A stretch of 62,032 nucleotides of DNA from Knoellia sinensis KCTC 19936. GTDB lineage: Bacteria; Actinomycetota; Actinomycetes; Actinomycetales; Dermatophilaceae. The DNA is taken from contig NZ_AVPJ01000020.1 in NCBI RefSeq assembly GCF_000768705.1, positions 1 to 62,032 of the forward strand, written 5' to 3'. The position numbers and the translations under genes were made by a program. Below the pieces are notes generated by a model. It saw only the letters and a list, made by a program, of their open reading frames with translations. It was not told the DNA's origin and did not search any database. This document shows, piece after piece, positions 1 to 62,032 of the stretch; positions within the stretch are counted from its first letter, which is position 1; every line of letters starts with the position of its first letter.

Positions 1-47
1 CATCTGTTGCGTATGTCCTGAGACTCGACACTGTCACCCCGACCATG

Positions 48-95
48 TGACCGAGGGCCTGTTGGATCGACGGAGTCGACCACAGGCCCTCAGTC
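48..95 (-). terminator. hairpin after the MmpS-like gene
   Basis: Inverted repeat GAGGGCCTGT / ACAGGCCCTC (53-62 and 82-91), extended outward by TGAC/GTCA. It starts 11 bases past the stop codon of the leftward MmpS-like gene, so it probably terminates that transcript. No long T-run is seen, as is common in actinobacteria. Bases 1-47 show nothing recognisable. Confidence 0.55.
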
Positions 96-105
96 ATGTG
101 TGGGT

Positions 106-573
106 TCAGTACGTCACGTCGCAGACGACGCGCGTGCCCGCACCTCCCTGGGCACTGGACTGCCCGACCACCCGGTCCTTCACCTCGACCTCGCACTTGA
201 TCCAGGCACCGTCGCGGCTGGTCGTCGCGGAGACGACCACCCTGCCACCCTTCGACGGACCGTCCCCGCTCCACGAGCGACCCACGCTGGTGTCCGTGTG
301 GGACGTGCCATCGTCACCGGTGTAGGTCACGGACTCGATCGTGGCATTCGAGGTCACGGAGTAGGTGACGCCACTGGAGGATTTCGTCGGGGCCTTCTCC
401 TTCGAGGACCCCCCGCCCTCGGCCTTGGCGCGGGCCTCCACTCGGGCCTTCGCGCTGCTGCGCTCAGCGCTGTTCTCACAGCTGGACTCGGCACCCGTCG
501 TCACGAGGATGACGGCCACGGACGCCGCGACGGAGAGAGCCCTCCGCCTCGGCGTGACTTCTGGTCGACCCAT
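106..573 (-). CDS. MmpS-like secreted protein
   Basis: A 155-residue protein with a basic N-terminus and a hydrophobic segment (about residues 12-30), which looks like a signal peptide or membrane anchor. A Lys/Glu/Ser-rich linker follows, then a beta-rich C-terminal domain (about 68-155) with the VTYSVTSNA and IKCEVEVKD patterns of the MmpS (membrane transport accessory) family, and two cysteines placed as for a disulfide. In mycobacteria MmpS proteins partner MmpL exporters; no MmpL gene is next to it here, so the partner is unknown. The cysteine in the signal region lacks a good lipobox, so a lipoprotein is possible but not supported. Confidence 0.6.
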   Translation of the reverse strand: MGRPEVTPRRRALSVAASVAVILVTTGAESSCENSAERSSAKARVEARAKAEGGGSSKEKAPTKSSSGVTYSVTSNATIESVTYTGDDGTSHTDTSVGRSWSGDGPSKGGRVVVSATTSRDGAWIKCEVEVKDRVVGQSSAQGGAGTRVVCDVTY

Positions 574-745
574 CGTCCTTCACCCCTCCGGGTGCGATTG
601 CGCCTGGCACTCCCCAGCCCGGCGTCGAACCATCCACACCAGAGTGGTCCCGCGCGTTCACGGGTGTCAAGGTCCGGCCCCTGCGGCGCATCGCTGCAGC
701 GAAGCCCCGCGACCGCCCGGGTTTACTGCGGATAGCATTCACGGC

Positions 746-1201
746 GTGAACGGAGGGGCGGGGGTCGCGCTGGTCGCGGTGTCCGTCTTCGCCTGGGCAA
801 TGTACGCGGACTGGAAGTACGCCACCAACGACCGCCTCGCGCGGTGGCTCCTGCCCATCGTGCGCCGATGGGGGCGCCGCTACGGCTTGGCAGCGTTCCT
901 GCTGTCCCTCGCCGGTCTGGCGTTGTTTGGCGTGGCCGAGGTTGCGGGCTACTTCATCGCTCGTGCCATGGGTGACCCGCGATGGTCCCTCCTCGCCGTC
1001 CTGCCAGCGATGTTGGCCTACGCACCGGTCACCTTCGCGATGGCACCGATTGACACACTCGGCTTCCAGCAGTGGCGGGAGTCCCTGCGCAAAGCGGGCG
1101 CCGGGGACTCGGAGCAGCGCTGGATCGCGCGACTGGGCGGCCTCCCCGCACTCTTGGGGCTGTCCGTGATGATCAGCGCACTGTTCCCCATCTTCCTCTG
1201 A
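746..1201 (+). CDS. small integral membrane protein, unknown function
   Basis: A 151-residue product if the GTG at 746 is used. The open frame extends upstream, but the upstream part reads as low-quality Arg/Pro-rich sequence, so it is not taken. About four hydrophobic segments are visible (near residues 5-22, 47-72, 81-102 and 132-150), separated by basic loops. I recognise no family. Its stop is 17 bases from the stop of the next, convergent gene. Confidence 0.5.
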   Translation: MNGGAGVALVAVSVFAWAMYADWKYATNDRLARWLLPIVRRWGRRYGLAAFLLSLAGLALFGVAEVAGYFIARAMGDPRWSLLAVLPAMLAYAPVTFAMAPIDTLGFQQWRESLRKAGAGDSEQRWIARLGGLPALLGLSVMISALFPIFL

Positions 1202-1217
1202 GGGAGAGGGGCTGCAC

Positions 1218-2228
1218 TCAGATCCGTGGGGTCAGTTCCCCGTCCGTCTGTTCAGGAACCGCCTGGGCCGTGACCGTTGCCGGAGCGATGGCGGCATCCT
1301 CGGGCAGCCCGTCGTGCCAGTAGTCGAACGTCTGGGTCACCCAGAAGACCGCGAAGGCCAGGAGCAGCACGACCTCGACCCACAGGACCCACTCGTCCGG
1401 GGTTCCGCCCCCGAGGAACTGATCGACGACCACGAGGACAGCCGCGACGGCGAAGGTCACGGCCATGACGCCGGCAACGGCCCCATAGACGGCTCGGTAG
1501 GACTTCGCCTCGCGGCTCGGCTCGTGACCGGGCACGCCGTCGCGACGTTGGGTTGCCCGGCGGGCGTTGTCATAGGCGACAGCGGTGATGAGCGCGAAGA
1601 GCACCACCGCGGCCACGAAGTGAGCCAGGTCGAGGAAGGACTCGCGGCCCAAGGTGAACCATCCGAGGAAGGCCGCCCACGTGACGACGGCCGAGAGGAA
1701 CCCGAGCTTGGTGCTGCGTGAACTCTGGCGCCTCCTCCAGATGATGGACCCGCCGAGGCCGAGTCCGAGCAGACCCAGCCCGAGCAGCCCCCAGACGTTG
1801 TTGACGACCGCCGGCACAAATTCCGGTGGCACGGAGCACCGTCCGTCCGGGTCACAGGGCGCTCCCCCGGCGCCGCGCGGTGTCGGCACGAACGCGACCA
1901 CCGGCGCGAGCATCCCCGCGATGTTGAGTGCGGGGTCCTCGAAGGGTTTCCGCCCGACGATCGCCGCGAGACTGATCCCGATCGCCACGAGGGCACCGAC
2001 GAAGACGCTGCGCGCCGGCGTGTAGAAGTAGGCGCTGATCGATCCGAGGCGCTGGTTGGCCGGAACGCCAGTGAGCCGCTCGATCCAGACGCACGCGAGC
2101 AGGAGCAGCACGAGCCCGACGAGGCTCAGGCGCAGGTAGCGGTAGGTCCGCACGGCCGCGCTGGCGCGCACACCCTGCGGCGTGATCGCGGACGGCTGGG
2201 CCGGGGCGGGACTGGCGATGGTGGACAT
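1218..2228 (-). CDS. polytopic membrane protein, unknown function
   Basis: A 336-residue protein with about eight hydrophobic stretches: one near residues 30-50, a pair at about 75-115, several between 143 and 222, and two near 250-305. The extracytoplasmic loop near 120 has two cysteines. The start is the ATG at 2228, preceded by GAAGGGAG; an upstream in-frame start gives an unlikely extension. I do not recognise a family. It is convergent with the small membrane protein on its left. Confidence 0.55.
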   Translation of the reverse strand: MSTIASPAPAQPSAITPQGVRASAAVRTYRYLRLSLVGLVLLLLACVWIERLTGVPANQRLGSISAYFYTPARSVFVGALVAIGISLAAIVGRKPFEDPALNIAGMLAPVVAFVPTPRGAGGAPCDPDGRCSVPPEFVPAVVNNVWGLLGLGLLGLGLGGSIIWRRRQSSRSTKLGFLSAVVTWAAFLGWFTLGRESFLDLAHFVAAVVLFALITAVAYDNARRATQRRDGVPGHEPSREAKSYRAVYGAVAGVMAVTFAVAAVLVVVDQFLGGGTPDEWVLWVEVVLLLAFAVFWVTQTFDYWHDGLPEDAAIAPATVTAQAVPEQTDGELTPRI

Positions 2229-2299
2229 GGCGGGCTCCCTTCGGACGTGGTCACCCAAGAGGAGCCCTCACGCCTCGCTCAGATACCGCACACCGCGCG

Positions 2300-2324
2300 C
2301 GTATGCCGTCCGCCCACCTCCCGC
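2300..2324. repeat. 25-bp intergenic repeat, copy 1
   Basis: These 25 bases, beginning CGTATGCCGTCCGCC, recur exactly in inverted orientation at 50121-50145 between two unrelated genes. A 15-base core also recurs at 8374-8388. All three copies are intergenic and contain the genome-wide octamer GTATGCCG. Confidence 0.7.
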
Positions 2325-2330
2325 TTCCCC

Positions 2331-2382
2331 CGCAACGTCAGCGTCAACGGCTCCTAGAGCAACCGTTCACGCTGACGTTGCG
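2331..2382 (-). terminator. hairpin overlapping the pfp stop codon
   Basis: Inverted repeat CGCAACGTCAGCGT / ACGCTGACGTTGCG with a nearly matching extension; arms about 20 bases with one mismatch. The right arm overlaps the last codons and stop of pfp, so it is probably that gene's terminator. Its interior resembles the hairpin at 15593-15636. Confidence 0.55.
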
Positions 2383-3575
2383 TGCCCGATGGACGTTCGG
2401 AGTTCGGTGAACCAGTCGACGGTGGTGTCGAACGCCTTGCCTCCGGCGATGCGCGGGAACTCGACGGGGCGCATCTCGCCGTCATGCTCCTCGTCCTCGC
2501 CGATGACGCCGGACTCCCCCCGGAGCGCGGCGTCCACGGCGAGCTCGGTGCAGCGTCGGATGAGGGCGAGGTCCTCCTCGTTGGCAGCGGCCGACCGCGA
2601 GAAGTAGCCGGACTTCTGGACCATGACCTTCTCCGCACCGAGGCGTTCGGCGAACTGCTTGCCGAACCACGCGCCCGGATTGACCTTGTCGAGCTGGACG
2701 TGGCCGAACGGATCGACCGGCACCTCCTGACCGGCGGCCTCCATCTCGGCCACGACCTCGCTCACGCCCGCGCCCTCGGAGAGGAAGATGTTGACGCACC
2801 CGAGCTCGTCCATGACTGCCTTGAGCCGTGCCGACTCGGCCGCGAGGTCGATCGGTGACTCGGGCACGAAGACGGCGTGCACGTCCCAGCGGCGCGAGTC
2901 GAGACCGAGGTCGGGAAGCCACTGCTGCTGCGCCACCCACGCGTGGTGACGACGCGCGGTCTCAGCGGTGAGCCAACCACAATGCCGCCCCATGACCTCG
3001 TGAATGATGAGCATCCGCGGGTTGGAGGAGTGCTCGGCAAGGACGTTGCGCGCGAAGATCGCCCCCTGCTCCGCCGCCGTCCAGGCACCGAGTGACTGGC
3101 GGATCGGCACGACGTCGTTGTCGATCGTCTTGGGCAGACCGACAACGGTGAGCGGATAGTCGTGGTCCGCAAGGTAGGCCGCGAGGTCGGCCGCCGTCGT
3201 GTTCGTGTCGTCGCCACCGATCGTGTGCAGGACGTCGACGCCATCGGCCGTGAGCTGCTCGGCGGCGACGTGCAGAGGGTTCTGGCCCTCCCTGACGAGG
3301 CCCCGCCTGACGCAGTCCTCGACATTGGTCAGCTTGACCCGGCTGTTGCCGATCGGGGAGCCACCGAACCCATGGAGCAGGCCCGCGCCCTCACGCACTG
3401 CGGGTGTCACCTCCACCGAGCGGCCGGTGAGCAGGCCGGCATACCCGTTCAGGTAGGCGATGATGCGCACGTCGGGTGCCACTGCGGTGTAGCGCTCGAT
3501 GAGTCCGCCGACGGCGGACGACAGGCAGGGCGCGAGGCCACCTGCGGTGAGCAGGGCGACGGTCTGGACTGGCAT
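2367..3575 (-). CDS. pfp: pyrophosphate-dependent phosphofructokinase
   Basis: A phosphofructokinase of about 402 residues that phosphorylates fructose 6-phosphate to the 1,6-bisphosphate in glycolysis. The N-terminal substrate-binding core reads LLTAGGLAPC. The GGDDTNTTA motif carries Asp at the position which, in this family, selects pyrophosphate over ATP (ATP enzymes usually have GGDGS). The catalytic loop PKTIDNDV and the GRHCGWL motif follow. The ATG at 3575 is used; an in-frame TTG four codons upstream (3587) is equally open, and neither has a clear ribosome site. The gene stands alone. Confidence 0.9.
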   Translation of the reverse strand: MPVQTVALLTAGGLAPCLSSAVGGLIERYTAVAPDVRIIAYLNGYAGLLTGRSVEVTPAVREGAGLLHGFGGSPIGNSRVKLTNVEDCVRRGLVREGQNPLHVAAEQLTADGVDVLHTIGGDDTNTTAADLAAYLADHDYPLTVVGLPKTIDNDVVPIRQSLGAWTAAEQGAIFARNVLAEHSSNPRMLIIHEVMGRHCGWLTAETARRHHAWVAQQQWLPDLGLDSRRWDVHAVFVPESPIDLAAESARLKAVMDELGCVNIFLSEGAGVSEVVAEMEAAGQEVPVDPFGHVQLDKVNPGAWFGKQFAERLGAEKVMVQKSGYFSRSAAANEEDLALIRRCTELAVDAALRGESGVIGEDEEHDGEMRPVEFPRIAGGKAFDTTVDWFTELRTSIGHATSA

Positions 3576-3654
3576 GACGTCAGTCAACCAGTGTGACGAC
3601 CGCCACAGCAGCCCCAGCCCGAGGTACGGACGCCTCAGGCGGAGACAGTCGGCG

Positions 3655-4647
3655 TCACTCGCAGGGACGGAAGACGACTGCCGGTGGGTCCTTGCGCACG
3701 GCCTGCGGCTTGGGGAGCTCGGCGACTGGAGTCACGGTCTCGAACTTGTTGCCGATGATGACGTCGATCGTCATGTTGTCGCGCGACACCTCCTTGAGCA
3801 CCGAACCCTTGATGTGCCGGGCGACGAGTGCCGCTGCGAGGTCGGCATCAGGTCCGTGGCGGATGACCGCGACGTCATCGGGGAGGAACGAACGGTCCGG
3901 GTCGTTGCCCTGCTTGCCCGGCTTGAAGCCACGCGCCGCGAGTTCGTTGAGAGCCGTCTTGGCCAAGCCGGAGCGCCACGTCGTGTTGTAGACGTTGACG
4001 GTGAAGGACTTCTGGCTCGGCGGCTTCGGCGGCGGTGCCGGGAGCATTCCGGTGAACTCGCCGCCGATCACGAACGAGACCGAGGTGCCGGCGCGTCCGT
4101 CGTACTCGAGCTCGGCGCCCGCGATCGTCTGGGCGAGGAGCAGGGCCTGATCGAGCCCCTCCTTGCCGTGGAAGATCTTGGCCGGCGCCTTGACATAGAG
4201 GGTCCGGGGGGCGCCGGACATGTCGACGACGTTGAAACCCCGACGCGTGAGGTTGCGACCCACGCTGTGAGCAGCCCCGTCGAGGCCGGCCGCATTGAGG
4301 ACGGTCACCTTGAACGACCCGGCGGCCGGTGCGAGGACCTTGACGGGCTGGCAGGCCGGCGGGGGGGGCTCGTTCTTCATGAGACCGGTGCCGTATGCCG
4401 TGGCGATGCTGGCCGTGCCCAGGATGACGGCCGGGATGGTGATGAACGCGGCGAAGCGGCGGAACTGGTAGCGGCGCCAGATCTGGTCGTCGGAGAGGTG
4501 CTCCTGCGCGCGTGCCCGCTCCAGGAGCTCCTTGTGCACGGTCTCCCGGGTCTTGCCGACCCCGCGACTGGCGAGGTGATGGGCGGCCTTGGCCGTGCGG
4601 GCAGGGAGAGGCGCCTTCTCGGACTCGGACTTCCGATCCCTGAACAC
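3655..4647 (-). CDS. membrane-anchored protein with two LytR_C domains
   Basis: About 330 residues: a basic cytoplasmic N-terminus, one membrane segment (about 67-92), then two LytR C-terminal type domains outside the cell. The first begins SFKVTVLNAAGLDG and the second SFTVNVYNTTWRSG, with the typical L..RGF pattern in each. LytR_C domains often accompany LytR-CpsA-Psr ligases that attach glycopolymers to peptidoglycan; here no ligase domain is present, so a wall-binding or accessory role is inference. The start is GTG 4647 because GAGG lies about 7 bases upstream; GTG 4653 is too close to it. A second single-domain relative lies at 50547. Confidence 0.75.
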   Translation of the reverse strand: MFRDRKSESEKAPLPARTAKAAHHLASRGVGKTRETVHKELLERARAQEHLSDDQIWRRYQFRRFAAFITIPAVILGTASIATAYGTGLMKNEPPPPACQPVKVLAPAAGSFKVTVLNAAGLDGAAHSVGRNLTRRGFNVVDMSGAPRTLYVKAPAKIFHGKEGLDQALLLAQTIAGAELEYDGRAGTSVSFVIGGEFTGMLPAPPPKPPSQKSFTVNVYNTTWRSGLAKTALNELAARGFKPGKQGNDPDRSFLPDDVAVIRHGPDADLAAALVARHIKGSVLKEVSRDNMTIDVIIGNKFETVTPVAELPKPQAVRKDPPAVVFRPCE

Positions 4648-4967
4648 GACCACTCCTCACACACGTCGACCCAGCACAGCCCCAGAGCCGCTGGACAAAT
4701 TTCACCACGAGTCACATCAGTCACACGAGTAACACGCCGGAATCGTCACCGGACCGAGACTCGCCGTCGAGATCGTCACCCCACAACCGACTGACGGACT
4801 CGCCAGCGAGGGCAGGGTCACATCAGAATATGGACGAGACCTAACCAAAAGGTCACGATCGGGTCACTCCGGCGTATCGCGCGTGCCCTCGGCTCGGGAA
4901 CGTCACACATCGCAGGGAAGTTTTGCCGCGCGGGTGAAGATCGCCACAGCCCCCCAGCCCCGTGAGG
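4648..4967. other. 320-bp spacer, no gene seen
   Basis: Lies between the asd stop and the start of the double-LytR_C gene, both leftward. It is less GC-rich than its surroundings around 4820-4860 and should contain the promoter of the LytR_C gene. I could not identify a convincing -35/-10 pair, hairpin or RNA. Confidence 0.4.
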
Positions 4968-6038
4968 TCAGAGTGCCGCGGCGACGAGCTCGGCAGTCTG
5001 GAGCATGTTGAGCGCAGCGCCCTTGCGCAGGTTGTCACCGCACACGAAGAGGTCGAGCGTTCGAGGAAAGTCGATGGCCTGACGCATCCGACCGACGAAG
5101 CGCGGGTCCGCCCCGACGATGTCGACCGGCGTGGGGAACTCGCCCTGCTCCGGGTCGTCCATGACCACCACCGCTGGCGCCTCGACGAGCGCCTGACGTG
5201 CCTTGTCGACGGTGATCGACTTCGCGAACGTCGCGTGCACCGACACCGAGTGGGTCGACACCACGGGCACCCGGACGCAGGTCGCCGACACCCGCAGGTC
5301 CGGCATGCCCAGGATCTTGCGAGTCTCCTGGCGGATCTTCGACTCCTCCGAGCTCCACCCGTCACCGACGTGCGACCCGGCGAACGGCAGGACGTTCAAC
5401 GCGAGTGGGCCACCGAACATGCTCGGTCCCAGCTCGTGCTCGATGGCTCGGCGGACATCGCCGGGTCGCATGCCCAGCTCGCGGTTGCCCCCAACGAGGG
5501 CGATCTCGTCGTGCAGCCGAGACATGCCCGCGCGGCCGAGACCCGAGGCGGCCTGGAAGCTCGTGACGACGAGTTCGGTCAGCTGCCACTGCGCGTGCAG
5601 GACGGCAAGCACGTCGATCATCGTCATGACTGTGGCGCCGGGGTTGGCGATGATGCCCTTGGGCCGGTCGTGGACGGCCTCCGGGTTGATCTCGGGGACC
5701 ACCAGAGGGACGTTCGGGTCGCGACGGAACGTCGGGCTGTTGTCGATGACCACGGCACCGCGCTCGACGGCGACCCCGGCCCAGTTGGCCGAGATCTCCG
5801 GGGGGATGTCGACCACGGCGACGTCGATGCCGTCGAAGAACTCGGGGGTCAGGGCCTCGACGGTGAGATCCTCGCCGGCCACACGGCATACGGAACCAAC
5901 GTCCTCGGCGCCCGCGGCGAGGCGCACATCGCCCCAGAGGTGACGACGGACGGGAAGCACGTCGCGCACGACAGTGCCGACCGCTCCAGTCGCGCCGACG
6001 ATGGCAAGTGTGGGAGCGGCAGTGGTCACGAGGGTCAT
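4968..6038 (-). CDS. asd: aspartate-semialdehyde dehydrogenase-like protein lacking the catalytic Cys
   Basis: A 356-residue Asd homologue, full length and in the usual place behind lysC. It has the NADP-binding GATGAVG motif (15-21), VVIDNS (97-101), the SATCVRVPV stretch and the C-terminal DNLRKGAALN signature. The enzyme normally makes a thioacyl intermediate on the Cys of ANPNCTT. Here the motif reads ANPGATVMTM (131-140), with Ala135 where that Cys belongs; the bases on either side are in clean frame. The His of the THS segment and the rest look normal. It may be an inactive or regulatory paralogue, with a true asd elsewhere, or use another residue. A sequencing error would have to change several bases. 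Confidence 0.8.
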   Translation of the reverse strand: MTLVTTAAPTLAIVGATGAVGTVVRDVLPVRRHLWGDVRLAAGAEDVGSVCRVAGEDLTVEALTPEFFDGIDVAVVDIPPEISANWAGVAVERGAVVIDNSPTFRRDPNVPLVVPEINPEAVHDRPKGIIANPGATVMTMIDVLAVLHAQWQLTELVVTSFQAASGLGRAGMSRLHDEIALVGGNRELGMRPGDVRRAIEHELGPSMFGGPLALNVLPFAGSHVGDGWSSEESKIRQETRKILGMPDLRVSATCVRVPVVSTHSVSVHATFAKSITVDKARQALVEAPAVVVMDDPEQGEFPTPVDIVGADPRFVGRMRQAIDFPRTLDLFVCGDNLRKGAALNMLQTAELVAAAL

Positions 6039-6066
6039 CAGATCAGCGCCACCTGAATGTCACCTG

Positions 6067-6588
6067 TCAGCGGCCTGTACCCGCGTAGACGACCGCCTCG
6101 CCTTCCTCGGAGTCGAGCCCGAAGGCCGTGTGGACCGCGCGCACCGCCTCGTCGAGGAGCTCGGTGCGGGTGACGACGGAGATCCGGATCTCCGAGGTCG
6201 AGATCATCTCGATGTTGACTCCGGCGTCGGCGAGCGCTTGGAAGAACGTGGCCGAGACCCCCGGGTTGGAGCGCATCCCGGCGCCGACGAGCGACAGCTT
6301 GCCGATCTGGTCGTCGTACTGAAGCCCGGCGAACCCGACCTCGTCCTGCACCGCCTGGAGCGCCTCCATCGCGCCCTGGCCGTCCGTCTTGGGCAGCGTG
6401 AAGGAGATATCCGTCAGGCCCGTCTCGGTGGCGGAGACGTTCTGGACGATCATGTCGATGTTGCTCTCGGCGTCGGCGACGGCGTGGAAGATGCGGGCGG
6501 CCTTGCCCTTCTGGTCGGGCACACCGACGACCGTGATCTTGGCTTCGCTGCGGTCGTGTGCGACTCCGGCGATGATCGGGGCTTCCAC
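6067..6588 (-). CDS. internal start: aspartokinase beta subunit
   Basis: Inside lysC, the sequence GAAGGAG ends 5 bases before an in-frame GTG at 6588, at residue 255 of the full protein. Translation from it gives a 173-residue polypeptide that is the tandem ACT regulatory part only, starting just before [15 protein letters not shown]. This matches the known alpha2-beta2 architecture of lysC in related bacteria. The ribosome site and frame are seen; independent expression is inferred from the family. Confidence 0.65.
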
Positions 6589-7350
6589 GGCTTCTCCTTC
6601 AGGACCTGCGGGGCCGGACTGGTCGGTGACGATCGTGCCCTCTTTTGGCGTGAAAGAGGAGCGAACGTGGATGGGAATGTCATAGCGACGCGCATATTCG
6701 ACGCTGCGCAGGTGCAGGACCTTGGAGCCGCTGGCGGCGAGCTCGAGCATCTCCTCGGCGGAGATCCGGTCGAGTTTGCGGGCCTTGGGCACGACGCGGG
6801 GGTCGGCCGTGAAGACCCCATCGACGTCGGTGTAGATCTCGCACACGCTCGCCTTGAGCGCGGCCGCGAGCGCCACGGCGGTCGTGTCCGTGCCACCGCG
6901 ACCGAGGGTGGTGATCTCCTTGGTCGTCTGACTCACGCCCTGGAACCCGGCGACGATGACGACGTGCCCGTTGTCGAGGGCCTCGGTGATGCGGCCCGGC
7001 GTGACGTCGATGATCTTGGCCTTGCCGTGCGCCTCGTCGGTGATGACGCCGGCCTGGCTGCCGGTGAACGAGCGGGCGCTGATGCCGAGGTCGTGCATGG
7101 CCATCGCGACGAGTGCCATGCTGATCCGCTCACCCGCGGTCATGAGCATGTCCAGTTCACGCGGCGGCGGGACCGGGCTGACGTCCTGTGCGAGGTCGAG
7201 CAGCTCGTCGGTGGAGTCACCCATGGCCGACACGGCCACGACGACGTCGTTGCCGGCCTTGCGCGTCTCGGCGATGCGGCGCGCGACGCGCTTGATGCTC
7301 TCGGCGTCGGCGAGCGAGGAGCCGCCGTACTTCTGGACGACGATGGGCAC
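6067..7350 (-). CDS. lysC: aspartokinase (alpha/beta type)
   Basis: A 427-residue aspartate kinase, first step of the lysine, threonine and methionine pathway and of diaminopimelate for peptidoglycan. The N-terminal [11 protein letters not shown] motif binds ATP; a catalytic amino-acid kinase domain (about 1-245) is followed by two ACT domains with the [10 protein letters not shown] pattern, the usual site of feedback inhibition. It is followed 28 bases later by the asd homologue. An internal in-frame start at 6588 probably yields a separate regulatory beta subunit, as known for Corynebacterium and Bacillus aspartokinases. Confidence 0.92.
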
Positions 7351-7501
7351 GTGGCACTCCCATGCGGGTGGTCGCGGGCGAACGCGGGCGGGTGATGGTC
7401 GCCAGCGAGTCTAACGACGCGCGGTGGTCACCGATCCTGCGCCCGTATGCCGGTCTGCTGCCTCCGATGGTCAGCTCGCCTCTGCGCCCTGAGCCTCTCG
7501 A

Positions 7502-8314
7502 TCACGTCGCCGAGCCGGCCACCTCGGGTTCGGTGAGGTTGGCCCCCAACCCCTCCAGAACGTTGGACAGCTCGGCGCGCGAGTAGTCGCGGTGCTCAGT
7601 CGTGCGATCCGGCCGACGCACGGACACCCCATCGAGGCTGAGCGTGGTGACGTTCGACCCGCCGTCAGCGTCCCGCCCGAACCGCGTGCACATGAGCGTC
7701 GACCGGAAGTGCGTGCGCGGGTGGGTACTCGTCCAGAGATGGCCCATCTCGACGTCGACGGGCTGCACTGGGAGGTCGTCCATCGTGTGCATGTATTCCC
7801 AGTCGTCGTGGACCCAGCGGTCCAGCGCCCACGACCGGCCCTCGCTGACCCGGCGCACCCGATGCCGCCATCCCGAGTGCGTGGCTTCGGCGCCGTCGAC
7901 CAACGGGATCGGGCCGAGCGGCGGGCGACCGATGCCGGGGTCGACCATCAGCGGGCTGCCGTCGAGGTCCACGACCAGGACGAAATGAGTCCGTGGACTC
8001 GTCGCGACCGCGCCGACGCGCGCGAGGTGACGGGTCACGGCATACCCAAGTCGTTCGAGAACGGCACCGAAGAGGGTGGCGTGCTCGAAGCAGTAGCCGC
8101 CCCGCCCGCGACCGACGAATTTCTGCTGCACCGCCTCGAGCGCGACTCCGGGGTGGGTCTCGAGCAGCACGTCGAGGTTGTCGAACGGGAAGGTCTCGGC
8201 GTGAGCAGTCTGGAGCCGCTCGAGGGCCGCGAGGCTGGGCGGCTCTGCGGTGACGCCGGTGCGCACGAGGTAGGCATCGAGGTCGAGCCGGTCGACGGTC
8301 CACGGATCGCTCAT
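7502..8314 (-). CDS. nat: arylamine N-acetyltransferase
   Basis: A 270-residue NAT that transfers acetyl (or other acyl) groups from CoA to arylamines. The catalytic triad is readable as Cys75 in RGGYCFEH, His110 in SPRTHFVLVV and Asp125 in MVDPGIG, the normal spacing. The ATG at 8314 is chosen because the open frame upstream overlaps the divergent ABC gene and is Arg-rich. Physiological substrate unknown; mycobacterial NAT affects lipid synthesis, but nothing here shows that. Confidence 0.88.
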   Translation of the reverse strand: MSDPWTVDRLDLDAYLVRTGVTAEPPSLAALERLQTAHAETFPFDNLDVLLETHPGVALEAVQQKFVGRGRGGYCFEHATLFGAVLERLGYAVTRHLARVGAVATSPRTHFVLVVDLDGSPLMVDPGIGRPPLGPIPLVDGAEATHSGWRHRVRRVSEGRSWALDRWVHDDWEYMHTMDDLPVQPVDVEMGHLWTSTHPRTHFRSTLMCTRFGRDADGGSNVTTLSLDGVSVRRPDRTTEHRDYSRAELSNVLEGLGANLTEPEVAGSAT

Positions 8315-8404
8315 GGACCGATCACACCACCTCAGGTGCACCTGAGATCCAATCGTGAGTCGAATGCGAATCCCGTATGCCGTCCGCCGCCTACCGTGGG
8401 CGCC

Positions 8405-9336
<932 letters not shown>

Positions 9337-9340
<4 letters not shown>

Positions 9341-10497
9341 GCGCCACAAGGCTGTGGACCGTCGCCCGCCTCGAACTGGTCCAACGGCAGCGCACGTCAC
9401 GCTGGCCGATCGTGTTCGGGGCGTGGTTCGTCATCATCGGGCTCGTGACACTGGCGTCGTGGCGGGCCGTGCGCGAGGCGGACTTCTCCTCCGGGCCCTC
9501 GCTCTATGACGTGACGACGTTCTTCGTGCTCATGCTCGGGATGCTGGTCGTGCCATCGCTGACGGCGACCACCGTCAACGGGGACCGCGAGCACGGCGTC
9601 CTGGCGACCCTCCAGACGACGCTGGTGACCTCGTGGGAACTCGTGCTCGGCAAGCTGCTCGCGTCGTGGATCGTGTCGCTGTGCTTCCTCGCGACGGCGC
9701 TGCCATTCCTTGCATGGGCGTGGATCGAGGGCGGGCTGTCCGTCGGGCGAATCCTGTTGTCGCTGTTGGTGTTGGTCGTGGTGATGGCCGTGGTCGCCGC
9801 CGTCGGGCTGATGTTCTCGACGCTGACTGCGCGACCCGTGTCCTCGGCGGTGCTGACGTATCTCAGCTTGGCCTCGCTGGTGTTCGGGACCCTCATCGCG
9901 TTCCTGCTCTCGGCGGTGCTGTTGACCGACCAGGTGACGGTGCGGGTCAACGGGATCCCGGAGAGCTACTGGGCGGCTCAGGTCGAACCTCCCACCGGTG
10001 CGGAACCTCCCGTCGAGGGCCGGATGATGCAGCCGACCCAGGCCGACTGCGAGGTGTTCACGCGGACGTCGGAGGTCTCACGCACCGACCGCCTGTGGCC
10101 GTTGCTGGCCATGAACCCGTTCGTCGTCGTGGCCGATGCGGCGCCGTCACGCCACGCTGACACCGGGACGTTCACGGGCGGATTCACGCCGATGCGCTGG
10201 ATCAGTGACGGTGCGCGCGACGCCAAGGCTGGGCCGGCGGTTGGCGAGGTGCAGGACGAGTGCTCGTACCTCCCCGCGTCCGGCTCGGCGCCCCTGGACG
10301 GGGAGTCGGCCGACGACCTGTCCCTCGCCGCAGAGGAAGCACGCAACGCGGCGGCATTGGAACGCCGCGACGCGAACCCGGTGTGGCCGTGGGGGCTGGC
10401 GTTCCTCGTCGGGTTGGGGCTGGTCTCGGTCGTCGTCGCCGAGCAGCGGGTCCGGACGCCGGTGCGACGCCTGCCGAGCGGCACCCGCATCGCCTGA
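9337..10497 (+). CDS. ABC-2 type transporter permease
   Basis: A 386-residue membrane partner of the preceding ATPase; its GTG start overlaps the ATPase stop by four bases. It shows a first membrane segment near residues 25-45, a cluster of five or so between about 60 and 200, a large extracellular region rich in acidic residues and prolines (about 205-345), and a last membrane helix near 350-370. The layout fits ABC-2 permeases of NatB type. It ends at a long palindrome that separates it from the convergent DUF5063 gene. Confidence 0.8.
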
Positions 10498-10500
10498 CCC

Positions 10501-10574
10501 GACTTTGTGCCCCATTGGGACATGTTCGACCGGCCGAAGGCCGTCCGACACGTGTCCCAATGGGGCACAAAGTC
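10501..10574. repeat. long perfect palindrome, family A copy 1
   Basis: Perfect 21-base arms at 10501-10521 (GACTTTGTGCCCCATTGGGA plus C) and 10554-10574 surround an inner stem CGGCC-GAA-GGCCG. It sits exactly between the convergent stops of the ABC permease and the DUF5063 gene, so it can act as a bidirectional terminator. A second copy with the same core and inner stem is at 27366-27438, and a relative at 23024-23090. Confidence 0.85.
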
Positions 10575-10582
10575 GGAAGGCG

Positions 10583-11188
10583 TCAGGGGTGGAGGGCGTC
10601 GAACTCTGCCTCGGACACCGCGTCCGGGTCGGCATCGAGGCGGACGTGGGCCAGAAGCGCCTGGAGGACGCGGAGTGCGCTCGCGGCGCGCTCACCCCAG
10701 TCGGACAGGTAGCTGAACTGCCACCACCAGAGGGCCTCGAGGATCCGGCCCTCCTCGTGGTGGCGCAGGCCGTGGGCCAGGGCGGACGCGACGACGGTGA
10801 GGTCGTTGGCGAGAGAGCCCGTGGTCAGTTGGGGCTCCGTCACGGGGTCGACGACATCCGCGTACTCATCCAGACCCTCGAGGAGGTTGGTGAGATTCTC
10901 GCGCAACGGATCCATCTCGACGTCCGGGCCCGGATCCACCTCGAACCGGTCCTCGGGGACGATGTCCTCGATCGCACCGAGTCGGGCACCCATGACGAGC
11001 ACCTGGGAGAGTGCGAGGAGGCCGAGCGGGAGGGCCGCTGCCGGGTTGGCGCCAGAAGCGATGTCGGCCACGGTCGAGAGGTAGGTGCGCGCCTCGTCGG
11101 CGGAGTCGGCGGCCAGGGCGCGCAGATCCGAGAGCTGGTCGGTCGGGGCTGCCGCGGTGTCGGTGGAGGCGGGCTTCTCGTCAGGCAT
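10583..11188 (-). CDS. DUF5063 family protein
   Basis: A 201-residue cytosolic protein, acidic and helix-rich, matching the conserved protein that follows recR in many actinobacteria (DUF5063). Recognisable stretches are [19 protein letters not shown], the central [20 protein letters not shown] and the aromatic [20 protein letters not shown]. The start at 11188 overlaps the recR stop by 8 bases, so the two are translationally coupled. Function unknown; the position suggests a link to recombination repair, which is inference only. Confidence 0.75.
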
Positions 11189-11780
11189 CGAGCAATCTCC
11201 GTCCTTCGAAGGCGCGACCGAGGGTGACCTCGTCGGCGTACTCGAGGTCGCCGCCGACGGGCAGGCCGGAGGCGAGGCGGGTGACCTTGATGTCCATGCC
11301 CTTGAGGAAGCGGGCGAGATAGCTCGCAGTCGCCTCCCCCTCGAGGTTGGGGTCGGTCGCGATGATGACCTCGGTGACCTCACTGCTCGCGAGCCGCGTC
11401 ATGAGCTCACGGAAGGTCAGGTCGTCGGGGCCGATGCCGTCGATGGGGCTGATCGCGCCGCCGAGCACGTGGTAGCGACCCCGGAACTCACGGGTCCGCT
11501 CGATGGCGACGACGTCCTTGGGCTCCTCGACGACACAGATGCTGCTCGCGTCACGTCGGGGGTCGGCGCAGATGCGGCACTGTTCGGCCTCGGCGATGTT
11601 GTGGCAGGTGACGCAGAAGCGCACCTTGGCCTTGACCTGGGTCAGTGCGTCGGTGAGTCGCTGCACGTCGACGGCGTCGGACTGGAGCAGGTGGAAGGCG
11701 ATGCGCTGCGCGCTCTTGGGCCCGACGCCCGGGAGTCGTCCGAGTTCGTCGATGAGGTCCTGCACTGCGCCTTCGTACAC
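11181..11780 (-). CDS. recR: recombination mediator RecR
   Basis: A 199-residue RecR, which with RecF/RecO loads RecA at gaps. It begins with [20 protein letters not shown] (helix-hairpin-helix), has a four-cysteine zinc site ([16 protein letters not shown]) near residues 55-75, and a Toprim domain with [10 protein letters not shown] and the EVIIATDPN motif. The GTG start at 11780 gives the standard family length. In other actinobacteria recR also lies close to dnaX, as it does here 1.5 kb away. Confidence 0.95.
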
Positions 11781-11852
11781 ACCTTGAGCCTAGGCCACAG
11801 GGCCGTCAGGGTCTCCCCACCGCGCCCCGCGCCGGGATCCAATGCCCAAGCA

Positions 11853-11914
11853 GTCGAGGTAGTACGAAACACCGAGGGCGGTCCACGTGCACCGGAGTTT
11901 CGTACTACCTCGAC
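11853..11914. repeat. inverted repeat, 18-base arms
   Basis: Perfect arms GTCGAGGTAGTACGAAAC (11853-11870) and its complement at 11897-11914 flank a 26-base spacer that itself contains the short palindrome CACGTG. It lies downstream of the leftward unknown gene at 11939 and upstream of recR. It may terminate the former, but the arms are not GC-rich and no T-run follows, so an element of another kind is also possible. Confidence 0.7.
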
Positions 11915-11938
11915 CACCACTGGGCCTCCTGCATGGGT

Positions 11939-12463
11939 TCAGTGGTGCCGACCCACCTCGGCGTGCCAGTAGGCGGCGTTCTCGCTGCCGATCTTGAGGA
12001 TCGAGTCGGGCCGGTGGCGTGCAGGCCACAACTCGAGCAAATAGAAGTCGACTACGCCCTCCGCAAACTCTCCGACGCCTCCGGCATCCCGCCCACGCGC
12101 AGACACCCGTAGCCGGTAGGTGCCGGGCGGAATAGTCAGGGTCCCGCTGCTCTCGCCTGCCCACGACGACCACTTCGCGCTGGCGTTGTCCGGAATGGTC
12201 ACGGAGACCTCGACAACGTCCTCCCACGTCGGGTCAGCACCGTCCGGCGAGTCATCGTGGAGGGTGATGGTCACTGCCGATCCCCCTGATCGACGCGCGA
12301 GGTTCAGGTAGGCACCTTCAGGGTCAGCCACTCCCACCAGGCCATTGACCTGACCTTCGAAGAATCGGTCGACGTCTCCGTCGAATCCGAGACCTTCAGC
12401 CCAGATCAGGTCGAACTGGCCATAGTCGGTCTGGATGATGTCGTCGAGCAGTGTCCTGTGCAC
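11939..12463 (-). CDS. conserved actinobacterial protein of unknown function
   Basis: A 174-residue soluble protein with no signal peptide. It starts with an aromatic, acidic segment (TDYGQFDLIWAEG), has a FFEGQVNGLVG motif, two predicted beta-rich blocks, and ends with a YLLELWPA...ENAAYWHAEVG pattern. I recall similar proteins scattered in Streptomyces and relatives as hypotheticals, sometimes beside polymorphic toxin loci, but no toxin gene is adjacent here. An immunity role would be a guess. It has palindromic repeats on both sides. Confidence 0.55.
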   Translation of the reverse strand: MHRTLLDDIIQTDYGQFDLIWAEGLGFDGDVDRFFEGQVNGLVGVADPEGAYLNLARRSGGSAVTITLHDDSPDGADPTWEDVVEVSVTIPDNASAKWSSWAGESSGTLTIPPGTYRLRVSARGRDAGGVGEFAEGVVDFYLLELWPARHRPDSILKIGSENAAYWHAEVGRHH

Positions 12464-12535
12464 CGGCGTAGTCTGCCCGACGCATCCAGCGCCGGGGATC
12501 TACAGGGCACCACGCCCACGGGAGGGTTGGTGTGG

Positions 12536-12599
12536 GATCCGGAGGGAAAAGAAGCCTCCGGATGGAACAGGTTCCCTCATGGGGAGCAAAAGTTGGGGC
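12536..12599. repeat. palindromic repeat family C, copy 1
   Basis: A hairpin ATCCGGAGG / CCTCCGGAT (12537-12563) is followed by a 26-base block, ending GGGGAGCAAAAGTTGGGGC, at 12574-12599. The block recurs exactly, inverted, at 53722-53747, where it again sits beside a TCCGGAGG/CCTCCGGA hairpin. This copy is just downstream of plsC and may end that transcript. Confidence 0.75.
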
Positions 12600-12616
12600 G
12601 GGCGGGTGGGTGCGGG

Positions 12617-13300
12617 TCAGTCGTCGGGGTCGTCGGAGGCCGGGCGCTCGTTGTAGGCGTCGACCCGTTCCTGCCCGGTCAGCGTCGCGATCGAGTCCAT
12701 GACGTCGTCGGTGAGCTGGCGGCGGGCACGGCCGGCGGGCAGACCGGCATACGTCGAGGGCTGGATCGGTGACCCGAACGCGATGGTGACGTCAGCCATC
12801 CGCAGCCCACGCGCCCCCACGGGCTGGACCTTGTCGGTGCCGATGAGCCCGACCGGGACGACCGGCACGCCCGCCGTGAGTGACAGGAACGCGACGCCGG
12901 TCCGACCGCGATAGAGCCGACCGTCGCGCGAGCGCGTGCCCTCGGGATAGATGCCGAACGCCTTCCCCGCGCGCAGCACCTCGAGTGCGAGGTCGAGGGA
13001 GTCCTTGGCCGCACCTGAACTGTCGCGGTCCACGGGGATCGCGTCTCCCGACTCCATGAAGCCGCGGACAAACCGACCTCGGATGCCCGTGCCCGTGAAG
13101 TACTCCTTCTTGGCGAGGAAGGACACCTTGCGGGGAGCGGCGACCGGGATCGCGAACGAGTCGATGAAGGACAGGTGGTTGCTCGCGAGCAGGACGCCTC
13201 CGGTCTTCGGAACGTGCTCCTTGCCGACGATCGTGGGCCGCCAGATGGCGTGCGCGAGCGACATCATCGCGGTGCGACCGACCCAGTAGTAGGTGCTCAC
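12617..13300 (-). CDS. plsC: 1-acyl-sn-glycerol-3-phosphate acyltransferase
   Basis: A 227-residue PlsC-type acyltransferase that makes phosphatidic acid for membrane lipids. The catalytic HX4D motif is NHLSFID (His42, Asp47) and the glycerol-phosphate binding motif YPEGTRS is at 118-124. A single weak hydrophobic stretch is present at the N-terminus. Its GTG start overlaps the dnaX stop by four bases, an unusual operon for this gene, though plsC paralogues are common in actinobacteria. Confidence 0.87.
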   Translation of the reverse strand: MSTYYWVGRTAMMSLAHAIWRPTIVGKEHVPKTGGVLLASNHLSFIDSFAIPVAAPRKVSFLAKKEYFTGTGIRGRFVRGFMESGDAIPVDRDSSGAAKDSLDLALEVLRAGKAFGIYPEGTRSRDGRLYRGRTGVAFLSLTAGVPVVPVGLIGTDKVQPVGARGLRMADVTIAFGSPIQPSTYAGLPAGRARRQLTDDVMDSIATLTGQERVDAYNERPASDDPDD

Positions 13301-15522
13301 ACGCCCTCTTCGTGGATGACCGTGCCGCCCAGGACTCGCTCCACGACGGGCACGCCGACCTCACCGAGGCCTTCGATGTCCTCGTCGTCGTCGCTGATCG
13401 CCGAGTCGTCGGCGACCGGGGGTTCGTCGGGGTCGGGCTCGGCCGCGACCGTCTCCTTGGCGCGAGCGAACGGGCTGACCGGCGCGGCATCCGATGGCGC
13501 GCCCGCGGTCGCCCAGGCGGGGGCAGCCGCAGAGTCGTTGCCACCACTCCCCCAGTCCGGTTGCGTCGTGGGCGGCTGACTCGGCACGTATGCCGCTTGC
13601 TCGCCTCCGCGGTCCGCCTCGGCTGCCGCTGCGGCGCCGTTGGCCTCAGCCCGTGCCTGCGGTGACTGCTGCGCCTGCGCGGGAGGCCCGGCTTCGGGTG
13701 CACGCGCCGGCTCCGGCGGACGGTTCGGATCGATGGTCGGCACGCCGCTCGTGTCGCCGATCGACGATCCGTCGGCCGGCACGCCCTCGACCTGGGCGTC
13801 GATCCCGAGGACGTCGATCAACGCCTGCTGGACATAGGTCGCGTGCGGTCCGCGGCGGAACGTGTTGGTCAGACCGGTCGTCGAGATGCCGAGGAGCAAC
13901 CGCTCCCCGTTGTAGTCGAGGACCTGCGCGTGCTCCGACACGAACGTCCAGGTCGTCCGGCGCAGCTCGAAGACCTTGGCGAGGATGTCGGGCCAGGAGC
14001 GTCGGATGGCCGCGGTGTCGAGCCCGCCGGTGCTGCGCGGGGCCGGTGCCTCCGGTGGCGGGGATGCCTGCTGCTGCGTCGGCGACACCTCGGAGACGCG
14101 TCGGGCCACCTGCGACTGCGGAGCCTGCTCTTGCACCGCCGGGCCGGGCTGCTGGGGCGACGCGTCCGCCTCGGTTGGCGGCGCAGGTGACTGCGGCTCG
14201 ATGAACTCGGGCTCGTCGGGCCCCTGCGGCTCCTGGGGCTCCTGCGGCTCCTCGTCCCGGGGCGCCGGGGCAGGAGTGGGCGCAGGAGCTGACACCGCAG
14301 CAGGAGGCGCCGCAGGGGCGGCCGGCCGCACGGGAGCGGGACCCGCACCGCTCGGGACTCCGCCGACGTCGAGGCGACGTTCGAGACGATCGAGGCGGGC
14401 GGCATACCCCGTCTCTCCGGCGGCAGCCGGCAGGAGAAGCCGCGCGGCAATGAGTTCGAGCTGAAGCCGTGGCGCAGTGGCACCGGTCATCTCGGAGAGT
14501 CCGGCGTTGACGACGTCGGCAGCACGCGACAAGGCACCACCACCGAATGCCGCGGCCTGCTGGCGCATCCGCTCGAGCTGGTCCGGCGGCAGTGCCCGCA
14601 GGACGGCCGAGGCGCCGTCGGGCACGGCCGCCACGACGATGAGGTCACGCAGCCGCTCGAGGAGGTCCTCGATGAAGCGCCGCGGATCCAGACCCGTCTC
14701 GATGACGCGCTCGATCGCCGAGAACGCCCCCGCACCATCGCCCGCCGCGAAGGCGTCGATCGCCGCGTCGAGCAGCTCGCCGTCGGTGAAGCCGAGCAGC
14801 GCGGCCGCCGACTCATAGGTCAGTCCCTCGTCACCCGACCCGGCGATGAGCTGGTCGAGCACGGACAGCGAGTCACGCACCGACCCACCACCGGCACGCA
14901 CGACGAACGACAGCACGCCCGGCGCGACCGCAACGCCCTCGGCGGCACAGAGCCGCTCCATGTATTCGGTGAGTTGCCCCGGCGGCACCAGCCGGAAGGG
15001 GTAGTGATGCGTGCGCGAGCGGATCGTCCCGATGACCTTCTCGGGCTCGGTCGTCGCGAAGACGAACTTCACGTGCTCCGGCGGCTCCTCGACGATCTTG
15101 AGCAGCGCATTGAAGCCCTGCGGCGTCACCATGTGCGCCTCGTCGATGATGTAGATCTTGTAGCGGCTCTGCGCCGGCCCATAACTCGCACGTTCGCGCA
15201 GGTCACGGGCGTCGTCGACACCTCCGTGGCTGGCGGCGTCGATCTCGATGACGTCGACCGTGCCGGGACCACCACGCGCCAGGGCCACGCACGAGTCGCA
15301 GGTGCCGCACGGGGTCGCCGTCGGGCCCTGCTCACAGTTGAGGCAGCGGGCGAGGATGCGGGCGCTCGTCGTCTTGCCACAGCCGCGCGGCCCGCTGAAG
15401 AGGTAGGCGTGGTTGACGCGGCCGGTGCGCAGCGCCTGCATGAGCGGCTCGGTCACGTGCTCCTGCCCGATGACGTCGGCGAACGTCTCGGGGCGGTAGC
15501 GGCGATAGAGGGCGGTGCTCAC
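13297..15522 (-). CDS. dnaX: DNA polymerase III subunits gamma and tau
   Basis: A 741-residue clamp-loader ATPase. It has Walker A SGPRGCGKTT (43-52), a zinc site (CLNCEQGPTATPCGTCDSC), Walker B IYIIDEAHMV and sensor 1 (FVFATTEPEKV). After the third clamp-loader domain comes a long Ala/Pro/Glu-rich linker with many PAPTPAP-like runs, then a tau C-terminal domain (from about residue 510). The GTG at 15522 starts VSTALYRRYRPETF; the longer frame upstream is not family-like. I looked for, and did not find, a convincing slippery sequence for gamma production. Confidence 0.95.
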   Translation of the reverse strand: MSTALYRRYRPETFADVIGQEHVTEPLMQALRTGRVNHAYLFSGPRGCGKTTSARILARCLNCEQGPTATPCGTCDSCVALARGGPGTVDVIEIDAASHGGVDDARDLRERASYGPAQSRYKIYIIDEAHMVTPQGFNALLKIVEEPPEHVKFVFATTEPEKVIGTIRSRTHHYPFRLVPPGQLTEYMERLCAAEGVAVAPGVLSFVVRAGGGSVRDSLSVLDQLIAGSGDEGLTYESAAALLGFTDGELLDAAIDAFAAGDGAGAFSAIERVIETGLDPRRFIEDLLERLRDLIVVAAVPDGASAVLRALPPDQLERMRQQAAAFGGGALSRAADVVNAGLSEMTGATAPRLQLELIAARLLLPAAAGETGYAARLDRLERRLDVGGVPSGAGPAPVRPAAPAAPPAAVSAPAPTPAPAPRDEEPQEPQEPQGPDEPEFIEPQSPAPPTEADASPQQPGPAVQEQAPQSQVARRVSEVSPTQQQASPPPEAPAPRSTGGLDTAAIRRSWPDILAKVFELRRTTWTFVSEHAQVLDYNGERLLLGISTTGLTNTFRRGPHATYVQQALIDVLGIDAQVEGVPADGSSIGDTSGVPTIDPNRPPEPARAPEAGPPAQAQQSPQARAEANGAAAAAEADRGGEQAAYVPSQPPTTQPDWGSGGNDSAAAPAWATAGAPSDAAPVSPFARAKETVAAEPDPDEPPVADDSAISDDDEDIEGLGEVGVPVVERVLGGTVIHEEGV

Positions 15523-15592
15523 GGGGTCCAACGTAGTCGGCGGGAAGGACAGCCGGTATGCCGCGTGGTCACCACCCGGCATACTCTCGCTT

Positions 15593-15636
15593 GCGTCAGC
15601 GTGGACGGTCGTCAGAGCGACCGTTGCCACGGACGC
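15593..15636. repeat. hairpin in the divergent dnaX/ABC promoter region
   Basis: Imperfect inverted repeat: GGACGGTCG pairs with CGACCGTTGCC, closed by GCGTC/GACGC. Its interior (GTCAGCGT...ACGGTC...AGAGC.ACCGTT) resembles the hairpin at 2331-2382. It lies between divergent genes, so it cannot be a simple terminator for either; an operator or a mobile palindrome is more likely. Confidence 0.45.
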
Positions 15637-15652
15637 AGGGCACTGAAGGGGT

Positions 15653-16336
15653 GTGACTCGCGTGGAGGTCAGGGCCGACGACGTCTCCAAGGTGATCGGT
15701 CCGGCGACCCTGCTCGCGCCGGTCTCCGTGTCCGCGCCGAGCGGATCCTGCCTCGTGCTCCGGGGCCCCAACGGCTCGGGGAAGACGACCCTGCTCCGCA
15801 TCCTCATCGGCACCCTCCCCGCGACCACCGGCACCGCCCAGGTGGGTGATCGCCCCGCCGACGAACGCGACCCCGTCGTTCGCGCGGCCGTGGCGGCCCT
15901 CGTCGGTGCGCCTGCCACCTATCGCGACCTCACCCTGCGCGACCACCTGGTCCTCCTCGACGCGACGTGGGGCGGCGACTCGGACACGTGCGACGAGCGG
16001 GTTGCCGCGGCACTGGAGGAGCTCGGCATCGGGCACTTGGGCGAGCGCTTCCCCCATGAGCTGTCGTCCGGCCAGACCCAGCTGTTCCGCCTGTGCCTGA
16101 CCCTCTTCCGCCCCAGTGAGGTCCTCGTGCTCGACGAACCCGAGCAGCGCCTCGACACCACGAAGCGCGCACTGGTGGCCGACCTGGTCGCCGCGCGACG
16201 GGATGCCGGCACGACGATCGTCCTCGCCTGCCACGACCCGGTCATCACCGAACGCCTCACCGGTCGGCCCGCGGACCGGGTCGTCGATCTCGTCGCCGCC
16301 GACAGTGCCACGGAGCGGGCAAGCGGCGATGACTGA
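15653..16336 (+). CDS. ABC transporter ATP-binding protein
   Basis: A 227-residue ABC ATPase starting at GTG 15653 behind GAAGGGG. Walker A is GPNGSGKT (about 39-46), the signature is the variant LSSGQTQ and Walker B is VLVLDEP, followed by a D-loop altered to EQRLD. It opens a tight three-gene operon with a serine hydrolase and a polytopic membrane protein; the latter is the probable permease partner. The substrate is unknown. Confidence 0.82.
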   Translation: MTRVEVRADDVSKVIGPATLLAPVSVSAPSGSCLVLRGPNGSGKTTLLRILIGTLPATTGTAQVGDRPADERDPVVRAAVAALVGAPATYRDLTLRDHLVLLDATWGGDSDTCDERVAAALEELGIGHLGERFPHELSSGQTQLFRLCLTLFRPSEVLVLDEPEQRLDTTKRALVADLVAARRDAGTTIVLACHDPVITERLTGRPADRVVDLVAADSATERASGDD

Positions 16337-17297
16337 CGCGATGACCGCTCGCTTCGCAGAACGGCTCGGGTCGGCGCGCCCGGTCGCCGCCGCGGCCGTC
16401 GTCACCTCTCGCCCCGAGGGTGGATTCGACACCGAACTCGCCCATGTCGGCCCCGGCGCCGACGGTGATTACGAGATCGGCTCCATCAGCAAGGGGATCA
16501 CGGGGCTGCTCTATGCCGACGCCATGGACCGCGGCGAAGTGGCGCCCGACGCGACCCTCGCCGATCACCTGCCCCTCGCCGGGACCGCGGTCGGTGGCGT
16601 GACGCTCGCGTCGATCGCCACCCACGAGTCCGGACTTCCCCGTGTGGCCTCCGGCCTCGAGACCTGGCGCCGAACCTGGGAGTTCATGCGGCACGGCACG
16701 AACCCCTATCGCGAGGACCTCGACCAACTCGTCGAGCAGGCCCGATCGGTGAGGCTCCGCGCGCCCAGGCACCGCTACTCGAACCTCGGATTCGAACTCC
16801 TCGGTCACGCCGTGGCCGAGGCGGTGGGAGTTCCGTATGCCGTCCTTGTCCGTTCCCGGATCGCCGAACCTCTCGGGCTGGATCCCTTCTACGTCCCGAT
16901 GTCCGAGGCAGACCTGCTGCGCACCGCCGTCCGCGGGCGTAGCCGTCGTGGTGGCAACCGACCACCGTGGGTGAGCGAGGCGATCGGCCCAGCGGGCGGC
17001 ATACGGGCATCCGTCGAAGCAATGGCGGGTCTGACGCGGGCGCTGCTCGACGGTTCGGCGCCGGGCGTGCGCGCGCTCGATCCGGCTGTGCGAGTAGGGC
17101 GTTCGTCTCACATCGGCATCGCCTGGCACACGATGAAGGTGCGCGACCGCGACGTCACGTGGCACAACGGAGGCACCGGCGGCTTCCGCTCATGGATAGG
17201 CGTGGACCGGGCTGCGGGCCGGGGCGTGGTCGTCCTCTGCGCCTCGGCCGCACTGGTGGACGGCATCGGACTCGCACTGCTCGTCCCTCGCCGATGA
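16329..17297 (+). CDS. serine hydrolase of the beta-lactamase/DD-peptidase fold
   Basis: A 322-residue class C-like serine hydrolase. The nucleophile motif is SISK (Ser52, Lys55), the second motif is YSN (150-152) and the third is HNGGTGG near residue 280. There is no signal peptide, so it should act in the cytoplasm unless exported otherwise. The start overlaps the ABC ATPase stop by 8 bases and its own stop overlaps the next start by four. Coupling a cytosolic hydrolase to an exporter suggests processing or detoxifying the exported compound, which is inference. Confidence 0.8.
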   Translation: MTDAMTARFAERLGSARPVAAAAVVTSRPEGGFDTELAHVGPGADGDYEIGSISKGITGLLYADAMDRGEVAPDATLADHLPLAGTAVGGVTLASIATHESGLPRVASGLETWRRTWEFMRHGTNPYREDLDQLVEQARSVRLRAPRHRYSNLGFELLGHAVAEAVGVPYAVLVRSRIAEPLGLDPFYVPMSEADLLRTAVRGRSRRGGNRPPWVSEAIGPAGGIRASVEAMAGLTRALLDGSAPGVRALDPAVRVGRSSHIGIAWHTMKVRDRDVTWHNGGTGGFRSWIGVDRAAGRGVVVLCASAALVDGIGLALLVPRR

Positions 17298-18694
17298 GCC
17301 TCGAGGCGGCGCTCGACGACGGACGCGACCGACTCGAGGACGCCACCCACGTCCTCCACGGGCCGCAGGGCAACCAGGCCCGCAAGGAGGTCGCGTATGC
17401 CGCGTACGTCACCCTGATCGTCGTGGGGCTCTATGGCTTCCCGGTACTTCGCGCCCTCGTCATCGCGGGCGACCGGGCGGGCATGGCTGCCGCCCTCAAG
17501 TCACCCTGGGCAGTCGCCCTCGCCATCGGGCTGATCGCCGCGGTTCTGGCGATGGCCCGCGAGGCCGGACGAGTGCGCGGTCCGGTCGTCGCCCCCGTTC
17601 CCTGGGTGGACCATGTGGTCACGTCTTCGATCGACCGCTGGGACGCTCTCCGACCGTGGTTCGGATACGCCCTGTTCACAACGCTTTTCGCCGGAGGACT
17701 GTCAGGACTGCTCGTCGGCGCCTCCCTGTGGGGCGCGGGTGTCGCCGCCTCGTGGGTCCTGCCGGTCGCCGTTTTGGTCGCCTTGGTGATCGGCCTCGGC
17801 GCTGGCACCGCGTGGCTCCTCGGCCAGTCCCGCCTCTCCCCACCCCTTCCACGGCGCTCGGCCGGTGCGTGGTGGCGGCAGGAGGTCAGGCGTCTGGGAC
17901 TCCAGGACCTGCGAACGCAGGCGGCACGCTCCGGGCGGATCGTCGGCGGGGTGCAGGCCGGCGACCTTCGCGCGGTGCGGCTCGAAGCTGCCCGACCCGT
18001 CACCCGCGGCCGGACCCTGCGGCTGCGTCACCGCGGTCCGGTGGGCACTCTCGTCGCGAGAGACGTTCTGGGACTACGTCGTTCGTCCGGTGCGGCCGTC
18101 GTCGGCATCGTCGCGAGCGCCGCTGCAGCGGTGGCCCTCGGTGGTGCTCTGGGAAGCCCTTCCGTGCCACCACTCGTCGCGTTCGTCGGAGGGCTGGTGA
18201 GCTACCTCGGGATGGGCGCCCTGTCCGAAGGACTGCGCCTCGAGGCCGACACCATGGGGACGCCTGCCCTCTTCGGGGCACCCCCGGTGCGTGCCGCGGC
18301 AGCGCACCTCGTGGTTCCCGGAACCCTCCACCTCTTGGTCACGACCACCGCAGGGGCGGTCACGGGTCTCGCGGCCGGCGCCACTCTCGCGGCCGTTCTG
18401 CCGTGGTGCGTCATATCGACGCTGTTCGCGCTGGGCGGGAGTCTTCTCGCGGCATACCGCGGACGACCCCCGACGTCGCCGTTCAATCCCGTGCCGAACG
18501 CCCAGACCATCGTGCTCTGGTATTCCGCACCCCTGGTCCTGTGCACCCTGCTCATCGGCGGAACGGTCTGGGGCGCAACGCAATGGCCCGCCTCTGGCCC
18601 GTTCGTCATCGTCACCTGGGTTGCCGCAGTGTGGATCGTGTATGCCGGTCTGAACCGCGCCCAGCGGGAGTCACTTGCTCACCGCGACGTCTAG
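17294..18694 (+). CDS. polytopic membrane protein, probable ABC permease (DUF6297-like)
   Basis: A 466-residue protein with about 10-12 hydrophobic segments in pairs (near 40-85, 125-175, then several from 270 to 450) and a basic central cytoplasmic region. It has no ABC-2 signature that I can name, but size, topology and its place behind an ABC ATPase fit the permease of an actinobacterial exporter; it resembles the DUF6297 group from memory, with limited certainty. The ATG at 17294 overlaps the preceding stop. Confidence 0.6.
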   Translation: MSLEAALDDGRDRLEDATHVLHGPQGNQARKEVAYAAYVTLIVVGLYGFPVLRALVIAGDRAGMAAALKSPWAVALAIGLIAAVLAMAREAGRVRGPVVAPVPWVDHVVTSSIDRWDALRPWFGYALFTTLFAGGLSGLLVGASLWGAGVAASWVLPVAVLVALVIGLGAGTAWLLGQSRLSPPLPRRSAGAWWRQEVRRLGLQDLRTQAARSGRIVGGVQAGDLRAVRLEAARPVTRGRTLRLRHRGPVGTLVARDVLGLRRSSGAAVVGIVASAAAAVALGGALGSPSVPPLVAFVGGLVSYLGMGALSEGLRLEADTMGTPALFGAPPVRAAAAHLVVPGTLHLLVTTTAGAVTGLAAGATLAAVLPWCVISTLFALGGSLLAAYRGRPPTSPFNPVPNAQTIVLWYSAPLVLCTLLIGGTVWGATQWPASGPFVIVTWVAAVWIVYAGLNRAQRESLAHRDV

Positions 18695-18709
18695 TGCCCC
18701 TGGCCCCTC

Positions 18710-18754
18710 GTTCGACCGGGCCGAGCAGCCGACCTCTGCTCGGCAACGTCGAAC
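18710..18754. terminator. bidirectional hairpin between convergent genes
   Basis: Nested inverted repeat: outer arms GTTCGAC / GTCGAAC, inner arms CCGAGCAG / CTGCTCGG with a 7-base loop. It lies between the convergent stops of the DUF6297-like gene and the cupredoxin gene and should terminate both. Confidence 0.7.
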
Positions 18755-18806
18755 GTCTTGCGAATGGCGCCCGGATCGGAATGACCGAGCAGGACACCGG
18801 TGTGAC

Positions 18807-19358
18807 TCAGTGGTGGTGACCCTTCACCGTGATCGTCGTCTGCATCCACGGGTGGATCGCACACTCGAAGAGATGCGTCCCCACCGGGAGTGGCGCGAGG
18901 ACCTGAGACGTCTTCGCGTCGATGCCGGTGTTGATGAACATCTCCTCGGTGCAGGGCATGACTGGGTCACCCACGAAGCCTGCCAACTCGTTCACGTCCA
19001 GTGCGCACCCCGGCCCGAACCTGTCGACCGGGGTGAAGGTGTGGAACTCACCGCCACGGTTGACGAGCCTGAGCTTCGTGCCCGTATCGACGTCCGTGTC
19101 GTCCGGGTTGAACCTCCACGCACCGTGGAAGCCACGGTCCTGGAGGCGCTCGACCAAGTCCTCGAACGTGGTGTCACCGTCGCCGATGCACGCGCCCGGG
19201 AAGAGCGCCGCGTTGAACGTGACCGGGTCACAGTCATCCCGGATGTCGATGCGTTCGGTGTCACCGCCACCGCGAGCATCGGCACTGCCGATACCCACAG
19301 CGACTCCGAACATGGTCAACGCCGCCACTGCGGCGCTTCTGGCCACTTTCATGGTCAA
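18807..19358 (-). CDS. secreted cupredoxin-like protein
   Basis: A 183-residue exported protein: signal peptide with cleavage likely after GSADA (about residue 27), then a region with paired cysteines, and a C-terminal type-1 copper fold. Ligand candidates are His in GEFHTF, and Cys, His and Met in FECAIHPWMQ near the C-terminus, followed by a beta strand and a terminal HHH. Such proteins shuttle electrons outside the membrane. The partner is not in this locus; the multicopper oxidase at 34.7 kb is a conceivable one but lies in foreign DNA. Confidence 0.72.
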   Translation of the reverse strand: MTMKVARSAAVAALTMFGVAVGIGSADARGGGDTERIDIRDDCDPVTFNAALFPGACIGDGDTTFEDLVERLQDRGFHGAWRFNPDDTDVDTGTKLRLVNRGGEFHTFTPVDRFGPGCALDVNELAGFVGDPVMPCTEEMFINTGIDAKTSQVLAPLPVGTHLFECAIHPWMQTTITVKGHHH

Positions 19359-19597
19359 CCTCCTCAGGACGGGTGGTTGGATTCCCGCCCCTATCGAGGT
19401 TAGGGCTGGACGAAGTCGGGCCTCTGTAGCGAAAACGGGCTGTCCTGCGACCCGTCAGAGTGCCATTCGGACCCGCCCCTCGACGCACCGGTCACTGAAC
19501 CTCGCGGACCTCGATCCGGGTGGACAGCGCCTTCGAGATCGTCAGGAAGTGCTGCGGCACCGTCGTCGCTCCCCCGGGTTCGATCGGTCCATTCAGC

Positions 19598-20263
19598 CTA
19601 TGTGGGACCCATGGCTGCCGCAGGACGCTCGAAGCCGACGATGCTCCAGATCAGCCCGCGGTGCTGCATCACCTGACGCAGCCCCGTCGACTCCACGGCC
19701 GCCACCATGGTCACGGGGTCGTGGAGATAGCCGCGGAACTCCTGACGCCGCACCCTGCGCCCCACGTTCTCGAGAACCTGCAGGGCGCGGTTGAGCGCGG
19801 TATAGGTCGGGTGGCTGAACACGAGGAGTGACTCGGCCCGCTCCCCCGCAGCCGTGAGGAGCGCCGAGACGTCCCGGTAGCAGCACACGACCCGATTGAG
19901 GACGACCACGTCCGCGGCCTCGACGGTGTCGGGAGTCCGGGCGATGTCGACCGCCAGCGTCTGCACCCGATCCGCCAGGCCGAACCGTTCCACCAGGGCA
20001 CGTGACTCCGCCTCGTAGTTGGCCGACAGCTCGAGGTTCGTCGCTGACGCCGCACCGCGACGCAGCAACTCCACGTGCAGGTCGCCGATGCCGCCGCCGA
20101 TCTCAAGGACCGTCGCGTCACGGATGCCGCGCGACTCCAGGAACGCCACCATCCGAGCCGCCAGCTTCGACAGGCCGCGCCGCTCATAGCGCCGCGACAT
20201 CGACCTCGAGAATCCCGTCGAGAACACCTCGTCGTAGCCGCGCGGCTCAGGGCAGCAGTCCAT
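19598..20263 (-). CDS. class I SAM-dependent methyltransferase
   Basis: A 221-residue methyltransferase. Motif I is VLEIGGGIGD (near 55-64), followed by an acidic residue in NLELS and the VVLNRVVCCY segment of motif IV. The N-terminal MDCCPEPRGYDEVFS with paired cysteines is typical of a small actinobacterial family similar to magnesium-protoporphyrin methyltransferases, though no porphyrin gene is near. The start is ATG 20263, with GGAGG six bases upstream. Substrate unknown. Confidence 0.75.
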   Translation of the reverse strand: MDCCPEPRGYDEVFSTGFSRSMSRRYERRGLSKLAARMVAFLESRGIRDATVLEIGGGIGDLHVELLRRGAASATNLELSANYEAESRALVERFGLADRVQTLAVDIARTPDTVEAADVVVLNRVVCCYRDVSALLTAAGERAESLLVFSHPTYTALNRALQVLENVGRRVRRQEFRGYLHDPVTMVAAVESTGLRQVMQHRGLIWSIVGFERPAAAMGPT

Positions 20264-20296
20264 CACTCACCTCCGATGTTCCACTGTCCCGCGTCG

Positions 20297-20956
20297 TCAC
20301 CCGGCTGTCACGACCCCGTGCTCATAGGCGAACACGACCGCCTGCGCCCGATCCCGCAGCCCCAACTTGGTCAGCACCCGCGACACGTGCGTCTTGACCG
20401 TCTGCTCGGCCACGAAGAGACGCGTCGCGATCTCGGTGTTGGAGAGCCCGCGCGCGATGAGTTCGAGCACCTCGAGCTCGCGCGGGGTGAGCTCCTGCAA
20501 GCGAGGCGACTCACGCGGCACTCCCGACCGTGACTTGGTCACCTCGGCGATGAGCCGCTTGGTCACCGACGGCGCCAACAGCGAATCCCCCTGTGCCACA
20601 ACGCGAACAGCCCGAGCCAGCTCGTCCGCTGGTGCGTCCTTGAGCATGAATCCGCTCGCCCCGATGCGCAGAGCCTCATAGACGTAGTCGTCCACGTCGA
20701 AGGTCGTCAGCATCAGCACGTGCGGCCGGTCCGGGCTCGGCGACCCAAGAATGGTGGCGGCCGCGTCGAGTCCGTTGACCTCCGGCATACGGACGTCCAT
20801 CAGGACCACGTCGGGACGCAAGCGGGCCACCTCACGGACCGCCTCCGCACCATCGGCCGCCTCCCCGACGACCTGGAGGTCGGGCTGCGCGTTGAGCAGC
20901 GCCCCGAGCCCCTGCCGCACCATCGCCTGGTCGTCGACGATGACCACCGTGATCAT
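20297..20956 (-). CDS. LuxR-type response regulator
   Basis: A 219-residue NarL-family regulator. The receiver domain starts ITVVIVDDQAMVRQGL; the phospho-acceptor is the Asp in VVLMDVRMPEV, with Lys in GFMLKDAP. The C-terminal HTH (from LTPRELEVLELIARG) carries SNTEIATRLFVAEQTVKTHV. Its gene starts 5 bases after the histidine kinase stop, so the pair forms one operon. Target genes are not evident. Confidence 0.92.
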   Translation of the reverse strand: MITVVIVDDQAMVRQGLGALLNAQPDLQVVGEAADGAEAVREVARLRPDVVLMDVRMPEVNGLDAAATILGSPSPDRPHVLMLTTFDVDDYVYEALRIGASGFMLKDAPADELARAVRVVAQGDSLLAPSVTKRLIAEVTKSRSGVPRESPRLQELTPRELEVLELIARGLSNTEIATRLFVAEQTVKTHVSRVLTKLGLRDRAQAVVFAYEHGVVTAG

Positions 20957-20961
20957 GTCGA

Positions 20962-22266
20962 TCAACCTAGCCCGGCGACCTGCGGCCGATCCGTGAGGGG
21001 GACGGTCGCGACCACGACGAACCCGTCGCCGACCGGCTGTGCCTCGAACGTTCCACCGACCGCTTGCACGCGTTCCGACATGCCTCGTATGCCGGTGCCG
21101 CCGTTCCCGTCCCGGCCGCCGGTCACGCCGTCCTCCCCGTCGCGTCCGGGGATGTGGTCGCCATCGCGACCCATGTTGCGGACGCCAGCGAGAGCCGACG
21201 GTGCGGGAGCGGAGTTCCGGATCATGAGGCGGGCCCACCCCGAGTCCTCCTCCAGGGTCAACTCGACGGCCGCGCCGGGGGCGTGCCGGGCGGCGTTGGC
21301 GAGTGACTCCTGCGCCACGCGATAGAGCACCAGCGCCGTCCCGGGCGGGACGTGGCCGGCGGCAAGACGCACACGGGACGTGAGCGGCATACCGGCTGCC
21401 TTGGAGGACTTGACCAACGACGGAAGCTGCGCGAGATCGGGTTGGGGCGCGGTCTCGACGGGGCCGTTCTCGTCGCGCAGCACGCCCAGCACGGAGCGCA
21501 CCTCAGTGAGCGCCTGGCGCGCCGCGCCCTCGATCGCCGCGAACTCCCCGGCGACCTCCGGATCCGACAAGCCATGCCGCACGGGTGCACTCTGCGCCTG
21601 CACCACGATCATCGACATGTGGTGGGCCACGACGTCGTGGAGCTCGCGTGCGATGCGACTCCGCTCCTCGACGACGGCGCGCCGGGCGCGCTCGGTCTCG
21701 ACCTCGTCCTGCTGGACGGCAATCTGACGACGGGAGATGACGAGCCACCGGACCAGCACGGCCACCGCCATGATGAGCGCCTGGCCGACCGCCCACCCCT
21801 CGAGGTCGCCGGGGAGGAGCAGATAGAGCAGCGTCCCGGTCACGGCGATGACGATCGGGATCTCCACCCATCGACCCCACAGCCCCACGGCGACGATCGT
21901 GGCGAGCAGCACGAGGAACTGCACGACGGGCCACGGCATCGGGGAGTCGAAGAAGGCTGGCACCGCAGCCCACCAGAGGACTGAGACCGCAGCCGCGATC
22001 GCCCACGCAACGAGGGGCTTCCGGCGGAGGAGCACGATCGGTATCGCCTCACACACGGCCAGCACCGGCATGAGCGAGGACGGCACGTCATGCGTCAGCT
22101 GCATCGTCGACCAGCCGATGACGAACATGAGCAACGCGAGCAGGCCGAGCATCGCATCGGCGTGCCCGCCGATCCACTGGAGCCCTCGCCAGAGGGGTTG
22201 CCCCAGCGGACGCACCACGCGGAGCAGTCCGCGTCCGATGGGTCCCGTGACTCTGCCTCCGACCAT
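20962..22266 (-). CDS. sensor histidine kinase (HisKA_3 type)
   Basis: A 434-residue kinase paired with the following regulator. The N-terminal half has about five membrane helices and short loops (DesK-like), then a dimerisation domain with the phosphorylated His in RSRIARELHDVVAHH. The ATP domain has the N-box (ESLANAARHAPG) and G-box (GGTGIRGMSERV). Between them is an odd 25-residue Gly/Asp/Arg-rich insert (about NMGRDGDHIPGRDGEDGVTG) in what should be the ATP lid. The start is ATG 22266, preceded by GTGGAGG. Confidence 0.9.
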   Translation of the reverse strand: MVGGRVTGPIGRGLLRVVRPLGQPLWRGLQWIGGHADAMLGLLALLMFVIGWSTMQLTHDVPSSLMPVLAVCEAIPIVLLRRKPLVAWAIAAAVSVLWWAAVPAFFDSPMPWPVVQFLVLLATIVAVGLWGRWVEIPIVIAVTGTLLYLLLPGDLEGWAVGQALIMAVAVLVRWLVISRRQIAVQQDEVETERARRAVVEERSRIARELHDVVAHHMSMIVVQAQSAPVRHGLSDPEVAGEFAAIEGAARQALTEVRSVLGVLRDENGPVETAPQPDLAQLPSLVKSSKAAGMPLTSRVRLAAGHVPPGTALVLYRVAQESLANAARHAPGAAVELTLEEDSGWARLMIRNSAPAPSALAGVRNMGRDGDHIPGRDGEDGVTGGRDGNGGTGIRGMSERVQAVGGTFEAQPVGDGFVVVATVPLTDRPQVAGLG

Positions 22267-22428
22267 GCCTCCACAGTAGGCAGCGAGCGCGACCCGGTCG
22301 TCATACGACGGGGTGAACCCGCTGTCACTCCCTCGTATCACTCGCTCTCGGCGTAGCCCCCGCGTCGTGCCCGACAACCGCTCGGGAGGGCGACGACCGC
22401 GAGTGCTCGCGGATCCGAGTCTGGCCGC

Positions 22429-23118
22429 ATGTTCACCAGCCAGCACGCCCTCCGCACTGTCGTCGTCGTCGGCCTCACCGGCGCGGCCGGCCTCTCCCTC
22501 GCTCCCGCCGCATCGTCCCGGCCCGTCCCCAGTGGTGCCGCCGAGCGGGCGATCGCTGCGCTCGTCTCCGACGAGCCGGCCATCGCGGCGGCCTCGATGC
22601 CGCCGGACTTCGGGGCGCGGTTCGGCTACCGCCCGGCCGTGTCCGGCGAGCTCCTCGGGGACCCTTCCGGCGGCTGCTCCTCACCGGTCCCATTGCCGGA
22701 CGAGTTCGAGAACGCGTGCCGGCAGCACGACCTGGGCTACGACCTGCTCCGGTATGCCGGCCGGTCCGGTCACGCCCTCGCTCCCGACGCGCGTCGCTCC
22801 GTCGACACCCGCCTCGGGGTCGAACTGGAGGACTCATGCGGCGGGCGGGACTCCTCATGGCGTCGCGCCGAATGCCTCGCCTGGGCCGAGGTTGCCACCG
22901 GGTTCGTGCGGATCAACAGTGCCCGCCAGGGCTTCTCACCTCCCGAGTCGGAGACACCGCTCAGCATCGCTCCGGGCGTCGCGCTCGGGGTCGCCGCTCT
23001 CGGGGCCGTCGGCCTGGCGCTACCTCGACTTCGTGCCCGAATGGGACGAGCGAGCGCAGCGAGTTGGTCCCATTCGGGCACGAAGTCGAGCAGCACGTTC
23101 ACCGGCGGTGCGCGATGA
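22429..23118 (+). CDS. phospholipase A2-like secreted protein
   Basis: A 229-residue protein with a signal peptide (about 1-30) and a prokaryotic phospholipase A2 domain: the catalytic motif CRQHDLGYD is near residue 97, with six or more cysteines around it. The C-terminus has a hydrophobic helix (about 182-198), then about 30 residues encoded by a long DNA palindrome (23024-23090), so the original end of the protein may have been altered. The stop overlaps the start of the following hydrolase gene by four bases. It probably acts on lipids at or outside the membrane. Confidence 0.72.
   Translation: MFTSQHALRTVVVVGLTGAAGLSLAPAASSRPVPSGAAERAIAALVSDEPAIAAASMPPDFGARFGYRPAVSGELLGDPSGGCSSPVPLPDEFENACRQHDLGYDLLRYAGRSGHALAPDARRSVDTRLGVELEDSCGGRDSSWRRAECLAWAEVATGFVRINSARQGFSPPESETPLSIAPGVALGVAALGAVGLALPRLRARMGRASAASWSHSGTKSSSTFTGGAR
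23024..23090. repeat. long perfect palindrome inside a coding region (family B)
   Basis: Perfect 24-base arms: left 23024-23047 (CTCGACTTCGTGCCCGAATG plus GGAC), right 23067-23090, loop 19 bases. The core TTCGTGCCCGAATGGGAC is related to TTTGTGCCCCATTGGGAC of the palindromes at 10501 and 27366; the CAT-to-GAA change in one arm is matched in the other. It encodes residues about 199-221 of the phospholipase-like protein. Confidence 0.85.
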
Positions 23119-24344
23119 GGGGGCTTCTCTCGCGGCTCAGCGTGCCGCGGGCGTCGGCGGCGTTGGCCACCCCCATTGCGTTGGGCGCGGCGATGTTCCC
23201 GTCCTTCCTGCCGCACCTGCCCGTCGCTCTGGGCGTAATGACCGGGATGGCCTGGCTCATCACCCACGCCGTCGTCCGCCGCCTCGTCCGCCGCCTCGCC
23301 GGCCGGGACCGCCACCTCACCGGACCGACCCACGTCCTGGCGGTGGTGCTGGGAGGTGCGCTCACGGCATACGTGCTCGGTTGGACTCTCGTTGCGCAGA
23401 ACGGAATGCGGGCGCGCATCGGGATGGATCCGGTGTCGCTCGCCGACGTGGGCATCGCAGCGGGGACCGCAGTGGCCCTCGTCGGCGTCGTCCGTGGCCT
23501 CGGCTGGCTGTGGCGTCACCGGTCGCGTGTGTCGCGGCGCGGAGTGGCGCTCATCGCCGGTCTGACCCTGGTGACGTTCGCACCCGCGAGCGCGCAGGCC
23601 GCCTCGGACAGCGATCAGGTGCTGTTGACGCCCTCCCCCGTCGGTGCCGTACGCGCGTATGCCGGCCTGTCCGATTCCGAGGACGACGCGACTCGCGCTC
23701 GCATCGCCGTCGACCGGCTCGCGGCTGCGGGTGGCCTGACGCGGGAGCACCTGCTCGTGGCGATCCCGACCGGCTCTGGCTGGGTCAACCCGGAGTTCGT
23801 GCGGGGCGTGGAGGAGCGGTTCGGGGCGGAGGTGGCGACGGTGTCGATGCAGTACGACGACCGGCCGAGCTGGATGGCCTACCTCTTCGACCGGGACGGT
23901 GCGGTGAGTGGTGCGCGGGCGCTGCTCGCCGAGGTGACAGCCTCGGTGTCAGCGATGCCAGCGGCGCAGCGACCGCAGGTCCACGTCGTGGGCGAGAGTC
24001 TGGGCGCTACCGCGGGGCAGTCGGCCATGCTCGCGCCCGGGGCGGGCGGTGACGCCGCGCGAGCCACGGTGTGCTCGACGTTCTGGTTGGGGACGCCAGG
24101 AGGCGGCCGGACCGGGCTGCCTCAGGAGACGGTCGCCGCGAACCCGGACGACCCGATCGTGCATGCCTCTCCGGCGATGGCCTGGCGACCGGCGACCGAG
24201 TCCCGGGCGTGGCTGCCGGTGGTTTCGGCGGTGCATGCCGGGGCTGATGTGCTGGGTTCACTGGCGGTGCCGTTCGGGTCGGGACACCGCTACGGCGCCG
24301 ATCAGGCCCTCCGCCTGCAGACCTGCGACGGAAGTGGCGGCTGA
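23115..24344 (+). CDS. membrane-anchored alpha/beta hydrolase
   Basis: A 409-residue protein. Its first ~170 residues form four or five membrane helices; an Ala-rich segment (PASAQAAS) then leads to a hydrolase domain. The nucleophile elbow is VVGESLGA (G-E-S-L-G), and a C-terminal GHRYGADQA could hold the catalytic His. This matches the actinobacterial membrane alpha/beta-hydrolase family. It is translationally coupled to the phospholipase A2-like gene, so both may work on the same lipid substrate. No substrate can be assigned. Confidence 0.72.
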   Translation: MRGLLSRLSVPRASAALATPIALGAAMFPSFLPHLPVALGVMTGMAWLITHAVVRRLVRRLAGRDRHLTGPTHVLAVVLGGALTAYVLGWTLVAQNGMRARIGMDPVSLADVGIAAGTAVALVGVVRGLGWLWRHRSRVSRRGVALIAGLTLVTFAPASAQAASDSDQVLLTPSPVGAVRAYAGLSDSEDDATRARIAVDRLAAAGGLTREHLLVAIPTGSGWVNPEFVRGVEERFGAEVATVSMQYDDRPSWMAYLFDRDGAVSGARALLAEVTASVSAMPAAQRPQVHVVGESLGATAGQSAMLAPGAGGDAARATVCSTFWLGTPGGGRTGLPQETVAANPDDPIVHASPAMAWRPATESRAWLPVVSAVHAGADVLGSLAVPFGSGHRYGADQALRLQTCDGSGG

Positions 24345-24413
24345 GGTGCGGTTGAGCGTGCGATTCAGCCGGCGATTGAAGGCTGCAGGCTGGGTCGACG
24401 TACCCTCGGATCC

Positions 24414-25136
24414 ATGCGTATCGATGTCTGGATCGACTTGGTCTGCCCCTTCTGCCACATCGGCAGGCGACGCCTCGAGCTCGCCCTGGAGCAGTTCGCG
24501 GCCGTCACCCCCGACGGCGAGGAGCCGCGTGAGGTCGACGTGATCTGGCACAGCTATCAGCTCGACCGCTCGGCGCCTGCGGTCGAGGACGGCGTCGTGA
24601 TCGACAAGATCGCAGCCAAGTACGGGAAGACCCGTGAGGAGATGGTGGCCCAGCACGAGGCCATGGCGGCCGAGGCCGCAGAGGTCGGGCTCGACTTCCA
24701 GTGGGAGCAACTCAGGGGCGGCAACAGCTTCGACGCCCACCGGGTCATCCACCTCGCCCGGGCCCGCGAGCTCGAGACGCCGGTGACCGAGCGACTCATG
24801 CGGGGGTGGTACTCCGAGGGTGCGGCGCTCGGCGACCGCGACACCCTTGTCGGGCTCGCCGTCGAGGGCGGCCTCGACAAGGACGACGTGCGCGGGATGC
24901 TCGACTCCGACGACTTCGGCTACGACGTGCGCGCCGACGAAGCGACCGCCAACCAGATCGGGATCACGGCAGTGCCGACGTTCGTGCTCGACCAGAAGTT
25001 CGCCGTGACCGGCGCCCAGCCCGTCGACGGTCTCGTGCGGGCGCTCGAACTGACGTGGGCCGACCGGGGCAATGCACCCGAGGCTCGCGGCGGCGGCTGC
25101 GGTGGGTGCGAGGGCGGCTGCGCCTGCGGCGCCTGA
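24414..25136 (+). CDS. DsbA family oxidoreductase, FrnE-like
   Basis: A 240-residue thioredoxin-fold protein with the redox motif CPFC at residues 11-14 (DLVCPFCHIGRRRLE) and the cis-Pro region AVPTFVLDQKFAVTGAQ. This is the FrnE group of cytoplasmic disulfide isomerases; there is no signal peptide. The C-terminus adds a Gly/Cys tail (GGGCGGCEGGCACGA) with four closely spaced cysteines, unusual for the family and suggestive of metal or redox sensing. Confidence 0.85.
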   Translation: MRIDVWIDLVCPFCHIGRRRLELALEQFAAVTPDGEEPREVDVIWHSYQLDRSAPAVEDGVVIDKIAAKYGKTREEMVAQHEAMAAEAAEVGLDFQWEQLRGGNSFDAHRVIHLARARELETPVTERLMRGWYSEGAALGDRDTLVGLAVEGGLDKDDVRGMLDSDDFGYDVRADEATANQIGITAVPTFVLDQKFAVTGAQPVDGLVRALELTWADRGNAPEARGGGCGGCEGGCACGA

Positions 25137-25154
25137 GAACCCCCCACCAAGACG

Positions 25155-25246
25155 AAGACACCCCGCGTACCTGGAAGAGCTCACCTGCCCTTGCTGCATT
25201 CCTGCCCTGGGGGAGTTCAGTGAGGTACCACCACGCGGGGTGCCGG
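25155..25246 (-). ncRNA. ffs: signal recognition particle 4.5S RNA
   Basis: On the minus strand the segment contains the conserved domain IV loop of SRP RNA: CCCAGGGCAGGAATGCAGCA and then AGGGCAGG (about 25184-25211). The flanks pair as a long stem: CACCCCGCGT near 25233-25242 with ACGCGGGGTG near 25159-25168. That gives a small single-hairpin SRP RNA of about 90-95 bases. The exact ends are estimated from the stem. Just upstream on this strand lies a separate inverted repeat (CCGGGTT / AACCCGG, 25243-25263). Confidence 0.85.
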
Positions 25247-25420
25247 GTTCAAGTCTAACCCGGGGCACTGCGGCACCTCCAACTCGGTGACGCTGGGAGG
25301 TCCGGTCGCACTGGTGCCTGCTCGGCGCTGTGCACTGCTGCACTCCAGCGCAGCAGAGCACAGCCTGAACTGGGAGGACCTGAGGGGCTGCCCCAGGACG
25401 GATCAGAGCCGAGGGCCGTC

Positions 25421-26365
25421 TCAGGCCAGATGCACGTATGCCGGGTGGCGCGGCACCGTTCCCGTCTCGCCGAGGAGCGTGGCCAGGTGCAGGGCGCCGT
25501 CGAGAGCTCCCCCCACCGCTGGGGAGAGCTCGAACCCGGCCGCCTTGATGGCTGCCTCGAGCGCGTCCCGCACAGGCGCTGCTGCCAGCAACCCGCCCGT
25601 CGCCACCAGCGACGGCGCGTCGATGCCGCGCGCGGCCGACAGCAACGACTCGGCGAGCGACTCCCCCGCTGCCGCGCAGATCCGTTGCGCCACAGGGTCT
25701 CCGGCCGCCGCAGCTTCCGTGACGCGGGGAGCGAAGGAGCCGAGGAGTGCTGGTGCGTCCTTGCCCGTCATGACCCGACGCGGCCAGTGCGAGGTCGACC
25801 GGAAGGCGTATTCCCCCTCGACGAGCAACCGCTCGGACCCGCCCGGCAGACCGTCGTGGAAGCGCAACCCGGCGCGCAACCCCTCAAGGCCCACCCAGGC
25901 ACCCGAGCCACGATCTCCCAGCACGTGGCCCCATCCGTCCACGAGCCGCCAGACGGACCCGTCGCCGGACCCGAAGTCCGACCCGAACGCCACCGCGCCC
26001 GTCCCTGCCGACACCACCGCGCCGGGACGCACGCTCCCCAACGCGCCCACGAGGGAGGCCACCGCGTCGCTCACGACGACGGTTCGCCGAGCCCCCAGCG
26101 CCGACGCGACGAGCTCGAGGACCTCGACCGGGTCCGACAGGAACACCAGCCCCCGCTGGGACCAGCACGCCGCCTCGACGTCGCCGAGACCGACGCCGCC
26201 GCGCGCCAGCAGTTTCGCGGCGTCGGTCGCGAGCGCTGCCACGTCGACGCCTCCCGAGCCGATGCGCGCGCCAGGTGCGGTGACCACGGAACTGGTCTGG
26301 CCGGCATACGACCACTGCAGGCGTAGTCCGGAACCGCCCACGTCCACGCCGACAATCGCGCTCAC
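25421..26365 (-). CDS. N-acetylglucosamine kinase-like (BadF/BadG family)
   Basis: A 314-residue sugar kinase of the ASKHA fold. The phosphate-1 motif is VGVDVGGSGLR (N-terminus), phosphate-2 is VVSAGTGAVAFG and the adenosine motif region is LVATGGLLAAAP. Members phosphorylate GlcNAc or related amino sugars. It lies 13 bases after murQ on the same strand and follows murR, so it should serve amino-sugar salvage from recycled peptidoglycan. Whether GlcNAc or MurNAc is the substrate is not decided by sequence. Confidence 0.8.
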   Translation of the reverse strand: MSAIVGVDVGGSGLRLQWSYAGQTSSVVTAPGARIGSGGVDVAALATDAAKLLARGGVGLGDVEAACWSQRGLVFLSDPVEVLELVASALGARRTVVVSDAVASLVGALGSVRPGAVVSAGTGAVAFGSDFGSGDGSVWRLVDGWGHVLGDRGSGAWVGLEGLRAGLRFHDGLPGGSERLLVEGEYAFRSTSHWPRRVMTGKDAPALLGSFAPRVTEAAAAGDPVAQRICAAAGESLAESLLSAARGIDAPSLVATGGLLAAAPVRDALEAAIKAAGFELSPAVGGALDGALHLATLLGETGTVPRHPAYVHLA

Positions 26366-26378
26366 AGGCGCGAGCCGA

Positions 26379-27296
26379 TCACTTCGTGGTGCCTGCGGTC
26401 AACCCCGCCAGAGCCGTGGCGACCGAATTGCCGTGCGCGTCGAGCGCCGCGACGGCCTTCTCGACCGGCACCGCCGCGAGCAGTGCGACCAGCGCGGGCT
26501 TGAGTTCGCCGCCGGTCCGGTCGAGGACCGCGCGGGCGTCCACCTCGCTCACTCCGGTGGCCTCCTGCAGGATGCGGACCACCCGGCCGCGAAGCTTGGC
26601 GTTGGTCGCGACGACGTCGACCATGAGGTTGGAATAGGTGTGCCCGAGGCGGATCATCACCGCCGTCGAGAAGCCGTTGAGGATCATCTTCTGGGCGGTG
26701 CCGGCCTTGAGACGGGTCGACCCGGTGAGCACCTCCGGTCCGGTGTCGGCTGCGAGCAGATGATCCGCGTATGCCGTGAGCTCGGCTCCCGGGTTCGCCG
26801 TCACGAGCGCTGTCCGCGCTCCGCGAGCCCGGGCTTCGGCGAGGGCTCCCGCGATGTAGGGCGTGCGGCCGGAGGCGGTGAGCCCGATGGCCACGTCGAG
26901 CGCGGTGAGGTCGCTCGCGTCGCCGCGACCGAGGTCCACGTCGTCCTCGACGTTCTCCACGGCGCCCACCAGGGCAGCGGCCCCACCGGCGTGATGGGCG
27001 ACGAAGAGTCCGTCGGGGGCGTTGAACGTGGGCAACAGCTCGGCGGCGTCGAGGACGGAGAGCCGGCCCGACGTCCCTGCGCCGAAGTAGTGCACATGGC
27101 CCCCGGCTCGGATCGACTCGACGGCGTGATCGACGAGGGAGGCGAGTTCGGGCAGGACCTGCGCGACGGCGCCGGCCACCGTGCGATCAGCGTCGTTCAG
27201 GAGGGTGAGGACCTCGAGGGTCGACGCGGTGTCGATGCCGGTCGTCGCGGGGTTGCGTTCCTCGGTGGGTGCAGTCACACGAACGTCGCTGGCCAT
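26379..27296 (-). CDS. murQ: N-acetylmuramic acid 6-phosphate etherase
   Basis: A 305-residue SIS-domain lyase that removes D-lactate from MurNAc-6-phosphate to give GlcNAc-6-phosphate. It shows the family start TEERNP, the SIS motif GAGTSGRLSVLDAAELLPTF (split here: GAGTSGRL and DAAELLPTF), TASGRTPYIAGAL, and the helical C-terminus. The ATG at 27296 is used; the upstream alternative adds ten unlikely residues. Downstream is the amino-sugar kinase. Control is presumably by the upstream MurR-like regulator. Confidence 0.93.
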   Translation of the reverse strand: MASDVRVTAPTEERNPATTGIDTASTLEVLTLLNDADRTVAGAVAQVLPELASLVDHAVESIRAGGHVHYFGAGTSGRLSVLDAAELLPTFNAPDGLFVAHHAGGAAALVGAVENVEDDVDLGRGDASDLTALDVAIGLTASGRTPYIAGALAEARARGARTALVTANPGAELTAYADHLLAADTGPEVLTGSTRLKAGTAQKMILNGFSTAVMIRLGHTYSNLMVDVVATNAKLRGRVVRILQEATGVSEVDARAVLDRTGGELKPALVALLAAVPVEKAVAALDAHGNSVATALAGLTAGTTK

Positions 27297-27365
27297 GTGG
27301 TGAGTTTCCCACACTCCACCCGCCAAGGCGGTGAATCACTGACACGCAGCGCCCCACAACCTCCC

Positions 27366-27438
27366 GTCTTTGTGCCCCATTGGGACACATTCGTCCGGCC
27401 GAAGGCCGACCTCTTGTGTCCCAATGGGGCACAAAGAC
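27366..27438. repeat. long perfect palindrome, family A copy 2
   Basis: Perfect 24-base arms at 27366-27389 (GTCTTTGTGCCCCATTGGGA plus CACA) and 27415-27438 around an inner CCGGCCGAAGGCCG. Shares core and inner stem with 10501-10574. It lies eight bases past the murR stop and before murQ, so it may separate their transcripts. Confidence 0.85.
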
Positions 27439-27445
27439 GAACTCG

Positions 27446-28330
27446 TCAGCTGACGTGGTGGCCCTCGACGGCCTTGCGGCTGTCGGCCACGGCCCGACGG
27501 GCCCGGGCGAGGTCGCGCTGGGCGACGGCGATGTAGAGGCAGTCGACCACCGTGAGTGCAGCGATTCGACTGGCCGTGGCCCCCGAACGCAGGGAGGTCT
27601 CCCGGGCGGCCGTGGTGAGCACGATGTCGGCTCCCTTCGCGAGCGCCGAGAGCGGGAAGTTCGTCACCGCGATCGTCGTGGCGCCCCGTCGACGTGCCAC
27701 TGCGAGCGCCTCGATCGTCTCGCTCGTCGCACCCGAGTGGGATATGCCGATCGCGACGTCCTTCTTGGACAGGAGCGTGGCGCTCGTGAGCGCGATGTGC
27801 GGATCGTTCCAGGCGAAGGACACGATGCCGATGCGGTGCAGTTTCTGCTGCAGGTCGGCACCCACGATGGCACTGGCGACGACGCCATAGATGTCGACCC
27901 GACTCGCGCCTGCCACCGCGTCGGCAGCCGCCTTGAGGGCATCACGGTCGAGCTGTTGCAATGTCTCCTCAACCGCACTGGAGTCGACCGCCGCCACCTT
28001 GGCAACGATGTCGTCGATGGTGTCCGTCGCGCTGATGTCACTGATCGCCATGCGCTGTTCACGGGGCATCGCCGACTCCGCCGCCAGGGCGAGGCGCAAC
28101 TGCGGGTAGCCCTTGAGCCCGAGCCGCTTGCAGAAGCGCAGGACCGTCGTCTCGGAGGTCTTCGCCGCCTGGGCGAGTTCGGTGATCGTCATGTCGGACG
28201 CGTGCCGGGCGTCGGCGAGCACCTCGGTGGCGACGCGCTCCTCTGCCGGCGTCAGCGTCGGTCGGATCCCGCGCAGGCGGACGAGGAGCGGGGCGTCGGC
28301 CACACCGGGCGCGAGATCGGAGGAGGACAT
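27446..28330 (-). CDS. murR: MurR/RpiR family transcriptional regulator
   Basis: A 294-residue regulator: an N-terminal HTH of the RpiR type (MTITELAQAAKTSETTVLRFCKRLG near 55-80) followed by a SIS domain (from about 135; GASRVDIYGVVASA, ISHSGATSETIE) that would bind a phosphosugar such as MurNAc-6-P. Its place upstream of murQ and the kinase supports control of amino-sugar salvage. The start is ATG 28330 with GGAGGA directly upstream on the opposite reading, so the ribosome site is not clear. Confidence 0.87.
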   Translation of the reverse strand: MSSSDLAPGVADAPLLVRLRGIRPTLTPAEERVATEVLADARHASDMTITELAQAAKTSETTVLRFCKRLGLKGYPQLRLALAAESAMPREQRMAISDISATDTIDDIVAKVAAVDSSAVEETLQQLDRDALKAAADAVAGASRVDIYGVVASAIVGADLQQKLHRIGIVSFAWNDPHIALTSATLLSKKDVAIGISHSGATSETIEALAVARRRGATTIAVTNFPLSALAKGADIVLTTAARETSLRSGATASRIAALTVVDCLYIAVAQRDLARARRAVADSRKAVEGHHVS

Positions 28331-28337
28331 GGGCCAA

Positions 28338-28387
28338 AACTACGGCCTCTGGGTCATCGACCAGACGGAAGCGGCGAATGTGTCTGG
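28338..28387 (-). pseudogene. stranded 3' end of a serine hydrolase gene
   Basis: Read on the minus strand, these bases encode DTFAASVWSMTQRP and a TAG stop. The intact serine hydrolase at 36977-38704 ends DAFAASGWSMSRRQ and TAG. The two DNA segments agree at roughly four of five positions, with many differences at third codon positions, and the similarity stops abruptly on both sides. No start or body of a gene is present here. It therefore looks like the displaced original tail of the serine hydrolase gene, left beside murR when the 8.6 kb cluster came in. Confidence 0.7.
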
Positions 28388-28436
28388 CCCCGACGCCCCG
28401 CAGCGACGTGCTGCGCTTGGGTCCCGGGCCATGCGG

Positions 28437-28955
28437 TCACGAGGTCTGCCGCTGGAACGGTGTGGCCCGAGGCCAGAGGGATGGAGCCTCGACCCCGAGC
28501 GCGTCCGGCCCCGTTCCGCCTGCCTCGCCCATGGTCCGGCACAGCCGCGCCACCTCGACCCCCATCGGGTGCTCCCCGCGGGCGGCCGCGCGGATACCTT
28601 CGGGGATCTGGTCAGCCGGGTCGCCCTTGAGAAGGTAGCCCCAGGCCCCCGCCTCCGCGGAGTCGCGGATCAACGAGGGTGAGCACGACGCGCTCAGCAT
28701 CACGACTTTGACGGCGGGATGCTCCGCCAGGAGCGCACGAGTCGCGGAGATGCCGTCGACCCCCTTCAGGTCGGCTCCGTGCAGGTCGACATCCATCACC
28801 ACGACATCCGGGCGCAACTCTCCGGCCATCCTCACGGCCTCTTCTGCGTCACCCGTGGCACCGACGACGTCCAGGTCCCGCTCGATGGAGAGCAGTCGGG
28901 CCAAGGCCTCGCGGATCAAGGGGTGGTCGTCGACGAGCATGATCCTGATGACCAC
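28437..28955 (-). CDS. response regulator receiver protein without output domain
   Basis: A 172-residue product whose first ~125 residues are a NarL-type receiver: VIRIMLVDDHPLIREAL, the phospho-Asp in VVMDVDLHG, and Lys in GYLLKGDPADQ. Instead of the usual LuxR HTH it ends in about 45 residues without HTH character, next to the left edge of the inserted cluster. It may be a truncated regulator or act as a phosphate sink. It lies 130 bases downstream of the histidine kinase gene. Confidence 0.75.
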   Translation of the reverse strand: MVIRIMLVDDHPLIREALARLLSIERDLDVVGATGDAEEAVRMAGELRPDVVVMDVDLHGADLKGVDGISATRALLAEHPAVKVVMLSASCSPSLIRDSAEAGAWGYLLKGDPADQIPEGIRAAARGEHPMGVEVARLCRTMGEAGGTGPDALGVEAPSLWPRATPFQRQTS

Positions 28956-29084
28956 GGGGGCCTCCCGGGACTGGTGGGGTGGTGCGTCCTGTCGAGTCTC
29001 GCGCAGAAACCTTGGCCTGAGGTCTGGGAAGGCTGGGTGGTTGTCCGGTGGTCATCTGGGGCATCGAGCATGGGTTCGGCGTGG

Positions 29085-30443
29085 TCAGGTCCCCGCTGCC
29101 GCCACCGGGAAGCGGACGACCAACACGGTGCCACCCTCGTCGCGGGGACGAATGTCGAGTCGACCGCCGACGTCCTGGACGGTGTCATTGAGCAGTCGCA
29201 GGCCCAGGTGCCCTTCGGGGCTGTGTCCCGGCAGCTCGCCCGGGCCGCGCCCGTCATCCGCGACGCTCACGACGACCTCGGCACCCTCGGCCGCGAGGTC
29301 GACCAGCACCACCTTTGCCTCTGCGTGCTTGACGACGTTGCGAACTCCCTCGCGGATGATGCGGTAGGCCAGTCGGGCACTGGGGAGGGGCAGGTCGAGG
29401 TCTTCCTGGACGCGGACCTCGGCCCGCAGTCCAGCATCGTGGGCAGCGGTGCGCACCACCTGCTGCACCGCTTCGCCCAGCCGCTCGCCGTGGAGGTCCG
29501 GAGGGTAGATGTCGGTCATCAGCGACCGCAGGGCCTGCACGTTTCGCTGCACCAGATCAGTGGCCACCTGCAGCAGGGAGCGGGCCGTGTCGACGTCGCC
29601 GCCGGGCTCGAGATGGCGGGCTGCGACCGGAAGGGTGTAGCCCAGCCCGGAAAGTTCCTGCACCACCCCGTGGTGCAGGTCCTCGGCGACTCGACGTCGC
29701 TCCAGCTCCGAGGCCTGCAGGGCGTGCCGCATCATGACCCCCCGCTCGGACAGCGCCCACTCCACGCGCCTGCCCAGGGAGAGCGCCAAGGGCAGGACGG
29801 CGAGCAGCACGAGGGCCACCGAGCCCAGGATCAGCGGCAGGACACCCCGCAGGATGGCGTTGGCGTCATCTTCCATGGGCTCCGTCGGCAGATAGATCTC
29901 CACGACGATCGGTTGACCGTCAGAGCCGAAGGCGCCGACATAGACCTCCAGCGCCCTCCCCTGCTCGTCCGAGTTCTGCACGCCGGTCAGGTCCGTGAGT
30001 TCCGCGCGTGCCTCGCGGGTCCCGAAGAGGGCGACGACCTCCTCGGAGAGGTCGACGGTGCGACCGATGAGCTCGGGGTGCTCGGACCAGAGGATGCGAC
30101 CGCTCTCGTCCCAGATCCTGAGGTGCTGGACGGAGCCGTCACGCATCCGGCTGGTCATCACCTCGGTCAGTTGTGCGACGCCAGCGGGAGTGCCCGTGCG
30201 GACCTCGGCATCGATCAGAGGCGCCGCCAGCCTGTTCGTGAACTGGACAGCCTGGGTCCGGGCGTTGTCCAGCGACCTGGCGCGGGCGAGCTGGTCCGCG
30301 GCAACGAAGGCGAGTGCGGTGACGACGAGCCCCGAGAGCAGGCTGAGGAGAGCGAACCGCACCAGGGCGGGGCGCACGACCGACCCTGCGACTCGAGGGC
30401 CGTCTCGCGGGAACCTGGCGCGGTCAATGACGCGGCGGAGCAT
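29085..30443 (-). CDS. sensor histidine kinase with extracellular domain
   Basis: A 452-residue kinase. Two membrane helices (about 30-55 and 200-222) enclose an extracellular sensor of about 140 residues. The dimerisation domain has ERRRVAEDLHHGVVQELSG with the phospho-His, and the ATP domain ends with ADDGRGPG and HLGLRLLNDTV. The ATG at 30443 is used; the gene overlaps the end of the upstream response regulator by 20 bases, so the two are coupled. Ligand unknown; it probably controls this cluster. Confidence 0.88.
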   Translation of the reverse strand: MLRRVIDRARFPRDGPRVAGSVVRPALVRFALLSLLSGLVVTALAFVAADQLARARSLDNARTQAVQFTNRLAAPLIDAEVRTGTPAGVAQLTEVMTSRMRDGSVQHLRIWDESGRILWSEHPELIGRTVDLSEEVVALFGTREARAELTDLTGVQNSDEQGRALEVYVGAFGSDGQPIVVEIYLPTEPMEDDANAILRGVLPLILGSVALVLLAVLPLALSLGRRVEWALSERGVMMRHALQASELERRRVAEDLHHGVVQELSGLGYTLPVAARHLEPGGDVDTARSLLQVATDLVQRNVQALRSLMTDIYPPDLHGERLGEAVQQVVRTAAHDAGLRAEVRVQEDLDLPLPSARLAYRIIREGVRNVVKHAEAKVVLVDLAAEGAEVVVSVADDGRGPGELPGHSPEGHLGLRLLNDTVQDVGGRLDIRPRDEGGTVLVVRFPVAAAGT

Positions 30444-31092
30444 CAAGGAGTCCAAACGCGCCTGCGGCCACGACCGCCTCGAGTTGGGAGTGGGCCCCCA
30501 GCTTCGCCAGCAGCGCCTTCACGTAGCCGCGGCACGTGTGCACCGAGATCCCCAGCTCCCGGGCGATGTCGGAGACATGCCGACCCTCGGCCAAGAGTCG
30601 AAGGACGTGGGTCTCACGCGCGGTCAGGCTGGGGACGGGAGACGTGCGTCGAGCAGGATCCTGCTCGGCCATCAAGGTCCGGAGCAACCGGGGGTGCACA
30701 TAGAACGAGCCCCGGGTGGCGTGTCGGAGCCCACCGAGGAGATCTGGCAGAGAACCGTCCTTGGGCAGAAGCGCGCAGGCACCCACGACGGCAGCGCGAC
30801 GCATGACGGACGCATCCGCGTTTGCTGTCAGGACGACGACCAGCAGCCCGGGGTGCGAGGCCGTCAGTTCTTCGGTCAGGTCCAGACCGTTCTCACCACC
30901 GAGATCGACGTCCATCAGGACGACATCGGGAGCCTCGAGCGCAACCAGTCTCCGGGCCTCGGCCGACGTGTGTGCACTGCCGGCACAGACGAGGTCGTGC
31001 TCTCCGCCCAGTGCGAGGCACACGAGATCGGTGAACGTGCGATGGTCGTCAACCACCAGAACTCGAACTGGCGACGCCGACCTGCTCTCCAT
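30424..31092 (-). CDS. LuxR-type response regulator
   Basis: A 222-residue regulator: receiver with VRVLVVDDHRTF, phospho-Asp in VVLMDVDLGGENG and Lys in ALLPKDGS; HTH from LTARETHVLRLLAEG through VSDIARELGISVHTCRGYV. It is the first gene of the two-component set and is coupled to the kinase. The gene upstream (SARP regulator) is on the same strand with a 94-base gap, so it may have its own promoter there. Confidence 0.9.
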   Translation of the reverse strand: MESRSASPVRVLVVDDHRTFTDLVCLALGGEHDLVCAGSAHTSAEARRLVALEAPDVVLMDVDLGGENGLDLTEELTASHPGLLVVVLTANADASVMRRAAVVGACALLPKDGSLPDLLGGLRHATRGSFYVHPRLLRTLMAEQDPARRTSPVPSLTARETHVLRLLAEGRHVSDIARELGISVHTCRGYVKALLAKLGAHSQLEAVVAAGAFGLLDAPPRH

Positions 31093-31186
31093 TCGTGCCC
31101 CTGCGTGCTCTGCCCCGTGGAAGCGGCGCCAACCGACGAGTGGGTGCGCCGAGAGTGTGTCGTGGAGAGTCCCTCGCCAACTGCGC

Positions 31187-32131
31187 TCAGGCTACCAGCG
31201 CCCGTTGTCCCGGGTCGATGACTTGGGTCCATTCGGAGGCTGCCGCGGTGAGCTGTTCGGACAGCCGCCCCCAGCCGGGATCGCCACGTGGAGCGTCCAC
31301 GTGCGGGAGCGACGCGACCGCCTGCTGCAGCAGGCGCAGCAGCATTCCCACCTCTTCCCGGGCGGTGAGGCCCGAGTTGGCCTGCGACTGGTCGTGGAGC
31401 ACGTCGAGATAGAGGTCGGTTGTTTCCTGGGACGGGTCGACTCCCAGCTGGTCCGCCAGCAGGTCGCGCAGTTCGAAGTAGTCGCGCAGCGCCTCGGCAC
31501 CACGGCCGGTGGAACGCAGCGCCTGCATGTGAGTCCGCCAGCCCTCTTCGGTGAGGCGGTCGTGGGCGATGGCCGACTGGGCGTGTCTGGCGGCAGCGTC
31601 CACCCTGCCGAGGGCCAGGGCATGGGACGCGGCGAGGTTGGCGGCGCCCACCAGTTCGGGCAGGAAGCGTTCACGCTCCGCGATCGCCCAGCTGGCGTAG
31701 TTCTCGTCCGCCAGCAGGTCGCCAGTCACCAGGTCGAGCGCCCCCTCGAGCCAGCTGAGAGCCTCCGCCTTGTCGGCGTCCTGCGCACCGGCCGCCCGGA
31801 CCAACGCCCGGAAGGACGTCAGGTCGACGCCACAGGTGTCCGGGTCGAGGCGATAGCCCTGTCGCACCGTGACCACGCCGCCGCCCCGGCTGCCGGCCTC
31901 ACGGAGGCTGCGACGCAGCACGCACACGTAGCTCTCCAGGGTTCCGAGATAGCTCCTTGGCGGCTGACCGTCCCAGAGCAGCTCGGCCAATCGCTCCTTG
32001 GACACCGCGGCTCCGTCGGCGATCGCCAGGATCTGGAGGATCTGACGTGGCTTGACGCCGCCCAGCCGATCGGCCCCCAGGTCGCCCTCTTGGGTGGCGA
32101 CTCTCATCTGTCCGAAAATGGTGATCTGCAT
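31187..32131 (-). CDS. SARP/BTAD-type transcriptional activator
   Basis: A 314-residue regulator of the SARP/AfsR-like class. The N-terminal winged helix (about 1-95) reads MQITIFGQMRV...RQILQILAIADGAAVSKERLAELLWDG and ends GYRLDP; a BTAD all-helical domain follows (about 100-250: SFRALVRAAG, HMQALRSTGRGAEALRDYFELRDLL). SARPs bind direct repeats and switch on secondary metabolite or developmental genes, usually neighbours. Here the neighbours are a large secreted protein and a multicopper oxidase. Three hairpins lie just upstream. Confidence 0.87.
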   Translation of the reverse strand: MQITIFGQMRVATQEGDLGADRLGGVKPRQILQILAIADGAAVSKERLAELLWDGQPPRSYLGTLESYVCVLRRSLREAGSRGGGVVTVRQGYRLDPDTCGVDLTSFRALVRAAGAQDADKAEALSWLEGALDLVTGDLLADENYASWAIAERERFLPELVGAANLAASHALALGRVDAAARHAQSAIAHDRLTEEGWRTHMQALRSTGRGAEALRDYFELRDLLADQLGVDPSQETTDLYLDVLHDQSQANSGLTAREEVGMLLRLLQQAVASLPHVDAPRGDPGWGRLSEQLTAAASEWTQVIDPGQRALVA

Positions 32132-32144
32132 GTCCCCTGCACCT

Positions 32145-32180
32145 CACTGGTCCTGCTCCCTCTCCGGAGCAGGACCAGTG
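32145..32180. terminator. perfect 15-base hairpin upstream of the SARP gene
   Basis: CACTGGTCCTGCTCC (32145-32159) pairs perfectly with 32166-32180 over a 6-base loop. It lies 14 bases upstream of the SARP start and downstream of the large secreted protein gene, so it can end that transcript or act as an operator or attenuator for the SARP gene. A weaker GC hairpin (CAGGGC / GCCCTG) follows at about 32193-32211. Confidence 0.65.
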
Positions 32181-32220
32181 TGTGTGTCACTGGCAGGGCC
32201 TCGGCAGCCCTGCCTCGGGG

Positions 32221-32252
32221 GGTCTGGACCCCCAAGATTGGGGGTCCAGACC
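32221..32252. terminator. perfect 15-base hairpin after the secreted protein gene
   Basis: GGTCTGGACCCCCAA (32221-32235) pairs perfectly with TTGGGGGTCCAGACC (32238-32252), loop 2 bases. It begins about 10 bases after the stop of the leftward secreted protein gene, the position of a terminator. Confidence 0.7.
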
Positions 32253-32262
32253 TCGGATCGGA

Positions 32263-34488
32263 CTACCGCCGTCGGAACGTGGCTCCGGTGATGCTGCCTC
32301 CGACGGCACTGACGACGCTGGTGGTCGTCGTACCCGCGGTGGGCACCACGGAACCGGCGCCTCGGAAGCTCCACGCGCCCGTCGCATCGACCGTCGCGAA
32401 GCCCAACACCTGCCCCGTCAGGTCGCGGCCGAGGACGACTGCCACCCTCTGGCCGGCGACGATGTTGGACGTTCCCGCCACGCGCCACTCACGGCCCGCG
32501 CGGAACTCGTTGGTCGTGATCGTCAGGGTTTCCTGGGCCGGCGACACCGTGATCTCGTCGGTCGACTGCTGGCCGCCCTGGCCCGTGATCGTCAGCCGCA
32601 CCACGACGGGTTCGTTCGTGGTCGCGTATGACGGGTTCGGCCCGGTCGTGCTGGTGGGCAGGGCCATCCGTGGGAACACGAACGACGGGGTCGCCGTGGT
32701 GGCGCCAGCCAGCGTCACCGAGGGGCCGCTGACCTGGGACCACGCGTAGTCGTCGACGAGGGTGCTTCCGGCTCCGTCGAGCCGGACCGTCGCGCCGCGC
32801 GGGACCGTCTGGTCCTCACCCGCATCGGCCGTCGGCGCCGGCGGCGGCTCCGAGGGATCGGGCACCACCACGTTGGCGGTCACGACCACCGGCGCGCTGG
32901 TCCCGGCCGGCCCGGTCACCACGAGCTCGAAGGCGAGAGGCCCTGCGACGGGCGGCGCGTTGAACGTCGCCACCGCCTCGGCTGAGCCGGTCAGCGTCAC
33001 GCGGTTCTCGTCGGTCACGGGCACCTCGGTGCCTCCGGCCGAGGCCGGAACCTGCCGCCAGGCGTAGGAGGTGATGGTGCCGGTGGAACCGGTCCCCGTC
33101 AGCGTCACCCGTTGTGCGGGAGCCGCATCGACCGGGCTCGCGAAGCCGGCCGCGATGGGTGCGTCGGCCTGCATGCCCGCACCGGTGGCGGTGACCGGAG
33201 CCGTCGCAGAGCCGCCCTTGTCGGAGGTCACCTTCACCGTCGCGGTCGGCGCCACGGTGGTGATGGTCGCCGTCCCGTCGACCAGGGATGTCCCCATGAC
33301 TGTGAGCCGACCCGGGGTGGTGTCCTGGTCACTCGAGGACGCCGAGACGGTGAGGGCGTCGGTGTCGGCGTCATAGGTCGCCCGGGTGATGGTCACGACG
33401 TCCGTGAGGGCGGCCTGCTTCACCGCCACCGGCTTGTCGCCGAGGTTCGCGACGGTGACTGACTTGCCGTCGGCCGCTTGGTCGATGGCGACGCGTCCGT
33501 AGTAGACGCCACGGTCACCCTCCAGGCCCGTGGCGATGAAGCCCAGCCCATTGTCACGCACCTCGATCGACTGACCAGCGTCGGACGTCGCATAGATGTC
33601 GACGAAGCCCTTGCCGTCCGCGCCCACGGCGTACGTGGCTGCCTGGACGTCGACACCCGCGTTGGTCGCGTGTCGACCCTGGACGCTGAACAGGTCCGTG
33701 CGTGCCAGCTCGGCCCAGGTGCCATCGTCGTTGCGCCGCTCCACGGACACGTAGTTCGTGCCGTACGGACTGCCAACCACCCGGTGCTCAACGCTGGGGT
33801 CACCCACATATCCGGCGGGCGCAGCGGGCGCCACCTCGGGGTCCCACTTGAGGAAGGGTCCGATGCGGCTGGTCAACGCCTGACCGAAGAGTCCAGGAGT
33901 GGTCCCGATGTCCTCGGTGAAGTTGATGCCTTCGCCCGCGGCGTCGAACTGGTCCACGCCGTAGGGGTGGGTCACGCGGTATGTCCCGTCAGCGATGACC
34001 CTGTCCCTGATGCGGACCCGGCCGAAGACCATCTGGTCGCCGTCGACGACCACTTCGTTCGCCCACGCGCCCTCGAGGTCCATGCTGACCGTCATGTTGA
34101 CGCCGGTGCCCGTGACCGTCGAGCTGGCGAGCTGGTAGAAGATCTCGCCGGGGAAGTTGTCGGGGAAGGACACCGGCGCGTCGGGGTTGGGGACCTCGTC
34201 GGGCAGTGCCGAGCACAGCGGGTCGTCCAGGGTGGTGCAGGGTTCCAGTCGGATGCCGTTGCTGTCGCGATACCAGGTGGGGAAGCCGTGTTCGGAGGAG
34301 GTCGGACCGACCTCGACCAGACGACCAGTTCGGACCTTGAGGGTTCCGTCCGGCTCGGTCGGCGCGATGGGCACACCCTGGGCGCTCGTGGCCAGGGACA
34401 CGACGAACAGGGCCGCGATCACTGCGGCGAAGGTGCGGTTGCGAGGGCGCCGGTGAACACCGGCCCCTCGCACTGTGGGTAGTGCCAT
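32263..34488 (-). CDS. large secreted beta-rich protein with PKD-like domains
   Basis: A 741-residue exported protein. A signal peptide (about 16-38, cleavage near AQG-VP) precedes a unique region of about 300 residues (with EIFYQLASSTVTGTGVNMTVSMDL and a paired-Cys segment), then a region with VTITRATYDADTDALTVSASSSD. Two PKD-like modules follow: one around SPVDAAPAQRVTLTGTGS...TSYAWRQVP and one around ADAGEDQTVPRGATVRLDGAGS...DYAWSQVSG. A last beta-rich domain ends the protein. No sortase motif or anchor helix is seen, so it is probably released or bound non-covalently. It is divergent from the multicopper oxidase. Function unknown; a surface or matrix role is inference. ATG 34488 has GAGGAG upstream. 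Confidence 0.75.
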   Translation of the reverse strand: MALPTVRGAGVHRRPRNRTFAAVIAALFVVSLATSAQGVPIAPTEPDGTLKVRTGRLVEVGPTSSEHGFPTWYRDSNGIRLEPCTTLDDPLCSALPDEVPNPDAPVSFPDNFPGEIFYQLASSTVTGTGVNMTVSMDLEGAWANEVVVDGDQMVFGRVRIRDRVIADGTYRVTHPYGVDQFDAAGEGINFTEDIGTTPGLFGQALTSRIGPFLKWDPEVAPAAPAGYVGDPSVEHRVVGSPYGTNYVSVERRNDDGTWAELARTDLFSVQGRHATNAGVDVQAATYAVGADGKGFVDIYATSDAGQSIEVRDNGLGFIATGLEGDRGVYYGRVAIDQAADGKSVTVANLGDKPVAVKQAALTDVVTITRATYDADTDALTVSASSSDQDTTPGRLTVMGTSLVDGTATITTVAPTATVKVTSDKGGSATAPVTATGAGMQADAPIAAGFASPVDAAPAQRVTLTGTGSTGTITSYAWRQVPASAGGTEVPVTDENRVTLTGSAEAVATFNAPPVAGPLAFELVVTGPAGTSAPVVVTANVVVPDPSEPPPAPTADAGEDQTVPRGATVRLDGAGSTLVDDYAWSQVSGPSVTLAGATTATPSFVFPRMALPTSTTGPNPSYATTNEPVVVRLTITGQGGQQSTDEITVSPAQETLTITTNEFRAGREWRVAGTSNIVAGQRVAVVLGRDLTGQVLGFATVDATGAWSFRGAGSVVPTAGTTTTSVVSAVGGSITGATFRRR

Positions 34489-34553
34489 GGTTCCCAACTC
34501 CTCATTGGCGGCCGAAGCCTCGGTGTGCGGTCGTTGTGCAGCATCCGAGGAGC

Positions 34554-34610
34554 GCCTTGGGCTTTCCTTGTCGACCTCGAGGATGTCCCGGCCCAAGGAG
34601 AGCCCAAGGC
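34554..34610. promoter_or_regulatory. inverted repeat in the divergent promoter of the cluster
   Basis: GCCTTGGGCTTTCCTTG (34554-34570) matches the inverse of 34594-34610 at 16 of 17 positions, and the 23-base centre contains CCTCGAGG. It sits in the 224-base region between the divergent secreted-protein and multicopper-oxidase genes, so it is a good candidate for an operator controlling both. Which cluster regulator would bind is not known. Confidence 0.6.
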
Positions 34611-34712
34611 CTGTCGCGCAGCCTGTGCTCGTCGGGCAGTGGAATCGGCCGCACGACAGCCGATCCCGATGTGCAAGGGCGCAGGACTGCCCAAGCGAGG
34701 AAGGGAAGAGCA

Positions 34713-36419
34713 ATGACGGAACTGACGCGTCGCGAGATGTTGAAGCTCGGTGGGTTCGGCGCCGGCGTGACTGCACTCGGACTGACGGTGCCCCTGGGCG
34801 AGACGGCCAGCACCTCGGACTGGATCAGCACCTCGGCGAAGCCGGCGCGATTCGCGCGGCGGCTCCCGATCCCGGTGCCGGTCACTCCGACCCCCATGAC
34901 CGACGAGCACGGCGACTACCTGCTCTACGAGATCACGGAGCAGTCGACGTCAACGCAGCTGTTGGACCCGGGAGCGCCCCTCACCCAGGTGTTCGGATAC
35001 GCCGCCGCCGGAGCAGCGCCGACGGTGCCCGGCCCGCTCATCAAGGTCGACCAGAACACGCGCGTGCGGCTGCGGGTGTCCAACGACCTGCCCCCGATCC
35101 ACCCGACCTTCGGCTACGAAGTGGCCACCTCGGTCCACCTGCACGGGTCGGCGTCGCTCCCGCAGTACGACGGGTACGCGGACGACCTCACCGGCCCCGG
35201 TCAGGCCAAGGACTACTGGTATCCGAACCATCAGGGCCCACGGACGATGTGGTACCACGACCACGGTGCACACCAGACCGCGACCAACGTCTACAGCGGT
35301 CTCGTCGCGCAGTACCACGTGCAGAACCCGTGGGAGAAGGAGAACCTCCCGCAGGGCAAGTACGACGTCCCGCTCACGATCGGCGACGCGATGTTCGCCA
35401 AGAACGGGTCGCTGGCCTACATGGACCGCGATCACAACGGGCTCTACGGCGACGTGATCACCGTGAACGGTGTGCCCTGGCCCTTCTTCGAGGTGGAGCG
35501 TCGCTTCTACCGGTTCCGGATCCTGATGGCCACGCTGTCGCGCTCCATGAACCTGCGCTTCGTCAACACCCGCACCGGCGCCACCCTGCCCGCCTTTGTC
35601 GTGGCCACGGACGGTGGACTGACGACGCCACAACCCATCACGAGCTGGCGGCACGGCGGCGCCGAGCGCTACGAGATCATGGTCGACTTCGCGGGCTGTC
35701 GGATCGGCGACCGGGTCGAGCTGCGCAACTCGAGCAACAAGAACAACCGCGACTTCATCCACACCGGCAAGGTGCTGCAGCTACGGGTGACCTCCGAGCC
35801 GACCGACACCCGATGGAACTCCGTGCCGACGCCGCCGAGCAGCGAGTTGCACGAGGTGATGTCGGCACCACGATCGGCCGCCCTCCGGACCCGCGACATC
35901 GACCTCGAGCACGACGACGAGACCAACGTGTTCATGATCAACGGCATGACGTGGGAGGAGGTGCGTGATGCCGGCTGGAACGTGTTCACCGACGAGAGTG
36001 GCTCCCCACCTCGCCCCGGCGACTACGAGATCTGGCGGATTGAGAACAACTCCGGCGGCTGGTTCCACCCGATGCACATCCACCTGGTGGATTTCCGGAT
36101 CCTCAGTCGTCGAGGAGGCTCCGGCCGGGTCCAGCCATGGGAGAAAGGCCCCAAGGATGTCGTCTACGTCGGTGAGGGTGAGGAGATCGAGGTGCTCGTG
36201 CACTACGCCATGCCCCCCGCCCAGTACCCGGACGGTCGCTCGACCGGACAGGCCGGCGCGAACGGCCACCTGGGTGGCCGCTACATGATCCACTGCCACA
36301 ATCTCGCGCACGAGGACCACGACATGATGGGCCAGTTCGTCGTGGCCGCAGCCGACGGCACGGTCGACCTGTCCTCCGGTGCCCCCAACCACCCGGTCTA
36401 CGCAGCGCCACCACAGTGA
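34713..36419 (+). CDS. multicopper oxidase (CotA/bilirubin oxidase-like)
   Basis: A 568-residue laccase-like oxidase. The N-terminus has a Tat-type signal (TRREMLKLGGFGAG). The copper-binding motifs are complete: HLHG (142-145), WYHDH (180-184), HPMHIH and the C-terminal HCHNLAHEDHDMM that holds type 1 and trinuclear copper ligands, with Met as the axial residue. The three-domain length and sequence style match CotA, bilirubin oxidases and phenoxazinone synthase. Substrates could be phenolics, pigments or metals. The start is ATG 34713 behind AAGGGAAG. A signal peptidase gene follows after 7 bases. Confidence 0.92.
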   Translation: MTELTRREMLKLGGFGAGVTALGLTVPLGETASTSDWISTSAKPARFARRLPIPVPVTPTPMTDEHGDYLLYEITEQSTSTQLLDPGAPLTQVFGYAAAGAAPTVPGPLIKVDQNTRVRLRVSNDLPPIHPTFGYEVATSVHLHGSASLPQYDGYADDLTGPGQAKDYWYPNHQGPRTMWYHDHGAHQTATNVYSGLVAQYHVQNPWEKENLPQGKYDVPLTIGDAMFAKNGSLAYMDRDHNGLYGDVITVNGVPWPFFEVERRFYRFRILMATLSRSMNLRFVNTRTGATLPAFVVATDGGLTTPQPITSWRHGGAERYEIMVDFAGCRIGDRVELRNSSNKNNRDFIHTGKVLQLRVTSEPTDTRWNSVPTPPSSELHEVMSAPRSAALRTRDIDLEHDDETNVFMINGMTWEEVRDAGWNVFTDESGSPPRPGDYEIWRIENNSGGWFHPMHIHLVDFRILSRRGGSGRVQPWEKGPKDVVYVGEGEEIEVLVHYAMPPAQYPDGRSTGQAGANGHLGGRYMIHCHNLAHEDHDMMGQFVVAAADGTVDLSSGAPNHPVYAAPPQ

Positions 36420-36426
36420 CCTCGCG

Positions 36427-36939
36427 ATGAAGGTGCACAAGCCCCTTCGGATGTCCCCGCGTGTGGGCACGGCCCTGGCGATCCTCATGCTGGTCGTCGG
36501 CGTCTCCCTGGTCCGGGCCTTCGTGGCCGTGCCCGTGCGGGTCGCGTCGGCCAGCATGGAGCCCACCCTCGGCACGGGCGACGTCGTCCTGGTGTCGCGG
36601 ACGACGCCGCGGATCGACGACGTGCAGCGATGGGACCTCGTCGTCTTCGACGACCCCTCGAAGCATCGCCGGACCATCAAGCGGGTGATCGGGCTCCCGG
36701 GCGAGGCGATCGTGGTGCTCGACGGCGTGCTCCACATCGATGGCGAACCGGTCAAGGAGTCATGGGTCGACCCGGCAACGGTGGACGGCTCCTTCACTCG
36801 AACCTTCCACGTCCCCGACGACGAGGTCTTCCTGCTGGGGGACAACCGGGGCAACTCCGTCGACTCCCGCGACTTCGGTTCTCTCCCCGCAGCCGCCCTC
36901 GAGGGCCGGGTGGTGGTGAAACTCCTGCCCCTCTGGTGA
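36427..36939 (+). CDS. type I signal peptidase
   Basis: A 170-residue signal peptidase I with one N-terminal membrane helix (about 13-35). The catalytic Ser43 is in SASMEPT and the general base Lys85 in RRTIKRVIGLPG; the C-terminal GDNRGNSVDSRDFG box is present. It is short, as for Gram-positive SipS-type enzymes. Being coupled to the oxidase and near the large secreted protein, it may be dedicated to cargo of this cluster. It is the last gene before the right-hand junction at about 36.98 kb. Confidence 0.9.
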   Translation: MKVHKPLRMSPRVGTALAILMLVVGVSLVRAFVAVPVRVASASMEPTLGTGDVVLVSRTTPRIDDVQRWDLVVFDDPSKHRRTIKRVIGLPGEAIVVLDGVLHIDGEPVKESWVDPATVDGSFTRTFHVPDDEVFLLGDNRGNSVDSRDFGSLPAAALEGRVVVKLLPLW

Positions 36940-36976
36940 CCAGCCGCCGCGCGGAGGCGGCGCGGACGAGCCGCCC

Positions 36977-38700
36977 CTACTGTCTCCGGCTCATCGACCA
37001 GCCCGAGGCCGCGAACGCGTCCGTCGTGGAGTCGCTGTCGACAATGACGCCGCCGCGACCGACGACGCGGATTCGGCTCGCGCCAACGCCGCGACCGAGC
37101 GTGTTCGCGTCCGTCGTGTAGCGCCACCGCAGGTGACGGGTGGCCGCCGGCAGTTCCGCCCGGACCAACGCCCACCGACGCTCGCCCGGAGTCCCACTCA
37201 CCGACCCGTCGTCAGCGCCTTCGCGGGTGTCTCCGGGATGCCGGATGTCGAGTGGCACCAGCGTCCACACGACCCCGTCGGGCGATGTCTCGACGCGCAG
37301 GACATCGGTCGCCTCCGTCTCGGCCACGAGGTCGAACCCCAGGCGAGCACCCGCACCGGGAACGGCCAAGGGCACCGCCAGGATCGCGTTGCTCGCGTGC
37401 CGCGCCTCGGTCTCCCATGCGACGTGGCTTCCTCGCGGCGTGATCGGCAGCGCACGCCCCAAGCCGCCTGCCCAATCGCGCCTCGCGGGATTGTTGCTCC
37501 CCCACGATCGCGACGGGTGCACCCGGTTGGTGAGCAGGGTGGCGAACGAGCGGGACTGGAAGTCGATGACCAGCGAGGTCCCCGTGTAGCCCGTGTGACC
37601 CGCCGTCCGGGGGCCGCTCAGCGCGTCCATGTACCAGGTCTGGTTGAGCTCGAAGCCGAGTCCGTGGTCGTCGCCGGGGAAGTCCTCGGTGAAGTTCGTG
37701 ATGAGCAGGGCGACGCTCTTGCGGTCGAGAACCCGTGCTCCGCGATAGGTCCCGCCATTGAGGAGCGCCTGCGCCAATACGGCCAGGTCGTCGGCCGTCG
37801 AGAACACTCCGGCATGGCCCGCAACACCGTCGAGCGACCACGCGTTCTCGTCGTGGACCTCTCCCCGCACCATGCCACGGGCCGGCACCGCCTGGTACTC
37901 CGTCGCAGCGGTCCGCTCCCGCGCCGCCGGGTTGTAGCCGGTATCGATCATCCCCAACGGCTCGGTGAGCCGGGAGCTGACGACCTCGTCGAGCGACTGG
38001 CCCCGCAGCCGCTCGACGAGGACGCCAAGTGCGATGAGGTTGAGGTCGCTGTAGCGATAGACCGTCCCCTCCTGGTTGGTGAGCGGCTGGTTCATGACCG
38101 CCGCGATCCGGGACTCCTTGTCGGGGTAGCGACTGTAGAGCGGCAGCCAGGCCGTGAACCCACTCGTGTGCGTGAGCAGGTGCCGGATCGTCACCCCCGA
38201 CTTGCCCGCCGACGCGAACTCCGGGAGGTAGTCCGCGACCGCCGCCTCCAGCTGAACTCGCCCCTCCTCGATCAGCTGGACGACGGCGATCGACGTGAAG
38301 AGCTTCGACACCGAAGCGAGGTCGAAGATCGTGTCGCGACGCATGGGAACCCGATCGGCCTCGGGAAGCTCCTCGGTCGCGGTCCGGTAGCGGACGGCAT
38401 ACCCGCCCGTCTGGGTGGCGACCACGACGCCGTCGTGAGCCATGAGACCGACGTGACCGGCATACATGGGGCGGCCTCCCGCCGGCCCGTCCTGGTGCGC
38501 GAGCAGCTGCCCCTTGGCAGCCTCGATGGGTGCGGGGTCGAGCCCCACCGACGCGGGCGTGCCCTCGCGCAGGACCGTCGACGGCGGCGCGAACCCGGTG
38601 AACGGCTTGTCGAAGTCATCCGCCCGAGCAGCGAGCGCAGGCACGAACAGCGTTGTCCCAGCTGCGATTCCGCCACCCAGGACCACACGACGCGACAGCG

Positions 38701-38704
<4 letters not shown>
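36977..38704 (-). CDS. secreted serine hydrolase, cell-wall recycling locus
   Basis: A 575-residue exported protein with a Tat-like signal (SRRVVLGGGIAAG). The beta-lactamase-fold domain has SVSK (ASVSKLF), YSD in VYRYSDLN in place of the common YxN, and AGHTGYTG as the third motif. A C-terminal beta-rich domain of about 170 residues follows. Its start overlaps the namZ stop, and its class matches the AmpH/YbbE-like hydrolase found with namZ-nagZ in Bacillus. Its last 16 codons have a second, diverged copy beside murR at 28.34 kb. Confidence 0.83.
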
Positions 38705-40074
<1,370 letters not shown>

Positions 40075-40098
40075 GGGCTGCTTCTCCTTCAGTTCGAG

Positions 40099-41886
40099 TC
40101 AGTAGGTGAGGCCGTGGCCGAGCGGGTACAGCGCGACGTCCGGGTCGGCAGCCGTGGGGATCGTGACGGGGAGCTTGCCGGTGGGCGCGACCTCGCCGGT
40201 GAGGACTCGGGCCAGCGACGGCGGCGAGACCGGGGCGTAGGAATACGTCGCCAGGTAGGTCGGCGCCTCCGTGAAGTGCGCGATGTCGTACGGATCGCGG
40301 ACGGCCACGACGACGACTGGTTTGCCCGTTGCGAGGAGCTGCTTGACCAGGCGCTGTTGCGCCGTGCTCGTCCATGCCCGGTTGGTGAGCACGACCACGG
40401 CGTCCTGACCCTCGGTGGCGGCGACAGTGGCGGCGATGGTGGCTGCGCTCGGCGACGTGCCGGTTTGGCGCACGGTCGTCGCAGCACCACGCTCAGCGAG
40501 TTCGCTGGCGAGGTCTGCCGTCGTCGAGACCCCGAACCCGGTGACGAGGACCTTCTTGCCGCCCACGGCCATCGGCAGGACGCCGTCATCGTTCTTGATC
40601 AGCGTGTTCGTGGCGTCGGTGATCGTGGCCGCGGCCGCGAGGTTCTCGGGCGTGCCGACCTTCGAGGAGACGGCCGCGACATCGACGTAGGGGTCGGTCA
40701 CGAGCCCGCGCTTGTGCTTGAGGCTGAGGATGCGGCGGAGCTTGTCGTCGAGTTCCTGCTTGCTGATTCGGCCGCTCTGGACGGCGTCGACGATCGAATT
40801 GAAGGACACGTCCATCGACTCGGTCATGAGCAGGAGGTCGACGCCGGCCTCGAGTGCGCGCACGGCCAGTTCCTCGTCGCCGTACTTCTGACGGGCTCCC
40901 TCCATCCGCAGCGCGTCGGACACGACGACGCCCTTGTAGCCGAGTTCCTCGCGCAACAGACCGGTGATGACCGGCTTGCTCACCGTGGCCGGGTCTCCGG
41001 AGTCGTCCAGCGCCGGGAAGTTCACGTGCGCCGTCATGATGATGTCGGTGCCGCGAGCGACGGCCTCGCGGAATGGTGGCGCGTCGAGCTCCTCCCACTC
41101 CTCCTTGGTGTGGTTGATGATCGGGAACGCGACGTGGCTGTCGGTGTCGGTGTCGCCGTGTCCGGGGAAGTGCTTGGCGGCGGCGGAGATGCCGGCGTCG
41201 TCCTGGTAGCCCATGACCTGGGCGCCGACCATGTCGGACACTTGGCCGGGGTCGGAGCCGAAGGCGCGCACCCCGATGACCGGGTTGAGCGGGTTGACGT
41301 TGACGTCGGCGACGGGGGCGTAGTTGAAGTTCACGCCCATCGCCTTGAGCTCCTCGCCCGTGATTCGGGCGGCGGCGCGAGCGTTGTCGGTGCTCCCCCC
41401 GGCGCCGAGGGCCATGCTGCCGGGGAACTGCGTCGCCGGCGGCCCGATGCGGGTGACGAGGCCGCCCTCCTGGTCGATGGCGACGACGAGCGGGATGTCC
41501 ACCTTGGCGTCGCTGGTGAGCGCCGCATTCTGGAGACCGTTGCTCAGCCCGGCGATCTGCTGCGGGTTGTTCACACTGTCGGTCCACGCGAAATAGATGG
41601 CACCGCCGAGGTGATACTTCTGGATCACCTCGCGGGGAGTCGCGACGCCGTAGAGATCGACGTTCTCCTGACGTGGAGTGTCGGCCGTGGCGCCGTAGAG
41701 ATGCTGGACGAAGAGCTGACCGACCTTCTCCTCCAACGTCATCCGGGCGATGGTCGACTCGACCCACCCCCGTGGCGCAGGCGGAACGGCGGCGTCGGCT
41801 GCGGTGACCGGGACGATCCCAGCGGCCAGCGTTGCTGCGACAGCCGAGGCGATCGCGGTGCGGCGGGTGACGGACGGACGGGACAT
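40099..41886 (-). CDS. nagZ: beta-N-acetylglucosaminidase (GH3)
   Basis: A 595-residue exported glycoside hydrolase family 3 enzyme that releases terminal GlcNAc from wall fragments. A signal peptide (about 1-33) precedes the barrel domain with EEKVGQLFVQ, the KHFPGHGDTDTDSH motif holding the His/Asp general acid pair, and VVVSDALRMEGA with the nucleophile Asp. A C-terminal alpha/beta domain (VLVTGFGVSTTADLA) follows, as in secreted Gram-positive NagZ. It leads the nagZ-namZ-serine hydrolase operon. Confidence 0.93.
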   Translation of the reverse strand: MSRPSVTRRTAIASAVAATLAAGIVPVTAADAAVPPAPRGWVESTIARMTLEEKVGQLFVQHLYGATADTPRQENVDLYGVATPREVIQKYHLGGAIYFAWTDSVNNPQQIAGLSNGLQNAALTSDAKVDIPLVVAIDQEGGLVTRIGPPATQFPGSMALGAGGSTDNARAAARITGEELKAMGVNFNYAPVADVNVNPLNPVIGVRAFGSDPGQVSDMVGAQVMGYQDDAGISAAAKHFPGHGDTDTDSHVAFPIINHTKEEWEELDAPPFREAVARGTDIIMTAHVNFPALDDSGDPATVSKPVITGLLREELGYKGVVVSDALRMEGARQKYGDEELAVRALEAGVDLLLMTESMDVSFNSIVDAVQSGRISKQELDDKLRRILSLKHKRGLVTDPYVDVAAVSSKVGTPENLAAAATITDATNTLIKNDDGVLPMAVGGKKVLVTGFGVSTTADLASELAERGAATTVRQTGTSPSAATIAATVAATEGQDAVVVLTNRAWTSTAQQRLVKQLLATGKPVVVVAVRDPYDIAHFTEAPTYLATYSYAPVSPPSLARVLTGEVAPTGKLPVTIPTAADPDVALYPLGHGLTY

Positions 41887-41926
41887 GACATCTCCGATTC
41901 ATCGGGGAGGCTCACGACTCTGTGAA

Positions 41927-41954
41927 CCATTCACGCACTAGGTCTCTTGAATGG
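41927..41954. promoter_or_regulatory. inverted repeat upstream of nagZ
   Basis: CCATTCA (41927-41933) and TGAATGG (41948-41954), with matching AA/GAAC flanks, lie about 45 bases upstream of nagZ in a locally AT-rich spacer. The position suits an operator for the recycling operon, possibly for the MurR-like regulator. The spacer of 14 bases is longer than in a tight dimer site, so this is tentative. Confidence 0.4.
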
Positions 41955-42041
41955 AACTTAGCCACACCCCATGGGCCATCGCAACCGGTAGAGATGAGCC
42001 ATCTGTGAACGGCAGGTCATGGCCCAGCCGCACGTGGCCCG

Positions 42042-42779
42042 TCAGATCAGGGCGACCACCAGAGGGGGCACGAACAGCGCTCCGAGGACCGCGATCCCCA
42101 GACCGTGCCACCAGCGCAGTCCGGGGGCCCGTTCGACCGCGGGCGGCCCAGCGAGGAGCTCACGCGCCGCGTAGGCCAGCAGGCCCAGACCTGCTGGCAC
42201 GAAAGCAACGAGCACCCAGAAGGGACGGGTCCCCCACCGGGGCGGGGTCGCAATCAGGCTCGCGATCCAGAAGAGGAAGGCCGCCAACGCCGGAAAGGCC
42301 ATCCAGTCGCGGCTCGGCGGGAACGTCTCGGCCGTGAAGGGCTTCGCGCCAGCTTCGGCGAGTGCGGCAAACGCGTCCATGTCACGGACGAGGCCGGGAG
42401 GCTCCGACAGCCATCGTGTCCGGACTCCGTCAACCGTATAGATGAGCCCGTCGGCAACTGCTCCTTCCTCGGGCCTGCCCTCGAGGTCAGCACCCGGGTA
42501 GTCGACCATCCAGGCACCCACACCCGACCCGAACCGCCAGGGCTCGTCGCGCACGTTGGTCACTGCCTTGAAAGCGACCACGCGCCCGGCCCGGACATCC
42601 TCGACGAAGTGCTGTTCCCCCACCTCGTGCAGGCTCGACCACCAAGCCACCACGGCCCACGCCATCCACATGGCGACGATGAGGACACCCAAGGTGCGGC
42701 GAAGCAGCGTTCGTTCCCGCACCGGACCGACCACGGCCGGCTCACCTGCAGACGTCGCGACCCCCACACCCTCAGTCAT
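42042..42779 (-). CDS. membrane protein, unknown function
   Basis: A 245-residue protein: one membrane helix near residues 28-48, an extracytoplasmic domain of about 100 residues with aromatic and acidic residues (DEPWRFGSGVGAWMVDYPG), and three further helices at the C-terminus (about 150-168, 178-196, 222-243). I do not recognise the family. The start is ATG 42779; the longer frame runs back towards the tRNA. Confidence 0.55.
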   Translation of the reverse strand: MTEGVGVATSAGEPAVVGPVRERTLLRRTLGVLIVAMWMAWAVVAWWSSLHEVGEQHFVEDVRAGRVVAFKAVTNVRDEPWRFGSGVGAWMVDYPGADLEGRPEEGAVADGLIYTVDGVRTRWLSEPPGLVRDMDAFAALAEAGAKPFTAETFPPSRDWMAFPALAAFLFWIASLIATPPRWGTRPFWVLVAFVPAGLGLLAYAARELLAGPPAVERAPGLRWWHGLGIAVLGALFVPPLVVALI

Positions 42780-42836
42780 GGCGCGATGCTCCCACGCCGC
42801 TCGACCTCCCAGTGCCCAAACGTTGGTGCACATGTG

Positions 42837-42868
42837 AAAGGGCCCCGGCACGAAGCCGGGGCCCTCTC
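42837..42868 (-). terminator. tRNA-Ser(GGA) terminator
   Basis: Read leftward from the tRNA end: GAGGGCCCCGGCTTCGTGCC and GGGGCCCTTT form a strong 10-11 base-pair stem ending in Ts. It begins about 4 bases after the CCA end. Confidence 0.8.
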
Positions 42869-42871
42869 TTT

Positions 42872-42959
42872 TGGCGGAGGATAGGGGATTCGAACCCCTG
42901 AGGGCGTTAACCCAACACGCTTTCCAAGCGTGCGCACTAGGCCACTATGCGAATCCTCC
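42872..42959 (-). tRNA. tRNA-Ser (anticodon GGA)
   Basis: An 88-base tRNA on the minus strand with a long variable arm and an encoded CCA. The acceptor GGAGGAT pairs with ATCCTCC, the anticodon loop is TTGGAAA, and the T-loop reads GGTTCGAATCC. It reads serine codons UCC/UCU. Confidence 0.95.
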
Positions 42960-43084
42960 AACGGAGGAGGTTACCCGAGCGGATCGGTGGCACGAAATCC
43001 GCTCGGGGAAGCACCCGCGCCGCTCGTCTCGCGACTCGCCGAACCCTCTGGTCGGGCACCCGCTCAACCGCGACGATGGGTGAC

Positions 43085-44995
43085 ATGACCACCGACGCCT
43101 ACGCGGCGGCATACGCCCAATCTCTTGAGGACCCGGACGCCTTCTGGGGCGAGGCTGCGCACGCCATCGAGTGGATCACTCCCCCGACGACGGTCCTCGA
43201 CAGCACCAACACGCCCCTCCACCGCTGGTTCACCGGCGCCACCCTCAACACGTGCTTCAACGCCCTTGACCGACACGTGCGCGACGGCCGCGGCGACCAG
43301 CCCGCGCTCATCCACGACAGCCCGGTCACCGGCACGCAACAGACCATCACGTATGCCGGCCTGCTCAGTCGCGTGGCGACCTTCGCCGGGGCGTTGGCGA
43401 GCCTGGGCGTCGAGAAGGGCGACCGCGTCGTCATCTACATGCCCATGGTCCCCGAGGCCGTCGTCGCGATGCTCGCCTGCGCGCGGCTGGGCGCCATCCA
43501 CTCGGTGGTGTTCGGCGGCTTCGCACCGGCCGAGCTCGCCGCACGCATCGAGGACGCGCAGCCCAAGGTCGTCGTCGCGGCGAGCTGTGGGATCGAGCCG
43601 ACCCGTGTCGTCGAATACAAGCCAATGCTCGACGCGGCCCTCGATCGCAGCACACACAAGCCCGAGTCGGTCGTTGTCTTCCAGCGAGAGCAGGCCCTTG
43701 CGGCAGTCGGTGAGCGCGACACGGAGTGGGAGGAGATGACCTGGGACGACCTCGTCGCCGGTGCCGCACCGGCCGACTGCGTCGAGGTCGCGGCGACTGA
43801 CCCGCTCTATGTCCTCTACACGTCCGGCACGACCGGCCGCCCCAAGGGAATCGTCCGCGACAACGGTGGTCACGCCGTCGCACTGCGCTGGTCGATGGGC
43901 AACATCTATGGCATCAACCCGGGCGACGTGTGGTTCACGGCGAGCGACGTCGGGTGGGTCGTCGGCCACTCCTACATCGTCTATGCGCCACTGCTCACCG
44001 GTGCGACCACCGTTCTCTACGAAGGCAAACCGGTCGGCACCCCTGACGCCGGCGCCTTCTGGAGACTCATCGCGGAGCACAAGGTGCGGGCCATGTTCAC
44101 GGCGCCGACGGCATACAGAGCAATCAAGCGCGAGGACCCGAGCGGCGCGCTGATCGCCCAGCACGACATCTCCTCACTGGAGACGGTCTTCCTCGCAGGC
44201 GAGCGGCTCGACCCGGACACCTACGAATGGGCCACCAAGGTCCTCGGGGTTCCCGTCGTCGACAACTGGTGGCAGACCGAGACCGGGTGGCCGATCGCGG
44301 CGAATCCCCGTGGGCTGCAACCGATGCCGATCAAGCCCGGTTCCCCGACGGTTCCCATGCCCGGGTATGCCGTCGCGACCCTCGACGAGACCGGCTCACC
44401 TCTCCCGGCCGGCGAGGAGGGCGCCATCGCGATCCGCTTGCCGTTGCCTCCGGGCACGTTGCCGACGTTGTGGGGTGATGACCAGCGGTTCGTCGACGGC
44501 TACCTGTCCACACCGCCCGGCTACTACGCCACGGGTGACGGCGGGCTCGTCGACGAGGACGGCTATCTCTATGTCATGGGCCGTACCGACGACGTGCTCA
44601 ATGTCGCCGGCCACCGGCTTTCGACCGGGTCGATCGAGGCAGCACTCGCGGGCCATGCCGACGTCGCCGAGTGCGCCGTCATCGGCGTCGCCGACGAGCT
44701 GAAGGGGCAGTTGCCACGTGGTCTGGTCGTCCTCAAGGGCGGCGTCGACGGCTCGGGCGCCGAGGGTGGGCGGATCTGCGCTGAGTTGGTCCAGCGGGTG
44801 CGCGACGAGGTCGGCGCCGTCGCCGCCCTGCGCCAGGTCGACATCGTCAGCGCCCTGCCCAAGACGCGCTCCGGCAAGATCCTGCGCAAGACGATGCGCG
44901 AGATCGCCGACGGGCGCACGCCCAACGTGCCCGGCACCATCGAGGACGCGTCAGTGCTCGAGACCCTGACGCCGGTCCTGCGCCCGCCCGCCTAG
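43085..44995 (+). CDS. prpE: propionyl-CoA synthetase
   Basis: A 636-residue acyl-CoA synthetase of the acetyl/propionyl-CoA ligase family. It has the AMP-binding core YTSGTTGRPKGIVRDNGGH (the VRDNGGH tail is characteristic of PrpE), the WWQTETGWPI motif, DRTDDV-type hinge (GRTDDVLNVAGHR) and the C-terminal acetylatable Lys in PKTRSGKIL. It activates propionate, and probably acetate, with CoA. ATG 43085 starts MTTDAYAAAYAQS. No 2-methylcitrate cycle genes are nearby. Confidence 0.92.
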   Translation: MTTDAYAAAYAQSLEDPDAFWGEAAHAIEWITPPTTVLDSTNTPLHRWFTGATLNTCFNALDRHVRDGRGDQPALIHDSPVTGTQQTITYAGLLSRVATFAGALASLGVEKGDRVVIYMPMVPEAVVAMLACARLGAIHSVVFGGFAPAELAARIEDAQPKVVVAASCGIEPTRVVEYKPMLDAALDRSTHKPESVVVFQREQALAAVGERDTEWEEMTWDDLVAGAAPADCVEVAATDPLYVLYTSGTTGRPKGIVRDNGGHAVALRWSMGNIYGINPGDVWFTASDVGWVVGHSYIVYAPLLTGATTVLYEGKPVGTPDAGAFWRLIAEHKVRAMFTAPTAYRAIKREDPSGALIAQHDISSLETVFLAGERLDPDTYEWATKVLGVPVVDNWWQTETGWPIAANPRGLQPMPIKPGSPTVPMPGYAVATLDETGSPLPAGEEGAIAIRLPLPPGTLPTLWGDDQRFVDGYLSTPPGYYATGDGGLVDEDGYLYVMGRTDDVLNVAGHRLSTGSIEAALAGHADVAECAVIGVADELKGQLPRGLVVLKGGVDGSGAEGGRICAELVQRVRDEVGAVAALRQVDIVSALPKTRSGKILRKTMREIADGRTPNVPGTIEDASVLETLTPVLRPPA

Positions 44996-45016
44996 GGCGG
45001 GCTCTAGCCTGTCGAG

Positions 45017-45940
45017 GTGCAGGGAGTCTTCACCGGGTTCGCGACGATCGGCGTCGTCATCGCCGTCGGCGCCCTGCTCGCCCACCTGAAGATCGTCGAC
45101 CTCACCGCCCAACGGGTGCTGTCGCAGGTGGCGTTCTTCGTCGGTTCGCCGGCGCTCATGATTGTGACCCTGAGTCGTGCTGACGTGCGCAACGTGCTGT
45201 CGGCGAACCTCGTCGCGACGACGATCGGGGTCATCGTCCCCGTCGTGATCTATGTCCTGTGCGCCCGCTTTCTCTGGCGCCGAAGCCTCGGTGACGGGAC
45301 CATCGGAGCCCTCTCCGCGGCATACGTCAACGCCGGAAACCTGGGTATCCCGGTGGCGAGCTACGTCCTCGGCGACGCAGCCCTCGTGGCACCGACACTG
45401 CTGCTCCAGCTCATCGTGCTGCAGCCGATTGCGCTGGCGCTGCTGGACACTGACGCCTTGGGTCGCTCCCCGTCGTTCGTGCAATTGGTCAGCCGGCCGT
45501 TCCAGAACCCCCTCACCGTCGCGTCGCTCATCGGCGTGGTGCTGTCGCTCACAGGGTGGACGCTGCCCGACTTCGTGGGGAACCCGCTCGAGTTGCTCGG
45601 TGGGGTCGCGGTGCCAGCCATGCTCATCGCCTACGGCATTGCCCTGCGCCTCGGTCCCGGGCTGGGCGCGGCCGGCTCTGTGGCCGAGTTGGCGACGACA
45701 TCGCTCCTCAAGCTGATCGTCCAACCCCTTGTCGCGTATGCCGTGGCGCGCTTTGCGCTCGGAGTCGAGGGTCATGCTCTGCTCGCCATCGTCGTGACGG
45801 CGGCACTCCCCACGGCGCAGAACATCTTCGTCCACGCGACTCGCTACGACCGGGCGACCGTGCTCGCACGCGACACGATCCTCATCACGACGATGGGGTC
45901 CGTCCCGGTCATCCTGCTCATCGCTGCCCTCCTCGGCTGA
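45017..45940 (+). CDS. AEC family transporter
   Basis: A 307-residue membrane protein with ten predicted helices in two halves, the auxin efflux carrier (AEC) fold. Typical features are LSQVAFFVGSPALMIVTL in the first half, the AAYVNAGNLGIPVASYVLGD substrate-site loop (split: YVNAGNLGIPV) and TAALPTAQNIFVHATRY near the end. Bacterial members carry malate and other organic acids. The start is GTG 45017. The gene upstream is prpE, which may hint at organic acid use. Confidence 0.85.
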   Translation: MQGVFTGFATIGVVIAVGALLAHLKIVDLTAQRVLSQVAFFVGSPALMIVTLSRADVRNVLSANLVATTIGVIVPVVIYVLCARFLWRRSLGDGTIGALSAAYVNAGNLGIPVASYVLGDAALVAPTLLLQLIVLQPIALALLDTDALGRSPSFVQLVSRPFQNPLTVASLIGVVLSLTGWTLPDFVGNPLELLGGVAVPAMLIAYGIALRLGPGLGAAGSVAELATTSLLKLIVQPLVAYAVARFALGVEGHALLAIVVTAALPTAQNIFVHATRYDRATVLARDTILITTMGSVPVILLIAALLG

Positions 45941-45999
45941 GGACCCGATCTACGCTCCTCGGGTGGCGGAGCGGAACTGCCACTGCTAGGAACGAGAGC

Positions 46000-46835
46000 A
46001 TGACTCGCCGTGCACTTCCCGCCCTCGTCGCCGGACTGTCTCTCGCCATCCTGCCCGCCACGAATGCCTTCGCCACGGCATCTGTCCTGTCTGACGCGGG
46101 TCTCGAACGCCCTGCGGCACAGGGTCATCCGAAGGCGCCACCCGAGATCGTCGCCCTCCGTGACGTCGACCCGACGATCGTCCACGAGATCCGCTACACG
46201 ACGAATCACAACTTCGTCGGCGAGCGCATCGACGGCTACCGCGCGCCCCTGTGCCTTCTGACCCGCCCGGCCGCCGAGGCACTGTCTCGCGCCCAGGACG
46301 TCCTGCGACCCCGCGCCCTGACCCTCAAGGTCTACGACTGCTACCGCCCGCAGACCGCGGTTGACCACTTCGTCCGGTGGGCCGAGGACCTCGAGGACGA
46401 GCGGATGAAGTCGGAGTTCTACCCGAGGGTCGAGAAGTCACGCTGTTCGCCGATGGCTACATCGCCGCGCGATCCGGCCACAGCCGAGCGAGCACAGTGG
46501 ACCTGACGATTCAGCCGATCGACGCGCGTCCCGGCCCGACCCCGCACTCCCCGCACCCGGCGGGCTCGTGCTTCGGGCCGATCAACGACCGCGCACCGGA
46601 TGCCTCGCTCGACATGGGGACGGCCTACGACTGCTTTGACGTGCTGTCGCACACGGCCAGTCCTGCGGTCACCGAGGAGGCCCGCGAGAACCGCGACCTG
46701 CTCGTGGACGTGCTCGCAGCCGAGGGGTTCGCCAACTACGAAGCCGAATGGTGGCACTTCACCCACCGGCCCGAAGTCTTCCCGACGACGTTCTTCGACT
46801 TCCCCGTGTCGCGTGCCTCGCTGACCTCAGGCTGA
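46000..46835 (+). pseudogene. D-alanyl-D-alanine dipeptidase (VanX-like), frameshifted
   Basis: A signal peptide and the first half of a VanX/DdpX-type dipeptidase (LRDVDPTIVHEIRYTTNHNFVG, VYDCYRPQTAVDHFVRWA, EFYPRVEKS) run from ATG 46000. Near 46441-46446 the frame shifts: the rest (FADGYIAARSGHSRASTVDL with the zinc SxHxxGxxxD motif, MGTAYDCFD, EAEWWHF with the catalytic Glu and zinc His) continues in another frame to the stop at 46835. In the original frame translation stops at 46506, before the zinc site. One inserted base would restore a normal ~278-residue enzyme, so this is a recent pseudogene or a sequence error. Confidence 0.85.
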
Positions 46836-46872
46836 CCCGGCTCGTCCCCGGGTCCGGCGGCATGATGGGTGG

Positions 46873-47268
46873 ATGATCAGCCTCGATCTGGCACGGCGGC
46901 TCGCCCACGAGGCGGGCGTGCTGTGGCAGCCGGCACCCGGCGATCGGTTCGTCGTCGACGCCGAACTGCTCACCAGCGAGGTCTTCTGGGTCAGCCAGCT
47001 CACCGTCGAACCGCAGCACTTCGCCGACCAGACGGTGCTCGGCTTCAACGGGACGACCGAGTGGGCACTCGACTCGGTGAGCCTCGACCAGGCGGTCTGG
47101 TTGCCGCGCGAGGACCAGCTCCGTGAGTTGCTCGGTGACCGGCTCGAGTCGCTGCACCGCTCGGGCGACGGCTGGGAGGTGACGTTTGCCCGGGACGAGA
47201 GCACCCGGCATACCGTGAAGGATCCTGACGTCGAGTGCGCCTACGCGAAGGCGCTCCTGACGCTGTGA
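46873..47268 (+). CDS. conserved hypothetical protein
   Basis: A 131-residue acidic soluble protein (MISLDLARRLAHEAGVLWQP... to the C-terminus DVECAYAKALLTL). The mixed alpha/beta pattern and the phrase VLWQPAPGDRFVV resemble actinobacterial hypotheticals encoded near housekeeping genes; no catalytic motif is visible. The ATG at 46873 is 12 bases after a purine-rich stretch. Confidence 0.6.
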   Translation: MISLDLARRLAHEAGVLWQPAPGDRFVVDAELLTSEVFWVSQLTVEPQHFADQTVLGFNGTTEWALDSVSLDQAVWLPREDQLRELLGDRLESLHRSGDGWEVTFARDESTRHTVKDPDVECAYAKALLTL

Positions 47269-47299
47269 CCTGTGCGGCTCCTTGCGGGAGGCGCACACC

Positions 47300-47797
47300 G
47301 TGACCGCCGCGCGGCCCCGCGCCGCCTACCCTGTCCCGGTGCGCCACGAGCCGTTCTACCAGGAGACCCTCACGCACCGTGGGCTCCACGGTGCCGGGGT
47401 CGTGCCCCCACGCCCGCGGGCGAGCTGGCGCGTCGACGGACGAATCGTTGCCGGTCTGGTGCACATCGGTCCGAACTTCTTGGGGCCGCTGTTCGTCGTC
47501 TCCCTCCTGATCTCGCTCATCGCGCACGGCGACCACCGGACCCTCGTGGTCAACTCCAAGGACGGGACGTGGCGGTTCACCCTCAAGGCGGCCATGGTCC
47601 TGGCCGTGGCCGTGTTCGGGCCGCTCCTCGCCGGGCGAACGGACCTCATCGAGAACGCGGCCCTGTCGGTCGTGGGCGTCTGGGCTGCGACCAACCTGCT
47701 CGCGGCGCTCTGGACGTGGGCAACGGGTCGCACCTTCCGCTACCCGCTGCACGGACTCCGACTGTGGCCCCGAGGGTGGAGGCGGAGCAGTCGCTGA
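47300..47797 (+). CDS. small membrane protein, unknown function
   Basis: About 165 residues from GTG 47300, which has GGGAGG eight bases upstream. It has a hydrophilic N-terminus of about 50 residues and three membrane helices (about 57-78, 98-118, 124-145), with a basic C-terminus. I recognise no family. It is convergent with the HerA-like gene across a strong hairpin. Confidence 0.5.
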   Translation: MTAARPRAAYPVPVRHEPFYQETLTHRGLHGAGVVPPRPRASWRVDGRIVAGLVHIGPNFLGPLFVVSLLISLIAHGDHRTLVVNSKDGTWRFTLKAAMVLAVAVFGPLLAGRTDLIENAALSVVGVWAATNLLAALWTWATGRTFRYPLHGLRLWPRGWRRSSR

Positions 47798-47832
47798 GCC
47801 GACGCCAGCCGATGAGCGATGCACCAATGGGT

Positions 47833-47861
47833 GAGCGCACCACCCGTGGGTGGTGCGCTCA
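47833..47861. terminator. strong bidirectional hairpin
   Basis: GAGCGCACCACCC pairs perfectly with GGGTGGTGCGCTC around a 2-3 base loop. It separates the rightward membrane protein gene from the leftward HerA-like gene. Confidence 0.8.
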
Positions 47862-47870
47862 GCAACCGTT

Positions 47871-47967
47871 GGCTCGCTCGGCCCGCTGGTCGGCTCGCTC
47901 GGCCCGCTGGTCGGCTCGCTCGGCCCGCTGGTCGGCTCGCTCGGCCCGCTGGTCGGCTGGCTCGGGG
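47871..47967. repeat. 21-bp tandem repeat (four perfect units plus a partial)
   Basis: The unit GGCTCGCTCGGCCCGCTGGT plus C occurs four times without change from 47871 to 47954, followed by a degenerate part-unit up to the stop codon of the HerA-like gene. It is non-coding on present gene models and lies between a hairpin and that stop. It is a candidate variable-number locus. Confidence 0.9.
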
Positions 47968-49668
47968 TCAGCGCTTGCGGGTGCCGAAGATCGAGCGGGT
48001 GATCTCGCGGCCGATGACCGTGCCCGCTGAGCGGAGAGCCGACCGGAAGGCGCTCGACTTCACGACCTGCTCGACCAGGCCGGGGTCCTCCTTCGGTGCC
48101 GCTGTCTTCTTGGCGGGCGTCGGGTCGGGCGTCTCCTGCGGCGCACCCCCGGCGGGCGGAGTCGTCGCCGCGACGCGTGCCGCGAGCTTCTCGTAGGCCG
48201 ACTCGCGATCGGCGACCGCGGCGTACTTCGACGCGATCGCCGACCCGGCGATCGTCTGGTCGATGACCGCATCGGCCGACGGAGCCATGAGTGACTGCGG
48301 CGCGCGCATGCGGGTCCAGGCCACGGGTGTCGGAGCACCCTTCTCGGAAAGAACCGTCACGACGGCTTCACCGGTGCCGAGCGACGTGAGGAGCTTCTCG
48401 AGGTCGTACTGCGTGTGCGGGTAGGTCTTGACCGCCGACTTCATGGCCTTGGCGTCATCCGGGGTGAACGCTCGCAGGGCGTGCTGCACGCGGTTGCCGA
48501 GCTGGCCCAGCACCCCGGCCGGGACGTCGCGCGGGGACTGTGTCACGAAGAAGACGCCGACGCCCTTGGAGCGGATGAGGCGGACCGTCTGCTCGATGGA
48601 ATCCTGGAACGCCTTGCTCGCGTCGGCGAAGAGCAGGTGCGCCTCGTCGAAGAAGAACACGAGCTTGGGCTTGTCGACGTCGCCGACCTCGGGCAGGTCC
48701 TGGAACAGGTCGGCCAGCATCCACATGAGGAACGTCGAGAACAGCGCCGGCCGGTCCTGCACGCCGGGCAGCTCGAGGCACGTGATGAGGCCCTTGCCGT
48801 CGGCAGCGGTGCGGATGAGGTCGCTCGTCTCGAAGGCCGGCTCACCGAAGAACACGTCAGCGCCCTGATCCTCGAACGCGATCAGCTCACGCAGGATGAC
48901 ACCGGCGGTCGCGGACGACAGGCCACCGAGGGCCTTGAGCTCGGGCTTGCCCTCGTCGCTCACGAGGTGCTGGATCACCGCCCGGAGGTCCTTGAGATCG
49001 AGGAGCGCGAGGCCGTTCTTGTCGGCGTAGTGGAAGACCAGCCCGAGGCTGGACTCCTGGGTGTCGTTGAGCCCCAGCACCTTGGCGAGCAGCGTCGGCC
49101 CGAAGTCGGTCATCGTCGCGCGGATCGGGACACCCTTGCCCTGACCGCCGAGCGAGAGGAACTCGGTCGGGTATGCCGTGGGCTGCCAGTCCTGCCCGAT
49201 CGACGTTGCGCGACTGGCCAACTTCTCATTCGACTCACCCGGGCTGGCGAGGCCGGAGAGGTCGCCCTTGATGTCGGCGAGGAAGACGGGAACGCCCTGG
49301 CCGCTGAGCTGCTCGGCCATGAACTGCAGGGTCTTCGTCTTGCCCGTGCCGGTGGCGCCGGCGACGAGGCCGTGCCGGTTGAGGACGGCCAGCGGGATCT
49401 GCACCTGGGTGTCGGGGTGCGCCGTGTCGTCGATGACTGCCGCACCGAAGTTGAGCGCGGGACCTTCGAAGGTGTAACCCGCGCGAATCTCGTCGAGGTG
49501 GGCGTTCCCCTCGGCGGGCGTCTCGGCCGGCGTGGGCTCGGCTACGGGCGCCTCGGCCGCCGGCGTCTCGGCCGGCGCCGCCTCTGGCGCCGCAGGCGTC
49601 TCGGCCGGGGCTGCGGTGGCGTCGGTGGCGGGCTGCTCGGGCGTCACGTTCTCGGTCACCCTCGGCAC
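47968..49668 (-). CDS. HerA-like ATPase (DUF853)
   Basis: A 566-residue P-loop ATPase of the HerA/FtsK-related DUF853 family. A low-complexity Ala/Pro/Glu/Thr N-terminus (about 1-55) leads to Walker A GATGTGKTKTL (near 107-117), a conserved VFLADIKGDLSGLA segment, Walker B LVFFFDEAHLLF and the arginine-finger region RSKGVGVFFVTQSPRDVP. A C-terminal Pro/Lys tail ends SIFGTRKR. Members are thought to act on DNA, but their role is poorly known. Start GTG 49668; the tandem repeat lies directly after the stop. Confidence 0.85.
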   Translation of the reverse strand: MPRVTENVTPEQPATDATAAPAETPAAPEAAPAETPAAEAPVAEPTPAETPAEGNAHLDEIRAGYTFEGPALNFGAAVIDDTAHPDTQVQIPLAVLNRHGLVAGATGTGKTKTLQFMAEQLSGQGVPVFLADIKGDLSGLASPGESNEKLASRATSIGQDWQPTAYPTEFLSLGGQGKGVPIRATMTDFGPTLLAKVLGLNDTQESSLGLVFHYADKNGLALLDLKDLRAVIQHLVSDEGKPELKALGGLSSATAGVILRELIAFEDQGADVFFGEPAFETSDLIRTAADGKGLITCLELPGVQDRPALFSTFLMWMLADLFQDLPEVGDVDKPKLVFFFDEAHLLFADASKAFQDSIEQTVRLIRSKGVGVFFVTQSPRDVPAGVLGQLGNRVQHALRAFTPDDAKAMKSAVKTYPHTQYDLEKLLTSLGTGEAVVTVLSEKGAPTPVAWTRMRAPQSLMAPSADAVIDQTIAGSAIASKYAAVADRESAYEKLAARVAATTPPAGGAPQETPDPTPAKKTAAPKEDPGLVEQVVKSSAFRSALRSAGTVIGREITRSIFGTRKR

Positions 49669-49715
49669 TCTAGTGCGGCTGGGCAGCGAAGGCGCGCGCC
49701 CCTAGGATCACGATC

Positions 49716-50084
49716 GTGACCAACCGGAATCCGGACGTCGATGCGTGGTTTGCGACCTACGAGAACCCGCAGAAGGACCTCGTGCAGGCCGTGCGCAACG
49801 TGATGCTCGCTGCCGACTCCAGGCTCGGCGAGGTCATCAAGTGGAAGGCTCCGACGTTCGTCTACAAGGGCAATGTCGCCTCGTTCTTCCCCAGGGCCAC
49901 CCGGCACGTGACGCTGATGTTCCACACGGGCGCGTCGCTCCCCGACCCGCAGGGCATCTTCTCGGGCGAGGGCGAGACCGGGCGGTCCGTCCAGATCGCC
50001 GACCGCGCTGACCTCGACGCCAAGTCGGAGGCGTTGCAGGGACTGGTGCGCGCCTGGATCGCGGCTCGCGACGGCAGCAACTGA
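49716..50084 (+). CDS. DUF1801 domain protein
   Basis: A 122-residue YdhG/DUF1801 protein: DVDAWFATYENPQKDLVQAVRNVML, then IKWKAPTFVYKGNVASFFP and LMFHTGASLPDP. The domain has the fold of a small helix-grip protein of unknown activity and is common as a single-gene unit in actinobacteria. The GTG at 49716 is divergent from the HerA-like gene with a 47-base gap, so they share a promoter region. Confidence 0.8.
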   Translation: MTNRNPDVDAWFATYENPQKDLVQAVRNVMLAADSRLGEVIKWKAPTFVYKGNVASFFPRATRHVTLMFHTGASLPDPQGIFSGEGETGRSVQIADRADLDAKSEALQGLVRAWIAARDGSN

Positions 50085-50120
50085 CCGGTCCGTCCGGTCC
50101 CGCGATTCAGTGCGCCGGGC

Positions 50121-50145
50121 GCGGGAGGTGGGCGGACGGCATACG
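50121..50145. repeat. 25-bp intergenic repeat, copy 2 (inverted)
   Basis: Exact reverse complement of 2300-2324, located between the DUF1801 gene and the next gene. It includes one CGGCATAC octamer at 50137. Confidence 0.7.
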
Positions 50146-50239
50146 GAATCCGTGCTCGGGACCACACCCGCAGGTCACAGTGCGCTCACGACACGAGAGC
50201 CACCGCGCATCCCGCGACCAGTCGCCTTACAGTGGCCGC

Positions 50240-50533
50240 GTGATCTTCAAGGCAGTCGGCGACACGCGTCCGTATCCCGAGCACGGATACAGCACGCGTC
50301 AGTGGTCGAACGTGCCTCCGCGGCTCGTGCGGCTCGACGACCTCGTGACGACGAAGCGCACCCTCGACCTCGGGATGCTCCTGTCGGAGGACTCGACGTT
50401 CTATGGCGACCTCTTCGCCCACGTCGTCGAGTTCGAAGGGACGCTCTACCTCGAGGACGGCCTGCACCGCGCCCTGCGGGCAGCCCTGCACCAGCGACCG
50501 ACGCTGCACGCCCGCGTCCTCGTCATCGAGTAG
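50240..50533 (+). CDS. conserved actinobacterial protein preceding a LytR_C gene
   Basis: A 97-residue protein from GTG 50240: FKAVGDTRPYPEHG, then the highly conserved VTTKRTLDLGMLLSEDSTFYGD and EGTLYLEDGLHRALRAAL. It matches a small family that in mycobacteria and relatives also sits directly before a LytR_C protein. Its GLHRALRAAL segment recalls ParB-type folds, but function is unknown. The upstream extension to 50180 is unlikely. Confidence 0.7.
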   Translation: MIFKAVGDTRPYPEHGYSTRQWSNVPPRLVRLDDLVTTKRTLDLGMLLSEDSTFYGDLFAHVVEFEGTLYLEDGLHRALRAALHQRPTLHARVLVIE

Positions 50534-50546
50534 TCCAGGGGGACCC

Positions 50547-51095
50547 GTGTCCGAGCGCGAACTGACCTATGAGGTGCGACACCGCCAGCAGCAGAAGCGC
50601 GCTACGGCGACCATCCTCGTGGCGCTCCTCATGCTCTTCTTCGCCTTCTGGTACGCCTTCTCCTACTACCGGGCGTCCGGCGGCGACGAGACCAACGTCG
50701 GTGCGTCGGCCTGCCGTCCCTTCGACCCCAAGGTCGCGGTGCCGGCGAACACGACCGTCAACGTCTACAACGCCTCGAACAAGAACGGCCTGGCGGCACG
50801 CACGGCCACCCAGCTGAAGCAGCGGGGCTTCGCCATCGGCAAGATCGCCAACGACCCGCTCAAGCGCAGCGTCAAGGTCGTCGAGGTGCGCCACGGCCCG
50901 GCCGGGAAGGACCGCGCGGCTCTGCTCACGCCTCTCGGTGGCAAGGGCACGGCGCAGGTCGCCGACAAGCGCAAGGACGCCACGGTCGACCTCGTCCTCG
51001 GGGTCGGCTTCACGGACCTGGGGAAGACACCGACCCCGACGGGCAAGCCGATGTGCGCCTCCCCCACGACCTCACCGACGTCGAACGCGGGCTGA
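50547..51095 (+). CDS. LytR_C domain membrane protein
   Basis: A 182-residue protein from GTG 50547, preceded by CCAGGGGGA. It has a basic N-terminus, one membrane helix (about 24-44) and one extracellular LytR_C domain (TVNVYNASNKNGLAARTATQLKQRGF; about 70-160), ending in a Thr/Pro/Ser tail. It is coupled to the preceding small gene. Probably cell-wall associated; compare the double-domain protein at 3655-4647. Confidence 0.8.
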   Translation: MSERELTYEVRHRQQQKRATATILVALLMLFFAFWYAFSYYRASGGDETNVGASACRPFDPKVAVPANTTVNVYNASNKNGLAARTATQLKQRGFAIGKIANDPLKRSVKVVEVRHGPAGKDRAALLTPLGGKGTAQVADKRKDATVDLVLGVGFTDLGKTPTPTGKPMCASPTTSPTSNAG

Positions 51096-51097
51096 GA

Positions 51098-52249
51098 GTG
51101 TCCGAAGCGCCTCTTGGCGCCCGCCCGGCGATTCGAGCCGGCGTGGCCTTCCTTGCCTCCCGTGTCCTCCTCGGACTCACCGTCCTGCTCATGGCGGCCA
51201 TCGCCGGACAGGGCGCCGTGGCTCACGAATGGGCCACCGGCGTGTGGTGGCTCGACCGGTTCTCGGCGTGGGACAGCTATCACTTCGTCCGCATCGCCAC
51301 GCTCGGCTACCTCCCACCGGGCCTGGACTGCTGCGACCAGGCGTTCTTCCCGGGTTATCCGCTCGCCATGGCTGCGCTCGCACCCATCCTTGGCGGGAGC
51401 GTGACGGGCGCCGGCCTGCTCGTCACCGTCCTCGCAAGTGGTGTGGCCGCTGCCCTGCTGTGGACCCTTGTGGCCGAGGACGCACGTGGCGGTGACGGCG
51501 CGGCTCGCCGGGCCGTCACCCTGCTCGCCGTCGCACCCGCCGGCTTCTTCCTCGTTGCCGTCTACACCGAGGCCCTCTTCCTCGCGCTCGCGCTCGGCGC
51601 CTGGCTGCTCGCGACGCGGCGCCACTGGTGGTGGGCGGGCGTGATGGCGGCGCTCGCCACCGGTGTCCGCGTCAACGGGCTGTTCCTCGCCGCCGGCCTC
51701 GTCGTCATGTATGCCGTGCAGTGGCACAAGGACGGCCGACCCCGTCCGCGCCTCGACGTTCTCGCCCTCGGCTTTCCGGCGATCAGCGTCGGCGCCTACA
51801 TGGCGCACCTCGAGTCCCTCACCGGCTCGTGGGACGCGTGGCGCGAGGCCGAGGAGCGTGGGTGGGACCGGTCGACGGCGTGGCCGTGGGAAGGCTTGGT
51901 GTCGGCCTGGCAGTCCCTGCTCGACAGCCCCAATGTGTGGCTGGCGGCGAGCCGTGCCGGCGACATCGTGGCGGTGCTGCTCGGTGTCGCGGCCTGCATT
52001 CTCCTTCTGCGACAACGGCGCTGGCCCGAACTGACCTATCTCTCCCTCACCGTGGGGGTGGTCCTCTGTTCGACCCTGTGGGTGTCAGCCCCCCGCTACG
52101 CCCTGACCTGGTTCCCCGCGTATCTCGCGGTCGCAACGATGCGCGAGTCCACGGCATACAAGCGCGTGTATGCCGTGGCGCTCGGTCTGTCTGCCGCGCT
52201 CCTGATCGCGGCCACGTGGGCGGCCGCGACGAGGCATTGGGTGGCTTGA
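51098..52249 (+). CDS. PIG-V-like mannosyltransferase (membrane)
   Basis: A 383-residue polytopic membrane protein (about nine helices). The N-terminal WDSYHFVRIATLGYLP motif in the first extracellular loop and AFFPGYPLAMAALAP fit the PIG-V/GT-C mannosyltransferase group, where the Asp is catalytic. It would use a polyprenyl-linked mannose donor to build envelope glycans. Start GTG 51098, two bases after the LytR_C stop, so the two are in one operon. Confidence 0.78.
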   Translation: MSEAPLGARPAIRAGVAFLASRVLLGLTVLLMAAIAGQGAVAHEWATGVWWLDRFSAWDSYHFVRIATLGYLPPGLDCCDQAFFPGYPLAMAALAPILGGSVTGAGLLVTVLASGVAAALLWTLVAEDARGGDGAARRAVTLLAVAPAGFFLVAVYTEALFLALALGAWLLATRRHWWWAGVMAALATGVRVNGLFLAAGLVVMYAVQWHKDGRPRPRLDVLALGFPAISVGAYMAHLESLTGSWDAWREAEERGWDRSTAWPWEGLVSAWQSLLDSPNVWLAASRAGDIVAVLLGVAACILLLRQRRWPELTYLSLTVGVVLCSTLWVSAPRYALTWFPAYLAVATMRESTAYKRVYAVALGLSAALLIAATWAAATRHWVA

Positions 52250-52325
52250 CCCGGACTGCCTCAGCAAACACACAGAGATATGGGTGACAATCTCTCGACA
52301 TCGATCGAACTTTCAGGAGTGTGTC

Positions 52326-53060
52326 GTGGCCCCGTCCGGGAGTGGCAGCAAGAAGGCGCGCGCGAGCCAGCGCAACGCGTCCGACCGTGTGGCGCAGATG
52401 CGCAAGGAACAGCAGAAGAAGGACCGAGCACGCCTCTTGGCGATCTGGGGAGCGGCTGCCGTCGCGATCGCCCTCATCGTCGGCTCTGTGGCGTTTGCGG
52501 TCATTCGTGACCGGGCGAACACGCCGAGCCTCGACGCGGTCAAGTCGACCCCATACGAGGGCGGAACCCACACGCAGGAGCCGGTGACCTACAAGGAGAA
52601 CCCGCCCGTCGGCGGCGAGCACAACCCCGTCTGGCTCAACTGTGGCGTCTATGACTCGCCGGTCCCGAAGGAGAACGCCGTCCACTCGTTGGAGCACGGC
52701 GCGGTGTGGGTGACCTACCAGCCCGACCTCCCCGAGGCCGACGTCGAGAAGCTCAAGGACGTCCTCCCGGACACCTACGTCGTGCTGTCCCCCTACGAGG
52801 GCCTGCCGACTCCTGTCGTCGCCTCCACCTGGGGCCACCAGATCCAGCTCACCGGGGCCGACGACCCGCGCCTCGAGGAGTTCGTGGACGAGTACATCCA
52901 GGGTCCGGACACGCCCGAGCCCGGCGCTCTCTGCACCAACGGCACCGACGGGACCGACCAGAACGCGACGCCGCAGCTGCCTGCCAGCCCGGCTGCCACG
53001 CCGAGCGGCTCGGCCACGCCCGCGGCTCCCTCCGCGAGCCCCTCGCCGTCGGCCTCGTGA
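52326..53060 (+). CDS. DUF3105 membrane-anchored protein
   Basis: A 244-residue protein from GTG 52326 with CAGGAG upstream. After a basic N-terminus comes one membrane helix (about 36-58), then the DUF3105 domain: YKENPPVGGEHNPVWLNCGVYD, ENAVHSLEHGAVWVTYQPDL and the C-terminal PYEGLPTPVVASTWGHQ. The conserved His residues (GGEH, SLEHG) suggest metal binding. The tail is Pro/Ser/Ala-rich. Its stop overlaps the DUF305 start, a pairing often seen in actinobacteria. Confidence 0.87.
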   Translation: MAPSGSGSKKARASQRNASDRVAQMRKEQQKKDRARLLAIWGAAAVAIALIVGSVAFAVIRDRANTPSLDAVKSTPYEGGTHTQEPVTYKENPPVGGEHNPVWLNCGVYDSPVPKENAVHSLEHGAVWVTYQPDLPEADVEKLKDVLPDTYVVLSPYEGLPTPVVASTWGHQIQLTGADDPRLEEFVDEYIQGPDTPEPGALCTNGTDGTDQNATPQLPASPAATPSGSATPAAPSASPSPSAS

Positions 53061-53710
53061 CCGACACCCTCGTGAACGACCCGACGACCTCATCCCGCTC
53101 GCGGGGTGAGGTCGTCGGTCTCGCTGTGCTCCTCGGCGTGGTGTCGCTGCTCGCTGGGCTGGTGCTCGGGTGGGCCGTGTTCGGTCGATCCGGCTTCCCC
53201 CTCGACGGGTCTGCCGAGGCGGGTTTCGCACGGGACATGTCCACCCACCACGGGCAGGCGGTGCAGATGTCGCTGCTGGTGGCGGAGCGCACCGAGGACC
53301 CGGCGATCCGTACGTTCGCCAACGACATCGCGACGAGCCAGCAGCACCAGTCGGGCCAGATGTTCGCCTGGCTGAGGCTCTGGGGGCTGAAGCCGACGAG
53401 TTCGCAGCCACCGATGGCGTGGATGGGCTCGGACCACCATGGCTCCACGTCCGCGTCGGGTGACGCGGTGCCCATGCCCGGCATGGCCTCGCCCAAGGAC
53501 CTGGAGCGGCTCACGGCGGCGCGCGGGGTCGATGCGGACAGGTACTTCTTGGCGCTCATGATCGACCACCACCGTGGCGGCGTCGAGATGGCCGATGCCG
53601 TTCTCGCGCGCTCGGATCAGCAGGAGGTCGTGACACTGGCGCGCGCGATGAAGGCCGCTCAGACCGGTGAGATCACGACGATGGAGCAGATGCTCACCAC
53701 GAAATCCTGA
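53057..53710 (+). CDS. DUF305 family protein
   Basis: A 217-residue membrane-anchored protein: one N-terminal helix (about 20-42) and an extracellular four-helix DUF305 domain, with the paired motifs FARDMSTHHGQAVQM and FLALMIDHHRGGVEMAD. The HHxxA/HH residues are thought to bind copper or other metals. A His/Met-rich insert (GSDHHGS...MPGMAS) lies between. With DUF3105 it may form a metal-handling surface pair. GTG 53057. Confidence 0.87.
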   Translation: MTDTLVNDPTTSSRSRGEVVGLAVLLGVVSLLAGLVLGWAVFGRSGFPLDGSAEAGFARDMSTHHGQAVQMSLLVAERTEDPAIRTFANDIATSQQHQSGQMFAWLRLWGLKPTSSQPPMAWMGSDHHGSTSASGDAVPMPGMASPKDLERLTAARGVDADRYFLALMIDHHRGGVEMADAVLARSDQQEVVTLARAMKAAQTGEITTMEQMLTTKS

Positions 53711-53721
53711 CCGCGGGCGCT

Positions 53722-53787
53722 GCCCCAACTTTTGCTCCCCATGAGGGCGCCTGGTGGGTCCGGAGGGTTCATTTCCCTCCGGACCCT
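53722..53787. repeat. palindromic repeat family C, copy 2
   Basis: The 26 bases at 53722-53747 (GCCCCAACTTTTGCTCCCCA onwards) are the exact inverse of 12574-12599. They are followed by a strong hairpin, GGGTCCGGAGGG / CCCTCCGGACCC (53757-53787), which can end the DUF305 transcript. Confidence 0.75.
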
Positions 53788-53908
53788 TCATGTTCCCTCC
53801 GGTTGCCTTCCCGTATGCCGGGTGCTCGCCTTCGTCGCAGCCTCTCGGTCACGCGCGGGTTGGCTGCTCGATTTCGCTCCTGAGGTCTGGTTGCGTATTG
53901 TGCTTCGC

Positions 53909-53998
53909 GGTGGTGTGTCCGAGCGGCCTAAGGAGCACGCCTCGAAAGCGTGTGTGGGTGCAAGCCCACCGTGGGTTCAAATCCCACCGCCACCGCCA
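53909..53998 (+). tRNA. tRNA-Ser (anticodon CGA)
   Basis: A 90-base tRNA with long variable arm and encoded CCA. Acceptor GGTGGTG pairs with CGCCACC, the anticodon loop is CTCGAAA, and the T-arm GTGGGTTCAAATCCCAC is intact. It reads UCG. An integrase gene converges on it 74 bases downstream, so its 3' end is the likely integration site. Confidence 0.95.
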
Positions 53999-54011
53999 AT
54001 CACCAGCGGAA

Positions 54012-54047
54012 ACGCCGGTCCGGGCCTCACGGCCTGGACCGGCGTTT
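54012..54047 (+). terminator. tRNA-Ser(CGA) terminator
   Basis: CGCCGGTCCGGGCC / GGCCTGGACCGGCG (one mismatch) followed by TTTT. Just after it, the 12-base unit CCTAGTCTCATT is repeated in tandem (54053-54076), running into the integrase stop codon; this may be part of an attachment site arm. Confidence 0.75.
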
Positions 54048-54071
54048 TCGTGCCTAGTCTCATTCCTAGTC

Positions 54072-55343
54072 TCATTCGAGTTCTGAGCCCTTCTCCATCG
54101 GGGGTTCGAGCTCGGGCCACAGCAGCCCGCCGACCTGCAGCGCGACGGCGTCGCGGATGGGCGCGACAACGTGGGCATAACGCTGTGCCATGGCAGGGTT
54201 CGACCAGCCCATGATGCTCATCATCGTGGGCTGGCTGACGCCCAGCATGAGAAGGACAGTGGCTGCCGTGTGGCGGGCGTCGTGGAGACGACCGTCACGG
54301 ATCCCGGCCTGTTTGAGCAAGGCCTTCCAGTGCGACCAGTCCGTGCGAGGGCTGATCGGGTCGCCGGTCTCCGTCGTGAAGACCCAGCCGCCCTCGTGCC
54401 ACAGGTTGCCGGCGTGCTCATGCTCCTGCTGCTGGACGCGCTTATGGTGCTGCAGGAGGGTGACGAGCTGGGGTGGAAGCCCGACCTGGCGGTTGCCGGC
54501 GCGGGACTTCGTCGTGTCGGTCTCGGGATTGGTCCGGATGCGCTGCGGGCAATAGCCGGGGTGCTTCTGTCCGCACGTGCCTCCGCAGCCGTGGGCGTAC
54601 TTCGGGCGCAGCAGGGAGCGTCGGGCGATCAGAACGCCGTTCGTGAGGTCGATGTCGGTCCACTTCAGCCCGAGCGCCTCGCCCTGGCGCAGCCCGAGGG
54701 CGAGGGCGAAGACCCAGCGGACTCCGTTGCGTGACTGTGCTGCTGCCAGGAAGAGCCGACGGATCTCATCGACCGTGAAGGGCTCGATCTCCGGCGGGAC
54801 GACACGCGGTGCGCGGGCGATGGAAGCCGGGTTGCGGGGGAGGTGGCCGCGGCGGACTGCCTCGTTGAGCGCGGTACGGATGGTGCGGTGGACCTGGTGG
54901 ACCGTCGCTGGTTTCGTCTCGCTTCCGAATTTCGTGGGCTGAGTCAGCATGCGCCGGTAGAGGGACTCCAGGTGCTCAGGCTCGAGCCGATCGAGGCGGT
55001 GCGGGCCGATCCCCGGAATGAGGTGCTTGTGGACCGCGACGTTGTAGGCGGACAGAGTGGTTGCCTTGACGTGTCCGGTGACGATCTTGTCGAGCCAGTG
55101 CACGAGCCAGGTCTCTACGGTCCAGCGGGCGCCAGCCTCGGGCACCGTGCGCTCGTCTCGCAGCTTCTCCAGTTTGCGGACCTTGGTGGCGATGGTCGCC
55201 TTGGACTTGCCCATCACATGGCGCCGGTCCGGCTTCCCGTCGTCGCGGATGCCGACGGTGACGCGGCCATGCCAGTAGCCGTCCTTGCCCAGGTAGATCG
55301 ACGACCTGCCGCTGGGCTGACGCGTGCGGCGCTCTCCCTCCAT
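54072..55343 (-). CDS. phage-type tyrosine recombinase (integrase)
   Basis: A 423-residue integrase. N-terminal arm-binding and core-binding regions are followed by the catalytic domain with Arg in LALGLRQGEALGL, the HDARH box (RLHDARHTAATVLL) and the nucleophile Tyr in MAQRYAHV. A His/Cys-containing insert (KYAHGCGGTCGQKHPGYC) lies mid-domain, a feature of several actinophage-type integrases. It faces tRNA-Ser(CGA) and its start overlaps the excisionase-like gene stop. Confidence 0.93.
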   Translation of the reverse strand: MEGERRTRQPSGRSSIYLGKDGYWHGRVTVGIRDDGKPDRRHVMGKSKATIATKVRKLEKLRDERTVPEAGARWTVETWLVHWLDKIVTGHVKATTLSAYNVAVHKHLIPGIGPHRLDRLEPEHLESLYRRMLTQPTKFGSETKPATVHQVHRTIRTALNEAVRRGHLPRNPASIARAPRVVPPEIEPFTVDEIRRLFLAAAQSRNGVRWVFALALGLRQGEALGLKWTDIDLTNGVLIARRSLLRPKYAHGCGGTCGQKHPGYCPQRIRTNPETDTTKSRAGNRQVGLPPQLVTLLQHHKRVQQQEHEHAGNLWHEGGWVFTTETGDPISPRTDWSHWKALLKQAGIRDGRLHDARHTAATVLLMLGVSQPTMMSIMGWSNPAMAQRYAHVVAPIRDAVALQVGGLLWPELEPPMEKGSELE

Positions 55344-55567
55344 CAGACGCTCCGCGAATCGTCCTTGGCCTCTACCCCGTGGGCGAGCTGGCGCAGCCTC
55401 GTCACGAAGTCATCGAGCGCGTCGCAAGGGATGCGCCGCAGGCGCCCGATCGAGATCGACTCGATCTCGCCGCTCTTAACGAGGGCATAGACAAGTGTGC
55501 GTCCCACGCCCAATCGCTCAGCGGCCTCCTCAACGGTGAGCACAACCCGGTCCGTCTGAACTGTCAT
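55343..55567 (-). CDS. excisionase-like HTH protein
   Basis: A 74-residue MerR/Xis-type winged helix protein: LTVEEAAERLGVGRTLVYALVKSGEI, then ISIGRLRRIPCDALDDFVTRL. It starts at ATG 55567 behind AGGAGGAG, and its stop overlaps the integrase start, so they are co-expressed. It likely directs excision of the element. The longer open frame upstream is not needed. Confidence 0.85.
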   Translation of the reverse strand: MTVQTDRVVLTVEEAAERLGVGRTLVYALVKSGEIESISIGRLRRIPCDALDDFVTRLRQLAHGVEAKDDSRSV

Positions 55568-55773
55568 GGCTCCTCCTGAATCTTGACGATCACTCATGAG
55601 GATCACGACGAGGTTGGGGCACGAGCCGAGAGGGTGTTGGAACGAGCGCCTGAATATTGGAACCTCGAGACTTCGGGTCTGACGCAAGTTCGCTCGACCC
55701 TTGTGGCTGCCCCGGCTTGAGGCCGCTCCGGATACTCTCGGGACACCCGGCATCGCACCTTGGAGACAGTGGC

Positions 55774-56706
55774 ATGGCAGTTCCGACGTATGAAGCGATG
55801 ATGCGCCCCGCGCTGGAACTACTTGAGGGACGCGGCGCCCTTCCGTTCCGTGAGATCTCCGAGCTCGTCGCTGACTCCATGGACCTCTCTGACGCGGAGC
55901 GCAGCATCACGATCGACAGCGGACAAGCCGTCTACGTCAACCGCGTGGGTTGGGCCATCACCTACCTCGTGCAGGCCGGGGCAGTCACTAGGCCTCGGCG
56001 CGCGGTTGCCGAGATCACCGATCGCGGGCGAGAACTGCTGCGCTCCGTGATCGGGCCCATTTCGAGGAAGGATCTCGAGCAGTTCGAGGAGTTCCAAGCC
56101 TTCCGTCAGCGCAGCCGACGCACGACACGGGATGAACCGACAGGCCCCGACGATCAGGACTCCTCAGGACTCGGCCCGGATCGCGGCAGCACTCCGGAGG
56201 AGACCATCGCGAGGACCGTGGACACCGTCCACGCCGCCCTCACTGGGGACCTGCTCGACCGAATCATGGAACTGACACCCCTTGCGTTCGAAACGCTCGT
56301 GCTGCGTCTGCTTGGGGCCATGAAGTACGGGGCTTCCGGAAAGATTGAGTCGACGGCCGCGACTGGTGATGCCGGTATCGACGGAGTGATCAGTCAGGAT
56401 CCGCTGGGACTCGACCGAATCTATGTCCAGGCCAAACGGTATGACCGAGACCGCACCGTCGGTCGCCCTGCTATGCAGGCGTTTGTTGGTGCGCTCCAAG
56501 GTCAACAGGCCGATCGTGGAGTCTTCATGACCACCTGCCGATTCACTGGAGAGGCGCTCGAATACGCAGACCGGGTCGGCGTACGAATCATCCCAATAGA
56601 CGGGGATGAACTTGCGCGACTCATGATCAAGCACGCCGTTGGTGTCCAAGAGGGGTACGTCGCAACTCTGATGAAACTGGACGAGGACTTCTTCGAGGAG
56701 TTGTAG
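55774..56706 (+). CDS. mrr: Mrr-type restriction endonuclease
   Basis: A 310-residue protein with an N-terminal Mrr winged-helix domain (VPTYEAMMRPALELL; 1-90), a charged linker, and a PD-(D/E)XK-like nuclease domain (from about 165) with the family motif GDAGIDGVI (Asp203) and YVQAKRY (Gln219, Lys221). Mrr enzymes cut modified DNA and depend on methylation. ATG 55774 is used. It leads the rightward set of restriction genes, 107 bases before the methyltransferase operon. A promoter should lie in 55568-55773, where the excisionase gene diverges. Confidence 0.87.
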   Translation: MAVPTYEAMMRPALELLEGRGALPFREISELVADSMDLSDAERSITIDSGQAVYVNRVGWAITYLVQAGAVTRPRRAVAEITDRGRELLRSVIGPISRKDLEQFEEFQAFRQRSRRTTRDEPTGPDDQDSSGLGPDRGSTPEETIARTVDTVHAALTGDLLDRIMELTPLAFETLVLRLLGAMKYGASGKIESTAATGDAGIDGVISQDPLGLDRIYVQAKRYDRDRTVGRPAMQAFVGALQGQQADRGVFMTTCRFTGEALEYADRVGVRIIPIDGDELARLMIKHAVGVQEGYVATLMKLDEDFFEEL

Positions 56707-56812
56707 CACGCAACAGACCCAGACCGCGCCGCAGGACGAATCCGCGCGCACGACACTGGCGCGAATCACCGACGTGCTCGCTGTCGTCCGGACTCGAACA
56801 TAGGCTGACGTT

Positions 56813-57451
56813 GTGAACTTGGTGAAGTCGAAACAGAGGGTGGCGGACCACGGCGAGGTGTTCACCCCACCCGAGCTGGTCGAGTCGATGATCAACCTGG
56901 TGGGCTCCGAGGCCGATCGGATCGACTCACGGTTCCTGGAGCCGGCGTGCGGCTCGGGCAACTTCTTGGTGCCAGTGTTGCGGCGCAAACTGGGCGCCGT
57001 GGACCGCCTCTACCGGGGCTCCGACTTCGAGCGCAGGCATCACGCTCTACTGGCGCTGATGTCGATCTACGGAATCGAGCTGCTGGACGACAACGTCGCC
57101 GAGTGCCGCGGAAACCTCCTGGAGCTCTTCGTCACGCACATGGGCCTGGACCTGAATGAGGGCCTCGCACGAGCTGCCGAAGCAGTGTTGGCAGTGAACA
57201 TCGTCCACGGTGATGCGCTCTCCATGCAGACTAGGACATCGCCGCTGGGCCCGATCGCCTTCGCTGAGTGGGCCTATCTCGGCAATGGCCGCTTCCACCG
57301 CAGAGACTTCCGCTTCGACGCCATGACTCAGGCCTCGACCTTCGGCGAAGGAGACACCTTGTTTGCCGACCTGGGCAAGCACGAGATCTTCACCCCAACC
57401 CGGGACCATGGCGCCCTCACGATCGCCGACCTGGCCGGAGAGGTGTCATGA
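56813..57451 (+). CDS. small DNA methyltransferase-like subunit (SAM motif only)
   Basis: A 212-residue protein from GTG 56813. It opens with HGEVFTPPELVESMINLV and an intact SAM-binding motif I, FLEPACGSGNF (41-51), followed by MSIYGIELLDDNVAECRGNL (motif II region) and VNIVHGDAL (motif III). There is no NPPY motif IV, so alone it cannot be an amino-methyltransferase. The next gene product has NPPYQ but a degenerate motif I, so the pair may form one active enzyme. The stop overlaps the next start (ATGA). Confidence 0.75.
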   Translation: MNLVKSKQRVADHGEVFTPPELVESMINLVGSEADRIDSRFLEPACGSGNFLVPVLRRKLGAVDRLYRGSDFERRHHALLALMSIYGIELLDDNVAECRGNLLELFVTHMGLDLNEGLARAAEAVLAVNIVHGDALSMQTRTSPLGPIAFAEWAYLGNGRFHRRDFRFDAMTQASTFGEGDTLFADLGKHEIFTPTRDHGALTIADLAGEVS

Positions 57452-59112
57452 GCGAGCAGCTGACGTTCAGCCTGAGTAACCGGAACCCGGACGTCCTCAC
57501 GTGCATCGCCAACTTGTCGAACGACGAGGTCTTCACTCCCCCAGACTTCGCCAACCGGATGCTCGACCACGTCGCTGCCGCTTGGGCTGAGGCGAACGGC
57601 GGAGCGTCGATCTGGGCCGACCGCACCGTCCGATTCCTCGACCCTTTCACGAAGTCCGGCGTTTTCCTCCGCGAAATCACCCAGCGGCTCGTCGACGGCT
57701 TGGAGGAGCAGATCCCCGACCTCGAGAAGCGCGTAGATCACATCCTCACACAGCAGGTCTTTGCCATCGGGATTACGGAACTCACAAGCCTTCTTGCACG
57801 ACGAAGCTTGTACTGCTCGAAGTGGGCGAACGGTGAGCACTCTGTGGCCCAATCGTTCGACACCGCGGAAGGCAATGTCTGGTTCGAGCGGCGCGAGCAC
57901 ACCTGGGAGGGCGGGAGTGAATGGGTGCTTACCGCAGATGACGACGGCAACAGCGTCAAGAAGTTCACGAACGGTAAGTGCAGATACTGCGGTGCCAGCC
58001 GACTGGCAATGGATCGCGGCGACAGTCTTGAGTCTCACGCTTACGCCTTCATACACACCGACAACATCAAGGCTCTTATCTCGGAGCTGTTCGGAGCAGA
58101 CATGCAGTTCGACGTCATCATCGGCAACCCTCCCTATCAGATGACGGGCGGGGGCGGGGGCACGAACGACTCACCGATCTACCAGCTCTTCGTGAACCAG
58201 GCAAAAGATCTTCAACCACGACTTCTTAGCATGGTGATTCCTTCTCGGTTCATGGCTGGAGGGCGCGGATTGGGTGACTTCAGGCAAGAGTTTCTCGCGG
58301 ACCGACGAGTGCGGACGCTGGTGGACTTTGAGAACGCGAAGGACGCCTTCCCCACCGTTGGCATCGGCGGAGGCATCTGCTACTTCCTCTGGAATCGCGA
58401 CCACGAAGGGCTCTGCGAGTGCACTTATCACCGTGGTGGAGAGGCAATTGGTCCCGTACAGCGCGAACTGGATGAGTTTGAGATCTTCGTCCGGGATCCA
58501 CGGGCTGTAGGCATCGTCCACAAGGTGCTGGCCGCTGCGGAGGAGTCATTCGAGGGCCTGGTGAGTGGAGACACCCCCTTTGGGCTCGCGACGAACTTCA
58601 AGGACTATCAACCGGGTCTCGATCCAGGCGATGGGGCCGTCCGGCTATACGCCAACGTGGGCACAAAGCGTGTGAACGGTGCCGTGGCTCGCTCGGCGAT
58701 CAAAAAGAACCTCCATCTGATCGACGCCTGGAAGCTATACCTGCCTGTCGCGGGCTCCGGCCGAGAGCGCGAAAAGACCGGCATCGATGTCGTGCTGGGC
58801 CCACCAATCATCGGCGAGCCCGCTTCCGCATGTACGCAGACCTACCTGACCTGCGGGCCTTTCGCATCTCGTGAGGAGGCTGAGAGCGTCGAGTCTTATC
58901 TGAGGACGCGTCTGGCGCGCTTCCTCATCTCGCTGCGGAAGCCGGCCCAGCACGTATTCCGGGCTATGTACCGCTGGTTGCCGGTCCAAACGTGGGATCG
59001 CGTGTGGACGGACTCTGAACTCTATGAGCGATACGGCATCACTGACGAGGAGCGCACCTTCATAGAGTCCTTCATTAAGCCGATGGAGGCCGGGAAGCCA
59101 AGCAATGACTAG
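57448..59112 (+). CDS. Eco57I-like adenine DNA methyltransferase, large subunit
   Basis: A 554-residue N6-adenine methyltransferase homologue starting at ATG 57448 on the preceding stop. It begins with NDEVFTPPDFANRMLDHVAA. Motif I is altered to FLDPFTKSGVF (63-73) instead of DPACGSG. Motif IV is intact: IIGNPPYQMTGGGGG (NPPY at 227-230). A CRYCG zinc-like knuckle precedes it, and VIPSRFMAGGRGLGDFR matches the Eco57I/type IIG-like family. It would methylate host DNA to protect it from the restriction subunit encoded next. Confidence 0.87.
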   Translation: MSEQLTFSLSNRNPDVLTCIANLSNDEVFTPPDFANRMLDHVAAAWAEANGGASIWADRTVRFLDPFTKSGVFLREITQRLVDGLEEQIPDLEKRVDHILTQQVFAIGITELTSLLARRSLYCSKWANGEHSVAQSFDTAEGNVWFERREHTWEGGSEWVLTADDDGNSVKKFTNGKCRYCGASRLAMDRGDSLESHAYAFIHTDNIKALISELFGADMQFDVIIGNPPYQMTGGGGGTNDSPIYQLFVNQAKDLQPRLLSMVIPSRFMAGGRGLGDFRQEFLADRRVRTLVDFENAKDAFPTVGIGGGICYFLWNRDHEGLCECTYHRGGEAIGPVQRELDEFEIFVRDPRAVGIVHKVLAAAEESFEGLVSGDTPFGLATNFKDYQPGLDPGDGAVRLYANVGTKRVNGAVARSAIKKNLHLIDAWKLYLPVAGSGREREKTGIDVVLGPPIIGEPASACTQTYLTCGPFASREEAESVESYLRTRLARFLISLRKPAQHVFRAMYRWLPVQTWDRVWTDSELYERYGITDEERTFIESFIKPMEAGKPSND

Positions 59113-61675
59113 GCCCAACGAGGAGCTCTTTCCCGAGAAGCCCGGGGCGCAGCTCCGGATCTACGCTTGGACGCCCACCGACCCGCCAGCCACCTACGCA
59201 GGACTGGTCAAGGTCGGCCAAACGACAAAAGCCGACGTCAACGCCCGGATCAAGCAGTCGCAGGGGCAGATGCAGCAGGCCTACACGCTGCACGTCGACG
59301 AACCGGCCGAACGCGAGGACGGCAGCACCTTTCGAGACTCCGAGGTTCGACGGCGGCTGGTCGAGAAGGGTTTCGAGAACGTCCAGATCGGGTCGTCGCG
59401 TGAGTGGATGCGCTGCGACCCTGCGGATGTGAAGGCGTGCATCACGGAGCTCCAGCTGGGGCTCAGGTTGTCCGGCACGCACCATGAGACATTCGGGATG
59501 CGGCCTGAGCAAAAGGCTGCCGTGACAAAGACCCACGCCTACTTCCACTCGATCTGGAAGGAGGACATGCATGCGGTCCCCCGCTTCCTGTGGAACGCGA
59601 AGATGCGGTTCGGCAAGACGTTTGCCACCTACCAACTGGCGAAGAAGCTGGGCGCGACAAAGGTGCTGGTCGTGACGTTCAAGCCAGCGGTCGAGGATGC
59701 CTGGCAGCAGGATCTGGAGTCGCACGCGGACTTCGACGGCTGGCAGTACCTCTCGAAGGCCTCAGGCACTGACCCGACCAAGGCCGACAAGAGGCGCCCA
59801 CTGGTCTACTTCGGCTCGTTCCAAGACCTGCTGGGCAAGGACAAACTCGGCAACATCAAGGCGAAGAACACTTGGCTGCACGAGACCAACTGGGACCTCG
59901 TCGTCTTCGACGAGTACCACTTCGGAGCGTGGCGTGACAACGCCAAGGAGTTGTTCGAAGGCGAGGACGACTCCGAGGCCAAGAAGGAGCTCAAGGCCGA
60001 GTTCAATCCGGACCTCGAGGGCTTCAACGAGGAACTCGACGAGTTGGGCGAGCCCGAGGCGGAGTTTCTGCCGATTACGACCAAGGCCTACCTGTACCTC
60101 TCGGGCACCCCTTTCAAGGCATTGGCGACAGGCGAGTTCATCGAGGAGCAGATCTACAACTGGACCTACTCCGATGAGCAGCGAGCCAAGCGACGCTGGT
60201 CGGAGCAGCACCCGGGGGCGAAGAACCCGTATGCGGCACTGCCGGAGATGCGGCTGCTGACCTACAAGATGCCTGACGAGCTCATCGCGATCGCAAGCCA
60301 GGGCGAGTTCGACGAGTTCGACTTGGGCGAGTTCTTCTCGGCCACAGGGACGGGACCAGATGCGTCCTTCAAGCACAAGGACGAGGTCCAGAAGTGGCTC
60401 GACATCATTCGGGGCTCCGGATCGTTCGCGAACCACGATGCGCTGAAGTTGGGCGCACAGAAACCGGCGCTCCCCTACTCAGACGTTCGCCTGCTGCCCT
60501 ACCTGAACCACAGCTTCTGGTTCCTGCCAACGGTGGCGTCGTGCCACGCGATGGCGAACCTGCTGGGCGAGAAACAGAACACCTTCTGGCACGACTACGA
60601 GGTGCTCACCGTTGCCGGCGCTGGCGCCGGCGTCGGCCTTCAGGCGCTGCCGCCCGTTAGGAACGCCATCGGCGGCGGCCACGACTCAAAGACGATCACC
60701 CTGTCGTGCGGCAAACTGACAACCGGCGTGACGGTGCCGCAGTGGTCCTCAATGCTGATGCTGCGCAACCTCAACTCGCCGGAGACCTACTTCCAAGCCG
60801 CGTTCCGGGTCCAGTCACCTTGGTCCATCAAGAACCCCGAAGGTGACAACCCGAACGCTGAGGAGATTCTCAAGCCCGTCTGCTTTGTCTTCGACTTCGC
60901 ACCGACCCGGGCGCTGCGCCAGATCGCCGAGTATGGCGGCGGGCTGTCGCCTGATGCGGCGAACCCCGAGGACGCGGTAAAAGAGCTCGTAGAGTTCTTA
61001 CCGGTGCTGGCCTACGACGGCTCGCACATGAAGCCAGTAGACGCAGGGGAAATCCTCGACATCGCCATGGCGGGTACCAGCGCGACCCTGCTGGCCCGCA
61101 AGTGGGAGTCGGCGCTATTGGTCAACGTCGACAACGACACCCTGCGCCGAATCATGAATGACCCCAAGGCGATGGCGGCGATCATGAACATCGAGGGGTT
61201 CAGAGCGTTGGGATCGGACGTCTTCGAGACTGTCATCAACAAGTCGGAGAAGGTCAAGGAGACGAAGAAGAGCAAGGGCGACGACATCACGCCGATAGAG
61301 AAGAAGGAACTCACCGAGGAGGAGAAGGAGTACAAATCCAAGCGGAAGCAGATCCAGGAGAAGCTGATCAAGTTCGCCACCCGGATCCCCGCCTTCATGT
61401 ACCTCACCGACTTCCGGGAGAACACCCTCAAGGACGTCATTACCAAGCTCGAGCCGGACCTGTTCAAGACCGTCACCGGCCTCACGGTCGAGGACTTCAA
61501 CCTGCTTGTGTCGCTCAACGTGTTCAACTCATCGCACATGAACCAGGCAGTCTTCGCTTTCCGCCGGTACGAAGATGCGTCGCTGTCCTACACAGGCATC
61601 GAGAGTCACGAGGGCCTGCGGCACTTCGGCCTCTACGACACCGTGATCGCGCGCGAGGCCGTCGAAGCCGGCTGA
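59105..61675 (+). CDS. GIY-YIG nuclease / SF2 helicase restriction subunit
   Basis: An 856-residue protein. The N-terminus (18-110) resembles the T5orf172/GIY-YIG nuclease: LRIYAWTP, YAGLVKVGQTT and FRDSEVRRRL. A superfamily 2 motor follows: Walker A MRFGKT (167-172), DEYH (269-272), SGTP (333-336), and motif VI in QAAFRVQSP near 565, where the last Arg contacts ATP. The C-terminus has a Lys/Glu-rich coiled-coil-like stretch (about 720-755). The ATG overlaps the methyltransferase stop by eight bases. It is the likely ATP-driven cutter of the system; lower GC and AAG/GAG-rich codons differ from the core genes. Confidence 0.85.
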   Translation: MTRPNEELFPEKPGAQLRIYAWTPTDPPATYAGLVKVGQTTKADVNARIKQSQGQMQQAYTLHVDEPAEREDGSTFRDSEVRRRLVEKGFENVQIGSSREWMRCDPADVKACITELQLGLRLSGTHHETFGMRPEQKAAVTKTHAYFHSIWKEDMHAVPRFLWNAKMRFGKTFATYQLAKKLGATKVLVVTFKPAVEDAWQQDLESHADFDGWQYLSKASGTDPTKADKRRPLVYFGSFQDLLGKDKLGNIKAKNTWLHETNWDLVVFDEYHFGAWRDNAKELFEGEDDSEAKKELKAEFNPDLEGFNEELDELGEPEAEFLPITTKAYLYLSGTPFKALATGEFIEEQIYNWTYSDEQRAKRRWSEQHPGAKNPYAALPEMRLLTYKMPDELIAIASQGEFDEFDLGEFFSATGTGPDASFKHKDEVQKWLDIIRGSGSFANHDALKLGAQKPALPYSDVRLLPYLNHSFWFLPTVASCHAMANLLGEKQNTFWHDYEVLTVAGAGAGVGLQALPPVRNAIGGGHDSKTITLSCGKLTTGVTVPQWSSMLMLRNLNSPETYFQAAFRVQSPWSIKNPEGDNPNAEEILKPVCFVFDFAPTRALRQIAEYGGGLSPDAANPEDAVKELVEFLPVLAYDGSHMKPVDAGEILDIAMAGTSATLLARKWESALLVNVDNDTLRRIMNDPKAMAAIMNIEGFRALGSDVFETVINKSEKVKETKKSKGDDITPIEKKELTEEEKEYKSKRKQIQEKLIKFATRIPAFMYLTDFRENTLKDVITKLEPDLFKTVTGLTVEDFNLLVSLNVFNSSHMNQAVFAFRRYEDASLSYTGIESHEGLRHFGLYDTVIAREAVEAG

Positions 61676-61774
61676 CCCCGATTACCCTGCCAGCCCCATC
61701 AACCCGGGCCGCCAGTGCCGCACATCCAAGCCAATCGCCAAAATCGGTGCTTTTGTCAGTGCCGACGGCTAACG
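61676..61774. other. spacer after the restriction operon
   Basis: About 100 bases between the restriction subunit stop and an IS-like end. No hairpin or gene is seen. A short, more AT-rich run (CAAAATCGGTGCTTTTGTCA) lies in it. Confidence 0.35.
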
Positions 61775-62032
61775 GGCTCTTCCCAGATGAGGGTGTAGGT
61801 CGGCCGGGCGCGTCGGTCCGCAGATAGACGTCGAGGTCTCCCGACGACGGAGGTTCCTACGCCATCCATCCGAAAGACCTCGACGTGTCCGACGCTACCC
61901 CGCCGGCCGGCTTCGGCCGCCCTGACCTGACCGCCTTCGCGTCTCATCCCAATCGACCCTGATCGAGTCTGCTGACCCCCTCGACGAGAACACAGCGACA
62001 TCACAGCCACCCAACCCCGACCGTCCGGGAAG
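61775..62032 (+). mobile_element. probable left end of an ISL3-type insertion sequence, partial
   Basis: GGCTCTTCCCAGATGAGGGT at 61775 has the look of ISL3-family terminal repeats (GGCTCTT start). About 110 bases on, GTG 61885 begins a short frame, VSDATPPAGFGRPDLTAFAS, resembling the N-terminus of actinobacterial ISL3 transposases, but it stops at 61962 after 25 codons. So this is a decayed or frameshifted element, and the window ends before the other terminus. Recognition is from memory of the family, without a search. Confidence 0.4.

What the first reader, a model, noticed from the sequence alone, without database searches (positions are those of the whole stretch)
2301..53820. Octamer GTATGCCG / CGGCATAC is massively over-represented and absent from the two foreign regions
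By eye I count 45 copies, about equal on both strands: plus at 2301, 4393, 7445, 8375, 13588, 15556, 16835, 17395, 18640, 21087, 22752, 23657, 25436, 26769, 39922, 43351, 44365, 45736, 49171, 51709, 52168, 53813; minus at 3437, 5884, 8038, 8736, 9273, 12745, 14400, 15577, 16997, 18450, 20783, 21385, 23365, 26302, 38395, 38458, 39249, 43107, 44109, 45318, 47206, 50137, 52152. A 70% GC random model predicts about two. Sites fall in all reading frames (AYA, GIR, VCR, RMP, RHT), use rare codons (TAT, GCA, ATA) and occur in spacers, so selection acts on DNA, not protein. None lies in 26.78-38.39 kb or after 53.82 kb.
Basis: partly seen in the sequence, partly recalled or inferred. Interest (0 to 1): 0.85.

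Follow-up and report, generated by a model that had tools for sequence, protein, structure and literature searches.

The report
Uptake-signal-like octamer watermark in Actinobacteria
An eight-letter DNA word is stamped about 2,500 times across this actinobacterium's genome, in a pattern closely resembling the 'self' marks by which some unrelated bacteria choose which loose DNA to take up; if that is its job, such marks also exist in a Gram-positive lineage with different uptake machinery.

Summary
In detail: 45 copies of GTATGCCG/CGGCATAC at exactly the listed places, 0.8 expected. The genome holds 2,485; reversed-word control 68. The excess survives synonymous-codon shuffling. The octamer is the core of a ~30-bp asymmetric motif with an A-rich 5' flank and a TCCGCTCACCT 3' flank. 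It is denser between genes in two of three own-genus stretches, forms inverted terminator-like pairs after stop codons, and is kept at aligned sites in three congeners (75 of 98 versus 28% of control words). It is abundant in 21 of 36 family genomes and in none of 362 order genomes outside the family; family f19 (inferred Microbacteriaceae) is instead rich in GGATGCCG. This matches DNA uptake sequences (DUS/USS), here with ComEA/ComEC/Tad and no type IVa pilins. RecBCD Chi is disfavoured. Unexpected: same-strand copies avoid each other within ~1 kb, so strands alternate. The two site-free stretches mostly do not align to congeners, but another unaligned stretch carries four sites. Uptake itself was not testable; the function is inferred (0.62).

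The parts
2301..2308 (+). octamer site (intergenic)
3437..3444 (-). octamer site
   Evidence: same in G008, G007, G005
4393..4400 (+). octamer site
   Evidence: in G008 only of three
5884..5891 (-). octamer site
   Evidence: conserved in three congeners
7445..7452 (+). octamer site (intergenic)
   Evidence: conserved in three congeners
8038..8045 (-). octamer site in the unaligned stretch 7.46-10.58 kb
8375..8382 (+). octamer site in the same unaligned stretch
8736..8743 (-). octamer site in the same unaligned stretch
9273..9280 (-). octamer site in the same unaligned stretch
12745..12752 (-). octamer site
   Evidence: conserved in three congeners
13588..13595 (+). octamer site
   Evidence: conserved in three
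14400..14407 (-). octamer site
   Evidence: conserved in three
15556..15563 (+). octamer site, member of close inverted pair
   Evidence: conserved in three
15577..15584 (-). octamer site, member of close inverted pair
   Evidence: in G008, not in G007
16835..16842 (+). octamer site
16997..17004 (-). octamer site
17395..17402 (+). octamer site
   Evidence: in two of three congeners
18450..18457 (-). octamer site
   Evidence: in none of three
18640..18647 (+). octamer site
   Evidence: in none of three
20783..20790 (-). octamer site
   Evidence: in G007, others unaligned
21087..21094 (+). octamer site
   Evidence: in G007
21385..21392 (-). octamer site
   Evidence: in G007
22752..22759 (+). octamer site
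   Evidence: in G007
23365..23372 (-). octamer site
   Evidence: in G007
23657..23664 (+). octamer site
   Evidence: not in G007
25436..25443 (+). octamer site
   Evidence: conserved in three
26302..26309 (-). octamer site
   Evidence: conserved in three
26769..26776 (+). octamer site
   Evidence: conserved in three
28393..36983 (.). site-free stretch, not alignable in three congeners: two-component and BTAD regulators, PKD-domain protein, multicopper oxidase, signal peptidase
38395..38402 (-). octamer site
   Evidence: in none of three
38458..38465 (-). octamer site
   Evidence: in G005 of three
39249..39256 (-). octamer site
   Evidence: conserved in three
39922..39929 (+). octamer site (intergenic)
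   Evidence: conserved in three
43107..43114 (-). octamer site
   Evidence: conserved in three
43351..43358 (+). octamer site
   Evidence: conserved in three
44109..44116 (-). octamer site
   Evidence: in two of three
44365..44372 (+). octamer site
   Evidence: in two of three
45318..45325 (-). octamer site
   Evidence: conserved in three
45736..45743 (+). octamer site
   Evidence: conserved in three
47206..47213 (-). octamer site
   Evidence: conserved in three
49171..49178 (+). octamer site
   Evidence: in two of three
50137..50144 (-). octamer site (intergenic)
51709..51716 (+). octamer site
   Evidence: in G007 of three
52152..52159 (-). octamer site, member of close inverted pair
   Evidence: conserved in three
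52168..52175 (+). octamer site, member of close inverted pair
   Evidence: conserved in three
53813..53820 (+). last octamer site (intergenic), before tRNA-Ser
   Evidence: not intact in G008 or G005
53999..62032 (.). site-free genomic island at tRNA-Ser: integrase, HTH protein, Mrr, Eco57I-like methylase, ResIII helicase; G+C 0.61-0.66

Best explanation
GTATGCCG is the core of a ~30-bp double-stranded recognition motif that works like a DNA uptake sequence. A surface or envelope receptor of the competence machine (Tad/Flp pilus plus ComEA/ComEC) prefers fragments that carry it, so DNA from motif-bearing kin is imported and recombined more often. Molecular drive and/or selection then builds up and holds the sites across the shared genome but not in freshly gained islands. 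The motif is asymmetric and same-strand copies exclude each other over ~1 kb, so recognition is probably read directionally, one site serving DNA on one side. Shown: excess, extended motif, placement, conservation, distribution, relatives with a different word, presence of machinery genes. Inferred: that a receptor exists, that the motif raises uptake, that the species is transformable, and that direction matters.
For: Copy number and both-strand balance; codon-preserving null rejected; asymmetric ~30-bp motif at intergenic sites and at a silent coding position; of 21 close inverted intergenic pairs printed, 20 have their nearer member 12-57 nt from a stop codon (pair distance 17-38 bp, one 55), as for H. 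influenzae USS terminator pairs (PMC7811141, passages); sites intact in congeners 24 of 31, 30 of 37, 21 of 30 versus 27-30% of control words; none in two stretches that do not align to congeners; patchy family distribution (21 of 36) and a related word, GGATGCCG, in family f19 (25 of 33 genomes above 1,500 copies, none of the other 363), like the DUS dialects (PMC3630211, passages); ComEA-ComEC operon and a Tad locus in this genome, the kind of set needed for transformation of Micrococcus luteus (PMC4322843, passages).
Against: I saw no uptake or transformation data for this genus, which I cannot name. ComEC and TadE are also present in motif-poor relatives (57 of 58 genomes each), so the machinery does not predict the motif, and no candidate receptor was found. 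ComP-type pilins (N_methyl) and PilM are missing from the 9 genus genomes, so the known receptor class is absent. Single-mismatch forms stand at 0 to 2.6 times expectation, little for a drifting drive. Strand exclusion is not seen in the GGATGCCG genome G073, where sites are also not denser between genes; in H. influenzae uptake is reported as independent of motif orientation (PMC1939737, passages). An unaligned stretch carries four sites. A bias to gene ends as in Pasteurellaceae was not found.
Confidence: 0.62

Rival explanations
1. A Chi-like recombination signal: a helicase-nuclease reads one strand and switches from destruction to repair at the motif, so every break needs a correctly turned site on each side.
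For: Would explain directional reading, per-strand even spacing and absence from foreign DNA.
Against: RecC is absent from all 9 genus genomes and present in 3 of 21 motif-bearing against 7 of 15 motif-poor family genomes. Strands are balanced over 360 and 400 kb (97/104 and 132/145; replication direction was not mapped). Control: E. coli K-12 Chi over 450 kb is skewed 77:17, shows no same-strand exclusion (ratio 1.01 below 1 kb) and almost no flank information (at most 0.14 bit). AddAB/AdnAB was not tested.
Confidence: 0.13
2. A chromosome-organisation signal: a nucleoid or segregation protein binds the motif every ~1.6 kb in alternating orientation.
For: Somewhat even density (variance/mean 0.78 in 5-kb bins) and alternation.
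Against: 15 of 36 genomes of the same family fall below the cut (three of them, G024, G026 and G027, are weakly raised at 196-293 copies), which is hard for an essential organiser; inverted pairs after genes fit uptake motifs better. No binding protein was sought.
Confidence: 0.1
3. A self mark read by a methyltransferase or a defence nuclease (restriction-modification, or an exclusion system that spares marked DNA).
For: Absent from a restriction-bearing island; patchy distribution.
Against: A ~30-bp motif with weak flanks is unlike a restriction or methylase site, and such sites are normally not over-represented (recalled). The methylase found in the part of the window that I scanned (20 proteins) lies in the island, which does not align to congeners that keep the sites. 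Methylases elsewhere in the genome were not searched.
Confidence: 0.08
4. A repetitive mobile or terminator element (REP-like) or a codon-usage artefact.
For: Some inverted pairs after genes.
Against: Most sites lie in genes by my gene calls (40 of 45, 138 of 201, 219 of 277, borders included); synonymous shuffles leave 3 of 40, 16 of 135, 23 of 213.
Confidence: 0.03

Closest known systems
Uptake signal sequence (USS) of Pasteurellaceae, AAGTGCGGT plus flanks
   Same: Short asymmetric core, no orientation bias, spacing near 1 kb, a ~29-bp extent, excess outside genes, close opposite pairs at gene ends acting as terminators (PMC7811141 and PMC1939737, passages).
   Different: Unrelated word, Gram-positive Actinomycetota, Tad/Flp instead of type IVa pili, same-strand exclusion, no bias to gene ends (PMC2346458, first of three parts read).
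DNA uptake sequence (DUS) of Neisseriaceae, ATGCCGTCTGAA
   Same: Dialects among related genera, some members of the family without; the letters ATGCCGTC occur in the intergenic consensus here (gtATGCCGTCcgctc). DUS letters as printed in PMC2346458.
   Different: The functional DUS core CTG (PMC3630211, passages) is not matched; ComP-type pilins are absent here. The shared letters are probably chance or convergence.
Chi (GCTGGTGG) with RecBCD
   Same: Over-represented asymmetric octamer (recalled).
   Different: No RecC, no strand skew, wide flanks, strand exclusion.
HIP1 of cyanobacteria (recalled)
   Same: Very frequent octamer of lineage-limited distribution.
   Different: HIP1 is a palindrome; this motif is asymmetric with an extended flank.

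Membership tests
DNA uptake sequence (DUS/USS) | Thousands of copies of a short word, far above codon-aware expectation | tested here: met
DNA uptake sequence (DUS/USS) | Both orientations equally frequent along the chromosome | tested here: met
   1,251/1,234; 132/145 in 400 kb of the single-contig genome G003
DNA uptake sequence (DUS/USS) | Weaker flanking consensus around the core | tested here: met
DNA uptake sequence (DUS/USS) | Inverted pairs used as transcription terminators | tested here: inconclusive
   position and pairing fit (20 of 21 printed pairs near a stop codon); termination itself not testable
DNA uptake sequence (DUS/USS) | Depleted in recently acquired DNA | tested here: inconclusive
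   two unaligned stretches empty, another with four sites; polysaccharide loci sparse
DNA uptake sequence (DUS/USS) | Dialects in related taxa | tested here: met
   GGATGCCG in f19 and in G024, G033 of the own family
DNA uptake sequence (DUS/USS) | Competence machinery present | tested here: met
   ComEA, ComEC, Tad/Flp; DprA and other com genes not searched
DNA uptake sequence (DUS/USS) | Known receptor type (type IVa minor pilin, ComP or predicted ComN) | tested here: not met
   N_methyl and PilM_2 found in 0 of 9 genus genomes
DNA uptake sequence (DUS/USS) | Raises DNA uptake or transformation | not testable with these tools
   needs an experiment
Chi with RecBCD | RecBCD present | tested here: not met
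   RecC in 0 of 9 genus genomes
Chi with RecBCD | Strand skew along the chromosome as in E. coli | tested here: not met
   balanced here against 77:17 in the E. coli control
Chi with AddAB/AdnAB | A cognate helicase-nuclease | not tested
   -
Restriction-modification site | Methylated motif with cognate methyltransferase | not testable with these tools
   no methylome held

The most novel reading that the evidence does not exclude
Two families of Actinomycetota in one order evolved their own uptake-sequence system, with dialects GTATGCCG and GGATGCCG, read by a non-type-IVa (Tad/Flp or ComEA-linked) receptor. In the GTATGCCG genus the read-out is directional: each site serves ~1 kb on one side only, which makes strands alternate along the chromosome.
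Probability: 0.45. Interest if true: 0.92.

Novelty: new variant of a known kind. Interest (0 to 1): 0.83.

Why it matters
[quoted passage not shown] A Gram-positive case with a different pilus would show that uptake signals arise repeatedly and are not tied to type IVa pilins. It would give a dialect series across genera, a search image for the unknown receptor, a way to judge gene gain by site density, and a simple handle on transformation of laboratory actinobacteria. The strand exclusion, if explained, would show how direction of uptake or recombination shapes genomes.

Tried and rejected
Codon-bias artefact: rejected by synonymous shuffles. RecBCD Chi: disfavoured by missing RecC and by the E. 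coli control. ComP-type pilin: rejected for the own genus. ComEC and TadE as predictors of the motif: not discriminating. Density against G+C: no relation (rho 0.03). Bias to gene ends as in Pasteurellaceae: pooled sense against antisense test p = 0.31; one single set, sense sites in C1, gave 80 of 135 in the first half, p = 0.04. Strand exclusion in the GGATGCCG genome G073: absent up to 2 kb (at 3 kb 14 of 1,000 shuffles were as low). Intergenic excess in G073: absent. A single origin of the motif on a ComEC tree: not supported, 5 changes, at least 4 forced by starred branches; 24 of 36 family genomes were in the tree. A first tree was built from loci in the wrong orientation for about half of the rows and was thrown away. 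Other families of the order: 20-kb samples, one genome from each of 13 families besides f1 and f19, showed no comparable word except a GAGGACTCCGAG repeat in G042 (12-14 per 20 kb, not examined); 20 kb is a weak test. Two of the 20 stretches in each came out shorter than 2 kb and were dropped from the word counts.

Literature: the listings showed no report of this word or of an uptake sequence in Actinomycetota. The library holds open-licence papers only, and some listings were capped (20 of 643 papers; 15 of 26; 12 of 22). One search listed four papers with GGATGCCG and 'Microbacteri', one of them on Clavibacter; I opened none of them.
Full report
Observation. The octamer ranks first among the window's 8-mers against a zero-order model. 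The window is the start of contig C13 of a 3.99-Mb, 61-contig genome that holds 1,251 + and 1,234 - copies against 35 and 33 of the reversed word, one per 1.6 kb.

Which organism. Among named contigs the best matches of the window's aspartokinase included Luteipulveratus (77%) and Intrasporangium calvum (75%), which NCBI places in Dermacoccaceae and Intrasporangiaceae; I recall that GTDB joins both in Dermatophilaceae, so I take family f1 to be that. This is an inference. The tool may leave out the window's nearest kin.

Not a codon effect. Genes were called with a simple codon-model script of my own. Shuffling synonymous codons within genes leaves 3.45 sites of 40 in the window, 16.1 of 135 in 360 kb of C1, 22.8 of 213 in 400 kb of congener G003. 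Between genes the density is 1.32 per kb against 0.44 in genes (C1), 1.01 against 0.64 (G003), and 0.76 against 0.72 in the window, so no excess there. Coding sites prefer two frames (Tyr-Ala and Ala-Tyr contexts).

A 30-bp motif. At 68 intergenic sites of this genome the octamer is followed by T C C G C T C A C C T (57-78% at +9 to +13, +15 and +17 to +19; +14 T 51%, +16 A 40%) and preceded by an A-rich stretch at -11 to -7 (34-40%, background 16%); 58 sites of G003 show the same more weakly. Part of the 3' consensus comes from inverted pairs, but many single sites show it too. In 231 sense-frame coding sites, against 1,027 codon-context controls, A is avoided at 0 (5% versus 25%) and +9 (3% versus 31%), T is favoured at the silent position +19 (32% versus 8%, p = 7e-20), at +9 (p = 3e-7) and +14 (p = 0.002), A at -7 (32% versus 17%, p = 6e-7). 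Not all positions follow the intergenic consensus: C at +13 is rarer than in controls (39% versus 52%), and +15 and +22 show nothing. Positions +9 and +19 lie one helical turn apart. This looks like recognition of double-stranded DNA by a protein.

Pairs. One search printed 21 close inverted intergenic pairs (10 in C1, 11 in G003), 17-38 bp apart with one at 55; in 20 of them the nearer member lies 12-57 nt from a stop codon. H. influenzae strain 86-028NP has 109 overlapping USS pairs of this kind, which act as terminators (PMC7811141, passages).

Conservation. Of window sites that align, 24 of 31 (G008), 30 of 37 (G007) and 21 of 30 (G005) are intact, against 30%, 27% and 27% of other 8-mers with three A/T (p = 9e-8, 1e-11, 1e-6; overlapping control words are not independent), at 79-81% identity over 29-34 kb. 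With G003, 11 of 16 against 19% (22,980 aligned bases); six sites there are G003's alone.

Foreign DNA. In ~60 kb fetched from each of three congeners, 28.4-37.0 kb and 54.0-62.0 kb of the window find no match of 150 bases or more, and they have no site; unaligned may mean absent or very diverged. The second is an integrase/Mrr/Eco57I-type island beside tRNA-Ser. The first holds regulators, a PKD protein, a multicopper oxidase and a signal peptidase and no mobility gene that Pfam names. Against the rule, 7.46-10.58 kb is also unaligned in all three and holds four sites; DNA taken from motif-bearing kin would look like that. In C1 the sparsest stretches (35.6-56.2 kb and 218-240 kb, one inner site each) look like surface-polysaccharide loci from five proteins scanned in each; another gap, 540.3-551.6 kb, has ordinary codon scores. 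Density follows codon typicality (rho 0.26, p = 0.005) but not G+C.

Distribution. In 58 genomes (own included), 21 of 36 family genomes (13 of 28 genera) have more than 900 copies and at least 2.5 times the control; three others are weakly raised (G024, G026, G027, 196-293 copies); none of the 22 genomes of other families exceeds 167. In 396 order genomes, 22 of 34 family members pass 500 copies, and none of 362 others exceeds 180. In 246 phylum genomes only the three family members stand out; the next has 386 in 7.5 Mb, control 176. Two family members without it (G024, G033) carry GGATGCCG at 16 and 20 per 20 kb, about 2 expected. In family f19, 31 of 33 genomes have over 1,000 GGATGCCG and 25 over 1,500, up to 4,831. 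The background of this word is high: 10 of the 363 other genomes exceed 1,000, seven of these being 7-9-Mb genomes, the highest 1,481 in 9.4 Mb. In G073 (f19) the codon-aware excess is 641 against 125.

Naming f19. 14 named genomes were counted with GKATGCCG: four Cryobacterium 1,642-1,865 (control 264-304) and Planctomonas 1,327 (195), 0.37-0.55 per kb. Other named genomes show that the control ratio alone does not decide: Kribbella pratensis 1,648 against 333 in 8.4 Mb, Mumia 709 against 130, that is 0.17-0.20 per kb. Intrasporangium calvum has 1,982 against 847. In 13.5-21 kb loci Cryobacterium and Planctomonas hold 9-14 GGATGCCG and 0-1 GTATGCCG. Both are Microbacteriaceae, so I infer that f19 is that family. 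A ComEC tree needs five gains or losses of the GTATGCCG state.

Strand exclusion. Neighbouring sites alternate strands: 38 of 44 in the window, 144 of 200 in 360 kb (0 of 20,000 label shuffles each). The cause is avoidance between same-strand sites: after dropping close inverted pairs, 35 of 126 pairs under 1 kb are same-strand in 580 kb of C1 (expected 62.9 +- 5.7) and 35 of 139 in G003 (69.2 +- 5.9), 0 of 5,000 shuffles each; it also holds for coding sites alone. Below 500 bp the C1 effect is weaker (24 against 34.9; 28 of 5,000). Opposite-strand pairs are not avoided. Congener stretches alternate too (34 of 46, 36 of 46, 41 of 52), though many of those sites are shared. G073 shows none of it up to 2 kb; 20-kb samples of other motif-bearing genera gave 17 of 27, 8 of 16 and 5 of 12, too few to judge. 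E. coli Chi shows none. For H. influenzae, print reports significant even spacing, no orientation bias and uptake independent of orientation (PMC1939737, passages). I tested no USS or DUS chromosome.

Machinery. The genome has a ComEA (SLBB + HHH)-ComEC operon and a Tad locus with TadA, a TadB/C-like protein with a VWA domain, a ParA-like ATPase, RcpC/CpaB, TadE and two Flp pilins. In Micrococcus luteus Flp pili from two tad loci are needed for transformation (PMC4322843, passages). N_methyl pilins and PilM are missing from the 9 genus genomes. RecC is missing too.

Mechanism. The anatomy is that of an uptake sequence. I hold it most likely that a Tad- or ComEA-linked receptor prefers DNA with the motif and that drive or selection spreads and holds sites in DNA exchanged among kin. 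The step from anatomy to uptake is inference. Strand exclusion suggests that a site serves DNA on one side, so a second site of the same orientation nearby adds little while an opposite one does; this is a hypothesis.

Known or new. It resembles USS and DUS in most computed features; it differs in receptor class and strand exclusion, and depletion in foreign DNA is only partly met. DUS shares the letters ATGCCGTC, but its essential CTG is not kept, so I treat that as chance or convergence. I file it as a new variant of a known kind, not as a proven member.

Noticed in passing
window 10502-10573 and 27369-27435; C1 71557, 104456, 111793, 136226, 317444, 333038 and others: A second repeat family: outward-facing pairs of TGTCCCAATGGGGCACAAAGTCG-like arms about 45-63 bp apart, mostly between genes; looks like a REP-like or small non-autonomous element.
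   Followed up: partly
L158, L160, L184 (Cryobacterium): Besides GGATGCCG, the words AGCGGATG and ACGGATGC are enriched (14-21 per 21 kb), which may be a shifted dialect.
   Followed up: no
L068 (G026), L070 (G030), L244 (G042): Other frequent words: CACGGGCTACTCAACC in G026 (6-7 per 20 kb), a ~27-copy repeat around CAGTTCGACGGT in G030, GAGGACTCCGAG in G042 (12-14 per 20 kb); possibly tandem arrays or other elements.
   Followed up: no
L077 (G012): GTATGACG and GTATGGCG are enriched next to GTATGCCG, as if position 6 were relaxed in this genus.
   Followed up: no
G009 (family f1, motif-poor): GGATGCCG is raised genome-wide (1,336 against 310 control) although 20-kb samples show little; a weak or eroding dialect is possible.
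   Followed up: no
window 25151-25247, 42872-42959, 53909-53998: Small SRP RNA and two tRNA-Ser genes; the second tRNA-Ser borders the island.
   Followed up: no
family f1 genomes: RecC is found in 7 of 15 motif-poor but only 3 of 21 motif-bearing genomes, an unexplained opposite trend.
   Followed up: no
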